Assembly: GCA_016861345.1 (NCBI GenBank)
Contig: BOLD01000007.1
Coordinates: 1 to 64,000 of the forward strand
DNA from: Oligoflexia bacterium
GTDB lineage: Bacteria; Bdellovibrionota; Bdellovibrionia; Bdellovibrionales; Bdellovibrionaceae
Direction: 5' to 3'
DNA: 64,000 nucleotides
The position numbers and the translations under genes were made by a program. This document shows positions 1 to 64,000 of the stretch, piece by piece (the stretch's first letter is position 1; each line of letters begins with the position of its first letter). The notes under the pieces are model-generated. The model saw only the letters and a list, made by a program, of their open reading frames with translations. It searched no databases and was not told the origin of the DNA.

Positions 1-405
1 GTGTCCACCAGAAGAAGATCCGTGTCCACCAGAAGAAGATCCGTGTCCACCGGATGATGAGCCGTTTCCACCAGAAGAGGATCCATTATTTCCCCCTGAT
101 GAAGACCCATGTCCACCGGATGATGAGCCGTTTCCACCAGAAGAGGATCCATTATTTCCCCCTGATGAAGACCCATGTCCACCGGATGATGAGCCGTTTC
201 CACCAGAAGAGGATCCATTATTTCCCCCTGATGATGATCCGTGCCCTCCAGACGAGGACCCATTATTCCCGGAACAGAGACTTGGATTATGGAGACAATT
301 AAAATTGTTTCCATTATTTGGTACCGCTTTAACTTGCGAGCTTAAAGCGGCAATGGCGATGGTCGCCACGATATATTGATACGTTCGAGTTCTATTGAGT
401 TGCAT
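1..405 (-). CDS. Gly/Ser-repeat secreted protein, 3' end beyond window
   Basis: This gene is absent from the ORF track because it runs off the left edge. The minus strand reads an N-terminal signal-like segment (VATIAIAALSSQVKA) and then a mature region of GSSSGGN/GSSSGGH units. At the DNA level there are three 66-bp repeats (43-108, 109-174, 175-240) and extra 21-bp units at 1-42, all multiples of three, so the frame is kept. The ATG at 405 is chosen over the one at 414 because AAAGGA lies about 8 nt upstream of it. A sigma-54-like promoter sits at 462-477. It is probably exported as a flexible, surface or extracellular low-complexity protein; I recognise no enzymatic domain. The plus-strand ORF over the same DNA is a shadow. 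Confidence 0.75.
   Translation of the reverse strand, partial: MQLNRTRTYQYIVATIAIAALSSQVKAVPNNGNNFNCLHNPSLCSGNNGSSSGGHGSSSGGNNGSSSGGNGSSSGGHGSSSGGNNGSSSGGNGSSSGGHGSSSGGNNGSSSGGNGSSSGGHGSSSGGHGSSSGGH
43..240. repeat. Three tandem 66-bp coding repeats
   Basis: Three nearly identical 66-bp units (two 21-bp and one 24-bp module each) are followed toward the left edge by two 21-bp units (1-21, 22-42). They encode Gly/Ser-rich heptad-like modules on the minus strand. Such tandem arrays usually vary in copy number, so assembly collapse is possible here. Confidence 0.9.
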
Positions 406-461
406 TTTTGTCATCCTTTGTTTGGTTAAAGTGTCAAAAATATTTCGAAACCGCATCCCAG

Positions 462-477
462 AGCAGCATTTGTGCCA
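462..477 (-). promoter_or_regulatory. Sigma-54-type -24/-12 promoter for the Gly/Ser-repeat gene
   Basis: On the minus strand the sequence reads TGGCACAAATGCTGCT. It has the full TGGCAC -24 element, GG-N10-GC spacing and a TGCT -12 core. The predicted transcription start is near 451, about 45 nt before the ATG at 405. No transcript data were available. Confidence 0.6.
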
Positions 478-581
478 TTTAAAACAAGTCCCAAATTCAA
501 TAGAATTGGCTTTCGCTGTGCCTTGGCGATTATTTGGGACAGTCTGTAATTGTGCAGTGACAACTTGTCGAAATTTCGCTT

Positions 582-597
582 TGGATTCTCTTTTGCA
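582..597 (+). promoter_or_regulatory. Sigma-54-type promoter for the phosphoribosyltransferase-like gene
   Basis: TGGATTCTCTTTTGCA has exact GG-N10-GC spacing and a TTGCA -12 element. The predicted start near 608 lies inside the long track ORF. The real translation start must therefore be downstream, which agrees with GTG starts at 632 or 641. Confidence 0.55.
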
Positions 598-631
598 CCG
601 ATATCATGCTGTTAAGGTCGGGGGGGGGCAA

Positions 632-1108
632 GTGAGATTGGTGAAAAGCCATGTTATCTCCGGAAAGTTATTCGCGGAAGAAATAGATAAAATGAGGTGG
701 AGAAGTCCACTTTTGATGGCTATGTCAAGAGATTGCTTACCTATTGTTTGGCAAATGTCAAAAGAGCTGAAAATTCCATGGAATGTTTTGGTAGATCGCA
801 ATGTGCTTGTTACCCCACGTGTTGGATCAACAAGCCAACCTGTATGTGTACGTGACCGTACGGTCATTTTAGTCAGTGATGGATTGCCGACACATATGTC
901 CATCCAATCGGCGATCAAAATGTTAAAAAGAAAAGGGGTATATGAAGTCGTTGTTGCAGTCCCCGAAGCTCCTCAATTTGATCATAGTCGGGAGCAATCA
1001 CTGTCCGAAAGGGTGATCGTATTTCAAAATCCTGAGCCATTTTATTCAGAGGAAAAATCTTATGACGTCAGTGTTCCAATGCCGCTTTATCCCGATTTGC
1101 CCGATTAA
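632..1108 (+). CDS. Degenerate phosphoribosyltransferase-family protein
   Basis: The C-terminal half (RTVILVSDGL...SAIKMLKRKGVYEVVVAVPEAP) matches the core of the COG1926-type predicted phosphoribosyltransferases often found in stress and anoxia gene clusters. The usual PRPP loop DDG-xATGxT is replaced by SDGLPTHMS, the PRGG-type N-terminal motif is SRDC, and the middle of the family is shortened, so catalysis is doubtful. The track start at 395 overlaps the divergent gene and lies upstream of the promoter at 582-597. A GTG at 632 (or 641) after a run of nine G residues is more likely, giving about 158 aa. A length error in the G run is possible but would not explain the motif loss. Confidence 0.55.
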   Translation: MRLVKSHVISGKLFAEEIDKMRWRSPLLMAMSRDCLPIVWQMSKELKIPWNVLVDRNVLVTPRVGSTSQPVCVRDRTVILVSDGLPTHMSIQSAIKMLKRKGVYEVVVAVPEAPQFDHSREQSLSERVIVFQNPEPFYSEEKSYDVSVPMPLYPDLPD

Positions 1109-1114
1109 CGTTAT

Positions 1115-1546
1115 TTAGTAGGGTATCGGGCGTGCTTCTTTTGCGGGGCGCTTCTGGTTTTCCTCGTAGTCCATTTGACAGTCGATGCAAAAGCGAGATT
1201 CTGGAGCAATTAAGAGCCGCTTGATTGGAATCGGCTTGTGACAGCCCTCGCATTCAGCAAATGTCCCATTATCGAGCCTTTCCAAAGAGGTTTCAATTTC
1301 CTGCAGGCTTCTGATATTTTTTTCTGATAGCAGTTCAAGGGTTTCAATGGTCTGTGTATTGGTCGCAAGATCCCCAGAGTGTCGGCGCAGTCGAGAGATT
1401 TCTCCAGTGACGTCGGTGGATAGGTCTTTAAACGCCTGGGTCAATAATTTCTCTTCTGAATCCAAGACAAGCTTCTTTCGCTCTTCAAGCAAACCCCGCC
1501 ATTGGATAACTTCATTTTCTGTAAAACGATTATTTTCCTTTTTCAC
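1115..1546 (-). CDS. DksA/TraR-family zinc-finger protein
   Basis: A helical N-terminal half with a long predicted coiled coil is followed by a four-cysteine zinc finger (CEGC, 17 residues, CIDC), the arrangement of DksA/TraR regulators. These bind the RNA polymerase secondary channel and modulate stringent-response promoters. The protein is about 143 aa. I place the start at GTG 1546 because GAGGAG lies 7 nt upstream; the ATG at 1561 lies before that Shine-Dalgarno sequence. It is the last gene of the minus-strand stress block, 86 nt after the Hsp20 gene, and its end faces the phosphoribosyltransferase-like gene with only a few bases between. The DksA acidic tip motif is not obvious, so a paralogue rather than the housekeeping DksA is likely. 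Confidence 0.75.
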   Translation of the reverse strand: MKKENNRFTENEVIQWRGLLEERKKLVLDSEEKLLTQAFKDLSTDVTGEISRLRRHSGDLATNTQTIETLELLSEKNIRSLQEIETSLERLDNGTFAECEGCHKPIPIKRLLIAPESRFCIDCQMDYEENQKRPAKEARPIPY

Positions 1547-1632
1547 GAGATGACTCCTCATTTAAAAACTCAAGAAGAACAAGCAGTTTTCTCATTCGCA
1601 GAACTCCCAAGTCAAAAGTGGGGATTCGTTCA

Positions 1633-2040
1633 TTAATGAACTTTGATTTCTTTAACCTTTGTTGTTCCAAATTTTGGAATTTGTATAGTCAATACACCGT
1701 CTTCGTAGTGAGCGTCAGCTTTTGATTCATCTACGGCAGATGGCAGCGAGAATGAACGATAGAAAGAACCATAGCAGGATTCACTGATGTGTTGTTTGTC
1801 TTGAGAAGGGACTTTTAATTCCTTTCGCTCGCCTGATACGGATAGTCGATTTCCCTCTATTTCAATTTTGAGATCATCTTTACTAACGCCTGGTATGTCA
1901 AAGTAAGCGACAAACTCTCGGTCACTCTCTGTTAATGTGCAGACAGGAGTAAAGTCAGCAGTTCCATATTTTGCTGTCCAGTCAGAAGCTTCGAACCAAT
2001 CATTGATATCTGACTCCATTCTTGCAAGTGTATTTCTCAT
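1633..2040 (-). CDS. Small heat-shock protein, Hsp20 family
   Basis: This 135-aa protein has an alpha-crystallin domain spanning roughly residues 35-135. It includes the FDIPGVSKDDLKIEIEGNRLSVSGER strand pattern and an A-x-x-x-x-G-V-L signature (HYEDGVLTI). Members are ATP-independent holdases that bind unfolding proteins in the cytoplasm. It begins with AAGGAGA about 6 nt before the ATG and lies 30 nt downstream of the host-attachment-family gene, consistent with cotranscription. A second, membrane-anchored Hsp20 is encoded at 47338-47880. Confidence 0.9.
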   Translation of the reverse strand: MRNTLARMESDINDWFEASDWTAKYGTADFTPVCTLTESDREFVAYFDIPGVSKDDLKIEIEGNRLSVSGERKELKVPSQDKQHISESCYGSFYRSFSLPSAVDESKADAHYEDGVLTIQIPKFGTTKVKEIKVH

Positions 2041-2070
2041 AAAAATCTCCTTTAAATAATAAAATAATAA

Positions 2071-2571
2071 TCAAGATCTTGCGCCAGTATTGCGTGCAAG
2101 AGGTGAGCCATTGAGGGGAATTCGTTTAGGATAAATGAGAGCAGGCTCTAAATTTAATATTTTAGGCCATTTACTTTTTGGCACCTTCTCCAAGTCCTTT
2201 GTTGTCCACTCTATTCTTTCGGAGATACGAATGTTGTCAAATTGGGCTTTTATTTTTCCGAGCATTTTTGCTTCGGCAACGATATTGAGTGTAAGACTTT
2301 TTCGTTTTACGAGTTCACCCTTAAAGAATTTTGAAAGAGCCCTGGCAAATTGGTCTGCGGCATCTTCGTGTGGATCTTTCTCTCTTGTGAGCAGATGAGG
2401 GGCGGAACCCTTCAGTTTCGCCCGGCTTTGACCTGCTTTATCATATTGCATGAGCCTGTTTCTCATTCTGCCTAACGGGTTTGATATGTGGTGGATCAGC
2501 TTGATAGTATGATCTGCTGTAAAGTCGTAAACGTCTGCCCCTGAACGGTTGGCGATAACAATCCATTTCAT
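2071..2571 (-). CDS. Host-attachment (baeRF-like) family protein
   Basis: This 166-aa protein begins WIVIANRSGADVYDF, the usual opening of the family described as required for attachment to host cells (PF10116). That family is related to archaeo-eukaryotic release-factor folds. The conserved middle (PHEDAADQFARALSKFF) and the closing helix pattern (TKDLEKVPKSKWPKIL) fit as well. The molecular function is not settled; the name comes from an Agrobacterium attachment phenotype, and a ribosome-linked role is equally plausible. GGAGG precedes the ATG. The gene is 15 nt after the hibernation-factor gene, which places it in the stress operon. Confidence 0.75.
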   Translation of the reverse strand: MKWIVIANRSGADVYDFTADHTIKLIHHISNPLGRMRNRLMQYDKAGQSRAKLKGSAPHLLTREKDPHEDAADQFARALSKFFKGELVKRKSLTLNIVAEAKMLGKIKAQFDNIRISERIEWTTKDLEKVPKSKWPKILNLEPALIYPKRIPLNGSPLARNTGARS

Positions 2572-2586
2572 GTGACCTCCAGTGAA

Positions 2587-2958
2587 TTATATGCTCGGTT
2601 GATGGAGCCTGATATACTGTCTCACTCTGTTTCGTCGCATTCTGATTTTTTCCTTTAACACTCGCTCTGCTGAATCAAAGGCATTTCGGATGGCAACATA
2701 AATATCTTTTTGGGCTTCATCCTTCTCGGGATTTCGGCTAATCACAATTTCGTTTCGTGGCAGATAAATATGAACATTGACATGATAATAGCGATCCGCA
2801 TGGTGATGTCGATGAGGACAAGAGATGGTGACTTCACATTTAATAATGTGATCATTGTAATGGGTTAGTTTCTCAATTCGCTCTTGAACCGCAAGCCAAA
2901 TTGCATCTGACTCGGGAAAATCAATAAAAGTAATTTGAAAGGGAATTTCATTGGGCAT
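2587..2958 (-). CDS. hpf: Ribosome hibernation promoting factor (S30AE family)
   Basis: The 123-aa product starts MPNEIPFQITFIDFPESD and has the beta-alpha-beta-beta-beta-alpha layout and basic C-terminal helix (VLKEKIRMRRNRVRQYIR) of short HPF/RaiA proteins. These bind the 30S decoding region and inactivate or dimerise ribosomes in starvation. The track start at 3087 is too long. The ATG at 2958 has GGAGG about 8 nt upstream and overlaps the end of the stress-protein gene by 11 nt, suggesting translational coupling. The gene symbol is by family resemblance; a second S30AE-like gene lies at 46843. Confidence 0.8.
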   Translation of the reverse strand: MPNEIPFQITFIDFPESDAIWLAVQERIEKLTHYNDHIIKCEVTISCPHRHHHADRYYHVNVHIYLPRNEIVISRNPEKDEAQKDIYVAIRNAFDSAERVLKEKIRMRRNRVRQYIRLHQPSI

Positions 2959-3919
2959 AGTTGAATCCCTCCTTTCCTTTTGTTTGTGAAACTTGAAAAG
3001 AGGGTTGCTTAACGCCAGCTCGTTTTTTGGGTCTGTAGTAGACAAGAACAGGGCATTTTGCCTGAAGAAGGACATCGCGAGCAACACTGCCTAGTAGAGC
3101 TTGGGCCAAGGGACCACTTGTGCTGGACATAGCGATCAGTCCAACATGGTTCTTTTTAGCAATATCTAATATAGAAGAACTTAAATTCCTCTTTTGAGGT
3201 TTAATCACAGAGGAACATTTTACGTTTTGATCTTCTAAATGATGAATCCATTCCTTTGCCTTTTTCTGCCTTGTTTTCTCTACGGATTGCGATGCAATTG
3301 TAAATGATCTACTGGCATTGCTCCATGAATATTGAACATCGGGTGGGTAGATATTCTGCCTTTCGACAAGATTATAAAGAATGACATGGGCATCAAATTT
3401 TCGAAGTATTGGTTCAAGATGAAGTAAGGCCCTTTTTGAATCCTGTTGAAAATCGGTTGGAAATAGGACTGAAGACAATTTAAGGGAGGGGCGTGTGTGA
3501 GTGTTCATAATCAGAATGGGTACACGAGATGTTGTAATTAAACTTTCAGCAAAGCCGCCCATTTGAAAGGGAATCCAGCTCTTTTTAGCGTGTGTGTTGA
3601 CGAAGATGAACTGGGCCTTCTCACGTTCAGCATACCTGGCTAAGGCCGAGGCCATTGCTCGAGCAGAGGATAGCTTTTCAATAATAAGATGGGTCGGAAG
3701 AAGTTGTCTGACTTGTAATTTATTCAAGTAAAGAGAGACTTTCTCCATCGGAAATGAAGGAGAGTCAGTTACCGTGACAGGTTGAATATCGCAATTCAGC
3801 TTATGTGCCCAGAGCTTCATTTCAGCGACAAGGTTTTTTGCTAATTGAGGGTCCTGGTTGGGATCAAGAGCCCAAATGATCTTATCTCTCCCATGAGAAT
3901 GAATATGTTTCTTAGTCAT
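2948..3919 (-). CDS. Tandem-domain universal stress protein
   Basis: This 323-aa protein has two UspA-type modules. The second (about residues 155-310) keeps a nucleotide-binding-like tail, GLIAMSSTSGPLAQALLGSVARDVL followed by CPVLVYY, matching the G-2x-G-9x-G(S/T) pattern. The first module is more divergent. Universal stress proteins bind ATP or sense energy state and are induced by stress and growth arrest. It is the first gene of the operon continuing into hpf, the host-attachment-family gene, Hsp20 and DksA/TraR. AAGGA lies about 8 nt before the ATG and a sigma-54-type promoter lies about 40 nt upstream. Confidence 0.85.
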   Translation of the reverse strand: MTKKHIHSHGRDKIIWALDPNQDPQLAKNLVAEMKLWAHKLNCDIQPVTVTDSPSFPMEKVSLYLNKLQVRQLLPTHLIIEKLSSARAMASALARYAEREKAQFIFVNTHAKKSWIPFQMGGFAESLITTSRVPILIMNTHTRPSLKLSSVLFPTDFQQDSKRALLHLEPILRKFDAHVILYNLVERQNIYPPDVQYSWSNASRSFTIASQSVEKTRQKKAKEWIHHLEDQNVKCSSVIKPQKRNLSSSILDIAKKNHVGLIAMSSTSGPLAQALLGSVARDVLLQAKCPVLVYYRPKKRAGVKQPSFQVSQTKGKEGFNYAQ

Positions 3920-3958
3920 TGAGGATATCCTTTCATCTCTGAATGAATAAGCCTGATC

Positions 3959-3974
3959 TGCAATGTCGATACCG
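3959..3974 (-). promoter_or_regulatory. Sigma-54-type promoter for the stress operon
   Basis: The minus strand reads CGGTATCGACATTGCA, with GG-N10-GC spacing and a perfect TTGCA -12 element; the -24 element matches at GG and A. The predicted start near 3948 lies 29 nt before the ATG at 3919. It closely resembles the element at 17902-17917 (TGGTATTGACATTGCT). Confidence 0.45.
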
Positions 3975-4076
3975 ATCGATCTTAATTAGAAGTTAACAGA
4001 AGTTTGTCGCTCAAATAGAAATCAGAAGGTTGCTGAGTTGAATGTTAAGAATTGTTAACTTAATGAAAAATTGAGG

Positions 4077-4170
4077 TGTGACAATTCAGACATCGTCATG
4101 GTCATGTTGTCACAGAGGTGAAATATTCATGACAGTCATTGTTGTGATTCATGAATTAAAAGTTGACTGT
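4077..4170. promoter_or_regulatory. Operator-like region with nested inverted repeats
   Basis: The 369-nt divergent intergenic region holds TGTGACA (4077-4083) paired with TGTCACA (4108-4114). It also holds ATTCATGA (4125-4132) paired with TCATGAAT (4149-4156), and CAGTCA next to it paired with TGACTG at 4164. These look like binding sites for a dimeric regulator, possibly upstream activator sites for the adjacent genes. The factor is unknown. Confidence 0.4.
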
Positions 4171-4206
4171 GATGGGTGTAATTTGTGTAATGCGCCCACT
4201 TTATAG
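4129..4206 (+). CDS. Possible 25-aa Cys-cluster leader peptide
   Basis: A short ORF reads MTVIVVIHELKVD and then CDGCNLCNAPTL, a C-x2-C-x2-C cluster. AGAGGTG lies about 10 nt upstream of its ATG. It sits about 80 nt before the NtrC-type activator. It could be a metal- or redox-sensing leader peptide, a ferredoxin remnant, or chance. It also overlaps the inverted repeats described above, so its coding status is uncertain. Confidence 0.2.
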   Translation: MTVIVVIHELKVDCDGCNLCNAPTL

Positions 4207-4288
4207 AAATTGATGAGCAAAAGTCCTGTACGACATCTTGTGATCAGCTAGCCGTGTTTTTGTGTGACTAATTTTGAAGGGGGTTCAA

Positions 4289-5712
4289 ATGAGTCAGCAT
4301 GTGGTCGTTGTTGATGATGAAGCAGATGTTCGTGAGGTTATCGCAGAATTGCTCACGCGAGAGGGCTTTGAAGTGACCCAGTTTTCATCAGCAGCGGAAG
4401 CATTGCAAAGTTTTAAAGTCAGTCAACCACAGGTTCTGATCACAGATTATCAGATGGAGACCATTGATGGACTTGCCTTTTTGAGGAAGGTTCAAACTGA
4501 TTATCCAGATATTGTTACAATAATGATGACTGCCTTTGGATCTATCGAAACAGCAATTGAGGCCATGAAGAATGGGGCCTATCACTATATTTGCAAGCCT
4601 TTTAAAAGCGATGAACTTATCCTTTTAACAAAGCGAGCCTTTGAAAAGGCAAATCTCAAACAAGAAAATCAAGACCTGAAGATGCAATTGAATCGAAACT
4701 ATAGTCTTGATGCCATCATTGGTAAAAGCCAGGCCATGGCTGCAGTTTTTGATCTGATTCGACATGTTTCCAGTACAACCGCAAATGTTCTTATTACAGG
4801 GGAAAGCGGTTCAGGTAAGGAGCTTGTCGCGCGAGCTCTTCATTATTCAGGTTCAAGAAAAAATAAGCCATTTGTTCCCATTAACTGCACGGCGATACCT
4901 GAACAGCTTTTGGAAAGTGAACTTTTTGGTCATGTTAAAGGTGCCTTTACTGGAGCAGTCAGTAATAAGAAAGGTCTTTTTGAAGAAGCTCAGGGTGGAA
5001 CTTTATTTCTTGATGAAATTGGTGATTTAAGTTTGACCCTTCAGGCCAAGTTACTCCGCGTTCTACAAGATAAGCAGATTCGTGCTGTTGGTGACAGCAA
5101 GCTTAAAAACGTGGATGTGCGAATCGTGGCAGCAACGCATCGGGATCTTAAAATTCTTTCTAATCTCGGAAAGTTTCGTGAAGATCTTTTTTATCGACTA
5201 AATGTAATTCCCATTCGTGTTCCAGCTCTGAGGGAGCGAATAGAGGATATCCCATTGTTAGTGGAAAGTTTTATTGCAAAATTTGCGGCTCGAAACGGAA
5301 CATCGATTAAGCGGGTTTCTCCAGAAGCGATGGCAGTCTTAATGGCTCACCCCTGGCCAGGTAATGTTCGCGAGCTTGAGAATGTGATTGAACGGGCTAT
5401 GGTGCTGAGTCGTGGAGAAGTTATAGAAAAAGAAATGGTCTTAGACAGCGCCTTGACCGAGGCCAAGTCAAGTGTTGAACAGATTCACAGCGATCGTCCG
5501 ACCTTAGAGCAGTTAAATGAGCGTTATATTCGTATCGTCTTAAATGAGGTCAATAATGAAAAAGATAAGGCTGCGAAAATTCTAGGTATCAGTCGACGCA
5601 CGTTGTATCGAAAAGAAAGAGCCTCTATGGGATGGTGGCCCAAGATCAACTTGAGTTACCGCTTGAGCACGGGGAATCAGATTTGGAGCGTGATAATGAG
5701 TTGGTCAACTAA
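4289..5712 (+). CDS. NtrC-type sigma-54 response regulator, frameshifted near its 3' end
   Basis: The protein has a receiver (DDE near the start, phospho-acceptor in LITDYQME, K in CKPF) and an AAA+ domain (GESGSGKE Walker A, GAFTGA loop, LFLDEIGD). A Fis-type helix-turn-helix follows (KAAKILGISRRTLYRKER). The ORF track joins it to a downstream gene as a 664-aa fusion, but after KER (about 5620) the +1 frame continues LYGMVAQDQLELPLEHGESD and stops at 5710-5712. That is a normal tail for this family; the paralogue at the right edge ends KEREYGLIDPSL. One base is therefore missing near 5621, by mutation or sequencing error. The ATG at 4289 has AAGGGGG 6 nt upstream and replaces the TTG at 4274. 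Confidence 0.8.
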
Positions 5713-6268
5713 GGAATTACCAGAAGGACTGCTATCGCCCTTCATTCAGATTTTAGATGAAAATCTGATGATGGTTGTCGTTAACCAGAGCGGTGTTATT
5801 CAGTACGCATCGGATCGATACTGTCATTACTTTCATAAAAATCAAGATCAATTAAAGGGGCAAATTCACCAGGATTTTGATAAAGTGAAGTCCGTAGAAA
5901 TTATCGATGATAGCACAAAACAGGCAGTGAGCGCTGCTGGCGAGACATTAAGGTTATCATGCACTTGGTTTTCCTTTCAGGACCAATTGACACAGGAACA
6001 GCATTATTTGTTTATGTACAGTGATGTTACTGAAAAAGAGCAATTGAAAGAACAACTTCAGGCCAACATCCAGAGGTATTCAAAGAATGTTCATAAGCTT
6101 GGAAATTTACTGGCTGTCGCTCGTTGTCGCGCAGAGATACTTGATAAAAGGGTTAGTGATAATGAAAAGCTGCAAAAAGACACTTTGGCTGTGTTAACTC
6201 AAATTGACAAAATCACTCAACAACTTCATTCGGAGGCAGGGAGCCTTCGGGGGAATGCACGGGCATAG
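5696..6268 (+). CDS. PAS-DHp protein without kinase domain
   Basis: This 190-aa protein starts at ATG 5696 with GGAG 7 nt upstream and overlaps the proposed true end of the activator gene by 17 nt. Residues of about 15-115 form a PAS-like domain (ILDENLMMVVVNQSGVIQYASDRY, ending LFMYSDVTEKEQL). The C-terminal helices contain an H-box-like motif, NVHKLGNLLAVARCRAEIL, as in histidine-kinase dimerisation domains. No ATPase domain follows; the Hpt gene lies antisense there. The usual acidic residue after the histidine is lysine. It may be a sensor or phosphotransfer scaffold acting with the neighbouring Hpt and receivers, but this is inference. Confidence 0.6.
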   Translation: MSWSTKELPEGLLSPFIQILDENLMMVVVNQSGVIQYASDRYCHYFHKNQDQLKGQIHQDFDKVKSVEIIDDSTKQAVSAAGETLRLSCTWFSFQDQLTQEQHYLFMYSDVTEKEQLKEQLQANIQRYSKNVHKLGNLLAVARCRAEILDKRVSDNEKLQKDTLAVLTQIDKITQQLHSEAGSLRGNARA

Positions 6269-6533
6269 AGTAATGTTCTGTGAGATAACTTCGGTATTCC
6301 TCAATGAGATTTTCTAAAGAGCGGTGATCTGCCTTGTTCGCGGCGGCCTCTAAATTTGTTGCAATCTGAACTAATTTCGTGAATCCAAAAGCACCCGAAA
6401 TCCCTCTTAAATTATGTCCCAGTTTCTTTATTGCAGTATAATCGCCTTGAATCATATACAGCTCGAGGTTCTCCATGTCCTTCCATCTCGATTCAATAAA
6501 CGAGGGCAATAGCGGAAGAAGTTCTTGCTCCAT
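6213..6533 (-). CDS. Histidine phosphotransfer (Hpt) protein
   Basis: This 106-aa four-helix-bundle protein has the Hpt signature KKLGHNLRGISGAFGF, in which the histidine is the expected phospho-acceptor. Such proteins shuttle phosphoryl groups between receiver domains. It has a good ribosome-binding site (AGGAGGT before the ATG) and follows the membrane-anchored receiver gene by 23 nt. Its 3' end overlaps the PAS-DHp gene by 56 nt in convergent orientation. Its position between a kinase-less DHp protein and two receivers argues for a local phosphorelay. Confidence 0.85.
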   Translation of the reverse strand: MEQELLPLLPSFIESRWKDMENLELYMIQGDYTAIKKLGHNLRGISGAFGFTKLVQIATNLEAAANKADHRSLENLIEEYRSYLTEHYSMPVHSPEGSLPPNEVVE

Positions 6534-6556
6534 ACTCGACCTCCTTTATTTCATGT

Positions 6557-7171
6557 TCAGATCAGAGCGGGCTCAGGTCTGAATTTACGACCTTGCTCAA
6601 GTTCTGCATAAATCCGGGCAAGTTCCTTTCTAAGTCTTGATGGAGGAGATCCTTTACTCATCACGCCAAGGAACTGAAAATGCTTCAGTCTTGGTAGACT
6701 CCAGCGAACCTGGTCGTAACTAGAATACCCAATGACGGGGATCTTCTTTTCAACATCATAATCCTTAAGTCTTTGATCCGCGTTTATAAGCGAAAGAGGT
6801 CCATTTAATCCTGGCATATCATAATCAAGGATCATAAAATCATAGGCCTCCTCTTTAATGGCCTGAGAAACCTGGGTTCCAGAATTCAGCACTTTGAAAT
6901 CGATATTATTTTCTTTCAGAATTTGCTCGAGAATGAGTAGTGACGAAGGGTCATCATCAACCAAGAGAGCATGGACTGTTCGCTGCCTTTGGGTTAAACC
7001 GGTGATTTTCGAGAATCCGTAAGCCAAGAGCTCCAATATATAAAACAGAGCTCCGAAGACGATAGTGACGGGGGTAAGAACGATAAGAACCCAGGGTACT
7101 CCAATGACAAGAACCAATAAGAGCGTCGCAATTAACCCCAAAACATATCCACCGCTCACAACTTTTCCCAT
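6557..7171 (-). CDS. Membrane-anchored response-regulator receiver
   Basis: This 204-aa protein has one long or two short hydrophobic segments in residues 8-50 (VLGLIATLLLVLVIGVPWVL and following). They are followed by a receiver domain with LLVDDDPSS, phospho-acceptor FMILDYDMPG and the conserved lysine in VMSKGS. No output domain follows. A receiver tethered to the membrane is uncommon; a docking, phosphate-sink or localisation role is possible. GGAGGTGGG precedes the ATG. It lies between the free receiver and the Hpt gene, in the same operon. Confidence 0.8.
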   Translation of the reverse strand: MGKVVSGGYVLGLIATLLLVLVIGVPWVLIVLTPVTIVFGALFYILELLAYGFSKITGLTQRQRTVHALLVDDDPSSLLILEQILKENNIDFKVLNSGTQVSQAIKEEAYDFMILDYDMPGLNGPLSLINADQRLKDYDVEKKIPVIGYSSYDQVRWSLPRLKHFQFLGVMSKGSPPSRLRKELARIYAELEQGRKFRPEPALI

Positions 7172-7242
7172 ATCCCACCTCCACAGGGTGGATATTCAAT
7201 AGTTGGACCAACAAACGATGGGTTTTATTGTGGTTGTAAGAT

Positions 7243-7695
7243 TTAATGAGAGGAAATATGTGAGACAGCTTTACTTGGGTTGAGACTAATTGGCAGGGCT
7301 GAGATATCTTGTTGAGTATCTAATAGTTCATACTTAGCCACTGTGTTAAGAAAACTGTCAATTTCAAATGGCTTTTGTAATGTTCCAGCAACTCCTTCAG
7401 GAAGCTCGATCATATTCAGTTCCGCCATAGCAGAGCATATGACAATGGGAACTTGAGGACAAAGGTTCTCGGCTCGGAGTTGGGCTATGACCTCGTGTGA
7501 AGTCATGTCTGGAAGACTGTGATCAAGCAAGATTAAAGACAGTTTATCATTATGATTGGTACGGATTAATTCAAGAGCTTGGTTTCCACTGGTTGCTGCG
7601 GCAACATTGTAACCGGCGTTTTCAAGCAGGTAGCTCATTAGTTCGAGCATTTCAGGATAATCTTCTACAATAAGCACTTTCTTGCCAATAGGCAT
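7243..7695 (-). CDS. Single-domain response regulator (CheY-like)
   Basis: This 150-aa protein is essentially one receiver: KVLIVEDYPEM (acidic pocket), LILLDHSLPDM (phospho-acceptor aspartate), a switch-region serine (ICSA) and LQKPF (lysine). A short tail has no recognisable output domain. It is the first gene of the receiver/receiver/Hpt operon, 71 nt before the membrane receiver. GAGGGG precedes the ATG and a strong sigma-54-type promoter lies 45-60 nt upstream. Confidence 0.85.
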   Translation of the reverse strand: MPIGKKVLIVEDYPEMLELMSYLLENAGYNVAAATSGNQALELIRTNHNDKLSLILLDHSLPDMTSHEVIAQLRAENLCPQVPIVICSAMAELNMIELPEGVAGTLQKPFEIDSFLNTVAKYELLDTQQDISALPISLNPSKAVSHISSH

Positions 7696-7739
7696 GTTGA
7701 GCCCCTCTCATTAACTGACGAATAGTAGTCAAATGTGTC

Positions 7740-7755
7740 AGCAATATCTAAGCCA
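7740..7755 (-). promoter_or_regulatory. Sigma-54-type promoter for the receiver/Hpt operon
   Basis: The minus strand reads TGGCTTAGATATTGCT: TGGC at -24, exact N10 spacing, TTGCT at -12. The predicted start near 7729 is about 34 nt before the ATG at 7695. Confidence 0.6.
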
Positions 7756-7964
7756 GGTGTGATTTGAAGTAAAGTAGTATGCTTGAACCATGTAAAGATG
7801 TGACTGGCTCTATATAGTTGAGATTAATTGGGACATCGCAAACATTAACATCACAAGAGCACTGTTAGTTGGCAATTTTGTCCATCGTTTTCGTCAGATT
7901 GACCCATGAAAAGTGAGGATCATCTTAAGTAGCCTCTCTGATTGCATTGGCTTCTTTTCCGCTC

Positions 7965-7980
7965 TGGCATTGATGTTGCT
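7965..7980 (+). promoter_or_regulatory. Sigma-54-type promoter for the 53-aa gene
   Basis: TGGCATTGATGTTGCT matches the -24/-12 consensus at nearly every conserved base with GG-N10-GC spacing. The predicted start near 7991 is followed by GGGAGGGGG and the ATG at 8009. Confidence 0.65.
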
Positions 7981-8008
7981 GTAGTCTCAGTTTTGGGAGG
8001 GGGATTCG

Positions 8009-8170
8009 ATGTCGACCTGTAGAAAAGCAAAAAATAAAAACACAAAATCAACACAACATAAACCGCGTGAGTATAAAGAGGTAGACCTAATGCTGCAAAA
8101 GCTCGGGGATAAGTGGTATGCCTTTCTTGAGTTAAATGGGAATGTTTATTACCAAGGCCTTCTAAGATAA
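8009..8170 (+). CDS. Small 53-aa basic protein, function unknown
   Basis: The gene is too short for the ORF track. GGGAGGGGG lies about 6 nt before the ATG, and a sigma-54-type promoter lies about 30 nt upstream of that. The first 20 residues are lysine-rich and polar. The rest (DLMLQKLGDKWYAFLELNGNVYYQ) looks like a compact folded segment with aromatic residues. No signal peptide or membrane segment is seen. Its 3' end overlaps the convergent copper ATPase gene by 9 nt. I recognise no named family; promoter, ribosome-binding site and composition together argue that it is real. Confidence 0.6.
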   Translation: MSTCRKAKNKNTKSTQHKPREYKEVDLMLQKLGDKWYAFLELNGNVYYQGLLR

Positions 8171-10393
8171 ATCCATTTGGGACCGACTTTGAGGTTGCCA
8201 CCGCTTTAACAAGAGAGCGTTGGTGACCACACAAAAGCTGCTCATGGCCATTGCGGTCCCAGCAATGACGGGGCTGAGGTATCCAAGGGCAGCAAGTGGA
8301 ATTCCAATAATATTATAGATAAAGGCCCAAAAAAGGTTTTGTTTTATTTTCTGATAAGTTTTTTTAGAGATAGAAATGCTGTCAGGAACCAGTAAAGGGT
8401 TTCCTCGCATGAGAGTGATTCCTGCTGTGTGCATGGCCACGTCAGTTCCGGTTGCCATAGCAAAGCCAACATGGGCAGAGGCCAAGGCAGGGGCATCATT
8501 TAACCCGTCTCCGACCATGCCGACTCGGTGACCGGATTTTTTTAAATTTTCAATCACTTGGGCCTTGTCAATGGGTAGTACCTCGGCTTGTATTTGGTCG
8601 AGACCAAGTTGATTTGCGATATGTCGAGCAGATCCCCAGTTGTCGCCAGTAATCATCATGGTTTTTATGTTCATGTGCTGAAGAGACTCAATAGTTTGGC
8701 GAGCCAGGGGTTTAATTTGATCACTGAACGAAAGAAGTCCAATGATTTCTGAATTTTTGTCGGCAACAATAAATGATATAGTTTGGCCTTGTTCCTCTAA
8801 AGTTTTTATTTGGTTTTTCAGCGGCTCATAGTTGATCTTTCTTTCTTCCAGAAGGAGTTTTGAGCCAATCATATATTTCTGTCCATTGAGAAAACCTTGA
8901 ATTCCAATTCCTGGTAGGGCTCTTATTTTATCTGCTGGCGTTATTGAAAGATTTTGTTCCTGCGCAGAGGTGATGAATGCCTTAGCCAAAGGGTGCTCAC
9001 TTCCTATTTGTAGGCTTGTGGCAATATTGAAGACTTCTGATAAAGGTCTATTGAATGGAATGAACTGAGTGACAGAGGGATGTCCTTGAGTCAGAGTTCC
9101 AGTTTTGTCAAATGCGATCACAGTTAGAGATTGGGTAATTTCTAAAGCCTCGGCGTCTTTAATGAGAATACCTGCTTTTGCAGCTGCACCAGTTCCCACC
9201 ATGATAGATGTGGGAGTCGCCAATCCAAGAGCGCAAGGGCAAGCAATAACCATAACGGCGACTCCATTCAATATTCCGATCTCCCAGTTTTCAGCAAGAA
9301 TTCCCCAGGCTGTAATGGTGATGAGGGAAATTAAAATGACAATGGGGACAAAAATGGCACTCACTTGATCAACCAATCGTTGTATAGGTGCTTTTGCAGC
9401 CTGAGCACTTTCAACAAGGCGAATGATTCGAGATAGGGTGGTCTCGGCTCCAATGGCGGTGGTTTTGATAATAAGGCGTCCATCTGCGTTGAGAGATCCT
9501 GCGGTAACAGGATCATGAATTTTTTTTGAGACGGGTAAGCTTTCACCTGTAAGAAGAGATTCATCCAAATGACTAAATCCTTCAATGATGACTCCATCCA
9601 CTGGGATTTTTTCTCCTGGTAAAACAACAACTTGGTCACCCTTTGATATTTGCTCTAAAGGTACAATGGTTTCAGTTTGATTTTTGATGAGGCGAGCAGT
9701 TTCTGGTCTCAGTGCCTGTAGCGCTTGGATAGCCTCTGTAGTTTGAAATTTGGCTCGGTTCTCGAGGTATTTTCCCAACAGAACGAGAGTAATGATGATC
9801 GCAGAGCTTTCAAAATAAAGATGATCGTGCAGATTATTTTTAACTTCTGAGTTTTCGGCTAACAAACTTATTGCGACATAATACAGACTTAAAAAGAAAG
9901 CTGCAGTTGTTCCTAGGGACACGAGCAGGTCCATATTGCCTGACCGCGTACGAAGCGCCATCCACGCGCCCTTGTAAAATCGAGCGCCAAATCCAAATTG
10001 AACAGGAAAGGTCAGTGCGAACTGAGCCCACCAAGGGAGCATCCAGTGAATGTCAAAAAAGCTTAGCCCCATCGTGATCACAAGAGGGGCAGAGAGTATT
10101 GCAGAGAAAATGACCTGTAATTTTTCTTGAGCCAAGAGAGCTTCGCGCTTTTTCCAAGCGCCGGCCTCGGACTTTTCATCTCCGATCAGGTCAGCTTGGT
10201 ATCCGATTCGGGCGATAGATTGCATGAGTTCGGATGGAGATATTGGTTTGTTTGTAGTGACTCTGGCTTTTTCTGTTGCCAAGTTAACCGAGGCTGACTG
10301 AACTCCTTTGACACTAAGTAGTGCTTTCTCAACTTTTGAGACGCAACTGGCGCAACTCATTCCATGAACATGAAGATTATACTCTACTTCCAT
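8162..10393 (-). CDS. copA: Copper-exporting P1B-type ATPase
   Basis: One N-terminal heavy-metal domain (GMSCASC) is followed by transmembrane helices, the TGES phosphatase motif, the CPC metal motif (VIACPCALG, about residue 386), DKTGTLT (about 429) and MVGDGLNDAP (about 627). This is the Cu(I)-ATPase pattern, exporting cytoplasmic copper at the inner membrane. The track starts at a TTG at 10441. I choose the ATG at 10393, just before the metal domain, although neither has a strong Shine-Dalgarno sequence. The divergent neighbour is a sensor kinase; no CopZ or CueR is adjacent. It is distinct from the oxidase-assembly ATPase at 61178. Confidence 0.9.
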   Translation of the reverse strand: MEVEYNLHVHGMSCASCVSKVEKALLSVKGVQSASVNLATEKARVTTNKPISPSELMQSIARIGYQADLIGDEKSEAGAWKKREALLAQEKLQVIFSAILSAPLVITMGLSFFDIHWMLPWWAQFALTFPVQFGFGARFYKGAWMALRTRSGNMDLLVSLGTTAAFFLSLYYVAISLLAENSEVKNNLHDHLYFESSAIIITLVLLGKYLENRAKFQTTEAIQALQALRPETARLIKNQTETIVPLEQISKGDQVVVLPGEKIPVDGVIIEGFSHLDESLLTGESLPVSKKIHDPVTAGSLNADGRLIIKTTAIGAETTLSRIIRLVESAQAAKAPIQRLVDQVSAIFVPIVILISLITITAWGILAENWEIGILNGVAVMVIACPCALGLATPTSIMVGTGAAAKAGILIKDAEALEITQSLTVIAFDKTGTLTQGHPSVTQFIPFNRPLSEVFNIATSLQIGSEHPLAKAFITSAQEQNLSITPADKIRALPGIGIQGFLNGQKYMIGSKLLLEERKINYEPLKNQIKTLEEQGQTISFIVADKNSEIIGLLSFSDQIKPLARQTIESLQHMNIKTMMITGDNWGSARHIANQLGLDQIQAEVLPIDKAQVIENLKKSGHRVGMVGDGLNDAPALASAHVGFAMATGTDVAMHTAGITLMRGNPLLVPDSISISKKTYQKIKQNLFWAFIYNIIGIPLAALGYLSPVIAGTAMAMSSFCVVTNALLLKRWQPQSRSQMDLS

Positions 10394-10499
10394 ACCAGGG
10401 TAGACTATCAGATTTTTGAAAAAGGTGGTGAGATTGCGCAAGGCGATACTGCAAAGTCTTTGTTACTCGTATTGTTGTGTGATGCACTGATCAAGTAAT

Positions 10500-11978
10500 A
10501 TGCTGCAATTCACCAAGAGAGAAGTTAGTCTGGTTCGTCGCATAGCTACGCCGATCGTGGCGGTGTCCGTTATTAGTTTGGCTCTATTTGGACTATTGAT
10601 CTCAAAACAATTTCATAATGCGATAGATGAATCAATGGATACGAAACTTCAATCGACACTCAATTTCATTGCGAAGATGAGTGCCCCTTATGTCAAGAAT
10701 TATGATTATTATGCTCTCGAGGGTTTTGCAAGAGAGGCGATAAAGGACGAGGATATTGATTCACTGATCTTTAAGAAAGATGGCAGTATTTTTGTTGAAG
10801 TCGGTGAACGGCCAGCATCTGAGGCGGAGAAATATCTCAGTCAACATATCATGGATAACGAATCCGTTCTGGGTGAGGTTGTCATTGGTTATAATGATGA
10901 CCGTATAGTAAATACCATGAGAAAAGCCATGTTAACGAATGGTCTTGCCATTTTACTTGAACAGTTGCTTCTCATCGGCTGTGTCTTTTACATTATCAAA
11001 AGTGTTTCATATCCAGTCGCGAGATTTCTCAATAAAATTCGACATATTTCTGAAGCAAAGGATTACCAATTTCGGTTTCAAGAAAGTCAGTATATAAAAA
11101 CAAATATTCGAGAATTTAACAATATTCTCAGTGAAATCGATAATATGTTAAATGAGATTGAAAAAAGGGATATCGAAATACAAGAGACAAATGAAGTTCT
11201 AGAAAGAAAAGTCGAAGAGCGAACCTTTGAACTACAGCAATCTGTTGAAAAATTAAAATCTATGCAGCAAATATTGATTGAAAGTAGCAAGTTTACAGCA
11301 CTAGGTGAAATGGCAGCTGGGATCGCCCATGAGATCAATAATCCATTGGCCATTATTTCTTTGGCCAGCACAGCTTTGCCTGCAATCATTAGGCGTCCTC
11401 ATGTTGAGAGTCGAGCAAGAAAACTTCAAGAATATGTTGATCGAATTAATAATGCTATTATTCGAATTTCAAATATTATCAAGGGTCTTAAGTCCTTTTC
11501 GCGCCAATCTTCCAGTGATCCTCTGACCTTAGAGTCTGTGGATAAGGTCATCAAAGAGACAACGAGTTTTTGCCATGAGAGATTTCGAAATAGTGAAATC
11601 ACTGTGTATCTTCCTGAGCTTCAGGGCGAGCAAATCTATTGTCGGCCAACGGAGGTCTCTCAAATTTTACTCAATTTGTTAAATAATGCCTACGATGCTG
11701 TTTCACATCTTCAAGATGCTTCAGAGAGATGGGTCAAGGTTGAAGTTCACAAGCAGTCCCAGCATTTAGTGATTTCTGTTTCAAATGGGGGGCCTCAAAT
11801 TATGTCCAAGATTGCAGATAAAATATTTCATCCCTTTTTCACAACAAAGCCTGTAGGACAGGGGACGGGTATGGGACTTAGCATTTCAAAGGGTATTGCC
11901 GAAGCTCATGGGGGAACATTGAGCTTGAATGTTCATGCTCTATATACCCAGTTTGAACTGAAGATTCCTCAGGTATAA
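10500..11978 (+). CDS. Membrane sensor histidine kinase
   Basis: The 492-aa protein has two membrane segments (about residues 14-34 and 143-165) bracketing a periplasmic sensor of about 100 residues. A linker and a coiled coil (EVLERKVEERTFELQQSVEKL) follow, then the H-box ALGEMAAGIAHEINNPLA (His near 277). The ATPase domain shows NLLNNAYDAV and GTGMGLSISKGIAEAHGG. This is the NtrB/PilS-like type that often partners sigma-54 activators, but no response regulator gene is adjacent, so its partner is unknown. It is divergent from copA, which makes a copper or envelope signal one possibility. Confidence 0.85.
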   Translation: MLQFTKREVSLVRRIATPIVAVSVISLALFGLLISKQFHNAIDESMDTKLQSTLNFIAKMSAPYVKNYDYYALEGFAREAIKDEDIDSLIFKKDGSIFVEVGERPASEAEKYLSQHIMDNESVLGEVVIGYNDDRIVNTMRKAMLTNGLAILLEQLLLIGCVFYIIKSVSYPVARFLNKIRHISEAKDYQFRFQESQYIKTNIREFNNILSEIDNMLNEIEKRDIEIQETNEVLERKVEERTFELQQSVEKLKSMQQILIESSKFTALGEMAAGIAHEINNPLAIISLASTALPAIIRRPHVESRARKLQEYVDRINNAIIRISNIIKGLKSFSRQSSSDPLTLESVDKVIKETTSFCHERFRNSEITVYLPELQGEQIYCRPTEVSQILLNLLNNAYDAVSHLQDASERWVKVEVHKQSQHLVISVSNGGPQIMSKIADKIFHPFFTTKPVGQGTGMGLSISKGIAEAHGGTLSLNVHALYTQFELKIPQV

Positions 11979-12034
11979 GGATTCATAAATTTCACTTTTC
12001 TGATCTTATTTGGCACTTGAAATTTTCAACAAAA

Positions 12035-12985
12035 TTACTGATGTGCCGTTCTGATGATGGGGGTTAATGTTGTTTTATAGGGGATGATCTGTGAATTATA
12101 TTGAGCAATAGCTTTTATAATAGAATCCTGAGATAAGCTTTGAGTAGTAAAGTAGAGATCGACCAGAGTTCTGGTGACCATAGCTGTTGCCTGTGACGTG
12201 CCACTCATGACGCCATAAGCGTTACCTGGAAGGGTAGAGAAGATGTCTCGGCCAGGAGCTGCTAAATGAGTAGTCTTCAAACCATAATTACTTGAGGGCA
12301 GAAGTTGTTTTTCGTCAGATAAAGCGGCAACAGAGATGATATTTTTGAGTCGATAACTTGCAGGATAAAAGCCCTTTATATCTGTGTTGATGTGGTCATT
12401 TCCTGCCGCAGCGATGATAAGAATTCCCTGTGATTCGGCTAGGCGTAAAAGATACTCTTCTTCTTTGCTCTTTTCATAGCCGCCGCCTGAATAATTGATG
12501 ACTTTGGCTTTCATCTGAATTGCGTATCGAAGGCAGTCCAGGCTGCTTCTTAAATTTTGAACTCCTGTGGTTTTTGGATCATAATATTTCAAGGCCATCA
12601 ATTCGATTTTTGGGGAGCGTGGATTTTGCTTTTCGGTGATAATGCCGGCAATATGGGTTCCATGTCCATGTGTATCCATCACTGACTTTGTGTTCGAGGC
12701 AAAGTTCCATCCATGAAGATCATCAACAAATCCATTTCCATCATCATCAATACCGTTTATTGACTTATCTCGGCCAAGATTGTCTCTTCCTGTTTCTCCA
12801 GGGTTTTTCCAAAGATAGGATTTTAAATCTGGGTGATCTGTATCGATCCCCGTATCAATAATGGCGATCAGAATCTTGGATGTCAGTGGTGGTGGTTGTA
12901 GAGGTAAATTTTTTCGAGTGGCTCCATAGCCTACTCTTGATAGAAGAAGAGTTAGAATCATAATGACAATCCACATGCTTTTCAT
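12035..12985 (-). CDS. Secreted subtilisin-like serine protease (S8)
   Basis: A signal peptide (MKSMWIVIMILTLLLSRVGYGA) is followed almost directly by the catalytic domain. The triad motifs are visible: aspartate in AIIDTGIDTDHPDL, histidine in THGHGTHIAGI, serine in MSGTSQATAMV, and the oxyanion asparagine in AAAGND. A calcium-like acidic loop (NGIDDDGNGFVDD) is present. At 316 aa there is no room for the usual I9 propeptide, which is unusual for a secreted subtilase. A sigma-54-type promoter lies upstream at 13018-13033. It probably acts in the periplasm or outside the cell. Confidence 0.9.
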   Translation of the reverse strand: MKSMWIVIMILTLLLSRVGYGATRKNLPLQPPPLTSKILIAIIDTGIDTDHPDLKSYLWKNPGETGRDNLGRDKSINGIDDDGNGFVDDLHGWNFASNTKSVMDTHGHGTHIAGIITEKQNPRSPKIELMALKYYDPKTTGVQNLRSSLDCLRYAIQMKAKVINYSGGGYEKSKEEEYLLRLAESQGILIIAAAGNDHINTDIKGFYPASYRLKNIISVAALSDEKQLLPSSNYGLKTTHLAAPGRDIFSTLPGNAYGVMSGTSQATAMVTRTLVDLYFTTQSLSQDSIIKAIAQYNSQIIPYKTTLTPIIRTAHQ

Positions 12986-13017
12986 ATTGCCCCCTTGATC
13001 ATTGTGCTCCTTAAGAG

Positions 13018-13033
13018 AGCAAGACAGAAGCCA
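13018..13033 (-). promoter_or_regulatory. Sigma-54-type promoter for the subtilase gene
   Basis: The minus strand reads TGGCTTCTGTCTTGCT, with TGGC at -24, N10 spacing and TTGCT at -12. The predicted start near 13008 is about 22 nt before the ATG at 12985. Confidence 0.6.
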
Positions 13034-13176
13034 TGCTGATCATCAATTTAATTTGCATTGAGAGCAAATTTGAACCGAAAGAGGTGTAACCCTTTGTTAG
13101 GACTAACACTGTATTCATTTGATTAGACAGGTGTCTGAGTTATTGACAGGTCTACAATTTTCAGAGAGGTTGAGTC

Positions 13177-14061
13177 ATGGTGAAGGTATTTAAAAATCAA
13201 GTCTGGATGGATAGGGAAAGGGGCCTGCGTGGCCAAAACCCGGATTCAGCCATGACGCTTGTGATTGCATTTTACAAAAACTTTCCTGTACTTGATCTAA
13301 CCTTAGCCTCTGTTGAGATCCAGACGATGGAGGATTTCTCTCTCATCATTTGTGATGATGGATCTGATGAGCCCACAGTCAATATTCTACACCAACGTCT
13401 GAATCAAATGAAGATTCCAATCTTACATCTTTGGCATGAGGATAAGGGATTTCGTAAGAATCGGATACTGAATTGGGGTATTCACCATTGTCCTAGTGAA
13501 TGGATGGTTTTTATCGATCAAGACTGCATTCTGCACCATGAATTTTTGCGAGAGCATTATGAGTATCGCCAACCCAACGCCGTCTTATGTGGCCGACGAA
13601 TGGATTTAACACCGGTAGTGACAAAATTGCTCACCCGGGAAAAAGTATATAATCACTATCTTCAGAAGAATCTTTGGTGGATTCTGCCATTTGGTCTTTA
13701 TATGAAAGACAATAATGGAGGAAAGGGGATTTACTTTAAATCTTCGTGGCTTCGAAGGTTGGCCAACCAGAAGCCAAGGGCAATTGTGGGGTGTAATTTC
13801 TCGCTAGCGAAGAAACATTTGATCGATATCAACGGTTTTGATTTTCGTTATGAGGGGGCTGGTATTGGAGAAGACAGTGATATCGAATATCGATTAAGGT
13901 TAAATGGGGTTCAGATGGTTCCATTTTGCAACACTGCAGTTCAGTATCACCAGTACCATCGGCTACTGAACCGTCCGAATGAGAACGAGAAAATATTCGA
14001 ACAGGTTCAGAAAGAAAAAAAAGCTGTGACTGAATATGGGTTAAGGCAGCAGCTGGCTTAG
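13177..14061 (+). CDS. Family 2 glycosyltransferase
   Basis: This 294-aa GT-A fold enzyme has an N-terminal nucleotide-sugar half (MTLVIAFYKNFPVL, IICDDGSDE, VFIDQDCIL giving the DxD-like metal site). The C-terminal part is of the galactosyltransferase type (GCNFSLAKKHLIDINGFD, GEDSDIEYRL). Such enzymes add a sugar to a surface polysaccharide or glycolipid; the acceptor cannot be told. GAGAGG precedes the ATG. It stands alone, and its 3' end overlaps convergent mazG by 4 nt. Confidence 0.85.
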   Translation: MVKVFKNQVWMDRERGLRGQNPDSAMTLVIAFYKNFPVLDLTLASVEIQTMEDFSLIICDDGSDEPTVNILHQRLNQMKIPILHLWHEDKGFRKNRILNWGIHHCPSEWMVFIDQDCILHHEFLREHYEYRQPNAVLCGRRMDLTPVVTKLLTREKVYNHYLQKNLWWILPFGLYMKDNNGGKGIYFKSSWLRRLANQKPRAIVGCNFSLAKKHLIDINGFDFRYEGAGIGEDSDIEYRLRLNGVQMVPFCNTAVQYHQYHRLLNRPNENEKIFEQVQKEKKAVTEYGLRQQLA

Positions 14062-14858
14062 GTTTGTTTTTTTGCTAGAACCCAAAGCTTTTCTTTTTTT
14101 TCCGTAGATAAATCAATAAAGGCTTCTCTATCTGAGCCTGCAAGTTCAAGAACTTTGTTAAAACGTTTTTCGAAACGACGGTTGGCTTCGCGAAGACAGG
14201 CCTCGGGATCGAGATCGCAGTGACGTGCCAATTGTGCAAGGCTAAAAAGAGCATCACCAATTTCGTGAGCAATGTCCTTTTTGTTGCCAGATTTTAGAGC
14301 CTCTTTCGTTTCAAACACTTCTTCTTGGACCTTTTCAAAAACTTGGTCAGCGGTAGACCAGTCAAATTTTAGCTTTTGAGTTTTGACTCCGATTTTGTTG
14401 GCAGCTTGCAGTGCCGGCATTTTTCGAGGATAGGAAAAAGGATTGCTAGTTTTTTGCGCAGCTTTTTCTTGCGCCTTGAGTCGTTCCCAGTTCCTCCAAA
14501 CTTCTTCGATATCCTTGGCTTTGACGTCAGAGAAAACGTGGGGGTGACGCCGGATCAGTTTTTCATTGAGATCTTGGAGAACATCTTTCAGTTCAAACCC
14601 GTTATTGTCTTTTGACACTTGAGATTGAAGGATGACTTGAAAAAGAAAATCACCCAACTCCTCTTTCACATGGGATTGATTGCCACTTTCAATGGCTTCA
14701 GCTAATTCAAAGGCCTCTTCGATTGAAAACTGAGCCAGACTTTTTTGGCTTTGTTCTTTATCCCATGGGCAGCCGTCTGGACCTCTGAGTCGAGCTACGA
14801 TCTCGACCAAGGACTGAAATTGAGTTAGAGTGTCTTTCATGGGGTCTAGGTTTAGCAT
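14058..14858 (-). CDS. mazG: Nucleoside triphosphate pyrophosphohydrolase MazG
   Basis: The 266-aa protein has two MazG repeats. The first begins LRGPDGCPWDKEQSQKSLAQ with the EEAFELAEAI and EELGDFLFQV metal-binding helices; the second shows EEVFETKEALKSGNKKDIAHEIGDALFSLAQL. It hydrolyses NTPs to NMP and pyrophosphate, and is linked to housecleaning and control of (p)ppGpp levels. The length matches E. coli MazG. AGGAGA lies 6 nt before the ATG. Confidence 0.93.
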   Translation of the reverse strand: MLNLDPMKDTLTQFQSLVEIVARLRGPDGCPWDKEQSQKSLAQFSIEEAFELAEAIESGNQSHVKEELGDFLFQVILQSQVSKDNNGFELKDVLQDLNEKLIRRHPHVFSDVKAKDIEEVWRNWERLKAQEKAAQKTSNPFSYPRKMPALQAANKIGVKTQKLKFDWSTADQVFEKVQEEVFETKEALKSGNKKDIAHEIGDALFSLAQLARHCDLDPEACLREANRRFEKRFNKVLELAGSDREAFIDLSTEKKEKLWVLAKKQT

Positions 14859-14924
14859 AGAAATCTCCTGATTTCACAGGAAAAACCGATCAGTAAAAAG
14901 ACTTAGCACCATTGAGGTTTTTAA

Positions 14925-17360
14925 ATGATGCAGCGAAGAAATAGCTCCAAGAAAAGAGATGCTCCTCATTGTCGTGAGAACTACGAAGATCATAGCTTAA
15001 AGTTCTTGGATTGGGCTCATCATTTGGGATTTGAGCGAACCTGGCTTGGACGAATACTACTCATCATCGAAGAAAAATTTCAGATTAAGCGGATATCGTT
15101 TACCTTCTTTTTTGCTCTGCTATTAGCTTATGCAATTACTTTCGAAATTCGTACTCCTACTAACTACCAAGTGGGTGATATCGCAAAGAGCGATATTATA
15201 TCTCCAGTTTCTTTTGAAATGATTGATGAAATCACAACTGAGGAGAAAAGGCACAAGGCCGAGGCCGCTGTTCCAATTATTTTTGATTATGATCCTGCTG
15301 TTTTTGAAAAAGTATCTGGCTCTGTTTATCGTGCTTTTCGACTAATGCGATCAGAGATGAGGGGAATTCGATGGCCAAAAAAAATGGCTGATCGAGAAGA
15401 AAAAATTAAAGAGTTTTTGTCCCATAAAAGTGAATTTGAAAAAGAGCTTGGGGTAGGGGTTTCAGACTATCTCTTTGAATGGCTGGTAGGACATCGTTTC
15501 TCGGCTCGGTATGAGAATATTGCTATTCGGAATCTGGAAAAATGGTATGAAAATAAAATTGCAGAAAATTCGGACAAGGTTTTTCCGAGCGGAAAAACAA
15601 TTGCGCTTGGGCGCGTTGTGCAGAAAAACGCCAGAGGTCGCGAATTTATGCTGCAAAAGAAAGAAGTTTTGGATACTCAGCAAATTGAGAATTTTGAACT
15701 TGCTCAAACTAAAGTGTTAGATTCACTTTCGCCACTAGATCGAGCGAACATTTTAGCTTTCTCTCGGTTATTGATCTACCCGAATTTGACCCTCAACAAA
15801 CAGGAAATGGAAAATCGGCGTCAGGCGGCTCGGGATTCTGTTCTTCCGATTACAATCTCGATTAAGAAGAATCAAACAATTGTGACGGATGGCACTGTTA
15901 TCCAACCCTTCCATGTGGCCATGCTCAAAGAGATCGAGATACTGAAGTCGGGACATCGACAAGATGTCATGACTGTAGCGATGGGTTTGTTCTTTTTATC
16001 TGTCATAGTGGTTTTCTTTCAATATTTGCATCGCTTTGCCGGTGTGCGGATGAAGGTTGATCGGCGTGATATCTTAATGATGGGTGCTGTGATACTGGGT
16101 ATGGTGGTGATCACCAAATTATTCTGGTTTTTCACCGAGACAGCCTTTGTTTCAAAATTTGGTGCCTGGATTCCGAGATCTATTTTTCTTTATGCAGCTC
16201 CCGTCGCGGCTGGGCCTATGCTCGTTGGACTTGTTGTCAGCTCTGGTGAGGTTGTGTGGATTTTTACAGCCTTTACATCAATTGTTATGGGACTGATGAC
16301 GGAGATGAATTTTGCCTACATGTTAGTAACCTTTGCAGGTGGAATTGCTGCAGCTCGCGGAGTTTACTCCTGTAAGAAAAGAAATGATATTTATTTGGCC
16401 GGAGTTCGTACGGGCTTGGTCAATGTGATTATGATCGCCTTAGTGATTTCGATTTCGAAGGTTGATCAGGAGGGGTACTTTGCAGAGATACTCTCAGCCA
16501 TTCCATCTGGATTTTTAGGGGGGATATTTTCAGCTTTTTTTGCAATGATGCTTGTGCCCCTTGTTGAATCGGTCTTCAATTACACGACTGATGTGAAGTT
16601 GCTTGAGCTGAGTAATCTGAATCATCCTCTTCTTAAAGATATGATTGTGAAAGCACCGGGGACATATCATCACTCGATGATGGTGGGTTCGATGGTCGAA
16701 GCAGCTTCTGAAGAAATTGGAGCAAACCCATTACTCGCAAAAGTTATGGCCTATTATCACGATATCGGAAAAATGGAACACGCCAATTACTTTATCGAGA
16801 ATCAAAAGTCAGGCAGCAATCCTCATGATCATATTTCGCCGTTTATGAGTAAGACCCTTTTGATTGCTCATGTGAAGGACGGAGTGGAGCTTGGGATTAA
16901 ACACAAGTTGGGTAAGCCGATCATCGATGGAGTGATTCAGCACCACGGGACCACACTGATCTCTTATTTCTACAACAAAGCTTTGGATCAAAAGAGCGAG
17001 GGGGATATCGAGATATCTGAAGAAGAGTTCAGATATCCAGGTCCAAAACCTCAATTCCGAGAGGCTGCATTGTGTATGTTGGCTGATTCAATCGAGGCTG
17101 CAGCACGGTCTTTGGATGAACCCACAGCTGTGCGACTACAAAATATTGTTCGAAATATTATTCAAAGAAAATTTATGGATGGCCAACTTGATGAGTGTAA
17201 TTTGACCTTAAAAGACCTTTCTAAGGTTGAAGCTGCTTTCTGTAAAATATTGCTCGGCATTTATCACCAGCGAATTGATTATCCCCGCAGTGCAGGCGGA
17301 GGAGCCTCTGAGGTTCCCTCAGAATCGCTCTTTCCAACAAAACAGGGTGTTAAAACGTGA
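14925..17360 (+). CDS. PgpH-like 7TM-HD cyclic-dinucleotide phosphodiesterase
   Basis: The 811-aa protein has an N-terminal membrane helix (about residues 56-73), a large extracytoplasmic 7TMR-HDED-type domain (about 75-350), a bundle of about seven membrane helices (about 355-545) and a C-terminal HD domain. The HD domain shows YHHSMMVGSMVEAA, YYHDIGKMEHANYF and IQHHGTTL. This is the layout of PgpH/YqfF, which hydrolyses cyclic di-AMP in Firmicutes; the substrate here is inferred. GAGG lies 7 nt before the first ATG. It overlaps ybeY (GTGA), the order usually seen in bacteria (yqfF-ybeY). Confidence 0.88.
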   Translation: MMQRRNSSKKRDAPHCRENYEDHSLKFLDWAHHLGFERTWLGRILLIIEEKFQIKRISFTFFFALLLAYAITFEIRTPTNYQVGDIAKSDIISPVSFEMIDEITTEEKRHKAEAAVPIIFDYDPAVFEKVSGSVYRAFRLMRSEMRGIRWPKKMADREEKIKEFLSHKSEFEKELGVGVSDYLFEWLVGHRFSARYENIAIRNLEKWYENKIAENSDKVFPSGKTIALGRVVQKNARGREFMLQKKEVLDTQQIENFELAQTKVLDSLSPLDRANILAFSRLLIYPNLTLNKQEMENRRQAARDSVLPITISIKKNQTIVTDGTVIQPFHVAMLKEIEILKSGHRQDVMTVAMGLFFLSVIVVFFQYLHRFAGVRMKVDRRDILMMGAVILGMVVITKLFWFFTETAFVSKFGAWIPRSIFLYAAPVAAGPMLVGLVVSSGEVVWIFTAFTSIVMGLMTEMNFAYMLVTFAGGIAAARGVYSCKKRNDIYLAGVRTGLVNVIMIALVISISKVDQEGYFAEILSAIPSGFLGGIFSAFFAMMLVPLVESVFNYTTDVKLLELSNLNHPLLKDMIVKAPGTYHHSMMVGSMVEAASEEIGANPLLAKVMAYYHDIGKMEHANYFIENQKSGSNPHDHISPFMSKTLLIAHVKDGVELGIKHKLGKPIIDGVIQHHGTTLISYFYNKALDQKSEGDIEISEEEFRYPGPKPQFREAALCMLADSIEAAARSLDEPTAVRLQNIVRNIIQRKFMDGQLDECNLTLKDLSKVEAAFCKILLGIYHQRIDYPRSAGGGASEVPSESLFPTKQGVKT

Positions 17361-17791
17361 AGCTGATCTTTATTAATGGGACTTCGGTGCCGGTGCCTCG
17401 TCAGTACCTTCTAAAACTTGGACGGTTTCTCAAAAATCAGCTACCAGCAAAACATAAAAAAACTATTCATCTTGAGTTGACGTTGGTGTTTCTCAACGAA
17501 AAAAAAGCAAAAAAAATGAATCACGATTATCGGGGTAAAAATTATGCAACTGATGTTCTCAGCTTTGATGGAGATGGAGTTGAAAGTTTAGGAGAACTTG
17601 TTCTATGCCCCTCTGTTTTAAAAAAACAGGCAAAAGACCACGGGCTGACTTACAGAGAAGAATTGGCCTACATGGTGATTCATGGAATGCTTCACTTGCT
17701 GGGATATGATCATGAGCAAAGTCAGACAGAGGCGCGAAGAATGTTTCAGTTGCAAGATCAACTGTTTGAGCGTTATCTAACTAGTTTTTGA
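17357..17791 (+). CDS. ybeY: Endoribonuclease YbeY (rRNA maturation factor)
   Basis: The 144-aa protein carries the metal-binding signature HGMLHLLGYDHE and the RGKNYATDVLSF segment. YbeY processes 16S rRNA 3' ends and takes part in ribosome quality control. It starts at a GTG that shares bases with the TGA of the PgpH-like gene, so the two are translationally coupled. Confidence 0.93.
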   Translation: MKLIFINGTSVPVPRQYLLKLGRFLKNQLPAKHKKTIHLELTLVFLNEKKAKKMNHDYRGKNYATDVLSFDGDGVESLGELVLCPSVLKKQAKDHGLTYREELAYMVIHGMLHLLGYDHEQSQTEARRMFQLQDQLFERYLTSF

Positions 17792-17901
17792 GCAAGTCTT
17801 TTTTTCATGCGACCATTATGGATCAAATTTTCGTTTGGTCACTTATATTCTCAGTTTCTTTGATTTTTCTAAATACAGTGAGACCGCATCCATTTCAATT
17901 T

Positions 17902-17917
17902 TGGTATTGACATTGCT
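17902..17917 (+). promoter_or_regulatory. Sigma-54-type promoter for small secreted protein gene
   Basis: TGGTATTGACATTGCT has GG-N10-GC spacing and TTGCT at -12. The predicted start near 17928 is about 22 nt before the ATG at 17950. Confidence 0.6.
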
Positions 17918-17949
17918 AGTGGTGGAATAACTGCACAAGGAGTGTGAAA

Positions 17950-18246
17950 ATGCCTAACGTAAAAATTATCATGGTAGTTCTGATTCTATTTATATCCCTA
18001 AGTGGACAAGCTGATGGTGGTTGTTTGGATAAGAGCAAGGAGCTCATCAGTTCGGAGACTCGAAAAACGCCAGAATGTATAGAGCTACCTCTCAGAAGGC
18101 AAATTGCCACTTGCTACGTGGCCTCAGGAGATAAAGATGAAAAGGGGCATGAGATTATTAGCAATTATGGAGACTATGAGTATTGGACTCATATGACGGG
18201 TGTATTCAACAGAAAACTCGAACTGAACAAGAGGCTCGTGCTATAA
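17950..18246 (+). CDS. Small secreted protein of unknown function
   Basis: The 98-aa product has a signal peptide (KIIMVVLILFISLSGQADG) and a short polar mature part with four cysteines. I recognise no family. The track starts at a GTG at 17944, but AAGGAG lies 7 nt before the ATG at 17950 and only 1 nt before the GTG. It stands alone between ybeY and prfB with its own sigma-54-type promoter, so it is probably regulated separately from both. Confidence 0.6.
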   Translation: MPNVKIIMVVLILFISLSGQADGGCLDKSKELISSETRKTPECIELPLRRQIATCYVASGDKDEKGHEIISNYGDYEYWTHMTGVFNRKLELNKRLVL

Positions 18247-18431
18247 TGAGCTAACTCTTAAATAAATGTCGAGAATTTCATAAAAGGAACGATTCTTCTG
18301 TCGAGTGAGGGGGTTTGTCCCAATCATGACTTTAACCGAGCAAAAGCGCTCTGCGGCAAGATGATTTAGCTATTGCATTTAAGTTGCAGATAACATCATA
18401 TTTTCCTTGATCTTTTGGTAGGGGTAAATTC

Positions 18432-19563
18432 ATGTCTATTGCTGCAGAAACCTATGATGTTAAAAGAACCCTTGGGGAATTAAAAAAGCTCTCGGATGAA
18501 CTCCGGGGGTATCTTTGACTTAGATCGCAAAAAAAAGCGACTCGAAGAACTTGGCCTTCAGGCTGAGAATCCAGCGGTGTGGAACGATCCCGCAAAAATG
18601 AATGCCCTAAATAAGGAAAAATCGATTCTTGAAAAAGCCATTGCGGAATATGAATCCTTCGCTCAAAAGTTAGCTGATGCTGAAGTGTTGGTCGATATGG
18701 CGATTGAGGCCAATGACGAAGATACTTTTTCAGAAGCAAAGAACGAGATTTTATCACTTCAGAAAATGGGGCAAGACTTAGAGATTAAGCGAGTTCTCAG
18801 TGGAGAACTGGATGCGAATTCAACCTATTTGTCGATTAATGCCGGAGCGGGGGGAACCGAGGCCTGTGATTGGGCTTCGATGCTCATGCGAATGTATCTT
18901 CGGTACGCGGATCAACATGGATATAAAACCGATATTCTTGAAACATCAGATGGGGACGGTGCGGGAATTAAATCTGTGACCATGCTCATTGAAGGGCCCT
19001 ATGCTTACGGTCACTTGAAAGCAGAAAGTGGAGTTCACCGACTTGTGCGTATTTCACCCTTTGATTCCAATGCTCGTCGACACACAAGCTTTGCCTCTGT
19101 CTTTGCTTGGGCTGAAGTGGATGATGATATCAAGATTGAGATCAATCCGAATGATATTGAAGTTGAAACATTCCGTTCCAGTGGTGCGGGCGGACAGCAT
19201 GTGAATAAAACAGACTCTGCAGTGCGAATGCGGCACAAGCCCAGTGGAATCGTTGTGGCCTGTCAGTCACAGCGGTCCCAAATTCAAAATAGAGAGAAGG
19301 CTTTAAAAATGTTGAAAGCGGCTCTTTATGAAAAAGAAATCGAAGCTAGAAATAAAGCGAAAGAAGCCCAAGAGGCCGGAAAAAAAGCCAATGAATGGGG
19401 CTCTCAGATTCGATCTTATGTCATGCATCCCTATCAGATGGTGAAGGATCATCGAACAGGTTTTGAAACGAATCAGGTTGATGATGTCATGAATGGGGAT
19501 CTTGATGGGGCGATAATGGCTTATCTGAAATCTCAGATTCATCCCGAGGGGGTTCAAAGTTGA
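18432..19563 (+). CDS. prfB: Peptide chain release factor 2 with programmed +1 frameshift
   Basis: The first 28 codons (MSIAAETYDVKRTLGEL...) end in CGG GGG TAT CTT TGA C, the classic RF2 autoregulatory site with an upstream G-rich Shine-Dalgarno-like stretch. A +1 shift at CTT TGA (18513-18518) enters the long frame listed in the track, which starts nominally at 18496. The full product is about 376 aa and contains the GGQ motif (SSGAGGQHVNKTDSAV) that triggers peptide release. RF2 reads UGA and UAA, so low RF2 favours frameshifting and raises its own synthesis. It is followed by the lol genes (TTGA overlap). Confidence 0.96.
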
Positions 19564-20789
19564 ACTTAACCCTTTTTTGGATCGCATCCCGCCTGCTTTC
19601 ATCTTCGCAGAGAAAGATATTAACTTTGACGGGTTGGGTTTCTCTTTTGGGTTTAGTTCTGGGAGTTGGTTCCTTAGTCGTATCGATGGCCGTGATTAGC
19701 GGTTTTGAATCAACACTGAAAAAAAGTGTGGCTGATGTTGCTGGTCATGTCAATATTCTAAAGTTTTCCAATGAGCAGATCACGTGGCAAGACCTAGTTG
19801 AAAAAATAAAAAAGTCAGATGACCTTGTTGAAGATGGAGTCCCTTTTATTTCCATCGAAGGCGTGATGGCTCACAAGGGAAAGCTCAGCGGTGTCATGAT
19901 GCAGGGTTTAGATCCCGCATCAATTCAAAAAGTGCTGAATCTCTCAACCCGGTTGGTAAAGGGACAGTTTCAAATTCAAGGCGGTGAAGAGCCCCAGGCC
20001 TTAATTGGTAAAGGCATTGCCCAACATTTTGGAGTGAATATCGGCGATCAAATTCGAATTGTCGTCCCGATTGCTTCAGAGCTTGAGGTCAATCAATTTC
20101 GCCGTCGCTTGGTGAAGCTCAAGGTCGCGGGAATTTTGGATTTAGGAAAGTTTGAGTACGATCAAAGAATGATTTTTACAAATATTGAAACCGTTCAGCA
20201 GGTTTCAGAGATCGGGGCTCAATACACGGGTATTTTGTTAAAGTTAAAAGACATTGATCAGGCTCGAGCTTTCATTCCTCGCCTCGAAAAAACATTAGGA
20301 AATGGATACCGAATTCGAGATTGGAAGTCTGTGAATGAGCCCCTTTTTGAGGCTGTGAAAATTGAGAGGGTGGTTATTTTCTTTGTAATTTTTGTGATTA
20401 TCTTGGCGGCTTCATTTAATGTGGCCAGTAGTTTATATATTAATGTTGTACAGCGATTTTCGGAAATTGCGATTTTAAAATCCTTTGGACTGTCCTCTAA
20501 ACAGTTGGTTCGTATGCTCAGTCTTCAAAGTCTTGTCCTTGGTGGGATAGGTTGTGGGTTGGGTGTTGGTGTTGGTGTATTATTGTGTTTTGGTTTTTCT
20601 TGGCTTCAGACTGAATTTGGAATTATCCCAGGTTCCGTGTACAAAGTGGATCATATTGATATCGAAATTCGATTTTTAGATGTTTTTATTATTATCGTGA
20701 CGACACTGCTGATTTGTTATTTGGCTTCTTTAGCTCCAGCAAAAAAAGGAGCACGTATGACAACAGTCGAAGGACTTCGCTATGAATAA
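19560..20789 (+). CDS. Lipoprotein-releasing ABC permease LolC/LolE
   Basis: This 409-aa protein has an N-terminal membrane helix (LTGWVSLLGLVLGVGSLVVSMAVI) followed by SGFESTLKKSVADVAGHVNI. A large periplasmic domain and three C-terminal helices follow. With LolD it extracts mature lipoproteins from the inner membrane for transfer to LolA. It starts at a TTG overlapping the prfB stop; the conserved N-terminus leaves no better choice. A single LolC/E gene next to one LolD gene suggests a homodimeric permease (LolF-like arrangement). Confidence 0.92.
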   Translation: MNLTLFWIASRLLSSSQRKILTLTGWVSLLGLVLGVGSLVVSMAVISGFESTLKKSVADVAGHVNILKFSNEQITWQDLVEKIKKSDDLVEDGVPFISIEGVMAHKGKLSGVMMQGLDPASIQKVLNLSTRLVKGQFQIQGGEEPQALIGKGIAQHFGVNIGDQIRIVVPIASELEVNQFRRRLVKLKVAGILDLGKFEYDQRMIFTNIETVQQVSEIGAQYTGILLKLKDIDQARAFIPRLEKTLGNGYRIRDWKSVNEPLFEAVKIERVVIFFVIFVIILAASFNVASSLYINVVQRFSEIAILKSFGLSSKQLVRMLSLQSLVLGGIGCGLGVGVGVLLCFGFSWLQTEFGIIPGSVYKVDHIDIEIRFLDVFIIIVTTLLICYLASLAPAKKGARMTTVEGLRYE

Positions 20790-21459
20790 ACCAATTCTCT
20801 CTGCTCGAACGCTGACAAAATCTTATACTCAAGGAACGGGTGAGTTGCCCATTCTCAAAGGAGTTTCCATAGACATACAGGCTGGCGAAAGTCTTTGCAT
20901 TGTCGGGGCTTCGGGTTCGGGAAAGAGCACGCTTTTGCATATACTTGGAACTTTGGATCGACCAGATTCTGGTGAGCTTTATTTCGAGGACCGAAATTTG
21001 TCGGCCTTATCAGATGATGAGTTGGCTCAATTTCGAAATTCGACGATGGGTTTTGTTTTTCAGTTTCATCATGTGCTTTCCGAGTTCACGGCAATTGAAA
21101 ATATCATGCTTCCAGCGCGAATTGCGGGAATCAGCAAGGACCAGGCTCGAGCAGATGCGATGAGGCTTTTAAGTCACATGGGATTAGAGTCTCGAGCGAA
21201 TCACTTTCCGAATCAGTTATCAGGTGGTGAATTGCAGCGCGTTGCAATTGGGAGAGCTTTGATGAGACGTCCCAAAATTCTTTTTGCAGATGAACCGACA
21301 GGAAATTTGGACTCCAATAACAGTCAGATTATTCAGGATCTCTTTTTTCAGCTGAAGAAAGACTATGGTTTGACTCTTGTTGTGGTAACTCATGATCAAA
21401 AGTTTGCGGAGAAGTTTTCTCGTCAGATGAAACTTTCCGATGGGCATTTTTCAACTTAA
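20782..21459 (+). CDS. lolD: Lipoprotein-releasing ABC ATPase LolD
   Basis: The 225-aa ATPase has Walker A (GASGSGKST), signature (LSGGELQR), Walker B (ILFADEPTGNLD) and the H-loop (VVVTHD). It belongs to the MacB/LolD family and energises the permease just upstream, whose gene it overlaps by 8 nt. Confidence 0.93.
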   Translation: MNKPILSARTLTKSYTQGTGELPILKGVSIDIQAGESLCIVGASGSGKSTLLHILGTLDRPDSGELYFEDRNLSALSDDELAQFRNSTMGFVFQFHHVLSEFTAIENIMLPARIAGISKDQARADAMRLLSHMGLESRANHFPNQLSGGELQRVAIGRALMRRPKILFADEPTGNLDSNNSQIIQDLFFQLKKDYGLTLVVVTHDQKFAEKFSRQMKLSDGHFST

Positions 21460-21538
21460 ATTGACTTCCGACTTTGGTCTTGTTAGGCTTTCACAAAATA
21501 TTATATAAGTACTTGTAACGTTTAGGATTTTATACAGC

Positions 21539-23947
21539 ATGCGTTTTCTTCTCGGAGTGGTTTTTATCTTCACAATGGCTCAAACCTCGATGTCGCATGC
21601 TGCGCGAGCTAAGAAAAAGACCACCACTGCAGTTGAGCTAATTGAAAATAAGTCTGATTTATCAATTCGTAAGATTGATATACAGGGTAATCGTAAAATT
21701 GAAACAGATGCCATTTTGGGCAAAATGAAATCGAAAGTGGGCGGACCGTATTCAGGGGCTGCAATTCGTGAGGATGTCACTGCTCTTTTTAAAACGGGAT
21801 ATTTTTACGATATTCAAGTCAACCGAGAGGTTTCGGGGGCGCAGGTCGATCTTACCTACTCTTTCGTTGAAAAGCCTTCTATTGGTGAAATCCTTTTTGA
21901 AGGAAATGCTGAAATCAAATCAGAAGAATTACTCGAAGCTTCTGGATTGAAAAATTATGAAATTCTATCTCAGGCAAAAATCCGGGACGGAATTGAGAAA
22001 ATGCAGAAGCTCTACGAGGACAAAGGTTTCTTCTTAGCAAAGATTGACTCTCGAGTCGAAGACATTAAAAAAGACGAGTCTGTTAAAGTTGTTTTTGCAA
22101 TTAAAGAAAGTGATAAAGTTCGAGTTAAAAAAGTCACCTTCTTAGGAAATTCAAAACTGAAAGATGGATTTTTAAAAGGAAGAATGGCCACTGTCGAGGG
22201 TGGATTCTTCAGCTTTATGAGCGGCTCTGGTTCATATAAGCAGGACATCTTTGATCAAGATATGCAGCGGCTTCGTTATATTTACTTTAACGAAGGTTAT
22301 GTCCAGGTGAAAATTGACCGGCCTCAGGTTTATGTGACACCAGATAAAAAAAACATCTACATCACCATTCGGATTGATGAGGGTGAGCAGTTCGATGTTG
22401 GCGACATTGACTTTGCTGGAGACCTTCTCTTCTCAAGAGATGAACTCAACTCAGCAGTTCAAATTGGAAAACAAAAAGTCTTTTCGTACGAGGCCCTTCA
22501 AAAAGACCTTGGCGAGTTGCAAGCCAAATATGGTGACTTGGGATATGCCTTTGCCAACGTGATTCCAAGAACAAGAATTAATGAGAAAGATCGCAAAGTT
22601 GATATTACATTTGAATTTGACAAAGGACATAAGGTTTATTTTGGCCAAATCAATGTGATTGGCAATAGCAAAACTCGGGACAAGGTTGTTCGACGAGAGT
22701 TGAAAATCCGTGAGGGTGAACTCTATAATGAAACACGAAAAAGACTTTCGGTTGAAAATGTTCAACGTCTTGGATTTTTCGATGAAGTAAATTTTAAAAC
22801 TTCAACTCCTCCAGATAAACCCGATATCCTTAATATCGATATTTCGGTCAAAGAAAGAAATACGGGAAGTATTCAGCTGGGAGCGGGATATGGATCGGTA
22901 ACTGGGTTCACTTTGCAAGGTTCAGTGAACCAAGGAAACTTTTTAGGAAAAGGTCAAAAGCTTGGGGCCTCTTTGCAATATGCAAAAGATCAAACGACCT
23001 ATAACTTTAATTTCACGGAACCCTACTTCAATGACACTGATTGGAGCTTGGGTTTTGATGTCTACCAAAGTGTAAGTGGGCGATATGATTATAACGAAAA
23101 GAAATTAGGTGGAGCTTTCCGTCTGGGGCATCCGCTTGGGGATAACATATCTGCCTCGATTCGTTACAAATATGAAAATATCAAATTAACAGAGGTTCGA
23201 GAATCCTTCCGTTTAGCAAACGGCACTATCTATGAGTATGTTGTAACAGATCCAGAGCTTTTCCCATTAGATAAAGGAAGCGGTGATGCGGGATCAGTTA
23301 CTGGAATTATTGAATACGACAAACGAAATGACCGATTCTCGCCAACTCAGGGGACCTATGGTTCTCTATCTTTAGAATACGCCGGAGTGGGTGGAAACAT
23401 TGGGTACACAAAGGGTAATGCAACCTTCAGATACTTTAAAAAAGTTTTTTGGGAAGTGGTTTGGAGAAATAATCTTTCCTATTCTTATATTGGGTCGCAT
23501 GATGCCGATAAAGAACCTCCTTTCAATGAAAGATTCCTGCTCGGAGGACCTTATTCATTACGTGGGTATCGATTCTTTAGAGTTGGTAAGACAGTTAAAT
23601 CAAATGCCACCTACAATCGATTAATTGGCAGTCCATTTCTACGTACACCATCTGAAGCCGAGCGCCTTTCTCAGAAGCCTATCGGTGGAACGAAGCAGCT
23701 ACTTTACCAACTTGAGTTTGAATTTCCATTGATTGCAGAGGCTGGAATTAAGGGAGTGGCCTTTTTTGATGCTGGCCAAGCCGAAGATGAACTTTCATCG
23801 GCGAACTTATATAGTGACGTTGGTTTCGGATTTCGTTGGTTTTCTCCGATCGGTCCTTTGCGATTTGAGTGGGGATTTCCAAATCGATCCAATGAAAACT
23901 CTCCAGACCCAGTGGTCTTTGAGTTCTCGATTGGATCGCCGTTTTAA
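21539..23947 (+). CDS. bamA: Outer-membrane protein assembly factor BamA
   Basis: The 802-aa precursor has a signal peptide (MRFLLGVVFIFTMAQTSMSHA), five POTRA repeats (about residues 38-415, starting IRKIDIQGNRKIETD), and a 16-strand barrel with the RGY loop motif (LRGYRFFRVG). The C-terminus ends in phenylalanine (FEFSIGSPF), as for outer-membrane barrels. It folds and inserts beta-barrel proteins. AGGA lies about 9 nt before the ATG; the 79-nt gap after lolD is AT-rich and probably holds a promoter. Confidence 0.96.
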   Translation: MRFLLGVVFIFTMAQTSMSHAARAKKKTTTAVELIENKSDLSIRKIDIQGNRKIETDAILGKMKSKVGGPYSGAAIREDVTALFKTGYFYDIQVNREVSGAQVDLTYSFVEKPSIGEILFEGNAEIKSEELLEASGLKNYEILSQAKIRDGIEKMQKLYEDKGFFLAKIDSRVEDIKKDESVKVVFAIKESDKVRVKKVTFLGNSKLKDGFLKGRMATVEGGFFSFMSGSGSYKQDIFDQDMQRLRYIYFNEGYVQVKIDRPQVYVTPDKKNIYITIRIDEGEQFDVGDIDFAGDLLFSRDELNSAVQIGKQKVFSYEALQKDLGELQAKYGDLGYAFANVIPRTRINEKDRKVDITFEFDKGHKVYFGQINVIGNSKTRDKVVRRELKIREGELYNETRKRLSVENVQRLGFFDEVNFKTSTPPDKPDILNIDISVKERNTGSIQLGAGYGSVTGFTLQGSVNQGNFLGKGQKLGASLQYAKDQTTYNFNFTEPYFNDTDWSLGFDVYQSVSGRYDYNEKKLGGAFRLGHPLGDNISASIRYKYENIKLTEVRESFRLANGTIYEYVVTDPELFPLDKGSGDAGSVTGIIEYDKRNDRFSPTQGTYGSLSLEYAGVGGNIGYTKGNATFRYFKKVFWEVVWRNNLSYSYIGSHDADKEPPFNERFLLGGPYSLRGYRFFRVGKTVKSNATYNRLIGSPFLRTPSEAERLSQKPIGGTKQLLYQLEFEFPLIAEAGIKGVAFFDAGQAEDELSSANLYSDVGFGFRWFSPIGPLRFEWGFPNRSNENSPDPVVFEFSIGSPF

Positions 23948-23974
23948 AAATATTTAATCTTTTAAGGAGGATTT

Positions 23975-24478
23975 ATGAAAAAAATATTAATGTCGTTAGT
24001 GATGGTGGTCGGGGCTTCGGCTTTTGGTGCAGAATCAAAGATTGGCTTTGTTGATGTTCAAAAGGCAATCCAATCAACTGCTGCTGGCAAAAAAGCAAAG
24101 GAAAGCTTGGATGCTGAATTCCAGAAGCGAAAACAAAATCTTGATAAGAAAAAGGCAGATATTGAAAAAATGGGACAGGATCTGGAAAAGAAAAAGTCTG
24201 TTCTTTCAGAAGAGGTCATGAATAAGAAGCAAATGGAACTACAGGAAGAAATGCTCAAGTTCCAAAAGACCGTTGCAGAAAATCAAGTTGAGATTCAGAA
24301 AAAAGAAAAAGACTTGGTTGAGCCAATTTTAGAGAAAATGAAAAAGACAATTGAAAAAGTTGCGCAAGAAAAAGGTTTTACATTGGTCATTGAAAAACAG
24401 GGGCAAAATGTTCTTTTTGCGCAAAAAGACTCTGATTTAACTGAAGATGTTGTTAAAGCGTTCGAGAAAGAGAAGTAA
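23975..24478 (+). CDS. skp: Periplasmic chaperone OmpH/Skp
   Basis: The 167-aa precursor has a signal peptide (MKKILMSLVMVVGASAFG), then KIGFVDVQKAIQSTAAGKKA and a long charged coiled-coil that forms the Skp tentacles. It carries unfolded outer-membrane proteins to BamA. AAGGAGG precedes the ATG. It lies 27 nt after bamA, the usual order. Confidence 0.92.
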   Translation: MKKILMSLVMVVGASAFGAESKIGFVDVQKAIQSTAAGKKAKESLDAEFQKRKQNLDKKKADIEKMGQDLEKKKSVLSEEVMNKKQMELQEEMLKFQKTVAENQVEIQKKEKDLVEPILEKMKKTIEKVAQEKGFTLVIEKQGQNVLFAQKDSDLTEDVVKAFEKEK

Positions 24479-24486
24479 TTGATTAC

Positions 24487-25269
24487 ATGAAAGTACATCC
24501 AACAACCGTTATTACTGGAGAAGTTGACATCGCAGAAGGGGTGGAGATTGGCCCCTATTGTCTGATTCAGGGTAAGGTGAAAATTGGAAAAGGAACTTTT
24601 GTCGAGGGACATGTCACCCTCGGCTCTCGTTATGGAATTATGGAGATCGGTGAAAATAATCACTTTTGCCCGGGTGCTGTGATCGGCGGAGCTCCGCAAG
24701 ATGTGACTTATAAGGGTGAGCCAACACGACTCAAAATTGGGTCAAACAATGTCTTTCGTGAGTTCTCAACCGCCAATTTAGCCACGAGCAAAGCCGACGG
24801 TGAGACAACGATTGGTGATAACAATTATCTGATGGCGTACACCCACATTGGACATGATTGCAAATTGGGAAACAACATTGTTATTGCGAACGACTCACAC
24901 TTAGGTGGTCATACGGTCATCGAAGATGGAGTCACCATTGGTGGAGTTTGTGCCTTTAACCAATTCACCAAAGTGGGAAAATTTGCCTTTGTTGCTGGTG
25001 GATCTGTTGTGAATAAAGATATTCTTCCCTTTACTCGTGCTCACGGAGATCATGCGGTCTGTCGAGCAACAAATAAGGTTGGATTGTCGCGAAAAGGCTT
25101 TTCAAAGGAAGAGGTCGAAAATGTACACCGAGCCATCCGAATCATTTTAATGGGATCAGACACCGTTGAGGAGGGGCTTGAGCGTATTCAAAAAGAATGC
25201 ACATGGACTCCGAATATTGAGTATTTTGTGAACTTTATTAAAACCTCTAAGCGGGGGATTGCAAAGTGA
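24487..25269 (+). CDS. lpxA: UDP-N-acetylglucosamine O-acyltransferase LpxA
   Basis: The 260-aa protein has a left-handed beta-helix of hexapeptide repeats (VEIGPYCLIQGKVKIG and onward) with the catalytic histidine in YTHIGHDC and the VGLSRKGFSKEEV C-terminal helices. It performs the first step of lipid A synthesis. It follows skp directly; the lpxD and fabZ genes that usually stand between are absent here. Its TGA overlaps the GTG of the next gene. Confidence 0.95.
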   Translation: MKVHPTTVITGEVDIAEGVEIGPYCLIQGKVKIGKGTFVEGHVTLGSRYGIMEIGENNHFCPGAVIGGAPQDVTYKGEPTRLKIGSNNVFREFSTANLATSKADGETTIGDNNYLMAYTHIGHDCKLGNNIVIANDSHLGGHTVIEDGVTIGGVCAFNQFTKVGKFAFVAGGSVVNKDILPFTRAHGDHAVCRATNKVGLSRKGFSKEEVENVHRAIRIILMGSDTVEEGLERIQKECTWTPNIEYFVNFIKTSKRGIAK

Positions 25270-26207
25270 AGCTAAGGGCAGCGGTTGTTGGTGTAGGCTA
25301 TCTGGGGCAGTTTCATGCTCAGAAATACAAACAGCTGTCCGAAACTCAGTTTCAAGGTCAACTTGAATTGGTTGGTGTTTGTGACTTGAATGCCGATCAA
25401 GCAAAAAAAGTAGGTGAATCACTTGGAGTACAATGGTTCACTCATCCTAAAGATCTCATTGGGAAAGTGGATATGGTGGCAATTGCCTCTGTCACTCTTG
25501 CTCATTATGAATTGGCAAAATTATTTCTTGAAAACAATATCCACGTGAATGTGGAAAAGCCAATTACTGAAAAAGTCTCTCAGGCTCAGGAATTGGTGAA
25601 GCTTGCAAAAGAAAAGAATCTGATTCTTTGTGTGGGTCACAGTGAGCGGTTTAATCCGGCATTCGTTGAAGCTCAGAGGCGAATGACAAAACCTCTTTGG
25701 GTTGAAAATCATCGGCATGCTCCTTTTAAATCACGAGGTGCAGATGTATCTGTGATTCACGATTTGATGATTCACGATATTGATATGCTTCTTTCACTCG
25801 ATCAGAGCCCTTGTCGAGTCGTTTCAGCTCAAGGTGGATCGCTGATTACAAAAACCTATGATTGGGCATCGGCCACTTTTGAATTTCAATCAGGATTAAA
25901 GGCTTTAATCACAACATCTCGGGTTGCTCAACAGATGACTCGAAGTATGAAGATCATCGAGAAGAATCAAGTCATCGAAGCCAATCTTCAAACGGGCGAC
26001 CTTGTGGTCACTCAGATTGGAACTGCTGGGGAATCGCTTCAGTTTACAAGTCATCAATCCGGTAAGGGTGACAATCTTTTGATTGAAACAGAGGCCTTTA
26101 TTAAGGCGGTGTTAAAAAAGGCGCCTTCAGTGATTACAGGACAAGATGGATTAAGAGCTCTTGAAATGGTTGAGCAGGTTATTGCATGCATCAAGTCCTT
26201 ATCGTAG
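25266..26207 (+). CDS. Gfo/Idh/MocA-family oxidoreductase in the lipid A operon
   Basis: The 313-aa protein has an N-terminal Rossmann fold (AVVGVGYLGQFHAQKY) and the family signature EKPITEKVSQAQELVKLAKE, with the catalytic-region histidine motif IHDLMIHDIDMLL. It sits between lpxA and lpxB, with a GTGA overlap upstream and a 22-nt overlap downstream. By context it probably oxidises a UDP-sugar. GnnA, which makes the 3-keto precursor of 2,3-diamino lipid A, is of this family, but the partner aminotransferase GnnB is not in the window. Confidence 0.85.
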   Translation: MKLRAAVVGVGYLGQFHAQKYKQLSETQFQGQLELVGVCDLNADQAKKVGESLGVQWFTHPKDLIGKVDMVAIASVTLAHYELAKLFLENNIHVNVEKPITEKVSQAQELVKLAKEKNLILCVGHSERFNPAFVEAQRRMTKPLWVENHRHAPFKSRGADVSVIHDLMIHDIDMLLSLDQSPCRVVSAQGGSLITKTYDWASATFEFQSGLKALITTSRVAQQMTRSMKIIEKNQVIEANLQTGDLVVTQIGTAGESLQFTSHQSGKGDNLLIETEAFIKAVLKKAPSVITGQDGLRALEMVEQVIACIKSLS

Positions 26208-27334
26208 CGGCAGAGGCATCCAGTGCTCTTTACGCTCAAAGATTAATTGAATATTGGAAAAGTGAAAAGAAGCCAGTAAAGGCCTTTGGTGTCGGAACTC
26301 AAGAGATGGAAATTCTTGGTTTCGAAAGAATTGGCAAGGCAGAAGAAATGGCCGTTTTTGGGCTTGTCGAGGTTATTGAAAAATACTCTCATCTGAAAGT
26401 GGTTTTTAATAATCTTGTCCAGGCGGCTAAAGAGCGCCGTCCAGATGTAGTCATTATTATGGACTACCCCGATTTTAATTTAATGCTGGCTAAAGAAATG
26501 CATGCTTTGGGTATCCCAGTTGTTTATTACATTACTCCACAGCTCTGGGCATGGAGAAAAGGTCGAGTTAAGAAAATTCAAAAATATTGCAGTGAAGTTT
26601 TCGTTCTTTTTCCATTTGAAGTTGAGTTCTTTGAAAAAAATGGAGTCAAAGCCCGCTTTGTTGGACATCCCTTGCTGGATGAGATTCAAGACAAATATTT
26701 TGATCCCCATTATCGAAAAATGCGCCGTCAGCAATTTGGAATACAGGATTCCGATATTGTCATTGGCTTAATGCCGGGTAGTCGTCGCAGTGAAGTGAGC
26801 CAGCATATGCAAATTCAGCTTCAAGTGGCTCGTCAATTTTTAAAAAATTATAAAAATATTAAAATATTGATGATCGTCGCTCCAACTTTTACCAAAGAAC
26901 AAATTCAAGATTATATGGGCGATATTCAATTCCCACTGATTATGGTTAAGGATGAACCTTTTGAAATGATTAATCTAGCGGATTATATTTTAGCAGCTTC
27001 GGGGACTGCGACTCTGATTGTGGGCTTACTACATAAACCCATGGTGATCATGTACAGATTAAAATTCCTGACGGGTCTGATAGCCCGAATTGTTGTTCGG
27101 GGTGTGAAATTCTTTGGTATTGTGAACTTGATTCATGGTCGAGAGATTGTTCCCGAGCGCTGGCAGGGTGGGGCGAATCCCCAAAGTCTCTATGAATTGA
27201 TGAAGAGATATATCGACGATCCTGCTTATGCAGAGGCGGTCCGAAATGATCTTCGGCAACTTCAGAAGAGTCTTGGAAATAAAGGAGCCACAGTTCGGGT
27301 CGCTCACGCTATTGAAGAGGGGTATTTCAAATAA
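26186..27334 (+). CDS. lpxB: Lipid A disaccharide synthase LpxB
   Basis: The 382-aa GT19 enzyme opens VLIVAAEASSALYAQ. It shows GIPVVYYITPQLWAWRKGRV, GHPLLDE, LMPGSRRSEV and AASGTATLIVGLLHKPMV, all typical of LpxB. It joins UDP-diacylglucosamine and lipid X to the disaccharide. It overlaps the upstream oxidoreductase gene and is followed after one base by lpxK. Confidence 0.94.
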   Translation: MHQVLIVAAEASSALYAQRLIEYWKSEKKPVKAFGVGTQEMEILGFERIGKAEEMAVFGLVEVIEKYSHLKVVFNNLVQAAKERRPDVVIIMDYPDFNLMLAKEMHALGIPVVYYITPQLWAWRKGRVKKIQKYCSEVFVLFPFEVEFFEKNGVKARFVGHPLLDEIQDKYFDPHYRKMRRQQFGIQDSDIVIGLMPGSRRSEVSQHMQIQLQVARQFLKNYKNIKILMIVAPTFTKEQIQDYMGDIQFPLIMVKDEPFEMINLADYILAASGTATLIVGLLHKPMVIMYRLKFLTGLIARIVVRGVKFFGIVNLIHGREIVPERWQGGANPQSLYELMKRYIDDPAYAEAVRNDLRQLQKSLGNKGATVRVAHAIEEGYFK

Positions 27335-27335
27335 A

Positions 27336-28340
27336 ATGGAAAAATGGGTTCGGAATTCTTTTTTTCAATCTATTTACTCTTCTTTGGCTGGAATGAAAAA
27401 TTGGACTTATGATCACGGACTTCTCAAAACAGTCCAGCTGAAAACGCCTGTGATTAGTGTAGGCAATTTAACTGTTGGTGGGACGGGGAAAACCCCCATG
27501 ATTCGTCATCTTGTTCAATATGCACTTCAAAAGGGCTTAAAACCGGTGATTGTGTCTCGAAATTATAAGGCTGAATCCCAATGTATTCAGCGCGTGGATA
27601 TAAATCATGAAAAAGCATCTCAATATTTTGGGGACGAGCCAACTTTATTAGCTAGTATCTTTCCTGATGTCAGTGTTTACGTGGGCCCGACCAAATGGAT
27701 GACTGCTCTTGAAGCTGAGAAAAGAGAATCACCAGATGTGATCTTTGTTGATGATGGGTTTCAACATCGAAATCTTCATCGGAATTTTGATTTGGTATTA
27801 TTGGATGCAACGGTAAATCTTCAGGATTATGAACTTTTACCAGTTGGAAAAGCGAGAGAATCTATTCGTTCGCTGAAACGTGCACATTGGATTTGCATCA
27901 CAAAGTCTAATTTGGTCAATTTCGAGAAAATCAATTCTCTTAAAGAGTTGATGGGCACTCAAGGACACATCTTAAAAATGAATTACCAGGTTGAGATTCC
28001 ACAGACCGTCCATGGTCAGAAGGCGCTGGCGTTTTGTGGTCTTGGTCAGCCTGATAGTTTTTATCAGTCACTTCGACAAACCCAACAAATTGATCTTAAG
28101 GAGACAGTTTCATTTCCTGATCATTATCTTTATACTCAGAAGGATATTGAAATTTTAATGAATAAGAAAAATGAAATCCAAGCTGATTGTATTCTGACCA
28201 CTGAAAAAGACTGGGTTAAAATTCAAAAATTATCAATCGATCTGAAAAGCATTTTTCATGTAGGGCTGAAAACAGAATTGCAGGGCCCTTTAGGAGAGTT
28301 TTATGTCCATTTGGACAAAGTTTTGGGTTGTAATCATTAG
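27336..28340 (+). CDS. lpxK: Tetraacyldisaccharide 4'-kinase LpxK
   Basis: The P-loop is VGNLTVGGTGKTP; an N-terminal membrane-associated helix precedes it, and DDGFQHRNLHRNFDLVLLDA is the conserved second block. LpxK phosphorylates the 4' position of the lipid A disaccharide. The track start at 27228 lies within lpxB; the ATG at 27336, just after the lpxB stop, fits the family N-terminus. The product is 334 aa. Confidence 0.93.
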   Translation: MEKWVRNSFFQSIYSSLAGMKNWTYDHGLLKTVQLKTPVISVGNLTVGGTGKTPMIRHLVQYALQKGLKPVIVSRNYKAESQCIQRVDINHEKASQYFGDEPTLLASIFPDVSVYVGPTKWMTALEAEKRESPDVIFVDDGFQHRNLHRNFDLVLLDATVNLQDYELLPVGKARESIRSLKRAHWICITKSNLVNFEKINSLKELMGTQGHILKMNYQVEIPQTVHGQKALAFCGLGQPDSFYQSLRQTQQIDLKETVSFPDHYLYTQKDIEILMNKKNEIQADCILTTEKDWVKIQKLSIDLKSIFHVGLKTELQGPLGEFYVHLDKVLGCNH

Positions 28341-29181
28341 TTGGATTGTTTGGCATATGCCGAAGCCCATCAAAGTCGCTTGGGCAAGAGCCTTAGGCTG
28401 GCTTTGGTTTGATGGTTTTCGTTTGCGTCGAATGACGATATTAAAAAACTTAACAATTGCCTTTCCAGATTGGTCAAAAGAAAAACGTTATCAGGTCGCT
28501 CGAGAAAGTATGGCTGAACTCTGTATGAATTTGCCCGAGTTTTTGTCTCTCCATCAGATGTCCGCTGATTATGTGGAAAAAGAAGTTATATTTGAAGGCC
28601 TTGAACATTTTCATCGGGCAAGAGAGGAAAAAAAAGGCGTTTTGCTTCTCAGCATGCATATGGGAAATGGAGATATGGGTGTTTCGGTGATGTCGCTCAA
28701 GGGATTGCCCATCCATTTGATTTCGAAAAAATTTAAAAATAAGTTTCTCAATGCACTTTGGTTTGGGGTTCGTGAATCAAAGGGGACCAAGTTTATTGAT
28801 CCACATGGGGCCAAAACTGCTTTTGAAATTTTAGCGGCTCTGAAAAAAAATGAGGCCGTTATTTTTGTTGTCGATCAGTTTATGGGGCGGCCTTATGGCA
28901 TTGAGACACACTTCTTTGGTCGTAAGACGGGGACCGCCTATGGTCTAGCCTTGTTTGCCATTAAGACTGGAGCACCAGTATTGCCCGTTTATACATATCG
29001 AGATCAGGATTTAAAAACACACTTAGTGATTGAGCCACCTATCCCTTTGGAAAGTAATGCAGATAGAGATTTACAAATTCTGACAATGACTGAAAAATAC
29101 AATTTAAAGATTGAGGAGATCATACGTCGAAGCCCTCAACACTGGATGTGGGTGCATCGTCGCTGGAAACGTTGGGAGTGA
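28303..29181 (+). CDS. Lipid A acyltransferase (LpxL/HtrB family)
   Basis: The 292-aa protein has an N-terminal hydrophobic helix, the H-x4-D catalytic motif (SMHMGNGDMG), and a DQFMGRPYG block typical of Kdo-dependent or related secondary acyltransferases. It ends PQHWMWVHRRWKRW as most family members do. AGGAG lies 5-6 nt before the ATG, which is inside the end of lpxK (38-nt overlap). It adds a secondary acyl chain to lipid A. Confidence 0.92.
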   Translation: MSIWTKFWVVIISWIVWHMPKPIKVAWARALGWLWFDGFRLRRMTILKNLTIAFPDWSKEKRYQVARESMAELCMNLPEFLSLHQMSADYVEKEVIFEGLEHFHRAREEKKGVLLLSMHMGNGDMGVSVMSLKGLPIHLISKKFKNKFLNALWFGVRESKGTKFIDPHGAKTAFEILAALKKNEAVIFVVDQFMGRPYGIETHFFGRKTGTAYGLALFAIKTGAPVLPVYTYRDQDLKTHLVIEPPIPLESNADRDLQILTMTEKYNLKIEEIIRRSPQHWMWVHRRWKRWE

Positions 29182-29183
29182 TT

Positions 29184-30251
29184 TTGAAAAAAATTGTTTT
29201 TTTGATTCTATTGGGAATAGTTGGTGGTTGCGCCACAAAAGTTCTCAAGGTTGATAAAGAACAAGAAAGCCGCCTCAAAGAAAACCGTGAATTTGAGCAA
29301 AGTATTCAAATTGTTGCCGTTGAAGAAGTCTCTCCCTCGCAGGGAGCAGTTTTAAAGGCCCCGACAGAGCCAACTCCAGAAACAAAATTAACACCCGAAA
29401 AAGCACGACAAAAGCCAGTTAAAGAAAAGAAAAAGGCTTTAAAGCCCGCGAAAGTCAAAGAGGCAGTTCCTCCGACACCGGAAGTCCCAACAAGAAGACA
29501 GCCAGAACTTGAGTCCGATGTGGGTTTTGATGGGCGCCGTCCGATCAAAGATCCATTTCGAGTGGGGGAAAAAGTAGTCCATAGCGTGAATTACTTTAAA
29601 ATGAAGGCGGGCACATTAACTCTTGAAGTTAAACCCTATGCCCAGGTGAACGGCCGAAAATCCTATAATTGGAAAACAAGTATTGCGACCAGTCCGTTTT
29701 TCGAATCCTTTCATGCTGTTGATGATTATTCAGTGACGATGGTTGATTATGAAACCCTCGTTCCCTACGTGTACACTCTTCATGTGAAAGAAACAGGAAA
29801 GCTTCTCGAAGCCAGAGCCCTTTTTGACCGAGAAAAGAGTATGGCAACCTATTGGGAAAAAAAGGTGACAGATAAAGATGGGGAACAAGAAAAGAAACAT
29901 CAGTGGGAAATTCCAGATTACTCTCAGAATGTTTTCTCGGCGGCATATTACATGCGGTTATTTGAGTGGAAGGTTGGTGTTGAACATTCTTTCCGCGTTG
30001 CCCATGATCAAGAGAATTTGATTTTTCGAGCAAAAGCTATCCGTAAAGAAAGAATTTCGACAGATGCCGGTGAATTTGATGCCATTGTGGTCAAGCCAGA
30101 AATGGAATTGAAGGGGAAGTATAAGCCAGTCGGGGATATATATATGTGGCTCAGTGACGATGATCGAAAGTTTATTTTGCGTATAGAATCAAAAATTAAA
30201 ATAGGAACACTGGTTTCAGAGGTTATTGAAATTCAAAAAGGATTGGAATGA
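29184..30251 (+). CDS. DUF3108 outer-envelope lipoprotein
   Basis: The N-terminus LKKIVFLILLGIVGGCATK is a lipoprotein signal with the cysteine after VGG. A Lys/Pro/Glu-rich linker (about residues 45-115) could span the periplasm. The C-terminal domain (VNYFKMKAGTLTLEVKPYA...) matches DUF3108, a family of unknown function often near LPS genes. I choose the TTG at 29184, with GGGAG 5 nt upstream; the track ATG at 29148 lies inside the acyltransferase gene and would bury the signal sequence. The product is about 355 aa. Confidence 0.75.
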   Translation: MKKIVFLILLGIVGGCATKVLKVDKEQESRLKENREFEQSIQIVAVEEVSPSQGAVLKAPTEPTPETKLTPEKARQKPVKEKKKALKPAKVKEAVPPTPEVPTRRQPELESDVGFDGRRPIKDPFRVGEKVVHSVNYFKMKAGTLTLEVKPYAQVNGRKSYNWKTSIATSPFFESFHAVDDYSVTMVDYETLVPYVYTLHVKETGKLLEARALFDREKSMATYWEKKVTDKDGEQEKKHQWEIPDYSQNVFSAAYYMRLFEWKVGVEHSFRVAHDQENLIFRAKAIRKERISTDAGEFDAIVVKPEMELKGKYKPVGDIYMWLSDDDRKFILRIESKIKIGTLVSEVIEIQKGLE

Positions 30252-31564
30252 CTCATTTTTTCAATCAAAATAACAGAAAAATCGTTATTGGGGTCTTAAT
30301 TTTAACAGCGATCCTTATTCGATATGCATATATATTTAACTGGCACATGCCTGAGCAGTTTATCTTTTCAGATATTAAGGCTTATCATGATCGTGCCCAG
30401 GAAATGCTTCAGGGGCATATCACTAAGCAAGACTTCTTTCAGCCGATAGGGATGACTTTCTTTTTTATTTCAGCTTTTCATTTTGGAAGTCTTGAGATTT
30501 TAAGTTGGATTCAGTTATTGGCAAGTATTTTGACTGTCATTTTAATTTGGAAATTTTCTGAGAATGTGTTTGGTCGAACCATAGGAATGTTGACACTTTT
30601 CTTGGCAACGTTCCATTATCCCTTTATTTTCAACTCAGGTGTCTATCTTTCAGAATGCCTATTTACGTTTTTTGTTGCGCTTTTTATGTATCTACTTTCG
30701 TTGAAGCCTTATCCCTTTTCTCATCTGTGGAGCTTCCTGTTGGGGTTTGTGTTTATGCTGGGATTTTTATTAAAAGGAAATTTTGTGCTCTTTGTGCCAT
30801 TGATGATGGGATGGTTTTATTGGGTTCATCGTCAGGTTAAGCCTCTGATCGGCTTTGCCTGTGCTGTGGGCTTAGTTTTGGTTATTCATGGAGTGCTAAC
30901 CTACAATTTAATTGGTCGATTTCAATTGTCAGCCTCTAATGGTGGCTTGAACTTTATTGAAGGTAAGTGTCCTGCAAAAATTAATAAAGATATTGATGGA
31001 TACTTCTGGCAGTCGCCTCTCTTTGCTCAATTGGGAGAGTCTAAAAGAAAAGTCTGGGATCAGTCATTTACTGATTCGGGGTATTTTATGAAGCAGGGGA
31101 TTGACTGCATTCTTGCTGATCCAGTCGTGCTGCTGGAAAGTATTCGATATATTCCCTATCTTTTTATCAATAATGATCTCTGGACTAGTTTAGAGACAAA
31201 GGTGGAACATAAATTAACAAGTCGTAATTACACACTCCTTTTTGGATTTCTCGCTTTGCCTGCCTTTATTGTTGGTATTTTACTTTTGTTGAAAAACCCA
31301 AGGGATCCAAAATTTCTATTCATTTTATTGCCAGTTGTTTCTCTCTGCGGACTTGTCTGGTTATTTAAAGGGGAGATGCGTTTTCGTGTACCCTTTGATG
31401 TTGTGATATTGCCCTTAGTTGTATGGGGATGGATAAAGTTGCTTGAGTTCATCTACCCATCTTTAGGCGAGGAAAGACGGGCAAAAATCATTTCTGGAGT
31501 CCTCTTCATAGGGATGATCCTGACTCTTTACGGTCTAGCAGCAATTGATCGAGGTTCTATTTAG
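30248..31564 (+). CDS. GT-C membrane glycosyltransferase (ArnT/PMT-like)
   Basis: The 438-aa protein has about ten predicted membrane helices. The first periplasmic loop after TM1 carries SDIKAYHDRA, the acidic pair expected in GT-C enzymes that use polyprenyl-phosphate sugars. Family ArnT/PMT_2 members add sugars to lipid A or proteins on the periplasmic side. AAGGA precedes the ATG, which overlaps the lipoprotein stop. Substrate unknown. Confidence 0.75.
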   Translation: MTHFFNQNNRKIVIGVLILTAILIRYAYIFNWHMPEQFIFSDIKAYHDRAQEMLQGHITKQDFFQPIGMTFFFISAFHFGSLEILSWIQLLASILTVILIWKFSENVFGRTIGMLTLFLATFHYPFIFNSGVYLSECLFTFFVALFMYLLSLKPYPFSHLWSFLLGFVFMLGFLLKGNFVLFVPLMMGWFYWVHRQVKPLIGFACAVGLVLVIHGVLTYNLIGRFQLSASNGGLNFIEGKCPAKINKDIDGYFWQSPLFAQLGESKRKVWDQSFTDSGYFMKQGIDCILADPVVLLESIRYIPYLFINNDLWTSLETKVEHKLTSRNYTLLFGFLALPAFIVGILLLLKNPRDPKFLFILLPVVSLCGLVWLFKGEMRFRVPFDVVILPLVVWGWIKLLEFIYPSLGEERRAKIISGVLFIGMILTLYGLAAIDRGSI

Positions 31565-31614
31565 AAAAAGTCTAGTCCAATAGGAACCCGAGGCTGGTTT
31601 TGATAAAATAAGCC

Positions 31615-32796
31615 ATGCCTATGACTTTGTGCCGACATTTTAACGGCTATAAACCCTGTGGGAAATCTCGAGTCTGTGATTCATCATGTGCTTTTTTGGA
31701 TCAACCTCAAGTTTCCATTTTGCTCATTCATTTGGGTGCCTTGGGCGCAGTTCTTCGCTCAACCTCCTTGATCGAGCCTATAAAAAGAAAATTACCCTCA
31801 TCCCGAATAACTTGGGTCACGCAGGCTCCGGCGCACAGATTGCTTCAAGGGCATCCGCTGATTGATCGAGTGCTGACAACATCAGAGATGGATTTATTAA
31901 AATTGAAAGCTTTAGAATTTGATATTGGGTTTGTTGTTGATAAGTCATTAGAGGCCTCTGCAATTGCGCGGATAACGCAGATTGATCAAACTTATGGCTT
32001 TTTAGCCAATCCTCGAACAGGTGCAATAGAGCCCGCCACACCTGCTGCGAATGAACTTTGGGAAATTGGTCTGAGCGATGAAAAAAAGTTTTTTCAAAAT
32101 AAAAAATCAGAAGTGCAGCTTCAGATCGAAGCCCTTGAGTTAGGTCCTTATCAGAGATCAGAGTATTCAGTTCATTTAACACATGAGGAACGAATAGAGT
32201 CCGACAAAAGAACTCAGACTTGGCGACAGGCACACGATCAGCCTGTGATTGGGATCAATACAGGGTGTAGTGATCATCTACCCGCAAAAAAACTGAGCAT
32301 TTCGTTTCACAGACAAATTATTCAAGAGATGATTTCAGTGGGATACAAAAACATTGTTCTTCTCGGTGGGCCAGAAGATGCTGTCAGAAATCAAGAAATC
32401 GGCCGAGAACTTGGTGTTGTGCAAAGCCCAACTGATAAGGGGCTTCGTGATGGATTAGTAAGCGCTAATGCTTGCGATATTATCCTGACGGGAGATAGTC
32501 TTGGAATGCATATGGGAATTGGTCTTCGAAAGCATATTATTGCTTGGTTTGGCCCAACTTGCGCACATGAGATTGAATTGTATGATCGTGGTCAGGTCAT
32601 TCTCTCAAAAGCTCCCTGTGGTCCTTGCTGGAAGAGAAGTTGTCAAAAGTCCTTAATGTGCTATGATCAGGTATCTCTTGATGAGATAATGGCTGCAATC
32701 AGCAATGGGACAAAACAGTGGCAAACAAAATTATCTTCATTCAAACAGCCTTTCTCGGAGACCTTCTTCTCAGTGTCCCCAGTTTCAAATATTTAA
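31615..32796 (+). CDS. Family 9 glycosyltransferase (heptosyltransferase-like)
   Basis: The 393-aa GT-B protein has an LLIHLGALGAVLRSTSLIEPIK opening and a C-terminal ADP-sugar site (TGDSLGMHMGIGLRKHIIAWFGPT). It has an extra N-terminal cysteine cluster (CRHFNGYKPCG, CDSSC) and a C-terminal one (CGPCWKRSCQKSLMC). It probably adds heptose or another sugar to the LPS core. No clear Shine-Dalgarno is seen; ATGs at 31615 and 31621 are both possible. It overlaps the next GT9 gene by 79 nt. Confidence 0.82.
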   Translation: MPMTLCRHFNGYKPCGKSRVCDSSCAFLDQPQVSILLIHLGALGAVLRSTSLIEPIKRKLPSSRITWVTQAPAHRLLQGHPLIDRVLTTSEMDLLKLKALEFDIGFVVDKSLEASAIARITQIDQTYGFLANPRTGAIEPATPAANELWEIGLSDEKKFFQNKKSEVQLQIEALELGPYQRSEYSVHLTHEERIESDKRTQTWRQAHDQPVIGINTGCSDHLPAKKLSISFHRQIIQEMISVGYKNIVLLGGPEDAVRNQEIGRELGVVQSPTDKGLRDGLVSANACDIILTGDSLGMHMGIGLRKHIIAWFGPTCAHEIELYDRGQVILSKAPCGPCWKRSCQKSLMCYDQVSLDEIMAAISNGTKQWQTKLSSFKQPFSETFFSVSPVSNI

Positions 32797-33773
32797 AAAA
32801 TAAAAACCCACAAGCTGAAATCACACTTGTTGGACGAAGTGGTGTGAGTACCATCCTCAAAGACTTAGGATTAGTTGATCGTGTTTTTGAAATTCAGAAG
32901 GGGAAATATTCAACGTATAAGAAAATCATTAAAGAGCTTGAGAGTGAAACTTTTGATCTTCTGATTAGTCCTCATGAGTCCTTTACAACGGGAAGGTTTG
33001 TTCGAAAAATAAAATCGAGAAAAAAAATTGGTTACTCTAAATTTTGGAATCTTTTTATTTTTGACCATCGAATAGAAAGAAATTGGAATTTACCAGAGGC
33101 CATTCGTCAGATGGAACTACTGACATCTCTTGATGGTGAATTAAAAAAGAAAATCGGGGACTATCTTCTCAGCAATCCTCCGGGCAATATGAATCCTGTT
33201 CCTGATTGGGCCTCAATGAGCATGCGAAGAAGCATCAAGACCTGGGGCTCTTATTTGAAATTAAATGTGAAAAGAAAGTATGTGTGTCTTTTTCCGGGCA
33301 GTGTTTGGGCTACGAAGCAGTGGACTGAGACTGGATATCGCGATCTCGCGCAGCAGCTTTTAAGGGAATTTGATGTGATATTAATGGGAGGAAAGCCTGA
33401 AATCGCTCTTTCAGAGAGAGTCAGCAAAGATATTCCCAATGTTCAAATTTTGACAGGTCAAACCAGTTTAAAAGAGACTTTGCAGATTTTGGTTAATGCT
33501 GAATTTGTAGTTACAAACGACAGTGCTGGTCAGCACTTAGCTGCACTAGCAGATGTTCCGACAGTTTCTATTTTTGGTCCTACGGTTTTAAGCTTTGGTT
33601 TTCGCCCTTGGAATTCCAAGGCAGTGGTGGTCGAAAACAATTCTCTTGATTGTCGCCCCTGTGGAATGCATGGACATCAGATTTGCCCGAAGGGGCACCA
33701 CCGTTGTATGAAGGATATCACTGCTGACCAGGTGTTAAAATCTATTCAGCTTCTCCAGCGCCAAGTTCCTTAA
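32718..33773 (+). CDS. Family 9 glycosyltransferase (heptosyltransferase)
   Basis: The 351-aa protein starts IIFIQTAFLGDLLLSVPSFK, the usual heptosyltransferase opening. It has FPGSVWATKQW and VTNDSAGQHLAALADVPTVSIFGPT for donor binding. It transfers ADP-heptose to the inner LPS core in the family's known members. A GTG start at 32718 lies within the upstream GT9 gene. Its 3' end overlaps the convergent sigma-54 regulator gene by 32 nt. Confidence 0.88.
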   Translation: MANKIIFIQTAFLGDLLLSVPSFKYLKNKNPQAEITLVGRSGVSTILKDLGLVDRVFEIQKGKYSTYKKIIKELESETFDLLISPHESFTTGRFVRKIKSRKKIGYSKFWNLFIFDHRIERNWNLPEAIRQMELLTSLDGELKKKIGDYLLSNPPGNMNPVPDWASMSMRRSIKTWGSYLKLNVKRKYVCLFPGSVWATKQWTETGYRDLAQQLLREFDVILMGGKPEIALSERVSKDIPNVQILTGQTSLKETLQILVNAEFVVTNDSAGQHLAALADVPTVSIFGPTVLSFGFRPWNSKAVVVENNSLDCRPCGMHGHQICPKGHHRCMKDITADQVLKSIQLLQRQVP

Positions 33774-35166
33774 CATTAATCCCATATTTTTTAATCTTTC
33801 GGAGTAAAGTATTTTTAGGAATGTTGGCTCGTGCTACGGTTTGATTGATTCGACCGTTGTTAGCTTTCAGCGCGCTAATAATAAATTCTTTTTCTGTTTG
33901 TTCCTTGTAGGATTCAAAATCCATGTTCGGAGATGGAGTTGAGCTCGATATTTTCTGAGCTACGGGAGCAGATAAAGAGTTCTTTACCTGATCAGGTAAG
34001 CTCGTCAAGGAGATCTGGGTGCCAGCTTCAAGGATGAAGGCGCGTTCAATTGCGTTTTCAAGTTCTCGAATATTGCCTGGCCATCGATAAGCTTTCAAAG
34101 CTGTTAGGGCTTCTTCGGTGATTCCTTGAACTTGCGAATCTGGAAATTGAGATTTGAATTTTTTTATGAAGCTTTGAATAAGGGCGGAAATATCATCGGT
34201 CCGCTCTCTTAATGGAGGTAAGAAAATCGGCATCACATTGAGTCTGTAAAATAAGTCCTCTCGGAACTCGCCTTCATCAATCATTTTTTCCAGATTGCGA
34301 TTTGTTGCAGCGATGATACGAGCATTTGTTTTAACTTCGCGGTTGCTTCCGACGGGAACAAACTTTTTCTCTTGAAGTACCCGAAGCAGTTTGACTTGCA
34401 TATCGGGCTTTAGCTCTCCGATTTCATCCAAAAAAAGGGTTCCATTATTAGCCAGTTGAAATTTTCCTATTTTGCGCTCAACGGCCCCCGTGAAGGCTCC
34501 CTTTTCGTGACCAAAGAGTTCAGACTCCATGAGGTTTTCTGGAATAGCCCCGCAGTTAATGGCGACAAAGGAGCCTGACTTGCGGCTGGAATTAAAATGG
34601 ATTGCGCGCGCGACAAGCTCTTTTCCTGTTCCATTTTCTCCCCGAACGAGAACAGTTGTGTCGACTTTGCAGAGCTTGTAAATCAGAGAAAAAACCTCTC
34701 TCATTTTCGTGGAGCTGCCGACGAATTCACTATCCACGTCATCATCAAAAATGGGGTTAGAGAGAGCGAGATTGGAAACAAGATCTTTTGCTTCAAGACA
34801 CTTGCGGACGATATCAGTCAGTCGTTGAGGTTGAACTGGTTTTTCGACATAGTCGTAAGCTCCTTCTTTGATGGCCGTAACAGCATCTTGAAGATTACTA
34901 TGCGCGGTCATGATGACGACAAAGGTGCTGGGGTCATGTTCCTTGATTGCAGTGAGGGCGTCTAAGCCATTCATTTCAGGCATTTTGACATCCATAAGAA
35001 CCAAATCAAAATCATTCGTTTTGACTTTTTCAAAGGCTTCTTTTCCGTTAGAGGCTTCCGTGATGTTGAAATCCACTTCAGTTAAAGAAGACTGTAGTAT
35101 GGAGTGAACACTTTTTCTTAACTCTGCCTCGTCATCAACAATTAATGCATTCAGTGTGGTTCTCAT
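33742..35166 (-). CDS. NtrC-type sigma-54 response regulator
   Basis: The 474-aa protein has a receiver (LIVDDEAEL, LVLMDVKMPEMNG, EKPVQ), an AAA+ domain (GENGTGKE, GAFTGA, LFLDEIGE) and a Fis helix-turn-helix (INQTVARANIPKNTLLRKIKKYG). It activates sigma-54 promoters upon phosphorylation. Its start overlaps the 3' end of the CHASE2 kinase gene by 4 nt (ATGA type), so that kinase is the probable partner. Confidence 0.93.
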   Translation of the reverse strand: MRTTLNALIVDDEAELRKSVHSILQSSLTEVDFNITEASNGKEAFEKVKTNDFDLVLMDVKMPEMNGLDALTAIKEHDPSTFVVIMTAHSNLQDAVTAIKEGAYDYVEKPVQPQRLTDIVRKCLEAKDLVSNLALSNPIFDDDVDSEFVGSSTKMREVFSLIYKLCKVDTTVLVRGENGTGKELVARAIHFNSSRKSGSFVAINCGAIPENLMESELFGHEKGAFTGAVERKIGKFQLANNGTLFLDEIGELKPDMQVKLLRVLQEKKFVPVGSNREVKTNARIIAATNRNLEKMIDEGEFREDLFYRLNVMPIFLPPLRERTDDISALIQSFIKKFKSQFPDSQVQGITEEALTALKAYRWPGNIRELENAIERAFILEAGTQISLTSLPDQVKNSLSAPVAQKISSSTPSPNMDFESYKEQTEKEFIISALKANNGRINQTVARANIPKNTLLRKIKKYGINVKELGAGEAE

Positions 35167-37013
35167 GTGCCCTCGCTTTCAACAGGAAGAGAAAAGGAAA
35201 CTTTTGTGCCTTTTGAAAGTTGGCTTTCTAGCCAGACTCTTCCTCCGTGCAATTCAATAAAAAATTTAACCAGATAAAGTCCAAGTCCGCTACCTTTGGT
35301 TTTTAAATCTTGATCTTTTCCGCGAACGAATTTTCCCCAGATTTGATCAACTTCGTCCTGCGGAATACCTTCGCCCGTGTCGATCACGTCAATAAGAACT
35401 TGGTTATTTTCCTCACGTGTAGTGATGAAAACTTGTCCTCCCACAGGGGTGTATTTAATTGCATTCTCAATGAGATTAACCATGACTTCTCGAATCAAAG
35501 TAAAGTCCATCTCAATAGAAAATAAAGGTTCTAGTTCAAGCTTAAGGCGTATGTTCTTTTCTTGAGCAAGTGGAGCTAATTGTTGAACAGCTTCTTCAAT
35601 CAGCTCGTTGATATCTCCAACTTCAAGGTGCAGTTTAAAATCTCTCGATTCGACCCTTAATACTTTCAATATGGATTGGATGTATCTGTTTAACTCTTCA
35701 TTCGAGTCTTTCAGTTTTTTTAAGTCTGGGGTTAAAGAATCAGTAGGGTGTTGCATGATCAGTCGATCTAAAATGGCCTGGATTTTTGAAATCGGAGTTT
35801 TTAAGTCATGACTAATAAGGGAAACAAAATTGTTTTTCAGTTGTTCTAACTCTTGAAGATAAAGTTGCTCTTGTTGAAGAACCCAGTGCTTGCGCTCAAT
35901 TTTATTAGCTTGATAGCCAATGAAAATGACATAGGTTGCAAAGATCATAATGATTGTCGAGGTGACGGGGATCCAGACGTAAATTCGGTCAAAGACCCAG
36001 ATCGAGAGGGCGGCCCACAGTGTTGCAACCCAGATCAAGAAGATAAGCGCGACTGATTGGGGATATTGAGTCATGATAAAGATGGCCAAAATAAGGACGG
36101 CCAATAGTCCCAGGGCGTACCAAAAATAGTGAAATCTCAAAATCCACCGGTTGTTAATGGTATTATCTGTGATTTGGGCCAATATCGAAGCCCGATTGGA
36201 TGGTCCAAGTGGTGTGATATATTGAGTGGAAGATGTGGCTTCCGGGCCTATCAAAACAATTTTATTTTTAAAGGCATCTTGAGGCACTCTTTTTCCCAGG
36301 ATATCTCGGAGAGCATAATTTGTAAAAACTCTTTGGCTGCCACGATAATTGATAAAAAGAGCCCTGTTCTGAGGGGGCTCTTTTGTCGTCAATTTTTCGA
36401 TCATGTGCGGAATCTCAGTGTGTTGGGTTGTGTGACGGCGAATAACTCCGTCTTCATCTCGCAGAAGATCACTCAGGCCAATATTTGATTTATCGTATGA
36501 AGCAAACATGGGGTAATTGGGAGATTCTTCTGAGGGCGAAACTGAGGCCCAAAACACAAGAGGAGAAAAAAATAACTTCTTCTCTTCTGCTGATAATTTG
36601 GGCGAACTGATGTGTTCGCTAAAAAATAGTGAAACTCCAACTGATTTTGGATGTTGCTTCAGAATTTCACCAAGAAGATCAGTCCAGATTTTTTTATCCC
36701 AATAAAAGCTATCAGTGACATCTGCAATTTCTTGCAGGGGTGTCATCCGATTTGATTTAAACTGTAAGTCTGAGTGAAAATCGTTTGGGCTTAAGGTAAT
36801 GGTGACGATATTTGTTGAAAAGCTTTGATCCCCGCGAATTTGGAAGCGGGAATCAAAAGAATTGATCTCATCGTTAATCAAAACAAAAAGTCCAATCAGC
36901 CAGCAAAGTAGCCCTCTCCAAATAAAACCCTGGCGACGGCTTAAAAAACGCCAAATAACCGCCCATGTGCGCAGTGGTTTTTTGGAAAGTAAATGATCCA
37001 TTTGAATTGCCAT
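35163..37013 (-). CDS. CHASE2-domain sensor histidine kinase
   Basis: The 616-aa protein has an N-terminal membrane helix, an extracytoplasmic CHASE2 domain (about residues 60-290, with NKIVLIGPEA), and three further helices (about 295-370). A coiled linker, a DHp helix (NNFVSLISHDLKTPISKIQ) and an ATPase domain (NLIENAIKYTPVGGQV, GSGLGLYLVKFFIELHGG) follow. CHASE2 ligands are unknown. It is translationally coupled to the sigma-54 regulator, forming a complete two-component pair. Confidence 0.92.
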   Translation of the reverse strand: MAIQMDHLLSKKPLRTWAVIWRFLSRRQGFIWRGLLCWLIGLFVLINDEINSFDSRFQIRGDQSFSTNIVTITLSPNDFHSDLQFKSNRMTPLQEIADVTDSFYWDKKIWTDLLGEILKQHPKSVGVSLFFSEHISSPKLSAEEKKLFFSPLVFWASVSPSEESPNYPMFASYDKSNIGLSDLLRDEDGVIRRHTTQHTEIPHMIEKLTTKEPPQNRALFINYRGSQRVFTNYALRDILGKRVPQDAFKNKIVLIGPEATSSTQYITPLGPSNRASILAQITDNTINNRWILRFHYFWYALGLLAVLILAIFIMTQYPQSVALIFLIWVATLWAALSIWVFDRIYVWIPVTSTIIMIFATYVIFIGYQANKIERKHWVLQQEQLYLQELEQLKNNFVSLISHDLKTPISKIQAILDRLIMQHPTDSLTPDLKKLKDSNEELNRYIQSILKVLRVESRDFKLHLEVGDINELIEEAVQQLAPLAQEKNIRLKLELEPLFSIEMDFTLIREVMVNLIENAIKYTPVGGQVFITTREENNQVLIDVIDTGEGIPQDEVDQIWGKFVRGKDQDLKTKGSGLGLYLVKFFIELHGGRVWLESQLSKGTKVSFSLPVESEGT

Positions 37014-37134
37014 CGCCGCACCATATCAATAAATGATTAAAATTCAAGTTTTTTAAAGACTTTGGCTCGGCTATCCTGAGTCAGTTGAGATCTCGTTTGG
37101 GCATATAAAAGGGGGCCTTCTGGGGTTATATTTG

Positions 37135-38067
37135 ATGCGGTCTTTAGAGGATCTGAAAGACTTTCAAGGTCAGTATTTCCAAAAGAGAATATCTCTTTTG
37201 ATTGGCAATTTTGACGGGGTTCATCTTGGACATCGGGCTCTCATTCAAGTCTCTCAGGATTGGTGTAGGCGGAATTCGGGGGTCTCCGTATTGCTCACTT
37301 TTAATCCGCATCCCATCCAATTTTTTAAGCCAGAACAAGAGTACTCGCGGCTTTTTGATTTTGATGATTTAGCAGAGCAATTGGATGAATTGGGTGTGGA
37401 TGGGCTTTATATTCAAAAATTTGATCAAGATTTCTCTCGCCGACCAGCTGAAGAGTTTTTAGAACAATTTATCGGTCAAAATTTTAAGCCTGGACAGATT
37501 GTAGTTGGGCATGATTTTCGCTTTGGAAAAGGTCGATCTGGTGATGGAGGTTTAATTGCCTCTTATGCGAAAAAACATCAGATAGAATTCTCACAGATTG
37601 CCCCCTTCATGATTGATAACGAAAGAGTGTCAACATCGAAAATACGTGAGTATCTTTATGGCGGGGATTTTGAGCGGGTTCGTCGGTATTTAGGGCGCGA
37701 TTTCTCGATTAGGGGTGAGGTTGTTCGAGGTGATCAGAGGGGAAGAACGATTGGGTTTCCTACGTTAAATATTCTGCCAACGGTCAGTGGGGCCTGGTTA
37801 GCAGGAGTCTATGCAACAAAGGTCATCATTCAAGGAAAGTTGTATAATTCAGTGACTAATATTGGAGTCAGGCCGACAATTCAATTGTTAGAGGGTGTAA
37901 AGACAATAGAGACGCATGTTTTTGATTTTTCAGATGAGATTTATGGGCAAAAAGTACAACTGATATTCCACAAATATCTTCGTTCAGAAAGAAAGTTTCA
38001 ATCGCTTGATGAGTTAAAGACGCAAATCCATAAAGATTGTCTTCAGGCAAAAAAGGCTTTGGTGTGA
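37135..38067 (+). CDS. ribF: Bifunctional riboflavin kinase/FAD synthetase
   Basis: The 310-aa protein has an N-terminal nucleotidylyltransferase (LLIGNFDGVHLGHRALI, VVGHDFRFGKGRSGD) and a C-terminal flavokinase (GRTIGFPTLNI, SVTNIGVRPT). It makes FMN and FAD. The ATG at 37135 is preferred to the track TTG one codon earlier. No FMN riboswitch-like fold is apparent in the 121 nt upstream. Confidence 0.94.
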   Translation: MRSLEDLKDFQGQYFQKRISLLIGNFDGVHLGHRALIQVSQDWCRRNSGVSVLLTFNPHPIQFFKPEQEYSRLFDFDDLAEQLDELGVDGLYIQKFDQDFSRRPAEEFLEQFIGQNFKPGQIVVGHDFRFGKGRSGDGGLIASYAKKHQIEFSQIAPFMIDNERVSTSKIREYLYGGDFERVRRYLGRDFSIRGEVVRGDQRGRTIGFPTLNILPTVSGAWLAGVYATKVIIQGKLYNSVTNIGVRPTIQLLEGVKTIETHVFDFSDEIYGQKVQLIFHKYLRSERKFQSLDELKTQIHKDCLQAKKALV

Positions 38068-38936
38068 AAAAAATTATTGAAATAGGTACGGTGACATCAT
38101 TCAGGAAAGAGTTTTGGATTGATCAGATTAATCTGAGCTCTCAAATTGAGTTTGTTGGTGTATCAATTGATGAGGATAATCTAACTGAACTTTGGGGTCA
38201 GTATAAAGATGAAATAGATATGTTCATTGTAGAAGATTATCTTTTGGGTGAAAAGCTGAGGCACTTGCTAAGGAAAACTCCTCATGATGTTTCTGAAGTT
38301 CACGGGTATGACACAATTTTAAAAGAACCGGGTGGTTTGTGGCCGCATCCGTTTATCCGACAGGCTATTCATGAGTTAATCCCAGTACGAGCCCCGGACT
38401 TAGACACTCGGCTAATGGCCTATGTCACCGGCGTTGGACCGATTTGTCGTATGGTTTTGTCCGTCCTTGTTCAAATTGGATATCGAAAAATCAATTTAGT
38501 GGCTGACCAGATTGAAATGGGCGAGGCCATTATTCGAGATGCTCGCAGACAGTATTTTGGAGTTGAATTTTATTTGATGAAATCCGAAGAGCTGACGCTC
38601 CAGCCAAACAATGGAACCATACTTGTGAATACGATTCCTTTGGATAGCCAGAGGGAAATCATCGAAGATCTGAGTTATCTCAACTTTATTTTCCGAAACG
38701 GATTGATCATGGAAACCAATCTGCTCCCATTGACGCATCAGCTCTTGGATGAAGCAACGAATATGGGGTTAAGAGTGGTGACGGGAGCTGAGGTTCAAGG
38801 GCAGGCAGACTGGGTACGACTTCAACGTTTGGGAGTGGATATTGGGATTGGCCAGAATGAATATCATCGAAAGTGGTTGGCTTTTTTAAGTGAGAAATTG
38901 AAAGTCGAAAAACCAGTCGAAGGTCCAGTAACATAA
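38064..38936 (+). CDS. Shikimate dehydrogenase-like protein in the pilus cluster
   Basis: The 290-aa protein resembles AroE in its C-terminal half. GVGPICRMVLSVLVQIGYRKINLV takes the place of the NADP-binding GAGGAARA loop, TILVNTIPL the place of VNATPLG, and a GLRVVTGAEVQGQADW-type tail is present. Several key residues are changed and the N-terminal shikimate-binding part is not clear, so a non-shikimate role is likely. The GTG at 38064 overlaps the ribF TGA, with AAGG 6 nt upstream; the track start at 38037 is less likely. It precedes pilB by 28 nt. Confidence 0.65.
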   Translation: MKKIIEIGTVTSFRKEFWIDQINLSSQIEFVGVSIDEDNLTELWGQYKDEIDMFIVEDYLLGEKLRHLLRKTPHDVSEVHGYDTILKEPGGLWPHPFIRQAIHELIPVRAPDLDTRLMAYVTGVGPICRMVLSVLVQIGYRKINLVADQIEMGEAIIRDARRQYFGVEFYLMKSEELTLQPNNGTILVNTIPLDSQREIIEDLSYLNFIFRNGLIMETNLLPLTHQLLDEATNMGLRVVTGAEVQGQADWVRLQRLGVDIGIGQNEYHRKWLAFLSEKLKVEKPVEGPVT

Positions 38937-38964
38937 GTCGGTACTTCCAGTTAGACTTTCCTCT

Positions 38965-40668
38965 ATGGCAGGTCTTAAGCTCGGAGAAATACTCGTTAAA
39001 CAGGGATTGGTCAGACCAGACCAGATGACCAAGGTGCTGGAAGAACAAAAGCGCAGTGGGAATCGTTTAACTCAAATTTTACTACAACAAGGTCTTGTTA
39101 AAGAGCCTCAAATCCTAAAGGCACTTGAGGCTCACTACCAGGTTCCTAGTATTGATCTGAATACGTTCTCAATTCAACCTGCTGTTATAGAAATGATTTC
39201 TCGCGACGTTTGTGACAAGAATCACATCATCCCGATTCAGAAAGTAGGAACAACACTTGTTGTCGCATTTGCAGATCCAGGCAACATTTTTATTCGAGAT
39301 GATCTTCGCTTTATCACTCGATGTAAAATTCAAGTTGTTGCTGCGACAGAGACGGCCATCGCCTCTGCAATTGACAAGTATTACGGAGCAAATGTTCGAG
39401 ATCTTGTTAAAGAGGTGGAGAATGAAGCCAACTTAGATGAAGATCTTCAGGTCTCCGCTGGCACTGAGGTGATCGAGGGTGCAGGGTCCTCTGAAGATGG
39501 ACCAATTATCAAATTTGTGAATGCCATTCTTGCTGATGCAATTCGAAAACGAGCCTCTGATATTCATTTTGAACCTTATGAAAAACGTTTTCGAGTACGA
39601 TTTCGTATTGACGGAGTCATGGTTGAGGCCACATCTCAACCGCCGAATTCTTCAGCGGCTATTGCTTCGCGGATTAAAATTATGTCCAAACTTGATATTG
39701 CAGAGAAACGACGTCCACAAGATGGTCGTTTAAAGGTTCGATATAAGGGCGGCAAAGATATGGATTTTCGTGTGAGCATTTTGCCGACAATTTGGGGCGA
39801 AAAAGTGGTGATGCGTCTTCTGGATAAGTCAAACCTTCAATTGGACATGACAAAGCTTGGTATGGAGCCAGAAGATTTGGCTGTTTTTAAAGAAGCCATT
39901 CATTTGCCCCAAGGGTTGGTTCTCATTACGGGTCCAACTGGAAGTGGAAAGACAACAACCATCTATTCTGCATTGGCCGAACTGAATCAGCCTGATGTGA
40001 ATATTTCTACGGCAGAGGATCCGGTTGAGTTTAACTTTGAAGGAATTAATCAGGTTCAAATGAACCCAGATATCGATTTGAATTTTGCAGATGCCCTGCG
40101 AAGTTTTCTTCGTCAAGATCCAGATATTATTATGGTGGGAGAGATCCGAGACCTTGAGACTGCGGAAATTTCCATGAAGGCTGCATCAACGGGTCACATG
40201 GTTGTTAGCACTTTACATACAAATGATGCTCCTCAGACGATCACCCGTTTAACAGAAATGGGTGTGGCTCCCTATATTGTGACGAGCACGGTAACATTGA
40301 TTGTGGCTCAGCGACTTGTGGGAAAAGTATGTGAATCTTGCAAGGGGCCGATTGAGGTAAAACCACAAGTCTTGATTAATCTTGGCGTTGATCCGAAGGA
40401 AGTAGAAGAATATCACCTCTTCAAGGGTAAGGGGTGCAATAACTGCAACGGGACTGGGGTCAAGGGTCGTATTGCTATTTATGAAATTATGAAAATGGGT
40501 GAAGATATTAAAGAAGCGGTGCTGAAGGGATCGACGACCAGCGAGATTCGAGCGATCGCCCGTCAAAATGGAATGAGAACTCTCCGCCGTGCTGCTTTGC
40601 TTAAGTTAAAACGTGGTGAAACAACCATTGAGGAAGTCCTCAATGCATCAGTGAGGGACACACTATGA
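38965..40668 (+). CDS. pilB: Type IV pilus extension ATPase PilB
   Basis: The 567-aa protein has an N-terminal MshEN-type domain (KLGEILVKQGLVRPDQM repeat, a potential cyclic di-GMP site). Walker A is GPTGSGKTTT (about residue 322), with an Asp box, Walker B (IIMVGEIRDLETAEI), a His box (GHMVVSTLHTNDAP) and a C-terminal tetracysteine zinc site (CESC, CNNC). It powers pilus assembly at the inner membrane. It overlaps the PilT-like gene (ATGA). Confidence 0.96.
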   Translation: MAGLKLGEILVKQGLVRPDQMTKVLEEQKRSGNRLTQILLQQGLVKEPQILKALEAHYQVPSIDLNTFSIQPAVIEMISRDVCDKNHIIPIQKVGTTLVVAFADPGNIFIRDDLRFITRCKIQVVAATETAIASAIDKYYGANVRDLVKEVENEANLDEDLQVSAGTEVIEGAGSSEDGPIIKFVNAILADAIRKRASDIHFEPYEKRFRVRFRIDGVMVEATSQPPNSSAAIASRIKIMSKLDIAEKRRPQDGRLKVRYKGGKDMDFRVSILPTIWGEKVVMRLLDKSNLQLDMTKLGMEPEDLAVFKEAIHLPQGLVLITGPTGSGKTTTIYSALAELNQPDVNISTAEDPVEFNFEGINQVQMNPDIDLNFADALRSFLRQDPDIIMVGEIRDLETAEISMKAASTGHMVVSTLHTNDAPQTITRLTEMGVAPYIVTSTVTLIVAQRLVGKVCESCKGPIEVKPQVLINLGVDPKEVEEYHLFKGKGCNNCNGTGVKGRIAIYEIMKMGEDIKEAVLKGSTTSEIRAIARQNGMRTLRRAALLKLKRGETTIEEVLNASVRDTL

Positions 40669-41705
40669 ACGAGATGATGGATTATCTCAAAGAGGCCATG
40701 AATAAGAATGCCCACGAATTATTTTTGGCTCCACAGGTGCCACCAAGATATCGACTGGGTCGGCAATGGGTGAATTTAGGGATGGAGTCCCTGAAGGCCG
40801 CTCAGACAAAAGAATCACTCTTGCAAGTGATTTCTGATGAGGAAAGACAAAAGTTATTTGAAAAAGGATCGGCAGAAGGCCTTCTTCATATTCACGGAAA
40901 ATCGATTAATTTTAGTCTCAGTCTCAGTGCTCAAGGACTTTGTGGACATTTTCATTGGATTGAGTCCAGTCACTTTGATCTTCAATCTTGGGGTTTTCCC
41001 CTTTATGTATCTGAGATCATTGCTAAGGGAAGCGGACTCAGCGTGATTACGGGGAGCAGACGAAGTGGTAAGACTTCGGCAATTGGAGCAATTGTGAAAG
41101 ATCTTGCTCAGAAAAAGCGTGCTATTATTTCTATTTTTTCCGATCAAGATGAGATTGATCTGACTTCTCAGGAGAGTGTGATTTGTTCATATCACTCAAG
41201 TTATTTGAAGGGCTCACTTGCTCAGGCTGAGGCCTCTGATCTAGTTGTGATTGATACAAAGGATCCTTTGGTTTTAAAGTGTGCCGTGGAGTTGTCAGAA
41301 AGAGGGGTGAATGTTCTTTGTGCTATTAGCGCTCACACCGTGCAAGCGGCTTTGGAGCGTTTATCAGAACTGATCGAAGAGAATCCCGCAATTGGACTTA
41401 AAAGAATTTCACACTGCTTGCAAATGGGGATTGGGTTGAAACTGATTCCTGGTATCGATGCAGTCCTTGTGCCTGCTTTTGAACTGTTAATGGGAACCTC
41501 GTCGGTGCGTCGAGAGTTGCGTGAGAACAACTGGTCCGATCTTGAGATGATGATGTCAACAACTGGAGATCGGACAGGAATGCGAACAATGAATCAAGCT
41601 TTGTTGCAGCTGATCTTGAAAAGAAAAATTGAATTGAGAGTTGGTTTTGAAGAAAGCTCGCGTCCCGATGAGTTAGACCAGATGTTAAAAAAGGTAGGAT
41701 TCTAG
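40665..41705 (+). CDS. Divergent PilT-like ATPase
   Basis: The 346-aa protein occupies the pilT position between pilB and pilC and has PilT length. Walker A is altered but complete (TGSRRSGKTS). The Walker B stretch reads SDLVVIDTKDP, where canonical PilT has a GEMRD-type sequence. The His-box region reads VLCAISAHTV instead of VLSTLHTN. Retraction activity is therefore doubtful; it may regulate PilB or be a very divergent motor. ATGA overlap with pilB indicates coupling. Confidence 0.8.
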   Translation: MNEMMDYLKEAMNKNAHELFLAPQVPPRYRLGRQWVNLGMESLKAAQTKESLLQVISDEERQKLFEKGSAEGLLHIHGKSINFSLSLSAQGLCGHFHWIESSHFDLQSWGFPLYVSEIIAKGSGLSVITGSRRSGKTSAIGAIVKDLAQKKRAIISIFSDQDEIDLTSQESVICSYHSSYLKGSLAQAEASDLVVIDTKDPLVLKCAVELSERGVNVLCAISAHTVQAALERLSELIEENPAIGLKRISHCLQMGIGLKLIPGIDAVLVPAFELLMGTSSVRRELRENNWSDLEMMMSTTGDRTGMRTMNQALLQLILKRKIELRVGFEESSRPDELDQMLKKVGF

Positions 41706-41706
41706 A

Positions 41707-42924
41707 ATGCCGAAGTTTGCATATCAGGCTAAATCAAGTGCTGGTCAAATTCAGACTGGCCAAATGGATGCTGCGGATGAGACAGAGGTTCGCGTAAAGT
41801 TAAAGGCTAAAAATTTAACTCCTTTGCGTGTGATTCAGCTTGGTGGGAAGCCTCAGGTGGCAGGATCAGCTCCTTCCGGAGCAAGGGTGAGCTCTCGGGA
41901 TTTGCAAATTTTCACTCGACAATTTTCAACACTTGTTAATGCGGGCATACCTATCGTGGATGCTTTAAAGATGCTCAGTGAAGGACGTCGAAATCCAACT
42001 TTAAAGGCTGCGGCTGCAAAAGTAAAAGAAGCCATCGAGGGTGGAAAGCGATTAGGTGATGCTATGGCAGCACATTCGCACATTTTTGATCGTCTTTACG
42101 TCAACCTTGTTCGAGCGGGTGAAGAGGCTGGAATTCTTGATGGGATTTTGGACCGTCTTTCGATTTATATGGAGAAATCAGAAAAGTTAAAGAAGCAAGT
42201 GAAGGGAGCCTTGTTTTATCCAGCAGCAATCATTGTTGTTGCAGTTTTGGTTGTTACTGGAATATTAGTTTTCATTATCCCTAAGTTTCAGGAGCTCTAT
42301 TCAAGTGCGGGTAAAGACTTGCCAGCCCTTACGCAGATCGTGGTCAATATGTCTGCATTTGTGACAGAGAGGTGGTATATTGTTGTTGGTGTTTTAGTGG
42401 GGGTTCCCTATGCCCTTGTTCAGTACGCAGAAACTGCAGAGGGTAAGGATACGATGGATCGATTGTTTATTAAAGCACCACTTTTTGGTGAGCTGGTACA
42501 GAAGGCATCCATTGCTCGAATGTCGAGAACTTTGGCAACGCTTTTAGCTTCGGGTGTTGCGGTCATTGAAGCTCTTGAGATTGCATCGCGCACAGCGGGC
42601 AATCGGGTGATTGAAGAGTCACTTATTCGAAGTAAAGAATCTGTTACCGCCGGAAAGCCACTGGCAGCACCTCTTGCGCGTGAGCCGATGATTCCTGATA
42701 TGGTGACCCAGATGATCTCTATTGGTGAGCAGTCGGGTACTTTGGATGTGATGTTTGGAAAAATTGCTGATTTTTATGAAGACGATGTGGAGAATGCGGT
42801 CAAGGCTTTGACCTCACTGATTGAGCCGATATTGATGGTGGTTCTTGGTGGAGTAATTGCCTTCCTTGTTCTTGCCATGTACCTGCCGATATTCAATATG
42901 GCTTCAGTTCAAGGCGGAGGGTAA
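41707..42924 (+). CDS. pilC: Type IV pilus inner-membrane platform PilC
   Basis: The 405-aa protein has two T2SSF domains, the first starting FTRQFSTLVNAGIPIVDAL and the second SRTLATLLASGVAVIEALEIA. Membrane segments lie near residues 170-195, 220-240 and 375-395. It is the platform on which PilB and PilT act. It follows the PilT-like gene after one base. Confidence 0.95.
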   Translation: MPKFAYQAKSSAGQIQTGQMDAADETEVRVKLKAKNLTPLRVIQLGGKPQVAGSAPSGARVSSRDLQIFTRQFSTLVNAGIPIVDALKMLSEGRRNPTLKAAAAKVKEAIEGGKRLGDAMAAHSHIFDRLYVNLVRAGEEAGILDGILDRLSIYMEKSEKLKKQVKGALFYPAAIIVVAVLVVTGILVFIIPKFQELYSSAGKDLPALTQIVVNMSAFVTERWYIVVGVLVGVPYALVQYAETAEGKDTMDRLFIKAPLFGELVQKASIARMSRTLATLLASGVAVIEALEIASRTAGNRVIEESLIRSKESVTAGKPLAAPLAREPMIPDMVTQMISIGEQSGTLDVMFGKIADFYEDDVENAVKALTSLIEPILMVVLGGVIAFLVLAMYLPIFNMASVQGGG

Positions 42925-42931
42925 AAGCTCT

Positions 42932-44464
42932 ATGCCCAGTTTGATTATCCAATCTATTCGTGTGGGGATGTACCTGATTGTTTTGGCGCTCGCTCTCTTG
43001 GTGCATCTCACGCAAGATGGATTTTTGAATTGGAAGTTGTATTCGCAATTTTATTTTTTCACTGGTGTAGGATTATTTATTCATCTGATTGGACTGGTTT
43101 TTACAAGCAAAGCTCTCAAGGGACGTTATTGGGTTGGGTTCACTTTTGTAGCTGATGTTTTGCTGATTTCTTATTTGATGATTCAAAGTGAGTTAAACCC
43201 CTCTCTTTTTCTCTTTATGTACTTGGTTGTGATCATCTTGAGCGGGCTCTACTTTCAGAAAAAGGGAGCTCTTCTGACGGCAGCACTTTCATCAGTTTGT
43301 TATTCGCTGGCTGCAATTCTGGGTCCTGAGGTGAAAGCCATGACCTTTTTCTTCATGTTTATTTTGACGAACTTGGCGTTTTTTGCTGTGGCAGTCCTTT
43401 CTGGACATCTGACCGAGCAACTTGAGATTCAAGGCATCTCTTTAGGTTTTTTAAGAAAGCTCAATGAATTGATTGTAGAAACAATTCCCTCTGGACTGAT
43501 GACAGTGACTGAGGCCGGTGACATATTGCAGGTGAATCAAGGGGCTAAAAAGATTCTTGAGCAAGAGGATATTGTAGGAAAAAATCTACTTCAAGTTATT
43601 CCATCAGCAAGTCAGCTTTTTGAGTCAGTTAGAAATCAAAGGCAAAGTCAAAAGTTGGACCTGACATACTCAAAGGGAGACGATCAGACTTTGCTCAGCA
43701 CCCAAATGATACCTCAAGCTCAGGGCGAAGTTCCTACCTATCTGATGGTGTTTGATGATCAAACTCAGATTCGCCGTCTTGAATCGGCAGTTCGTCAGGC
43801 TGAAAAGATGGCAGCAGTTGGTCAATTGGCTGCGGGTATAGCGCACGAGATTCGTAATCCCTTGGCGGGTATTAGCGGCAGCATCGAGCTTCTCAGTCAG
43901 CAGAATCAATCCGAAGAGGATCGAAAACTTTCAAAAATTATTATGAAAGAAATTGATCGATTAAATAGACTCATTTCTGAATTTTTGGATTTTGCCAAGC
44001 CTGAAAAAGTTCCTGTGGATCCGGTTAATCTGAGCTCTTTGCTTAAGGAAATTTGTCTTGCTGTCACCATGGATCCAAGTTTGAAACAGGGTGAGCAGAT
44101 TCTAAGCTTAAATGAAGTTCCCATGATTCGAGGGCATCGTGACAAATTAAAACAAGCATTTTTAAACATGATGATTAATTCCTACCAAGCAATGGGGCAA
44201 GTTGAAAAGCCAGTGATGGAAATTTCATGCACTCATAAAGATAATGAGGTCATTGTTCGATTAAAAGACAACGGGTGCGGAATGAGTGAAGAGACAAAGA
44301 GAAGAATGTTTGAGCCATTTCATACGACGAAGCCAAAGGGTACAGGCTTAGGTCTTGCTGTGACTCATAAGATTTTAGAGAACCACGGCGCAAGTCTTGA
44401 AGTGCAAAGTGAGATAGGTCAAGGGACTGAGATAAAGATTCACTTTCCAATTGAGCGAAAGTAG
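42932..44464 (+). CDS. pilS: Pilus sensor histidine kinase PilS
   Basis: The 510-aa protein has about six N-terminal membrane helices, a PAS domain (LNELIVETIPSGLMTVTEAGDILQ), an H-box (GQLAAGIAHEIRNPLAGI) and an ATPase domain (GTGLGLAVTHKILENHGA). In Pseudomonas PilS senses PilA in the membrane and signals to PilR. The track start at 42857 lies inside pilC; the ATG at 42932 has GGAGGG 10 nt upstream. pilR follows. Confidence 0.92.
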   Translation: MPSLIIQSIRVGMYLIVLALALLVHLTQDGFLNWKLYSQFYFFTGVGLFIHLIGLVFTSKALKGRYWVGFTFVADVLLISYLMIQSELNPSLFLFMYLVVIILSGLYFQKKGALLTAALSSVCYSLAAILGPEVKAMTFFFMFILTNLAFFAVAVLSGHLTEQLEIQGISLGFLRKLNELIVETIPSGLMTVTEAGDILQVNQGAKKILEQEDIVGKNLLQVIPSASQLFESVRNQRQSQKLDLTYSKGDDQTLLSTQMIPQAQGEVPTYLMVFDDQTQIRRLESAVRQAEKMAAVGQLAAGIAHEIRNPLAGISGSIELLSQQNQSEEDRKLSKIIMKEIDRLNRLISEFLDFAKPEKVPVDPVNLSSLLKEICLAVTMDPSLKQGEQILSLNEVPMIRGHRDKLKQAFLNMMINSYQAMGQVEKPVMEISCTHKDNEVIVRLKDNGCGMSEETKRRMFEPFHTTKPKGTGLGLAVTHKILENHGASLEVQSEIGQGTEIKIHFPIERK

Positions 44465-44491
44465 AATGAATTCACATCATTGGAGTGTGAA

Positions 44492-45892
44492 ATGAAGCCC
44501 AGAATCCTTGTCGTTGATGACGAAGAATCAATCCGCGAATTTCTAGAGATCATGTTGAAAAAAGAAGGTTATGAAGTCACTTGCGCAGAAGATGGCGCAA
44601 AAGCAAAGGATATTCTTGCTAAAAAAACATTCGACATGGTGATTTCAGATTTGCAGATGCCAAATGTCACTGGGCTTGAGCTTCTCAAGCATGTGAAAGA
44701 ATCCTATCCTGGATTGGTTTTCATGATGATCACTGCCTTTGGTACAACTGAGAATGCAGTTGAGGCGATGAAGATGGGTGCCTATGATTATCTCACAAAG
44801 CCTTTTAAAATTGATGAAGTGAGAATCAATATTCAAAATGCGCTTCGGGCTCAAAATTTAGAAGTTGAAAACCGCGTTTTGAAAAAAGAACTGACGAAAG
44901 AGTACAGCTTTCAAAACTTGGTCGGTAATTCAGAGACCATGCACAGAATTTATGATCTCATCAAACGCGTCTCTACGGCTCCAACGAATGTTCTTGTAAC
45001 TGGGGAATCGGGAACTGGAAAAGAAGTTGTGGCTAAGGCGATTCACTATAACGGACCATTGAAAGATAAGCCATTTGTAACGATTAACTGCGGAGCAATT
45101 CCAGAGCAGTTGATGGAATCTGAGATGTTTGGTCATAAGAAAGGTGCCTTTACCAGTGCAGTTGCGGATAAGCCGGGTTTGTTTGAGGTTGCTGATGGGG
45201 GAACACTCTTTTTGGACGAGGTTGGTGAACTTCCAATAACAATTCAGGTGAAGCTGTTGCGTGCAATTCAAGAGCGAGTCATCCGCCGCGTGGGTGCGAC
45301 AGACGATATTAAAGTAGACGTTCGAATTATCGCCGCAACTAATCGAGATCTCGAGCAAATGGTGAAGGAAGGAACCTTCCGTCAAGATTTATTTTATCGT
45401 TTAAATGTTATCAACATTCGGACTCCATCTCTCAGAGAGAGAAAAGATGATATTCCACTATTGGCGAATCATTTCCTGAAAAAATATACGGATCGTTTAA
45501 ATAAGAATGTCACTTCGATCAGTGTTGAAGCTATGGAGACATTGAAGAAGTATGATTACCCAGGTAACGTTCGTGAGCTTGAAAATATTATTGAGCGAAC
45601 GGTGGCTCTTGAGGCGGGCTCAACGATTCTTCCAGAAAGTTTGCCTCCATTTGTGAACACTCCTTCTGGTAGAAAAATGGCTTCGAGTAACGAAATTGAA
45701 ATCGGTCCAGATGGCGTGGAGCTTGATAAGGTCATTGGGCAGATTGAAAAAGAGCTCATCGTTAAAGCAATCCACGCAGCAGGGGGGGTGAAGAAGAGGG
45801 CAGCGAAGCTTCTTCATATCACTTTCCGCTCCATGCGCTACCGAGTCGAGAAGTACAACCTCGGCACCGTCGACGACCTCGACGACGAATAA
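44492..45892 (+). CDS. pilR: Pilus response regulator PilR (sigma-54 activator)
   Basis: The 466-aa protein has a receiver (ILVVDDEESI, MVISDLQMPN, TKPFK), an AAA+ domain (GESGTGKEV, LFLDEVGE) and a Fis-type HTH (KKRAAKLLHITFRSMRYRVEKY). The sigma-54 contact loop is GAFTSA rather than GAFTGA. The ATG at 44492 has GGAG 6 nt upstream and replaces the TTG at 44480. The last 22 or so codons are almost all G/C-ending, unlike the rest of the gene, and the stop codon overlaps the first bases of a mobile-element inverted repeat. No pilA follows. Confidence 0.93.
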   Translation: MKPRILVVDDEESIREFLEIMLKKEGYEVTCAEDGAKAKDILAKKTFDMVISDLQMPNVTGLELLKHVKESYPGLVFMMITAFGTTENAVEAMKMGAYDYLTKPFKIDEVRINIQNALRAQNLEVENRVLKKELTKEYSFQNLVGNSETMHRIYDLIKRVSTAPTNVLVTGESGTGKEVVAKAIHYNGPLKDKPFVTINCGAIPEQLMESEMFGHKKGAFTSAVADKPGLFEVADGGTLFLDEVGELPITIQVKLLRAIQERVIRRVGATDDIKVDVRIIAATNRDLEQMVKEGTFRQDLFYRLNVINIRTPSLRERKDDIPLLANHFLKKYTDRLNKNVTSISVEAMETLKKYDYPGNVRELENIIERTVALEAGSTILPESLPPFVNTPSGRKMASSNEIEIGPDGVELDKVIGQIEKELIVKAIHAAGGVKKRAAKLLHITFRSMRYRVEKYNLGTVDDLDDE

Positions 45893-45920
45893 AACCTACC
45901 CGCTCACTTTTCTGGATGCG
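45891..45920 (+). repeat. Left 30-bp terminal inverted repeat
   Basis: The sequence beginning AAAACCTACCCGCTCACTTT is the exact reverse complement of 46602-46631 over 30 bases. It begins at the pilR stop codon. Confidence 0.9.
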
Positions 45921-45925
45921 ATGCG

Positions 45926-46570
45926 CTAAATTCGAACTTTTTCGAGGATATTGGGCTTTCCATGTCTTGTTTTTCGAAGTTTGAACTGCTTTTTCACTAA
46001 GGCGCTACTGATATCTCTATTATAGATTTCGAGCACGGGTCTGTTGAGCCAATCCAGAGTGGTTTCATCGAACAATAAGTCCGGAAAAAGTAAAGTATCT
46101 TGAGCAGTTGGGATGAACAAATGTGCTACTCCTAAAAGTCCGTGCAGTGTTGAGAAGGGCCAATCTTCTACCCTCTGGCACAACCCCGATCGGATTGGAT
46201 TCTGATAGACATATTTGTAAGCATTCATGAAATAATGAAAACTCGTAATTTCGCATTTATAATGGCGTCCACCCCATACTTGATTTATTCGGCCACTGAT
46301 TTTGTTAATCGCCTTGCTTGAGTCCCTCATGAATCGACTCATAACATCGGGTAGTGGCTTTTCAGTGACCGAAGCAATCAGGTGGAAATGATTAGGCATC
46401 AGAACGAAGCAGTGTATCCGTAATCCATCAATGTGATGTGCAAGATAAAGTTGATGGGAGAGTATCTGCCAGATCTTTTCAATTTGAAGTGGGAACGGTG
46501 TCCGGTTAACCGTCCGTCCGGTGATATGATACGGATGAATAGAAAAGTGATTGACGTGTGATCGAGCCAT
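45926..46570 (-). CDS. IS200-like (Y1 HUH, RAYT-type) transposase
   Basis: The protein opens HFSIHPYHITGRTVNR, has the HUH metal motif in VLMPNHFHLIAS and a conserved YKYVYQNPIRSGL segment, typical of Y1 transposases related to RAYT proteins. These cut and join single-stranded DNA at hairpins. The track start at 46639 lies inside the tRNA gene. The ATG at 46570 just before the conserved region is more likely, giving about 214 aa, though no clear Shine-Dalgarno precedes it. The reading frame is intact. Confidence 0.85.
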   Translation of the reverse strand: MARSHVNHFSIHPYHITGRTVNRTPFPLQIEKIWQILSHQLYLAHHIDGLRIHCFVLMPNHFHLIASVTEKPLPDVMSRFMRDSSKAINKISGRINQVWGGRHYKCEITSFHYFMNAYKYVYQNPIRSGLCQRVEDWPFSTLHGLLGVAHLFIPTAQDTLLFPDLLFDETTLDWLNRPVLEIYNRDISSALVKKQFKLRKTRHGKPNILEKVRI

Positions 46571-46601
46571 ATTCGATATTGGATGCAATATCTTTGCCCG
46601 C

Positions 46602-46631
46602 CGCATCCAGAAAAGTGAGCGGGTAGGTTTT
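46602..46631 (-). repeat. Right 30-bp terminal inverted repeat
   Basis: This is an exact reverse complement of 45891-45920. Its outer end touches base 1 of the tRNA-Arg gene. Confidence 0.9.
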
Positions 46632-46707
46632 GACCCCATAGCTCAACAGGATAGAGCGTTCGTTTCCTAAACGATTGATCCCCGTTCGAGTCGGGGTGGG
46701 GTCACCA
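46632..46707 (+). tRNA. tRNA-Arg (anticodon CCU)
   Basis: The 76-nt cloverleaf has acceptor GACCCCA/TGGGGTC, D-stem GCTC/GAGC, anticodon loop TTCCTAA (CCU), T-stem CCCCG/CGGGG with TTCGAGT loop, and an encoded CCA. The top anticodon-stem pair is T-T, one mismatch. It begins immediately after the element's right inverted repeat, so its 5' leader is supplied by the element. Confidence 0.9.
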
Positions 46708-46736
46708 AAAATGAGCCCCGCTTTGTGGACGGGGCT
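46706..46736 (-). terminator. Hairpin terminator of the minus-strand stress mini-cluster
   Basis: The stem is AGCCCCG/CGGGGCT with a 9-nt loop. On the minus strand it is followed by CATTTTT. It lies downstream of the 29-aa peptide gene. It may also shape the 3' end of the tRNA transcript. Confidence 0.5.
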
Positions 46737-46775
46737 AAAAGTAAAGTAGGGATGAGGTGGCAGAATAGCCGACCG

Positions 46776-46865
46776 CTAGGCGGATGTTACCACCGCAACA
46801 AGTGCAATATAGCCAGTGATTAAAATCAGCTGATGAAGAGTTTTAAGCCACGGACGAGCTTTCAT
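46776..46865 (-). CDS. 29-aa small membrane peptide
   Basis: The gene is too short for the ORF track. It reads MKARPWLKTLHQ and then a single hydrophobic helix, LILITGYIALVAVVTSA. GGAGG lies 6 nt before the ATG. It overlaps the end of the S30AE-like gene by 23 nt, which suggests translational coupling. Positively charged N-terminal residues predict an N-in topology. I recognise no family; it could be a membrane stress peptide or a toxin-like small protein. Confidence 0.5.
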   Translation of the reverse strand: MKARPWLKTLHQLILITGYIALVAVVTSA

Positions 46866-47244
46866 AGTCAGCCTCCTTTGGCCTTGCCAGGTCGCTCATC
46901 ATGGTTGAGTCAGACCCGAGTTCCTGATTCTTTAAGCTGATGTGCTGAAACCGACGTCTTTTCCACCGATCTAGTTTTTTTCTTATTTGTTCGATCAGTT
47001 TATTCGTGACCTCTTTGAGTTTTCGTCCTGAGGAAATTGCGAAAAAACGACCGGACGAAGAGTAGATTGTGATCATTCCCTTGAATTGATCGTCTTTGCG
47101 GCTCATATCCATTTTTAGCGTTGCTCCGTATGGAGCCTCTTCAAGCAATAGATCAATTTTTTCTTCAAGATAATTTTGAGTGAACTCAGACGGGTGAAAT
47201 CCCTGAAATTTTAGTATTCGATTATCCATAGAGATCTGTCTCAT
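46843..47244 (-). CDS. S30AE/HPF-like ribosome-associated protein
   Basis: The 133-aa protein has the S30AE pattern: a FTQNYLEEKIDLLLEEAP helix, KMDMSRKDDQFKGMITIYSSSGRFFAISSG strands and a basic LIEQIRKKLDRWKRRR helix. It ends with an acidic tail. It is more divergent than the HPF at 2587. The third-codon ATG at 47244 is preferred to 47250 because AGGAGG is 8 nt upstream of it. It lies 94 nt downstream of the anchored Hsp20 gene. Confidence 0.65.
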   Translation of the reverse strand: MRQISMDNRILKFQGFHPSEFTQNYLEEKIDLLLEEAPYGATLKMDMSRKDDQFKGMITIYSSSGRFFAISSGRKLKEVTNKLIEQIRKKLDRWKRRRFQHISLKNQELGSDSTMMSDLARPKEADYESSSVA

Positions 47245-47337
47245 AACCATACCCTCCTCTCTTATTTGGTAATAAATGAAACAGAAAGATTGTTTAATAA
47301 ATATTCTTAATTAGAAAAGATCAAGTGACTTACATGG

Positions 47338-47880
47338 CTATACCTCCTTTCTTTTTGGAAACCTAATCACGATTTTGTGATCATTGTGATCGATAGAGTA
47401 TTTCTCAGCATCAACATTGCTTGGAGCAGGAAAGGATCGGTGAAAGGATGATGAATAATGTTGAGAAAAACGATCATCCCTTTGTTCAGATTCCAATCTG
47501 CCCGAGATGGTAATTTGTCCATCTCTAACCTCGACATTAAAATCCTTGGGAGTTTGATTTTTAAGATCTAGCTCGTAATAAACATAGTTATCATCTTCTC
47601 TCTGGTACATTTCATTACTTGAGCTACTTTGAAAGTTTTCTCGCATTTCCTGTTGTAAGCGGTTCATTTCCTCAAAGGGGCTGTTTGATCTTCCAAAGAA
47701 ATCATTATTAAATTCATTATCGAAAAGATCTTTCAATTCTGTTTTTGTGCCGGAGAATCTGAACTCCTTGTGATGCAATATATTTCTTGATTGATACTGT
47801 TGATAAGAGCAAACAAAAAATCCGCCGACAAGAAAACTGATTGCACTAATCACAATACGATTTGAAAAAAACTTCTTCAT
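47338..47880 (-). CDS. Membrane-anchored Hsp20-family protein
   Basis: The 180-aa protein has an N-terminal hydrophobic segment (IVISAISFLVGGFFVCSY) and a Q/N/S-rich linker. An alpha-crystallin domain follows (VYYELDLKNQTPKDFNVEVRDGQITISGRLE, IVIRFPKR). A signal anchor would place the chaperone domain in the periplasm, unusual for Hsp20 proteins. The I/V-x-I/V tail (IVIRF) is present. AAAGG precedes the ATG, and it overlaps the upstream small secreted gene by 35 nt. Confidence 0.75.
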   Translation of the reverse strand: MKKFFSNRIVISAISFLVGGFFVCSYQQYQSRNILHHKEFRFSGTKTELKDLFDNEFNNDFFGRSNSPFEEMNRLQQEMRENFQSSSSNEMYQREDDNYVYYELDLKNQTPKDFNVEVRDGQITISGRLESEQRDDRFSQHYSSSFHRSFPAPSNVDAEKYSIDHNDHKIVIRFPKRKEV

Positions 47881-48010
47881 GCAATGACCTTTCTTGATGT
47901 TGTAGAATGAGTTTGAAATGATTTTGATTTAATGAAGAATGGCTGTTCGCCATAACGTATGAAGCTGATAATGCAATAATAAACAGGGTGATCCAAATTC
48001 TGTAGTTCAT
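47846..48010 (-). CDS. 54-aa secreted peptide upstream of anchored Hsp20
   Basis: The ATG at 48010 has AGGAGG 6 nt upstream. The product is a signal-peptide-like segment (YRIWITLFIIALSASYVMA) and a short mature part rich in H, Q and E. The track start at 48130 is not supported. Overlap with the Hsp20 gene suggests coupling; it may be a small periplasmic stress factor or a leader. No known family recognised. Confidence 0.5.
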   Translation of the reverse strand: MNYRIWITLFIIALSASYVMANSHSSLNQNHFKLILQHQERSLHEEVFFKSYCD

Positions 48011-48206
48011 ATCGAGCCTCCTCTTAAAAACTCCTTTCAAAAAAAGAGAGACTTCAAGCGCGGTAACTGCGGCGTAACACCGGCGCATAAAAATAATGTA
48101 TCGGCCTTCGAATTTGTCAAGATGACCCAAGATGAATCAAAAATAACCATGTTATTTCAAATAGATAGCAATAGTTAGATTTATATCTCAGAAGATTGTA
48201 GAGGGC

Positions 48207-49559
48207 TTATTTTTTATTTAAAAAATAGTAAACTGGTAAGCCGAGTCCAATTAGTCCTGCGCCGATCAGACCCTCTGTTGGATTTCTCCAAAGAGAGTTC
48301 GCGGTCAGTCCCAAAGAAACCAAGATGAATGCGATGGGAACATAAGGGTAGCCTTTAATTTTAAAAGCACCTGCGGCTACACCAGAGTGATCTCGCAATT
48401 TGAAAATGGTCGCTGCAGTGATGGCATAAAATAACCAAGAGGCCACGACAACGTAATCCGTCAACTGATCAAAGGTTCCACTGCTTGCAAGGATCATGGC
48501 CCAGGCGCCTTGGGTAAGAACGGCCCATACGGGCACATGGGAATGGCTTTCGACCTGGCCAAGGCGTTTCCAGAAAAGTCCATCTTTCGCCATGGCATAG
48601 GGGACTCGGGCTCCTGTTAATATGGATCCATTCATCGCACCGACTGCAGATATGATAAAGGCAATTGTCAAAACGGGAATACCGACATCACCTAAAAAAC
48701 TTTGAGCAGCAAGGGTGGCAACGGGTAAGGCTTCAGGATGAAGTCGCGAGTTTGCTGATTGGATTTGTTCTGGAGTGAGAACGTAGAAGTAAGAGTAATT
48801 TGCAAAAACATAAAGTAAAATACAAATGAAGACTCCCCATCCGAGAGCACGAGGAATATTTTTTTGAGGTTCTTTAATTTCAGCTCCAACCATCGGCAAG
48901 TTATTCCACCCATCATAGGCCCAGAGTGCGGCAATCATGGCTAACCCGAAATTGCTCAGTGACCAGGTGGGTGTTTGAAGATTTGCAATGGCAATTTCAG
49001 TGTGATGCTCTCCGAAAATAAAAATACCCAGCGATAATCCAATGATGATCAGAACTTTCAGAAATGTGAGAGCGGTTTGTGTTCGAGCGCCCCATTTTAA
49101 CTGAAGGCAGTTCAGCAGCGTGAAAAATGCAATCAGAGATAGAGCCAGGACTGTGCTGTAGTCATGATCTGGTCCAAGTGATTTAAAGATGGATTTTGAA
49201 AATGTGGCAGCGCCCACGGCATAGGCAGCGATTGAGCCTGGAGAAGCAATCCAAAATCTCATCCACCCATAAAGAAATCCTGGCAGTCTGCCCCACCCAT
49301 GCTTCAGAAGGGCGTACTCTCCGCCAGATTCTGGATAAGCACTTGAGAGTTCGGCATAGGTTAGTGCTCCCGCATAAGAAAGAAGGCCCGCTATGATCCA
49401 CACAAGAGAGACAAGTCCCAGTGAACCCATCAGTTGGGTCATGGTTGCGGCTTTTAAAAAAATTCCAGTTCCAATAATGCTGCCGACGACAATTGCAGAG
49501 GCCTGCCATTGTCCTAGGGTGCGATTGAGTGCTGGTAGGTGCGATTGCGCCTTTTTCAT
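48207..49559 (-). CDS. APC-family amino acid permease
   Basis: The 450-aa protein has twelve predicted membrane helices. The APC substrate loop of TM1 is present (GSIIGTGIFLKAA), along with YAELSSAYPESGGEY. It resembles L-type amino acid/polyamine exchangers; the substrate is not predictable. Its stands alone. Confidence 0.88.
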   Translation of the reverse strand: MKKAQSHLPALNRTLGQWQASAIVVGSIIGTGIFLKAATMTQLMGSLGLVSLVWIIAGLLSYAGALTYAELSSAYPESGGEYALLKHGWGRLPGFLYGWMRFWIASPGSIAAYAVGAATFSKSIFKSLGPDHDYSTVLALSLIAFFTLLNCLQLKWGARTQTALTFLKVLIIIGLSLGIFIFGEHHTEIAIANLQTPTWSLSNFGLAMIAALWAYDGWNNLPMVGAEIKEPQKNIPRALGWGVFICILLYVFANYSYFYVLTPEQIQSANSRLHPEALPVATLAAQSFLGDVGIPVLTIAFIISAVGAMNGSILTGARVPYAMAKDGLFWKRLGQVESHSHVPVWAVLTQGAWAMILASSGTFDQLTDYVVVASWLFYAITAATIFKLRDHSGVAAGAFKIKGYPYVPIAFILVSLGLTANSLWRNPTEGLIGAGLIGLGLPVYYFLNKK

Positions 49560-49611
49560 GAATCAATGTTAACTTACACAGAGTTTGGATACAAATGCTT
49601 TAAGGGATCGG

Positions 49612-49648
49612 GATGAAAAACCAAGAGGAGCCACGTTGGGCTCCTCTT
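49612..49648 (-). terminator. Rho-independent terminator of the secreted-protein gene
   Basis: A perfect 10-bp stem AAGAGGAGCC/GGCTCCTCTT with a 6-nt loop is followed on the minus strand by GGTTTTTC. It lies 40 nt after the stop of the gene at 49689. Confidence 0.75.
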
Positions 49649-49688
49649 ATTTCTTAATGATAAAGAATTTGATCTCAAGTCGGAAATC

Positions 49689-50150
49689 TTAGTTTTTAAG
49701 ATATCGAACACATTGAGCGGCTTCAATGATTTGATCACCATTTCGCTTATTTAAAGTTAACGTGGCCTCAGTCAATTCGCCATTCTCAAGAGGGTTCATG
49801 TATGAGAAATTCACATCAAGCTCAATCGTATCCAGTTGACCAAGCTTGGTTCCGCCAATCAGTTCGCCCTTTTTGCGGCTGTCTGCAAAGCGAAGATCGA
49901 CATTTCCGACATAAGTGAGGTGTGAAGAAGACAGAGTTCCCTTCACATCAGTAAATTTTGCGATCGTTTTATTCCCACCGCCGACTTGAGAATCTGAGAT
50001 GACCATTATTGCAGCAGTTCGTGTTCCCATTTCTGGCTGAGTGTGGTGGAAGACCTTCACATTGAGTCCTGATTCTGATGTGCAAACGAATCCATCTGCG
50101 AAAGCCATTGATCCAACAAGTAATGTAGCGATTGTAAGTACTGATTTCAT
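49689..50150 (-). CDS. Secreted protein of unknown function
   Basis: The 153-aa precursor has a signal peptide (MKSVLTIATLLVGSMAFA) and then a beta-rich mature part with two cysteines, one near each end (FVCTSESG, AAQCVRYL), that could form a disulfide. The ATG at 50150 has GGGAGG about 5 nt upstream; the track start at 50222 would hide the signal peptide. It is monocistronic with a strong terminator. No family is recognised. Confidence 0.65.
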   Translation of the reverse strand: MKSVLTIATLLVGSMAFADGFVCTSESGLNVKVFHHTQPEMGTRTAAIMVISDSQVGGGNKTIAKFTDVKGTLSSSHLTYVGNVDLRFADSRKKGELIGGTKLGQLDTIELDVNFSYMNPLENGELTEATLTLNKRNGDQIIEAAQCVRYLKN

Positions 50151-50316
50151 ATTTACCTCCCCGGTATGTTTTTGTTTTGTTGGGGTGCTTTTAGATGGCA
50201 TTGAGGCGAATGTGAAATGCATAATAACAATTTATGTATGCAGAAAAAGAATGATAATTAGAATAGAGAGGCTTTAATCCCTTGCCTGATCTTCTGAGGC
50301 AGAATATCTTACTGAA

Positions 50317-52146
50317 ATGTCATTATTAATCAGTGCTGTTCAGTTATCAAAATCTTTCGCAGGTAAAAAACTTTTTCATGGCATTAGCTTTGGAATTTCA
50401 GAAAATGAACGAGTTGGTTTTCTTGGGCCCAATGGAGTGGGTAAGTCGACCTTAATGCAGATTCTTGCAAAAAAAATCCCGCAAGATTCTGGAGAAGTCG
50501 TTGCAACCAAAGGCCTTCGCATCGGCTATTTGGAGCAATCTCCAAAATTTCCCGCAAATGCGACGATTTGCTCCTTTCTTCTTCATAATCATGAAATTGA
50601 TCCTGATTTGATGGCTAAGGCCTATGAGTGGATCGGGCGACTTGAGCTCAGCCAATTTGACGAGCAGACTCCGATTGCCTCTCTCTCAGGTGGGTGGCAA
50701 AAAAAAGTGGCTCTTGCTCATGAATTAATGCGAACTCCGGATTTACTTTTTTTAGATGAGCCAACGAATCATCTGGATGTGGAAAGTATCAAGTGGCTTG
50801 AGGACTTTTTATCTCAGGCTAAGTTTTCGTGTTTCTTCATTACCCATGATCGACTTTTTTTACAACGTGTGGCCAATCGAATTATTGATCTTGATCCCCG
50901 GTTTCCTGGATTCTTACTATCAGTGAATGCGGGCTACGATCAGTATTTGGAATCCAAAGCTGAGATGATTTCCAATCAAGAAATTCGAGAAACAAAACTG
51001 AAGAATCTGCTCAGAAGAGAAAAAGAGTGGCTGGCCAGGGGAGCTCAGGCTCGACAAACCAAGCAAAAAGCTCGCATTGAAAATGCAGGAAAATTAGCTT
51101 CTCACGTTGAAGATCTCACCGATCGAAATCGCCAACGAAAACTCAACCTTGAATTCGAGGCTCAAGAAAAAAATCCAACTAGGCTGATTGAGTGTATCAA
51201 GGTCAGTAAAAAATTTGGGGACAAGTGGGTTTTTCGCGATCTGAATTTAATGATCACTCCAAAAACTCGATTGGCATTAATGGGTGTGAATGGAGCAGGA
51301 AAGTCAACTTTGATTCGAGTTCTATTAGGGCTTGAAGCTCCAACTTCTGGTCAGGTGAAAATTGCCGAGAATTTAAAGTCAGCCTACTTTGAGCAGGGAA
51401 GAGATGCTTTGAAGCAAGAAGAAAGTGTGCTGAAAAACATCTGCCCCTTTGGAGACTATGTCCAGTACCGCAATCAATCGGTCCATGCTCGAAGTTATTT
51501 GGAGCGGTTTCATTTTTATAAAAACCAAGTGGATTTGCCAGTGAAGCAATTGTCCGGAGGAGAGCAGGCAAGACTTCGCATTGCGCAGTTGATGCTTCGT
51601 GAAGCTCAAATTCTTATTCTGGATGAGCCGACGAATGATCTCGATATTGATACATTAAACTCGCTTCAGGAATCTTTAGAGGACTTTCCGGGTGCGGTGA
51701 TTTTGGTGACGCATGATCGATTCTTTATGGATCAGATTGCAAAGCAGATTTTAGCTTTTAGCCCCTTCGAGAATGATCAAAATCAACTGATTCCTTTTGC
51801 GGATTACCTGCAGTGGGAAAAGTGGTTTGATGAAAAAACTGAGCTGGTCCAATCAGGGGGTGACAATCAGCAGGCTGGTGATAGTCAGGGTATAGCTCAC
51901 CAAGGTTCCAAATCTGATTCGAGGAAGCTATCTTATAAAGAGAAAATCGAGTTTGAAAAAATGGAAGAAGTGATCACCCAGAAAGAAGTTCGTCTGGCTC
52001 AAATTGAAAATGAAATTGAAGACCCCCATATCGCCAGTCAGGCGGATAAGGTCCAAGGCTTGTACGCAGAAATGTCAGGGCTTCAGCAGGAAATTGCAAG
52101 GCTCTATAGTCGATGGGCAGAGTTAGAAGAAAAAGTTAAAATATAA
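50317..52146 (+). CDS. uup: ABC-F ATPase (Uup-like)
   Basis: The 609-aa protein has two ABC domains (Walker A GPNGVGKST and GVNGAGKST; signatures LSGGWQKK and LSGGEQAR; LDEPTNHLD and LDEPTNDLD). An inter-domain linker and a C-terminal coiled coil (KLSYKEKIEFEKMEEVITQKE onward) follow, as in Uup. ABC-F proteins act on the ribosome; Uup also has branched-DNA links. No membrane segments. The symbol is by resemblance. Confidence 0.88.
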   Translation: MSLLISAVQLSKSFAGKKLFHGISFGISENERVGFLGPNGVGKSTLMQILAKKIPQDSGEVVATKGLRIGYLEQSPKFPANATICSFLLHNHEIDPDLMAKAYEWIGRLELSQFDEQTPIASLSGGWQKKVALAHELMRTPDLLFLDEPTNHLDVESIKWLEDFLSQAKFSCFFITHDRLFLQRVANRIIDLDPRFPGFLLSVNAGYDQYLESKAEMISNQEIRETKLKNLLRREKEWLARGAQARQTKQKARIENAGKLASHVEDLTDRNRQRKLNLEFEAQEKNPTRLIECIKVSKKFGDKWVFRDLNLMITPKTRLALMGVNGAGKSTLIRVLLGLEAPTSGQVKIAENLKSAYFEQGRDALKQEESVLKNICPFGDYVQYRNQSVHARSYLERFHFYKNQVDLPVKQLSGGEQARLRIAQLMLREAQILILDEPTNDLDIDTLNSLQESLEDFPGAVILVTHDRFFMDQIAKQILAFSPFENDQNQLIPFADYLQWEKWFDEKTELVQSGGDNQQAGDSQGIAHQGSKSDSRKLSYKEKIEFEKMEEVITQKEVRLAQIENEIEDPHIASQADKVQGLYAEMSGLQQEIARLYSRWAELEEKVKI

Positions 52147-52147
52147 A

Positions 52148-53497
52148 TTAAATATAAGGTTTGATCTTCTCAAGAAAGTTCGCGGTGAATCGCTTCCCAA
52201 TGTTGAGAATTTCTTCCTGAAAGATCTTCTTGCGAACCTCAATTGGATTTGGTCGTTCTTTTCCAAAGTCAATCATTGAAGCTTGATCAACCAGCTCACA
52301 GAACTGAATCAAAAATGATTCCAGTGGAATTTTTTCTCCAAGGGGTTGAAGGGGGAATCCGGTTCGATCTGCTCTTTCGTGAGTTGATTGAATGATCACC
52401 TTCAGGTGATCGGGGATTGGAATTTTACGCGAAAGGGCTTTGTTGAGGCTAACAGTGGGATGATTTTTGTAATCTCTGAGATCTTCTTCTTTTAATTGGT
52501 CAATTTTTCTTTGTCTCATCAGTTGGATGGCTTTGGGGTTCATTTCAAGTAATCCCACGTCTGCCATCAATCCTGCGATCATCACTTCCTCAGGCTTTCC
52601 AATGCCCGACATTAAACTGATCAAGCCTGCAGAGGCTGCAATTGCAGGAGCCCGATCAATCGCTGTGAGGTCGTCAAAGCCTGAAAGATTCACAACATCA
52701 CCGGCATCACCAACGGCAGAAAGACTCATGATGAGATCTGAGGCAAGGGTAATGACCTTGTCATAGAGTTCTCTTCCAGCCTGATATGAAGAGGCCTCAC
52801 TTTGATCTGAGATGAGCATGACAAGATCTTTGTAGGCGACATTCATGTTCATGAATTGAGCGCGGCATCGACTTTTTAAACCCTTTGCAGATTTGTCCTG
52901 ATTTTTTTCAATGTACTTTTGAAAGGCATCAACTTCTTCACGCTTGATGTAGAACTCTCCGATGGATTGGATTTTCTCAAATTTTTCTTTGTCTAAGATT
53001 CGCCCCTTGGGAAGGAAGGGGATGATTTTTTGATTTAGTGGCATCAGGTGATGAATTGTCATTTCTAATTCTTTATCAGCAACAAGCTCAGCTGATTTAA
53101 TGGGAATCATTGTTCCATGTACTTTTCGAGAAAAGACGAATTCAATTTTTGACGAAGTCTCGTATTCATCTTCAAGAAGAACGACATTGGCCCCAGATTT
53201 TTTAATAAAGGCTGCGCCTTCGTTTTGAACTTTTTTCGCCACTACAACAGCGATATAGGCATTCGGGGCAACATAGCGAGCAACTTGCACAAGTCCTGCA
53301 GTAGCTGTTTCATTTGGAGAATGAGTTGCTGAAATAACAATAACGTCAGATTTCTGAGCGATGGCTTCTTTTTCAGATAGGGCATCCACTGTATCAAAAG
53401 TCATGAAATTGACCTGAAAGAGATCAGCAACAGCCTGAGCTCTTTTGTAGAATTGGGGATCGCTAGAAATAACTGTCAATAGGTGTTGTGTCGCCAT
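52148..53497 (-). CDS. Degenerate HD-GYP/HDOD-like signalling protein
   Basis: The 449-aa protein has an N-terminal pseudo-receiver-like domain (HLLTVISSDPQFYKRA, SDVIVISATHS). Its C-terminal half aligns with HD-GYP domains, but the metal residues are changed. The HD pair reads AD in GLMADVGLLEM, HHE reads THE in IIQSTHERAD, and DGxGYP reads DRTGFP. Cyclic di-GMP hydrolysis is unlikely; a binding or scaffold role is plausible. I take the ATG at 53497 over the track TTG at 53521. Confidence 0.6.
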   Translation of the reverse strand: MATQHLLTVISSDPQFYKRAQAVADLFQVNFMTFDTVDALSEKEAIAQKSDVIVISATHSPNETATAGLVQVARYVAPNAYIAVVVAKKVQNEGAAFIKKSGANVVLLEDEYETSSKIEFVFSRKVHGTMIPIKSAELVADKELEMTIHHLMPLNQKIIPFLPKGRILDKEKFEKIQSIGEFYIKREEVDAFQKYIEKNQDKSAKGLKSRCRAQFMNMNVAYKDLVMLISDQSEASSYQAGRELYDKVITLASDLIMSLSAVGDAGDVVNLSGFDDLTAIDRAPAIAASAGLISLMSGIGKPEEVMIAGLMADVGLLEMNPKAIQLMRQRKIDQLKEEDLRDYKNHPTVSLNKALSRKIPIPDHLKVIIQSTHERADRTGFPLQPLGEKIPLESFLIQFCELVDQASMIDFGKERPNPIEVRKKIFQEEILNIGKRFTANFLEKIKPYI

Positions 53498-53587
53498 AGC
53501 TACCAGTTTAACGAGACTCAAGCGTCTTTGCGAGAATTATCATTGAAGCTGGGCTTTCAGTTCAGCTTCGCTGACTTCCTAAATGAC

Positions 53588-54064
53588 TTAGGGGCGATCA
53601 TCTGTTGGAAGTCGATCAAAGACATAGATAAAGGGATCACCAGCTAGACTTAGATAAAGATGAAACTTTCCATCTTTAAATCGAATTTCATTCGATGCCT
53701 TACGACCCAGTCTCATGTCCGGGTCCTGACTGCACTCAATGTTGTTGTCGGGATTAATCCAAACGACCTCATCTTCTAAACGATGGTCAATGATGGAATA
53801 CTTACCTTTTCGTTCACAAAACCCAGGTTCATTTTGCCTTGCCCAAAATATTTCGTTTGTGCCGTCAGCGTGAAATTCAAAAAGTAAAATCAGATTGGGA
53901 TTTAGTGGGAGACGAAATTCACCCTGATAAATAAAACCGATATTTTTCCACGTTCCAAGAATTTGGTCCTCTTCAGTTGGGGATATGGCTAGGACAGGCC
54001 CCGTGGGGAGGCAGATCATTGCCCCCAAGAGTATAACTAAAATGAAATAACGAATTAGAGCCAT
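53588..54064 (-). CDS. Secreted lipocalin-like small protein, unknown
   Basis: The 158-aa precursor has a signal peptide (YFILVILLGAMICLPTGPVLA) and a mature domain starting ILGTWKNIGFIY. The W-containing opening and alternating strands suggest a small beta-barrel, but I cannot assign a family. It overlaps the end of the protease gene by 10 nt, so the two are likely cotranscribed. Confidence 0.6.
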   Translation of the reverse strand: MALIRYFILVILLGAMICLPTGPVLAISPTEEDQILGTWKNIGFIYQGEFRLPLNPNLILLFEFHADGTNEIFWARQNEPGFCERKGKYSIIDHRLEDEVVWINPDNNIECSQDPDMRLGRKASNEIRFKDGKFHLYLSLAGDPFIYVFDRLPTDDRP

Positions 54065-55473
54065 TGCCTTTTCTTCAGAACGTCTCGGATGTTCTGTTTC
54101 TCCTCATCAGTAAAGCCGTTTGCCATGGCTGATTCAACTGATTGCACGAAAGTTGAAAACTTTCCAGAGGGGCCAAGGCGGCTCAGCGTCTTAGTTGCTA
54201 AGATAAGCCCTTGGCGTTCGCCAATTAGCTCTTTAATTTCCCAAAGAGTGCCGCTGACAATAGTGCTATCAAAGTACAAAGTACCCTTACGGTCGCTCAG
54301 TTTAAGTGAATTATCCACAGTGCGCTTAAATGGACCTTTGAGATATGAAACCTCACCTAAGTGGGGATGGTTCATGAATGTGGTGGTAAAGAAGTCAGCA
54401 AAAGCCTCGTTCAGAGAGCCGCCCTCACCCTCATTTGGTAGTCGAGAGATTCCATCAATCAAGGCATGGCAAGTCTCATGCATAACGATGGTGGGGTCCT
54501 TCATCATGTTTGCGTAATTGACCCCGTCACCTGTGCCCAATCGGATTTGGCCATGATAATAAAATGCAGCGTTTGTCTTATCTGGAGCACCATACTGAGT
54601 TTGAACTTCAAGCGAGAAGGGAAGGGAGATTCCCAACTTTGAAATGAAAAGTCCCAGTGTGCGATCAACAAAGTAAAATGCCTGTACTTGGTCAAAGCGA
54701 CCATCTGCGGGATCATAATTAAATACCAAATTTGGATTTTGAGCTTTTTCTGCGGCTTGAGAGATGACCTTTAGATTTTGCTTTGTCAAAGTCCCATCTC
54801 CGATAAGGCCCCCAAGCATCACTTCAGAAAGTTCACTCATTTTTGGTCCAGAAGGGAAAACAGTCGCTTTTCCTTGATCAAATCCAGAAGAAGTTCTCTC
54901 TTGGCTAATGACACCGCTATTTGGAGAAACCTTCATGCGGTACACGCCAGTTCCGGCATGGTCGATGTAGTCAATGTTGTATATAATTTGTGCTCCAGCT
55001 GCAGTTTGGTGAATAGCAACTTTAGGATCGAAGATTTGTTGAGCATTCTTCAAAGATGCATCTTTTCCCTTAAATTTTTGAAGGAAAGCAAACTTCTCTG
55101 TGTTTCTTTTTTCAATCAGAGTGCGTAATTTTGAGTAATCTTCGTCGATGTACTGTCCTCGAGCGAAGATCAGACTGCCTTTTGAATTATACAATTTCTG
55201 AACGAAGCCACCCTCAACCTCAGCTGGTCCAACCATCTGTGGTGAGCGCTCCACGAGTTCATTATTTGTGAGTAATGAAATTTCTTGTTGTTTAAACTGT
55301 TCCCCATGAATAAGGCCAGGAAGAGATTGAGATCCACCCACTTGCCAAATGAACTCTTTAGGGGCAGAGGCTTTTGAACACGAAATTAGATTTGAGACGA
55401 GAAAAATGCCACCGACAAGTGATCCTAATCGAGTAGCTAGACGAGCATCAATGTGGTTTTTTAGACTGCTCAT
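54055..55473 (-). CDS. M4-like (gluzincin) lipoprotein metalloprotease
   Basis: The 472-aa protein has a lipoprotein signal (LVGGIFLVSNLISC). A catalytic domain follows with the zinc motif MHETCHALIDG (HExxH) and the downstream glutamate in GSLNEAFADFF, as in thermolysin or fungalysin-type proteases. The N-terminal ~200 residues look like a propeptide (FTP/PepSY-like). GGGGGAAAA precedes the ATG. It is probably attached to the outer membrane or cell surface. Confidence 0.8.
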   Translation of the reverse strand: MSSLKNHIDARLATRLGSLVGGIFLVSNLISCSKASAPKEFIWQVGGSQSLPGLIHGEQFKQQEISLLTNNELVERSPQMVGPAEVEGGFVQKLYNSKGSLIFARGQYIDEDYSKLRTLIEKRNTEKFAFLQKFKGKDASLKNAQQIFDPKVAIHQTAAGAQIIYNIDYIDHAGTGVYRMKVSPNSGVISQERTSSGFDQGKATVFPSGPKMSELSEVMLGGLIGDGTLTKQNLKVISQAAEKAQNPNLVFNYDPADGRFDQVQAFYFVDRTLGLFISKLGISLPFSLEVQTQYGAPDKTNAAFYYHGQIRLGTGDGVNYANMMKDPTIVMHETCHALIDGISRLPNEGEGGSLNEAFADFFTTTFMNHPHLGEVSYLKGPFKRTVDNSLKLSDRKGTLYFDSTIVSGTLWEIKELIGERQGLILATKTLSRLGPSGKFSTFVQSVESAMANGFTDEEKQNIRDVLKKRQWL

Positions 55474-55531
55474 TTTTCCCCCATATCTCCCACTGTTATC
55501 GGCAAAAACCAGAATTCCTTAAACGTGGGAG

Positions 55532-55559
55532 GCCTGCACCTCCCTATGGGGGTGCAGGC
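55532..55559 (-). terminator. Strong hairpin, possible terminator
   Basis: The stem GCCTGCACC/GGTGCAGGC lies downstream of the gene ending at 55591 and upstream of the protease gene. There is no long T run after it on the minus strand, so termination is uncertain. Confidence 0.4.
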
Positions 55560-55590
55560 AACCATTAGAACTTATACTATTATCGAACTC

Positions 55591-55992
55591 TTACTCTTCG
55601 ATGACCAGGCCTTTCTCAAGGTAAGTGCCATCGCCGTTCATAAATCGGACTTTGTGCTCGCCTGCACCGATAGTTCCTAGACGAACTTCCTTAGTGAAGG
55701 GCACAAGGACCATTAAACACATTCCCTGACTTACTTTTGCTACAGACTTCACCTCATGAAGGCTAGTTGTAGGATGAGCTACATCAGCTCGTGACCAACG
55801 GTAGCAACCATTTGGGAATATACCGTTAACTACGACGAACACGTCCGAAGTCGAGTCAAAACCACTTGGAATATATGCATCGTTCACACCAACAACGACT
55901 TCCTTCTCAGCAGGAACATCTGCCGCCTGAGCGTTAAGGCCCATAAACATACCAGCAACTGCTACTGCTACCATTAAAAATCTCTTTGTCAT
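55591..55992 (-). CDS. Small secreted protein of unknown function
   Basis: The 133-aa precursor has a signal peptide (RFLMVAVAVAGMFMGLNAQA) and a mature part with two cysteines (NGCYRW, GMCLMVL) and an immunoglobulin-like strand pattern. The ATG at 55992 has GGGGG upstream; the track start at 56163 is upstream of the sigma-54-type promoter at 56056-56071 and so is rejected. No family recognised. Confidence 0.65.
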   Translation of the reverse strand: MTKRFLMVAVAVAGMFMGLNAQAADVPAEKEVVVGVNDAYIPSGFDSTSDVFVVVNGIFPNGCYRWSRADVAHPTTSLHEVKSVAKVSQGMCLMVLVPFTKEVRLGTIGAGEHKVRFMNGDGTYLEKGLVIEE

Positions 55993-56055
55993 TTTTCCCC
56001 CATTTTCTGCTGACCCTTTTTCCTTGGCCAGTTTGTTGTGTTTGCCATTTACTAG

Positions 56056-56071
56056 AGCAATACGTGTACCA
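56056..56071 (-). promoter_or_regulatory. Sigma-54-type promoter for small secreted protein gene
   Basis: The minus strand reads TGGTACACGTATTGCT, with GG-N10-GC spacing and a perfect TTGCT. The predicted start near 56045 is about 53 nt before the ATG at 55992. Confidence 0.6.
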
Positions 56072-56178
56072 AGTTGCAACTGCAAATTAAAGATAAATGA
56101 TGGAAATTTTTTATCATTCTGAGACGTTATGGCTCGAAGCGTACGGGATGCCGCGGAACGCAATAACCCCTCTTTTTT

Positions 56179-56811
56179 TTAGTGATGAAAATAGGTATGT
56201 TGGACGACAGAATAGAGCGCCGCACAAATAATAATTAAGCCCGTGAATACCCTTATTTTTTGTCGAGCGTGGCGCCCCAGTTTTGAAAGACCAAATTGAA
56301 GGCTTGAAAGGGCTGGAATTGTGCCCACCCAAAAACAGAAAAGAATCATCGCGCCAGCAAGGGGTGATCTTGAGCTGAGCGCTAGTAAAACAAATGAATA
56401 TAGCCACCCGCAGGGTAAAAAACCCGTTAGTAGGCCAAGATAAAAAGAGTTGTTTTTAACAGTCCGAAGTGCGTGCAGAAAAAAACGGGGAGCTGAAGGT
56501 GTTGGCACTTTCCAGTTGAAGAGAAAGGAAAAACCCAAAAAAAAGAGAAGCCCAGTCATCAGATAAAAGTTCACTTGTGTCAGAGACTGAATGCTTTGAA
56601 GAAAATGGGAGCCACTTCCTGCTAGGGATCCAAGCAGGGTGTAGGTAATGCCGCGTCCGAGATGATAAGGCGTGGGATTTTCTTTAACTCCAGGGGCGCA
56701 GGCAATTGGGCCACACATTCCAGCGCAGTGCCAGCTTCCGACAAGGCTTGCCCCCAGAACAAGAAAAGGCAGAAAGGGGCTTGAAATTTCGATCCAACTA
56801 GAGTGGTCCAA
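56179..56811 (-). CDS. TauE/SafE-like (UreH-domain) membrane protein of cbb3 cluster
   Basis: The 210-aa protein has about six membrane helices and the motif GSWHCAGMCGPIACAPG typical of the COG2836 family found in cbb3 oxidase clusters. A role in copper or thiol transfer during oxidase assembly is thought likely but not proved. Its start overlaps the ccoG end by 14 nt. Confidence 0.82.
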   Translation of the reverse strand: MDHSSWIEISSPFLPFLVLGASLVGSWHCAGMCGPIACAPGVKENPTPYHLGRGITYTLLGSLAGSGSHFLQSIQSLTQVNFYLMTGLLFFLGFSFLFNWKVPTPSAPRFFLHALRTVKNNSFYLGLLTGFLPCGWLYSFVLLALSSRSPLAGAMILFCFWVGTIPALSSLQFGLSKLGRHARQKIRVFTGLIIICAALYSVVQHTYFHH

Positions 56812-58180
56812 GAAGTGTGATCCCGAATGGTTGACGGTCGATAAGAATTTGGGTGTCGAGTCGCCCTGTTCCCTTCATTAAAGATGTGGGACTTGTCACA
56901 AAAAAGTGAATCATTTTTGATTCTCCGGCTCTAATTTTTACTAAGGACTCAGGTGTAGCTAAAGAAAATCCTTTATCTTTCCATTCGGGGGGAGTTTCGA
57001 TTGGGATATCTTTATCCTCAAAAGTTTGATTGTGAATGTTGAGTCTAAAATGATTGATAACAAGGCCATCTCCAGTGGAGTTTTGGCTGAGAGTGTAGGG
57101 CGCTTCTTTGCCCCGGAGAACTTGGTAAGTAATGGGTTTTCTCGTACTGACAAAGTAAGTTAACCCAATCAATGCAAGAATGATCAGTGCAGAGTAAAGC
57201 AAAGTGCGTGGTCGGGTGAAATTGATGGGTTCTTTTGTCAGAGATGAATAAGAAATAAGGCCCTTTGGTTTTTTAACCTTAATCATGATTTCATCGCAGG
57301 CATCGATACAGGCCGTGCAACCGATGCACTCCATTTGTGTACCATTTCGGATGTCGATTCCCGTTGGACAGACGTTGACGCAGCGAAGGCAATTCACGCA
57401 ATCGCCTTGAGTCTGACCTTGGGGGACAGAGCCTTTTCGAGGTTCTCCACGTTTCTCATCGTACATGACGTTCACAGTTCGATCATCCATCAAAACAGAC
57501 TGAAATCGTCCGTAGGGGCACATGATGATGCAAAATTGTTCTCGGAACCAACCAAAATCAAAAGTGATTGTAGCGGCAATTGAGAAGGTAAAAAGAAAAG
57601 CTACCCAGTTCTCACGAGGATCGGATTGAATCATTTTGAGTAAGGGTTCAGTTCCAACAAAGTAGGCGATAAAACTATGGGATATAATTGCACCAACGAT
57701 GGAGAAAAGAGTCCATTTTAAAGTTTTTTTGAATAATTTTAATGAACTGATGGGCTCTTTATCGAGGGCTCTTCTTTTAATGTAATTCCCTTCGATCAGG
57801 GCTTCAATACGTCGAAAAACTCCATCGATAAAAACGGTCTGGGGGCAGCCCCAGCCGCACCAGACACGGCCCAGAACTGCCGTTGCAAGAGCTAATCCCA
57901 GTGTCAGAATCGCGAGTATAAAGAAGACCAGTGGTCCATCATGGGCCCAAAAGGTCAGGCCCAGGATGGCGAATCGACGATTGGGGATGTCCAGCAAAAT
58001 CGCCTGATGGCCTCCAATCTTGATCCAGGGAAGGATCAAAAATATAACGATTAAAACGGCTTGAGTCCAATTTCGATGACGACGAAAGAAACCTGTGACT
58101 TCTGCGGGGTTGATCCGTATTCGATGTCCCTTTTCATCAAGCATCGAAAGTTTTTCGAGGTCACTATTTTCTTTCGTCAT
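56798..58180 (-). CDS. ccoG: cbb3 oxidase accessory ferredoxin CcoG
   Basis: The 460-aa protein has several membrane helices, two 4Fe-4S motifs (CVNCLRCVNVCP and CIGCTACIDAC), the CGWGCPQ segment, and a C-terminal Ig-like domain. CcoG reduces copper(II) for the oxidase assembly path. It follows ccoP by 31 nt. ccoH, usually next, is not found. Confidence 0.93.
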   Translation of the reverse strand: MTKENSDLEKLSMLDEKGHRIRINPAEVTGFFRRHRNWTQAVLIVIFLILPWIKIGGHQAILLDIPNRRFAILGLTFWAHDGPLVFFILAILTLGLALATAVLGRVWCGWGCPQTVFIDGVFRRIEALIEGNYIKRRALDKEPISSLKLFKKTLKWTLFSIVGAIISHSFIAYFVGTEPLLKMIQSDPRENWVAFLFTFSIAATITFDFGWFREQFCIIMCPYGRFQSVLMDDRTVNVMYDEKRGEPRKGSVPQGQTQGDCVNCLRCVNVCPTGIDIRNGTQMECIGCTACIDACDEIMIKVKKPKGLISYSSLTKEPINFTRPRTLLYSALIILALIGLTYFVSTRKPITYQVLRGKEAPYTLSQNSTGDGLVINHFRLNIHNQTFEDKDIPIETPPEWKDKGFSLATPESLVKIRAGESKMIHFFVTSPTSLMKGTGRLDTQILIDRQPFGITLLGPL

Positions 58181-58211
58181 TCATCGTCCTACAGCTACTG
58201 CACTGGCTGAA

Positions 58212-58787
58212 TTATTTATACTCCTGCCCTTGTGGAGGTTTTCCGCCAGAAACATTCGTGCCTTTAAGCGAGTAAACAAATGCAGCTACAGCTGTAAGTT
58301 CCTCGGGTTTAAGCATTTGTTCCCAAGCAGGCATTCCCTTGTCGGTCACTCCAGTGGAGATCACCTTAAAGATCCCCACTCGGGTTCCTTGACCATTAAT
58401 CCAATGATTATCAGTCAAGTTTGGACCAATTAAACCACCACCATTTTCTGCATGGCAAGGTAAACATTTAGCGACATACACGGTCTTGCCCTGGGCGATT
58501 GTATTTTGATCGCCAAATTTAGCAGCTAATGTGTCTTCTGTCATGTTCGAGTCAGCTGATGCAGATTGAACAGCGGGAACAGCCTTCATCTCAGCCTCAA
58601 GTTCTTGAGACAGGGTTGGGCCTCCCATGAATGTATAATACACGTAGTACAGAGCAGCAAAAATAATGGTCCCGTAAAAAGTGGTTAACCACCAACCAGG
58701 AAGGGGATTGTCATACTCTTGGATTCCGTCGTATTCGTGACCTTTTATGATTTCATCTTTTTCTTTATTACTCTGGTGATTATTCAT
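58212..58787 (-). CDS. ccoP: cbb3 oxidase subunit CcoP with a single heme c
   Basis: The protein has the conserved opening KGHEYDGIQEYDNPLPGWW, one membrane helix, and one cytochrome c domain (CLPCH, GGGLIGPNLTDNHWING, KGMPAW with axial methionine). Canonical CcoP has two CxxCH domains and about 300 aa; this has one and 191 aa. The kept domain matches the usual first heme. ATGA overlap with ccoQ. Confidence 0.9.
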   Translation of the reverse strand: MNNHQSNKEKDEIIKGHEYDGIQEYDNPLPGWWLTTFYGTIIFAALYYVYYTFMGGPTLSQELEAEMKAVPAVQSASADSNMTEDTLAAKFGDQNTIAQGKTVYVAKCLPCHAENGGGLIGPNLTDNHWINGQGTRVGIFKVISTGVTDKGMPAWEQMLKPEELTAVAAFVYSLKGTNVSGGKPPQGQEYK

Positions 58788-58954
58788 TGAAGACCTCCTT
58801 CATCCAGGGGGAGATTTTGCATTTTTTCAAAAAATGATTTTCGAGATTTGTGGTAGGTAAAAAAGATTGTACCGACAAACATAATTGCGAAAATCATCAG
58901 GGCTATAATTGTAAGATGTGTGTCTTGAAATTGAGTCAATGCTTCTTGCTTCAT
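58784..58954 (-). CDS. ccoQ: cbb3 oxidase small subunit CcoQ
   Basis: The gene is too short for the ORF track. The 56-aa product has one membrane helix (LTIIALMIFAIMFVGTIFFTY) followed by a basic stretch, as in CcoQ. It lies exactly between ccoNO and ccoP, with ATGA overlaps on both sides, and GGAG is upstream of its ATG. It stabilises the oxidase complex in known cases. Confidence 0.85.
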   Translation of the reverse strand: MKQEALTQFQDTHLTIIALMIFAIMFVGTIFFTYHKSRKSFFEKMQNLPLDEGGLQ

Positions 58955-61068
58955 TTTTTGACTCCTTTTTGTCCAAGGGCTTGAAGATACGCAATCAAAG
59001 CAACGATTTCTTTCTTTGCAAGTCCTGCAGGAGCGCCTTGAGCTTGAAGATCGTCAGCAATTGTCTGCGCTTGTTTCTGCGCATCAATGTCTGCGTTTGA
59101 AACTTCAGCGTCTGAATACGGCACGCCAAGATTTTTCATAACGGATAATTTCTTTCTTAAGATCAAGAAATCAGTGTCATGCTGAACAAGCCAGGGGTAG
59201 TTGGGCATGATCGAATTCGGAGTTACGGTTCGTGGATCAATCATGTGACGATAGTGCCACAAGTTGGGATACTTTGATCCCACGCGAGCCAAGTCTGGAC
59301 CTGTTCTCTTTGATCCCCACTGGAATGGGCGATCGTACATGGACTCCTCAAGTGTCGAAGGTTGACCATATCGAAGGACTTCAGAAGCCATTGGTCGAAT
59401 CATTTGAGAGTGGCAGACATAGCAGCCCTCTTTTATATAGATATCTCGCCCAGCAAGCTCAAGGGCAGTGTATGGAGATGTGATGTTCTCTTGCTTAACA
59501 TATTTGTGTAGAGAAAGAGTTGGATAAATCTCGATCACTGAGCCTACGAGAATTGCGATCAGAGCGAGAACTGTAAAGACAGTGGCCATTCCCTCTAATT
59601 TACGATGACCAGTTTCATGTTCATGAGAACCCATCTGGTGAGCGGGTGTAGGAATAGTTTCAGTTGCCTTTGCAGCATTTCCTTGCTGAATGGTTTTTGT
59701 GATGTTGTACATCATGATGAGATAACCAGTTAGGAAGAATAATCCTCCAAGTGCTCGTACCCAATAAAGAGGAACGATCTTGGTTACTGTTTCAACGAAA
59801 TCGGGGTAGAGAAGTCGGCCAGAGGCATCGATATTTCTCCACATCAGACCTTGAGTGATTCCTGCAGCCCACATCGAGATGTAGTAGAGAAGAATTCCTG
59901 TTGTTCCGATCCAAAAATGTGTATTGGCTAATTTTTTTGAGAAAAGCTCAGTCTTCCAAAGCTTGGGCACAAGATAATAAGCCATACCGAAAGCCAAGAA
60001 GCCATTCCAGCCAAGGGCGCCCCCGTGAACGTGTCCAATGATCCAATCTGTATAGTGTCCAAGAGCGTTGACTGATTTAATTGAAAGCAGGGGTCCTTCA
60101 AAAGTGGACATCGCATAGAAAGTCACTGCGGTGACAAGGAATTTAATTGTTGGTTCAGTGCGAAGAAGGTGCCAAGCACCTCGAAGGGTCAATAGACCGT
60201 TGATCATTCCCCCCCAGCTTGGTGCCCAAAGCATGACAGAGAAAATCATTCCCAATGTCTGAGCCCACTCTGGCAGAGCGGTGTAAAGGAGATGGTGCGG
60301 ACCAGCCCAGATGTATAAGAAAACCAAAGCCCAAAAGTGAACAATTGAGAGTCTATACGAGTAGACAGGACGATTCGCAATTTTGGGAATATAATAATAC
60401 ATCAGTCCCAAAAACGGTGTGGTTAAGAAAAAAGCCACAGCATTGTGACCATACCACCATTGCACAAGGGCATCTTGTATGCCGGCAAAGACGGGATAAG
60501 ATTTCATGAAGCTGACTGGAATTTCAATCGAGTTCACAATGTGAAGAACGGCGACTGTGACAATTGTTGCAATGTAGAACCAAAGAGCAACGTAAAGATG
60601 TTTTTCTTTTCGTTTTGCAATAGTTCCAAAGAAGTTCACCGCAAAGACGACCCAGATTAAGGTGATCGAAAGATCGATGGGCCATTCAAGCTCGGCGTAC
60701 TCTTTACCATGCGTGTAGCCGAGAGGCAGAGTGATGGCAGCGGCAACAATAATGAGCTGCCATCCCCAGAAGTGAATAGCGCTTAAGGTATCGTTGAACA
60801 TTCTCGTCTTAAGGAGTCTTTGTGAAGAGTGGTAAATCCCCGCAAATATAGCATTACCGGCAAAAGCGAAGATTGCCGCATTTGTGTGAAGTGGTCTTAA
60901 GCGGCCAAAGGTAATCCACTCAAGGTTCAGATTGAGCGGCCAGTAGGCAAGTTGCAGGGCCGCAATCAGGCCAACAAGGAAGGCCACACCAGCCCAGATC
61001 AGACAAGCCATCAGGAACTTCCTGACGATGTCGTCATCATAGGTGTTTAATAGATTTTGGTTACTCAT
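58951..61068 (-). CDS. ccoNO: Fused cbb3 oxidase subunits I and II (CcoN-CcoO)
   Basis: The 705-aa protein has a CcoN part of about 470 residues with twelve helices and the heme-copper histidines (WWYGHNAVAFFLT, IWAGPHHLLYT, HVHGGALGWNG). The CcoO part has one helix, a c-type heme (EGCYVCHSQMIRP) and the axial region SIMPNYPWL. No stop separates them. The linker is around residues 470-495 (HQMGSHEHETGHRKLEGM). The enzyme is a high-affinity terminal oxidase for microaerobic respiration. Confidence 0.95.
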   Translation of the reverse strand: MSNQNLLNTYDDDIVRKFLMACLIWAGVAFLVGLIAALQLAYWPLNLNLEWITFGRLRPLHTNAAIFAFAGNAIFAGIYHSSQRLLKTRMFNDTLSAIHFWGWQLIIVAAAITLPLGYTHGKEYAELEWPIDLSITLIWVVFAVNFFGTIAKRKEKHLYVALWFYIATIVTVAVLHIVNSIEIPVSFMKSYPVFAGIQDALVQWWYGHNAVAFFLTTPFLGLMYYYIPKIANRPVYSYRLSIVHFWALVFLYIWAGPHHLLYTALPEWAQTLGMIFSVMLWAPSWGGMINGLLTLRGAWHLLRTEPTIKFLVTAVTFYAMSTFEGPLLSIKSVNALGHYTDWIIGHVHGGALGWNGFLAFGMAYYLVPKLWKTELFSKKLANTHFWIGTTGILLYYISMWAAGITQGLMWRNIDASGRLLYPDFVETVTKIVPLYWVRALGGLFFLTGYLIMMYNITKTIQQGNAAKATETIPTPAHQMGSHEHETGHRKLEGMATVFTVLALIAILVGSVIEIYPTLSLHKYVKQENITSPYTALELAGRDIYIKEGCYVCHSQMIRPMASEVLRYGQPSTLEESMYDRPFQWGSKRTGPDLARVGSKYPNLWHYRHMIDPRTVTPNSIMPNYPWLVQHDTDFLILRKKLSVMKNLGVPYSDAEVSNADIDAQKQAQTIADDLQAQGAPAGLAKKEIVALIAYLQALGQKGVKK

Positions 61069-61122
61069 AGTTGTTTATTCCTTTCTGTTAAATCATTAAA
61101 ATACGCGTAATCAAATCTAAAG

Positions 61123-61257
61123 CTAATCATTCAGCATCCGCTGTTGAGGGGAATCAAGATCGTCATATTGTCCTGATTCAGTTGCCCACAAAAACGCTGC
61201 CACGAATCCCCCGCCCAAAAGAAGTGCGAGAGGTATGAGTAGAATGAGAATATTCAT
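61123..61257 (-). CDS. ccoS: cbb3 oxidase maturation protein CcoS
   Basis: The gene is too short for the ORF track. The 44-aa product is a single helix (NILILLIPLALLLGGGFVAAFLWA) followed by ATESGQYDDLDSP, the typical CcoS ending. GGAGG lies 7 nt before the ATG. It overlaps the 3' end of ccoI by 80 nt in another frame, an unusually large overlap. Confidence 0.85.
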   Translation of the reverse strand: MNILILLIPLALLLGGGFVAAFLWATESGQYDDLDSPQQRMLND

Positions 61258-63562
61258 TATTCATCCTCCAAAGTTTTCTTGTTCCTAAATATGACGATCC
61301 GATGATAATCAACGAGCTAATGGGCATCAGGACTGCTGATCCGAGAGGTCCAATAAGGCCCATCAACGCTCCAATGCCAGCGGCAAAATTGTAGATCAAA
61401 GCAAGAGACATGTTTCTGACTAAGACCTTTTGTGTCTCTTGGGCAATTTCAAATAAGGTATAAATATGATTCAGATTCTCTGAGCTGAGATAGATATCAG
61501 CAGTTTTTAAAGCTTCATCCACGCTTCCTTGCACGGCCACGCTGAGATAAGACTCAGACATCGATAAAGTATCGTTGGCTCCATCTCCCACCATCATGGC
61601 CTTGTTTGTTTTCGCCAGAATCTCTTTCTTCTGGTCTGGACTCATTTCTGAATAGATATTTTTTTGTGAGAATTTGAGCTGTTGTGCAATGGATTGGACA
61701 GATTGTCTTCTGTCCCCAGATATTAATAGAGTGTCTAATTTTTTATCTCGTAACTTTTCAAGTAAAGGTAAAGACTCTGGTCGAATTTGATCTGTAAAGT
61801 CGAGAGTGAGTATGGGCTGATTGTTTTTAAGTAAAAGAACCGATGGGCCTAAGGTTTCGCGTGAGGTGCTTTCTCTTTGGAGTTCAAAGAAATCGTTCTC
61901 AATTCGTCCACTCACTCCTTTGCCAGCAGTTTCAGTCCAATCTTGAATGTCCTGAGATGGCACCTGAGGCCATTCAGCTCGCAGAGCATAAGCAATAGGG
62001 TGATGAGATTTAGATTCAAGGCTCAGAAGAACAGAGCGATACTCTGGTGGTACGCGATCGGCATCATTCAATTTTAAATTGCCATAAGTCAGCGTTCCAG
62101 TTTTATCAAAAGCAACAGTTTGCACTTGTCTGAGTTTCTCTAATGAATCTGCGGAACGAATAAAAATCCCCATTTTTGTAGCTTGTCTCAGACCACGACT
62201 GATCGCTAAAGGAGCACCAAGCGCGAGAGCGCAGGGGCAGGCCAATATGATGAGAGCGAGGGATCTTTCAAAGGCGGATCTGACGTCATCTTGGGCTTTG
62301 TAAATAAAAAACACTCCGGCAATAAGAAGGACAATGGCAATGAGATATTGTGAGGCTTTGTCTGCTGAATTTAAAAGAGGAGTCTTCTTTTTTTGGCTTT
62401 GTTCAACAGAGCTGAGCATTTTTCCCAGTCGAGAGTCGTTGCCTGTCTGAGTGACTTCTACTTCAATCTCTTGATTATAGGATCGGCTTCCAGCAAAAAC
62501 CTCCATACCCTGGGTAATTTTCTTTGGAAGCGATTCTCCTGTGAGAATAGAGAGATCAATTGAAGCTAGAGATGAAATCAGAATGCCATCTGCGGGGATT
62601 CGATCTCCAGCTGGAATAAGAATTCTGTCACCCTTTTTGAGAAGTTTAAGTGGGCTAATTTTTTTCAAACCATTCTCAATTACTGTGATGCTGGCTTTTT
62701 GAAGAATTTCATAGAGTAAAACATCTTTTTGAGAGCCCTGCTGAATTCTCTTAAGTAGGTATCGGCTCGCGAGAATGAGAAGAACAAAACCAGCCATGGA
62801 ATCAAAATAAATTTGATCTGATTGTAAAAATAAACTCTGAATAGAAAAAACGACCCCTAGGCTCAGGGCGATCACAATGGGCAAATCAATTCCAAGATTT
62901 CGATAGCGAAGGGATCTCAAAGCTCCTTGATAAAATGGCGTCGCAGAATAGAGAAGAACGGGGAGAAAGAGAAGAAACTGAAGCCAGTTAAAAGCCTGGC
63001 CCATTGTTCCTGAAAGGCCTGAGTAGACCGAGATGGCTAAAAGCATAATGTTTCCTGAGCAGGCTCCGGCTACGGCGATTCTCATCAGGTCTTTGCGATT
63101 TTCTTTGACTATATATTCTTGAGGATCTGCTCCTGGAAGAATCGGGTGAGACTGGTACCCCATTCTTTCTATAATATCAGACACGGCACTGAGACCTGCT
63201 TGGTGAGGATAGAGATAGACCTCTAAGGTCCCGTCCCCGAAATGAAGTTCTGAGGATTTCACCTGGGGAATAATGCGAGAAAGACTTTCCAGTAATTTAA
63301 CGCAAGAAGCGCAGAAAATACCTTCTATATAGAAGAGGTATTTTTCAGTGGATGAATCTGGGTTAGAGTGCCGGTAAAGGTCTCGAAACTCGGGTTGATC
63401 TAGATAGGAAAAATCAGAGCCGCGAGAGCGAGACTTCGTTTGAATGAGGGCTCGGTCTTCATTGGGAATTTCTAACAATAAAGAGTAGACTGCTTCGCAG
63501 CCTGAGCAGCAAAAAGACACTTTATCTGAGGGAGTTGGATCTCCGCAGTGCAAACACTTCAT
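61178..63562 (-). CDS. ccoI: cbb3 oxidase assembly copper ATPase CcoI
   Basis: The protein has an N-terminal cysteine-rich domain (CLHCGDPTPSDKVSFCCSGC), a metal-binding domain with GIFCASCVK, and P-type ATPase motifs (LACPCALALG, DKTGTLT near residue 485, MVGDGANDT). It is the CcoI/FixI type that supplies copper to the oxidase. The ATG at 63562 is preferred to the GTG at 63568. Its C-terminal tail is encoded within ccoS. Confidence 0.93.
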   Translation of the reverse strand: MKCLHCGDPTPSDKVSFCCSGCEAVYSLLLEIPNEDRALIQTKSRSRGSDFSYLDQPEFRDLYRHSNPDSSTEKYLFYIEGIFCASCVKLLESLSRIIPQVKSSELHFGDGTLEVYLYPHQAGLSAVSDIIERMGYQSHPILPGADPQEYIVKENRKDLMRIAVAGACSGNIMLLAISVYSGLSGTMGQAFNWLQFLLFLPVLLYSATPFYQGALRSLRYRNLGIDLPIVIALSLGVVFSIQSLFLQSDQIYFDSMAGFVLLILASRYLLKRIQQGSQKDVLLYEILQKASITVIENGLKKISPLKLLKKGDRILIPAGDRIPADGILISSLASIDLSILTGESLPKKITQGMEVFAGSRSYNQEIEVEVTQTGNDSRLGKMLSSVEQSQKKKTPLLNSADKASQYLIAIVLLIAGVFFIYKAQDDVRSAFERSLALIILACPCALALGAPLAISRGLRQATKMGIFIRSADSLEKLRQVQTVAFDKTGTLTYGNLKLNDADRVPPEYRSVLLSLESKSHHPIAYALRAEWPQVPSQDIQDWTETAGKGVSGRIENDFFELQRESTSRETLGPSVLLLKNNQPILTLDFTDQIRPESLPLLEKLRDKKLDTLLISGDRRQSVQSIAQQLKFSQKNIYSEMSPDQKKEILAKTNKAMMVGDGANDTLSMSESYLSVAVQGSVDEALKTADIYLSSENLNHIYTLFEIAQETQKVLVRNMSLALIYNFAAGIGALMGLIGPLGSAVLMPISSLIIIGSSYLGTRKLWRMNNEYSHSTHTSRTSFGRGIRGSVFVGN

Positions 63563-63614
63563 CGTCACCGACCTACTTCATTGTTGTATGGCAAAAAAAA
63601 AGAAGTGTCGACGC

Positions 63615-63636
63615 AAAAAATAAACCCTAAGGTTTA
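63615..63636 (-). terminator. Hairpin terminator after the activator gene
   Basis: On the minus strand TAAACC-TTAG-GGTTTA is followed by a T run (TTTTTTGCG). A wider inverted repeat GTCGACG (63607-63613) / CGTCGAC (63648-63654) surrounds it. It lies 40 nt after the stop of the sigma-54 regulator, so termination is the main reading; an operator upstream of ccoI is also possible. Confidence 0.55.
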
Positions 63637-63675
63637 GTACTGCAACTCGTCGACTTTATGAGAAATAATGTCTCA

Positions 63676-64000
63676 TCATTCGTCTTTTACCTTATCAACT
63701 TGGTCGAGGTGTTCATCCGAAAGACTAGGGTCAATCAGACCATACTCTCTTTCTTTGCGGTAAAGAGTCCGACGATTAATCCCCAAAATGTGAGCGGCCT
63801 TGTCCTTTTTTCCGCCAGTTTTTTCAAGGACGACTTGAATATAGCGCTTCTCAAGTTGTTCGATGCTGGGCATGTCACGAGTCGCTTCACCGTAAAAATC
63901 TTCAACGCTTGCCATCTCTGGTACAGGGATATCTGTTTCTTGAATGACGGGTTTGTTTGTCATGACAGCGATACGCTCAACCATATTTTCAAGTTCCCGG
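63676..64000 (-). CDS. C-terminal end of an NtrC-type sigma-54 activator (5' end beyond window)
   Basis: The frame is open to the window edge: RELENMVERI, then a Fis-type HTH (KDKAAHILGINRRTLYRKEREYGL). The ORF track start at 63984 is an internal methionine. The tail closely matches the activator at 4289, so these are paralogues, and this copy shows what the intact end should look like. It lies upstream of ccoI on the same strand. Confidence 0.9.
   Translation of the reverse strand, partial: RELENMVERIAVMTNKPVIQETDIPVPEMASVEDFYGEATRDMPSIEQLEKRYIQVVLEKTGGKKDKAAHILGINRRTLYRKEREYGLIDPSLSDEHLDQVDKVKDE

Follow-up and report, generated by a model that had tools for sequence, protein, structure and literature searches.

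We put at roughly three in four the probability that the -24/-12 elements in the 64-kb stretch of DNA analysed here (the window) truly serve as sigma-54 promoters, within a conserved stress and stasis regulon driven by an activator, as judged from the sequences of this genome and its relatives. The computational support covers site placement, the presence of rpoN and activators, operator enrichment, and the conservation of sites, neighbours and an activator ortholog in some relatives, and from these we infer the signal, the phosphorelay, the pairing of activator with promoters, and transcription itself.

Probable sigma-54 promoter elements in the window

An earlier, sequence-only reading of this DNA had proposed eight sigma-54 promoters with GG-N10-GC spacing. 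All eight 16-mers are present at the positions given below, each on the strand facing a gene, and the distance from site end to start codon is 28-60 nt (34 nt from 582 to the GTG at 632). The TTGC[AT] ending ascribed to most of them is found in seven, the exception being 462, which ends in CTGCT. The candidates, including one not on the original list, are as follows.

2095..2110, minus strand: -24/-12 element TGGCTCACCTCTTGCA, 54 nt before hsp20; score 16.2, the best in the window
462..477, minus strand: -24/-12 element TGGCACAAATGCTGCT, 56 nt before the gene for a secreted Gly/Ser-repeat protein (405-1); score 15.8
56056..56071, minus strand: -24/-12 element TGGTACACGTATTGCT, 60 nt before the gene for a secreted protein (55591-55995); score 14.6
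7965..7980, plus strand: -24/-12 element TGGCATTGATGTTGCT, 28 nt before a 53-aa ORF (8009-8170); score 12.5, core-only rank 1
7740..7755, minus strand: -24/-12 element TGGCTTAGATATTGCT, 44 nt before the gene for a receiver-domain protein (7243-7695); score 12.0
17902..17917, plus strand: -24/-12 element TGGTATTGACATTGCT, 32 nt before the gene for a small secreted protein (17950-18246); score 10.8
3959..3974, minus strand: -24/-12-like element CGGTATCGACATTGCA, 39 nt before usp; score 6.1, core-only rank 30
13018..13033, minus strand: -24/-12-like element TGGCTTCTGTCTTGCT, 32 nt before the gene for a secreted subtilase (12035-12985, Peptidase_S8); score 5.9
582..597, plus strand: weak -24/-12-like sequence TGGATTCTCTTTTGCA, before the phosphoribosyltransferase-like gene 632-1108; score 2.2, core-only rank 93

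Scores were obtained with a matrix built from known sigma-54 promoters. Over the whole window, scores of at least 12 numbered 7, against 3.8 +/- 2.2 expected from dinucleotide shuffles; taken literally, this lack of excess goes against the earlier reading, which had named scores no higher than in shuffled sequence as grounds for giving it up. The GG-N10-GC pattern alone is likewise uninformative, occurring 302 times in the window. Since whole-window counts showed no excess, position and orientation were used in place of totals. We counted oriented sites scoring at least 10.5 within 120 nt upstream of 60 gene starts, which had been curated by hand because automatic calling overlooked short genes and misplaced starts, and took 1000 shuffles, the antisense orientation, and a reversed matrix as controls. 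Six such sites were found, compared to 0.32 in shuffles (maximum 3) and none with either the antisense or the reversed-matrix control (Fisher p ~1e-6 for oriented upstream sites against the rest of the window). Control stretches totalling 400 kb held about 5 upstream sites, a comparison that is approximate, as their gene calls were cruder and uncurated.

The six clean elements are those at 2095, 462, 56056, 7965, 7740, and 17902. Five of these had been listed originally, while the best site, 2095-2110, had been missed; 3959 and 13018 are weaker but plausible, the latter scoring well only when the spacer is ignored (core-only rank 9), and 582 is poor by the matrix. The site at 582 is kept as possible because good sites do precede genes of the phosphoribosyltransferase kind, both on contig 9 and in the related genome G014. 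The element at 2095..2110 overlaps the 3' end of ORF 2071-2571. The observation that the housekeeping lpx, bam, pil, and cco blocks are free of such sites was borne out by the matrix scan, which found no oriented upstream site of at least 10.5 there.

That the sites are chance matches, with the earlier reading having picked intergenic examples of a common pattern, is very improbable. The 302 occurrences and the unexceptional matrix totals would fit this explanation, and 582, and less so 3959, could indeed be random. It is contradicted by the placement statistics, by conservation of sites in relatives, and by an excess of perfect-consensus sites in the host's own genome (7, whereas the reversed pattern occurs once), of which 6 lie 24-56 nt ahead of a start.

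Stress operon, proposed activator, and candidate operator

The main genes of the proposed regulon, assigned by Pfam and, for usp, also by comparison with relatives, are listed here together with the operator-like sites.

2948..3919, minus strand: universal stress protein (usp), first gene of the stress operon
2587..2961, minus strand: HPF/RaiA ribosome hibernation factor (PF02482)
2071..2571, minus strand: Host_attach / baeRF family 12 protein
1633..2040, minus strand: Hsp20 small heat-shock protein
1115..1561, minus strand: DksA/TraR zinc-finger protein
4289..5620, plus strand: sigma-54 activator with receiver, AAA+, and Fis-type HTH domains
6213..6533, minus strand: Hpt phosphotransfer protein
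559..569, no strand assigned: candidate operator GACAACTTGTC (palindrome GACAA-N-TTGTC), common to the divergent promoters 462 and 582
4078..4113, no strand assigned: half sites resembling the operator, GTGACAA (4078) and GTTGTCAC (4106), in the interval that separates usp from the activator gene; looser than the palindrome

The element at 3959..3974 is likely the promoter of the operon usp-hpf-baeRF-hsp20-dksA, and usp orthologs have sites at the same place in the relatives G136 (TGGTATCGGTCTTGCA, 38 nt before the start) and G008 (TGGCCTGTGCCTTGCA, 29 nt). For hsp20 and Host_attach, an upstream site occurs in only a minority of the family's genomes, so we do not claim family-wide conservation for these two.

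The genome of the host, which is related to the predatory bacterium Bdellovibrio, encodes a single rpoN (E 9.5e-67) and 14 sigma-54 activators (AAA+ EBPs). Four NtrC-type activators had been counted in the window, of which three are complete and the fourth is present as a C-terminus only. Among these, only the activator at 4289-5620 is tied to the stress genes by conserved neighbourhood, and we propose it as their activator. Its ortholog in G136, which belongs to another family, shares 67% identity (next best in the own genome, 48%) and is surrounded by genes for Usp, DksA-like, Hpt, and receiver proteins, most of which have a -24/-12 element in front. The Hpt protein has an ortholog (38%) adjoining the G136 activator, and the DksA/TraR protein is 49% identical to a G136 protein whose gene has a sigma-54 site scoring 20.7. 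The open frame of the activator extends to 6268, with a PAS-like tail.

Exact GACAA-N-TTGTC palindromes number 5 against 0.04 expected, with permuted half-sites giving 0-1, although the motif was chosen post hoc. It recurs upstream of some targets, stress and secreted alike, and is a candidate for the operator bound by the activator. Earlier operator k-mers, GTTGTCA and GTGACAA, failed to carry over to most relatives and were dropped in its favour.

A signal, probably passed along a phosphorelay from a histidine kinase to Hpt, would switch on the response-regulator activator 4289-5620. The activator would then bind operators of the GACAA-N-TTGTC type some 50-150 nt upstream, touch RpoN-polymerase at the -24/-12 element by way of a DNA loop, and open the promoter by ATP hydrolysis. 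In the window, this would turn on usp-hpf-baeRF-hsp20-dksA and probably also the divergent secreted-protein/phosphoribosyltransferase pair. On contig 9, the output would be a second stress island, in which a group-II-intron-like RNA is present twice, along with genes for a Usp paralog, Hsp20, CBS, phosphoribosyltransferase-esterase, and Lon-like proteins; the 16-mer at 7740..7755 recurs, identical, ahead of a CBS gene on contig 9.

The regulon had been described as local, which is right only in part, as we read it to span the genome. The window is indeed dense in sites, but the same kinds of targets occur elsewhere in the genome, the contig 9 island included. There is good support for sigma-54 promoters ahead of both kinds of gene, stress and secreted, a grouping kept in some relatives. 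The genome has 14 activators, and the remaining secreted-protein promoters may answer to others. A somewhat less than even chance goes to a patchwork, in which the promoters are real and genome-wide, several activators serve them, and the stress and secreted genes of the window are neighbours without common control. Secreted targets elsewhere in the genome are in line with this, as are the six of nine candidate promoters in the window that either lack the palindrome, even with a single mismatch allowed, or have neither half of it. Against it, stress genes, activator, and Hpt are kept together in G136, and the palindrome is common to stress and secreted targets. In addition, the relative G004 has an ortholog of the secreted protein 55591-55995 (58% identity, site 24 nt upstream) that adjoins Usp, Host_attach, and the group-II-intron-like RNA.

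A group-II-intron-like RNA outside the window

This RNA, about 0.8 kb long and with no reading frame, is found in the host's own genome and in parts of the phylum Bdellovibrionota, often just ahead of hsp20 or CBS-domain genes; its model gave no match in the 64-kb window. What looked like a copy in G010 was set aside for its poor alignment. Of 37 copies, 18 (nearly all outside one family) begin just after a -24/-12 element, which in several families stands at fixed spacing ahead of the conserved 5' block. Copies in family f12 lack the element, so sigma-54 control of the RNA is not universal.

Somewhat better than even, in our judgement, is the reading of a new, free-standing RNA family that derives from group II introns and is controlled by the stress regulon of the window. 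It would have its own sigma-54 promoter and an end resembling a terminator, and would lack a maturase. On this reading, a selfish ribozyme has been domesticated by its host as a non-coding RNA that stress induces, and its part in dormancy may be structural or that of a sponge or leader. An ordinary protein-less intron, spliced out behind a very short first exon that follows the sigma-54 start, appears unlikely. The RNA matches Rfam RF02003 (group II domains I-IV, D1-D4), above the gathering score in the own genome and at eight relatives' loci, and has a 33-nt domain-V-like hairpin with an AGC triad and a 2-nt bulge, nearly invariant in seven copies, which none of the Rfam domain V/VI models report. 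These features would suit an ordinary intron, as would the group II maturase in 3 of the 16 carrier genomes, which could act in trans. The ordinary intron is disfavoured by the fixed spacing of the -24/-12 element and by the terminator-like hairpin at the RNA 3' end. Furthermore, the aligned copies showed no canonical GUGYG in their 5' block on inspection, the RNA loci scanned have no YADD reverse-transcriptase motif, and 13 of the 16 carriers, own genome included, have no GIIM maturase domain, in genomes that are partly incomplete. As to domain VI, the hairpin that comes after domain V is the terminator-like one, and no branch-point A was picked out.

Comparison with known systems

Usp, Hsp20, hibernation, and phosphoribosyltransferase genes also stand together in the mycobacterial DosR regulon, a dormancy set; DosR is not known to be a sigma-54 activator, and the likeness would be one of gene content alone. 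In the literature covered, our search found no precedent for a sigma-54 set of Usp, Hsp20, and hibernation genes, nor for the RNA.

A close regulome for comparison, that of Desulfovibrio vulgaris, shares the -24/-12 consensus (tGGcacg/tTGCt), multiple activators including response regulators, and palindromic activator sites, but its main text names no universal stress protein or Hsp20, whereas the present targets comprise a hibernation and chaperone set and a structured RNA (PMC4641369). Sigma-54 has been cast as controller of the "bacterial exterior" in the part of Francke et al. used here (2011, PMC3162934). As many present targets are secreted or envelope proteins, the secreted part of the grouping, which had been called unexpected, is not so in light of that part of the paper; the stress and hibernation genes lie outside its theme. 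If correct, our reading offers a testable stress-survival switch for relatives of predatory bacteria, for which an activator is named, an operator proposed, and the targets listed.

The merRNA of Bdellovibrio bacteriovorus, a 445-nt c-di-GMP riboswitch RNA, is also large, structured, and independently acting, and comes from the same phylum, but its description makes no tie to group II introns or sigma-54 (PMC3627812). Group II introns themselves resemble the RNA in domains I-IV and in the domain-V-like hairpin, and differ from it in that it has its own sigma-54 promoter at the 5' end, a hairpin resembling a terminator at the 3' end, and mostly maturase-free carriers, and lacks the canonical 5' boundary. 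Protein-less (ORF-less) bacterial group II introns are reported to be rare, and the portion of the review drawn on here describes no promoter-driven free-standing form (PMC4424553). Given both points, the conserved RNA, which looks like a group II intron turned host gene, would inform how ribozyme parasites become cellular RNAs.

Placement of sigma-54 promoter elements in the window

The source genome (2.76 Mb, 85% complete) contributes the first 64 kb of its contig 7 as the window, in which a sequence-only reading had listed eight -24/-12 promoters of genes with stress, secreted, and signalling products. All eight 16-mers lie at the reported positions, each facing a gene. Raw site counting proves nothing, however, as GG-N10-GC alone occurs 302 times within the window, and the matrix total (7 at a score of at least 12) showed no excess over dinucleotide shuffles (3.8 +/- 2.2). 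Placement relative to genes was informative: six oriented sites scoring at least 10.5 fell in the upstream stretches (120 nt each) of 60 hand-curated starts, against 0.32 (maximum 3) in 1000 shuffles, and in these same regions both the antisense strand and the reversed matrix gave zero. With a matrix derived from known promoters, the enrichment over the remaining window (Fisher p ~1e-6) is indicative, as start curation and score threshold were chosen after the sites were known. The sites and their conservation are independent of this p-value. Five of the eight listed promoters belong to the upstream set, while the other three match less well.

-24/-12 elements in the window, by start coordinate
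462: upstream set, at least 10.5
582: poor match
2095-2110: TGGCTCACCTCTTGCA, ahead of hsp20, sixth member of the upstream set, top score in the window
3959: weak match
7740: upstream set, at least 10.5
7965: upstream set, at least 10.5
13018: fair match when the spacer is ignored
17902: upstream set, at least 10.5
56056: upstream set, at least 10.5

The 2095-2110 element was absent from the earlier list, and its overlap with the end of the preceding gene may be the reason. Site 7965 has the top score when only the core is considered, and is followed by a 53-aa ORF (8009-8170).

The genome encodes a single RpoN and 14 clear sigma-54 activators; the window contains three of these in full and part of a fourth, which runs over its right edge. 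Seven matches to the strict consensus TGGCACN5TTGCW occur in the genome (reversed pattern: one), and six of them are intergenic, 24-56 nt ahead of a start. Genes behind these and other strong sites include those for FliL, DUF4360, a met-zincin, an outer-membrane barrel, and proteins with apparent signal peptides. The regulon had been described as local and its targets as an unexpected grouping. The window is indeed dense in sites, but it is not alone: 400 kb of control stretches, with cruder gene calls, held about five upstream sites of at least 10.5, and an island on contig 9 carries five intergenic sites, one with a 16-mer identical to 7740, among genes for a Usp paralog, Hsp20, CBS, a phosphoribosyltransferase-esterase, and a Lon-like protein. 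The secreted targets match the published "bacterial exterior" theme of sigma-54 regulation (PMC3162934).

Other features of the window include a secreted Gly/Ser tandem-repeat protein that continues past the contig end (1-405), prfB for release factor 2, split apparently by its usual programmed frameshift CTTTGAC (18432-19563), and the cbb3 oxidase subunits CcoN and CcoO, apparently in one fused 705-aa frame (58951-61068).

A proposed stress activator and a candidate operator

The named relatives of the source genome are metagenome assemblies of Pseudobdellovibrionaceae/Bdellovibrionales. In G136, a genome from another family, a cluster runs in the order Usp, RNA (a group-II-intron-like element described below), activator, Hpt, DksA/CBS, and receiver; the scores of the associated sites are 10.2 (Usp), 16.5 (RNA), 11.5 (activator), 20.7 (DksA/CBS), and 22.3 (receiver). 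Its proteins share 38% (Usp), 38% (Hpt), and 49% (DksA-like) identity with those of the window. The G136 activator is 67% identical to the window activator at 4289-5620, whereas the second-best activator of the source genome reaches 48%, which ties 4289-5620 to the stress genes. The G004 genome encodes an ortholog (58% identity) of the secreted protein at 55591-55995; TGGTCCACTAATTGCT precedes it by 24 nt, and Usp, Host_attach, BON, and the RNA belong to the same neighbourhood. In G008, sites precede Usp and Host_attach. Conservation is patchy, as most family members lack sites upstream of hsp20 or Host_attach.

The window activator's frame extends over 5620-6268 as a PAS-like tail, which the G136 ortholog lacks; the tail reflects either a genuine fusion or a frameshift that merges two genes. 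A second activator (window 63676-63984; contig 7:63730-65082) adjoins the cco cluster. At 48%, no other paralog comes closer to the ortholog of the stress activator, and the circuits for low oxygen and for stress may be related.

The palindrome GACAA-N-TTGTC, discovered post hoc, has five exact matches in the 8.2 kb of sequence that precedes sigma-54 sites, where 0.04 are expected; the copy common to 462 and 582 is counted twice. Allowing at most one mismatch gives nine. Permuted half-sites give 0-1. The palindromes lie between 462 and 582 and ahead of the contig-9 CBS gene, the G136 activator, and hsp20 of a further relative (G024), and one with a single mismatch lies upstream of the G136 RNA. 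Only three exact copies occur in 638 kb of this genome, all intergenic, the third followed by a weak -24/-12-like site and a secreted protein. Most window promoters lack the palindrome.

Site placement, conservation, and operator enrichment are computational observations; signal, activator binding, and transcription are all three what we infer. In the most likely mechanism, a stress or stasis signal would switch on activator 4289-5620, probably via a kinase and the Hpt protein; the activator would occupy the upstream palindromes and drive RpoN-polymerase at usp-hpf-baeRF-hsp20-dksA. Its further targets would be the divergent secreted/phosphoribosyltransferase pair, the contig-9 island, and the RNA, while the remaining secreted-protein promoters may be under other activators.

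A group-II-intron-like RNA outside the window

Two of the contig-9 sites unexpectedly have no gene behind them but copies of the RNA, about 77% identical to each other.

Contig-9 copies, each of ~0.8 kb, without reading frame, beginning just past a strong -24/-12 element
7507-8234, minus strand
8940-9704, minus strand

Both score above the Rfam cutoff for domains I-IV of group II introns (67 and 55 bits), as do eight copies from relatives. Homology among copies sets in about 12-15 nt past the -12 element and closes with a conserved 33-nt domain-V-like hairpin followed by a terminator-like hairpin, in which eight pairs show compensatory changes. A census by a covariance model of the 3' part identified 12 carriers among 141 genomes from the order and 33 among 369 from the phylum. 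For 18 of 37 copies examined, a -24/-12 element scoring at least 11 lies 616-695 nt ahead of the modelled part; the rest of the kilobase before it has no element of that score. Copies of family f12 (e.g., L153, L148, and L157) lack the element; the L153 locus has a sigma-54 activator gene on the upstream side of the RNA and a CBS gene downstream. Several copies sit 75-120 nt ahead of hsp20 or CBS genes.

The RNA resembles group II introns, yet a canonical 5' end was not seen in its copies and no maturase domain was detected in 13 of 16 carriers; we therefore class it as related to group II introns rather than as a member. The limited open-access literature searched offered no precedent for a conserved stasis set under sigma-54 that includes a free-standing group-II-like RNA; the promoters and activator belong to a known kind.
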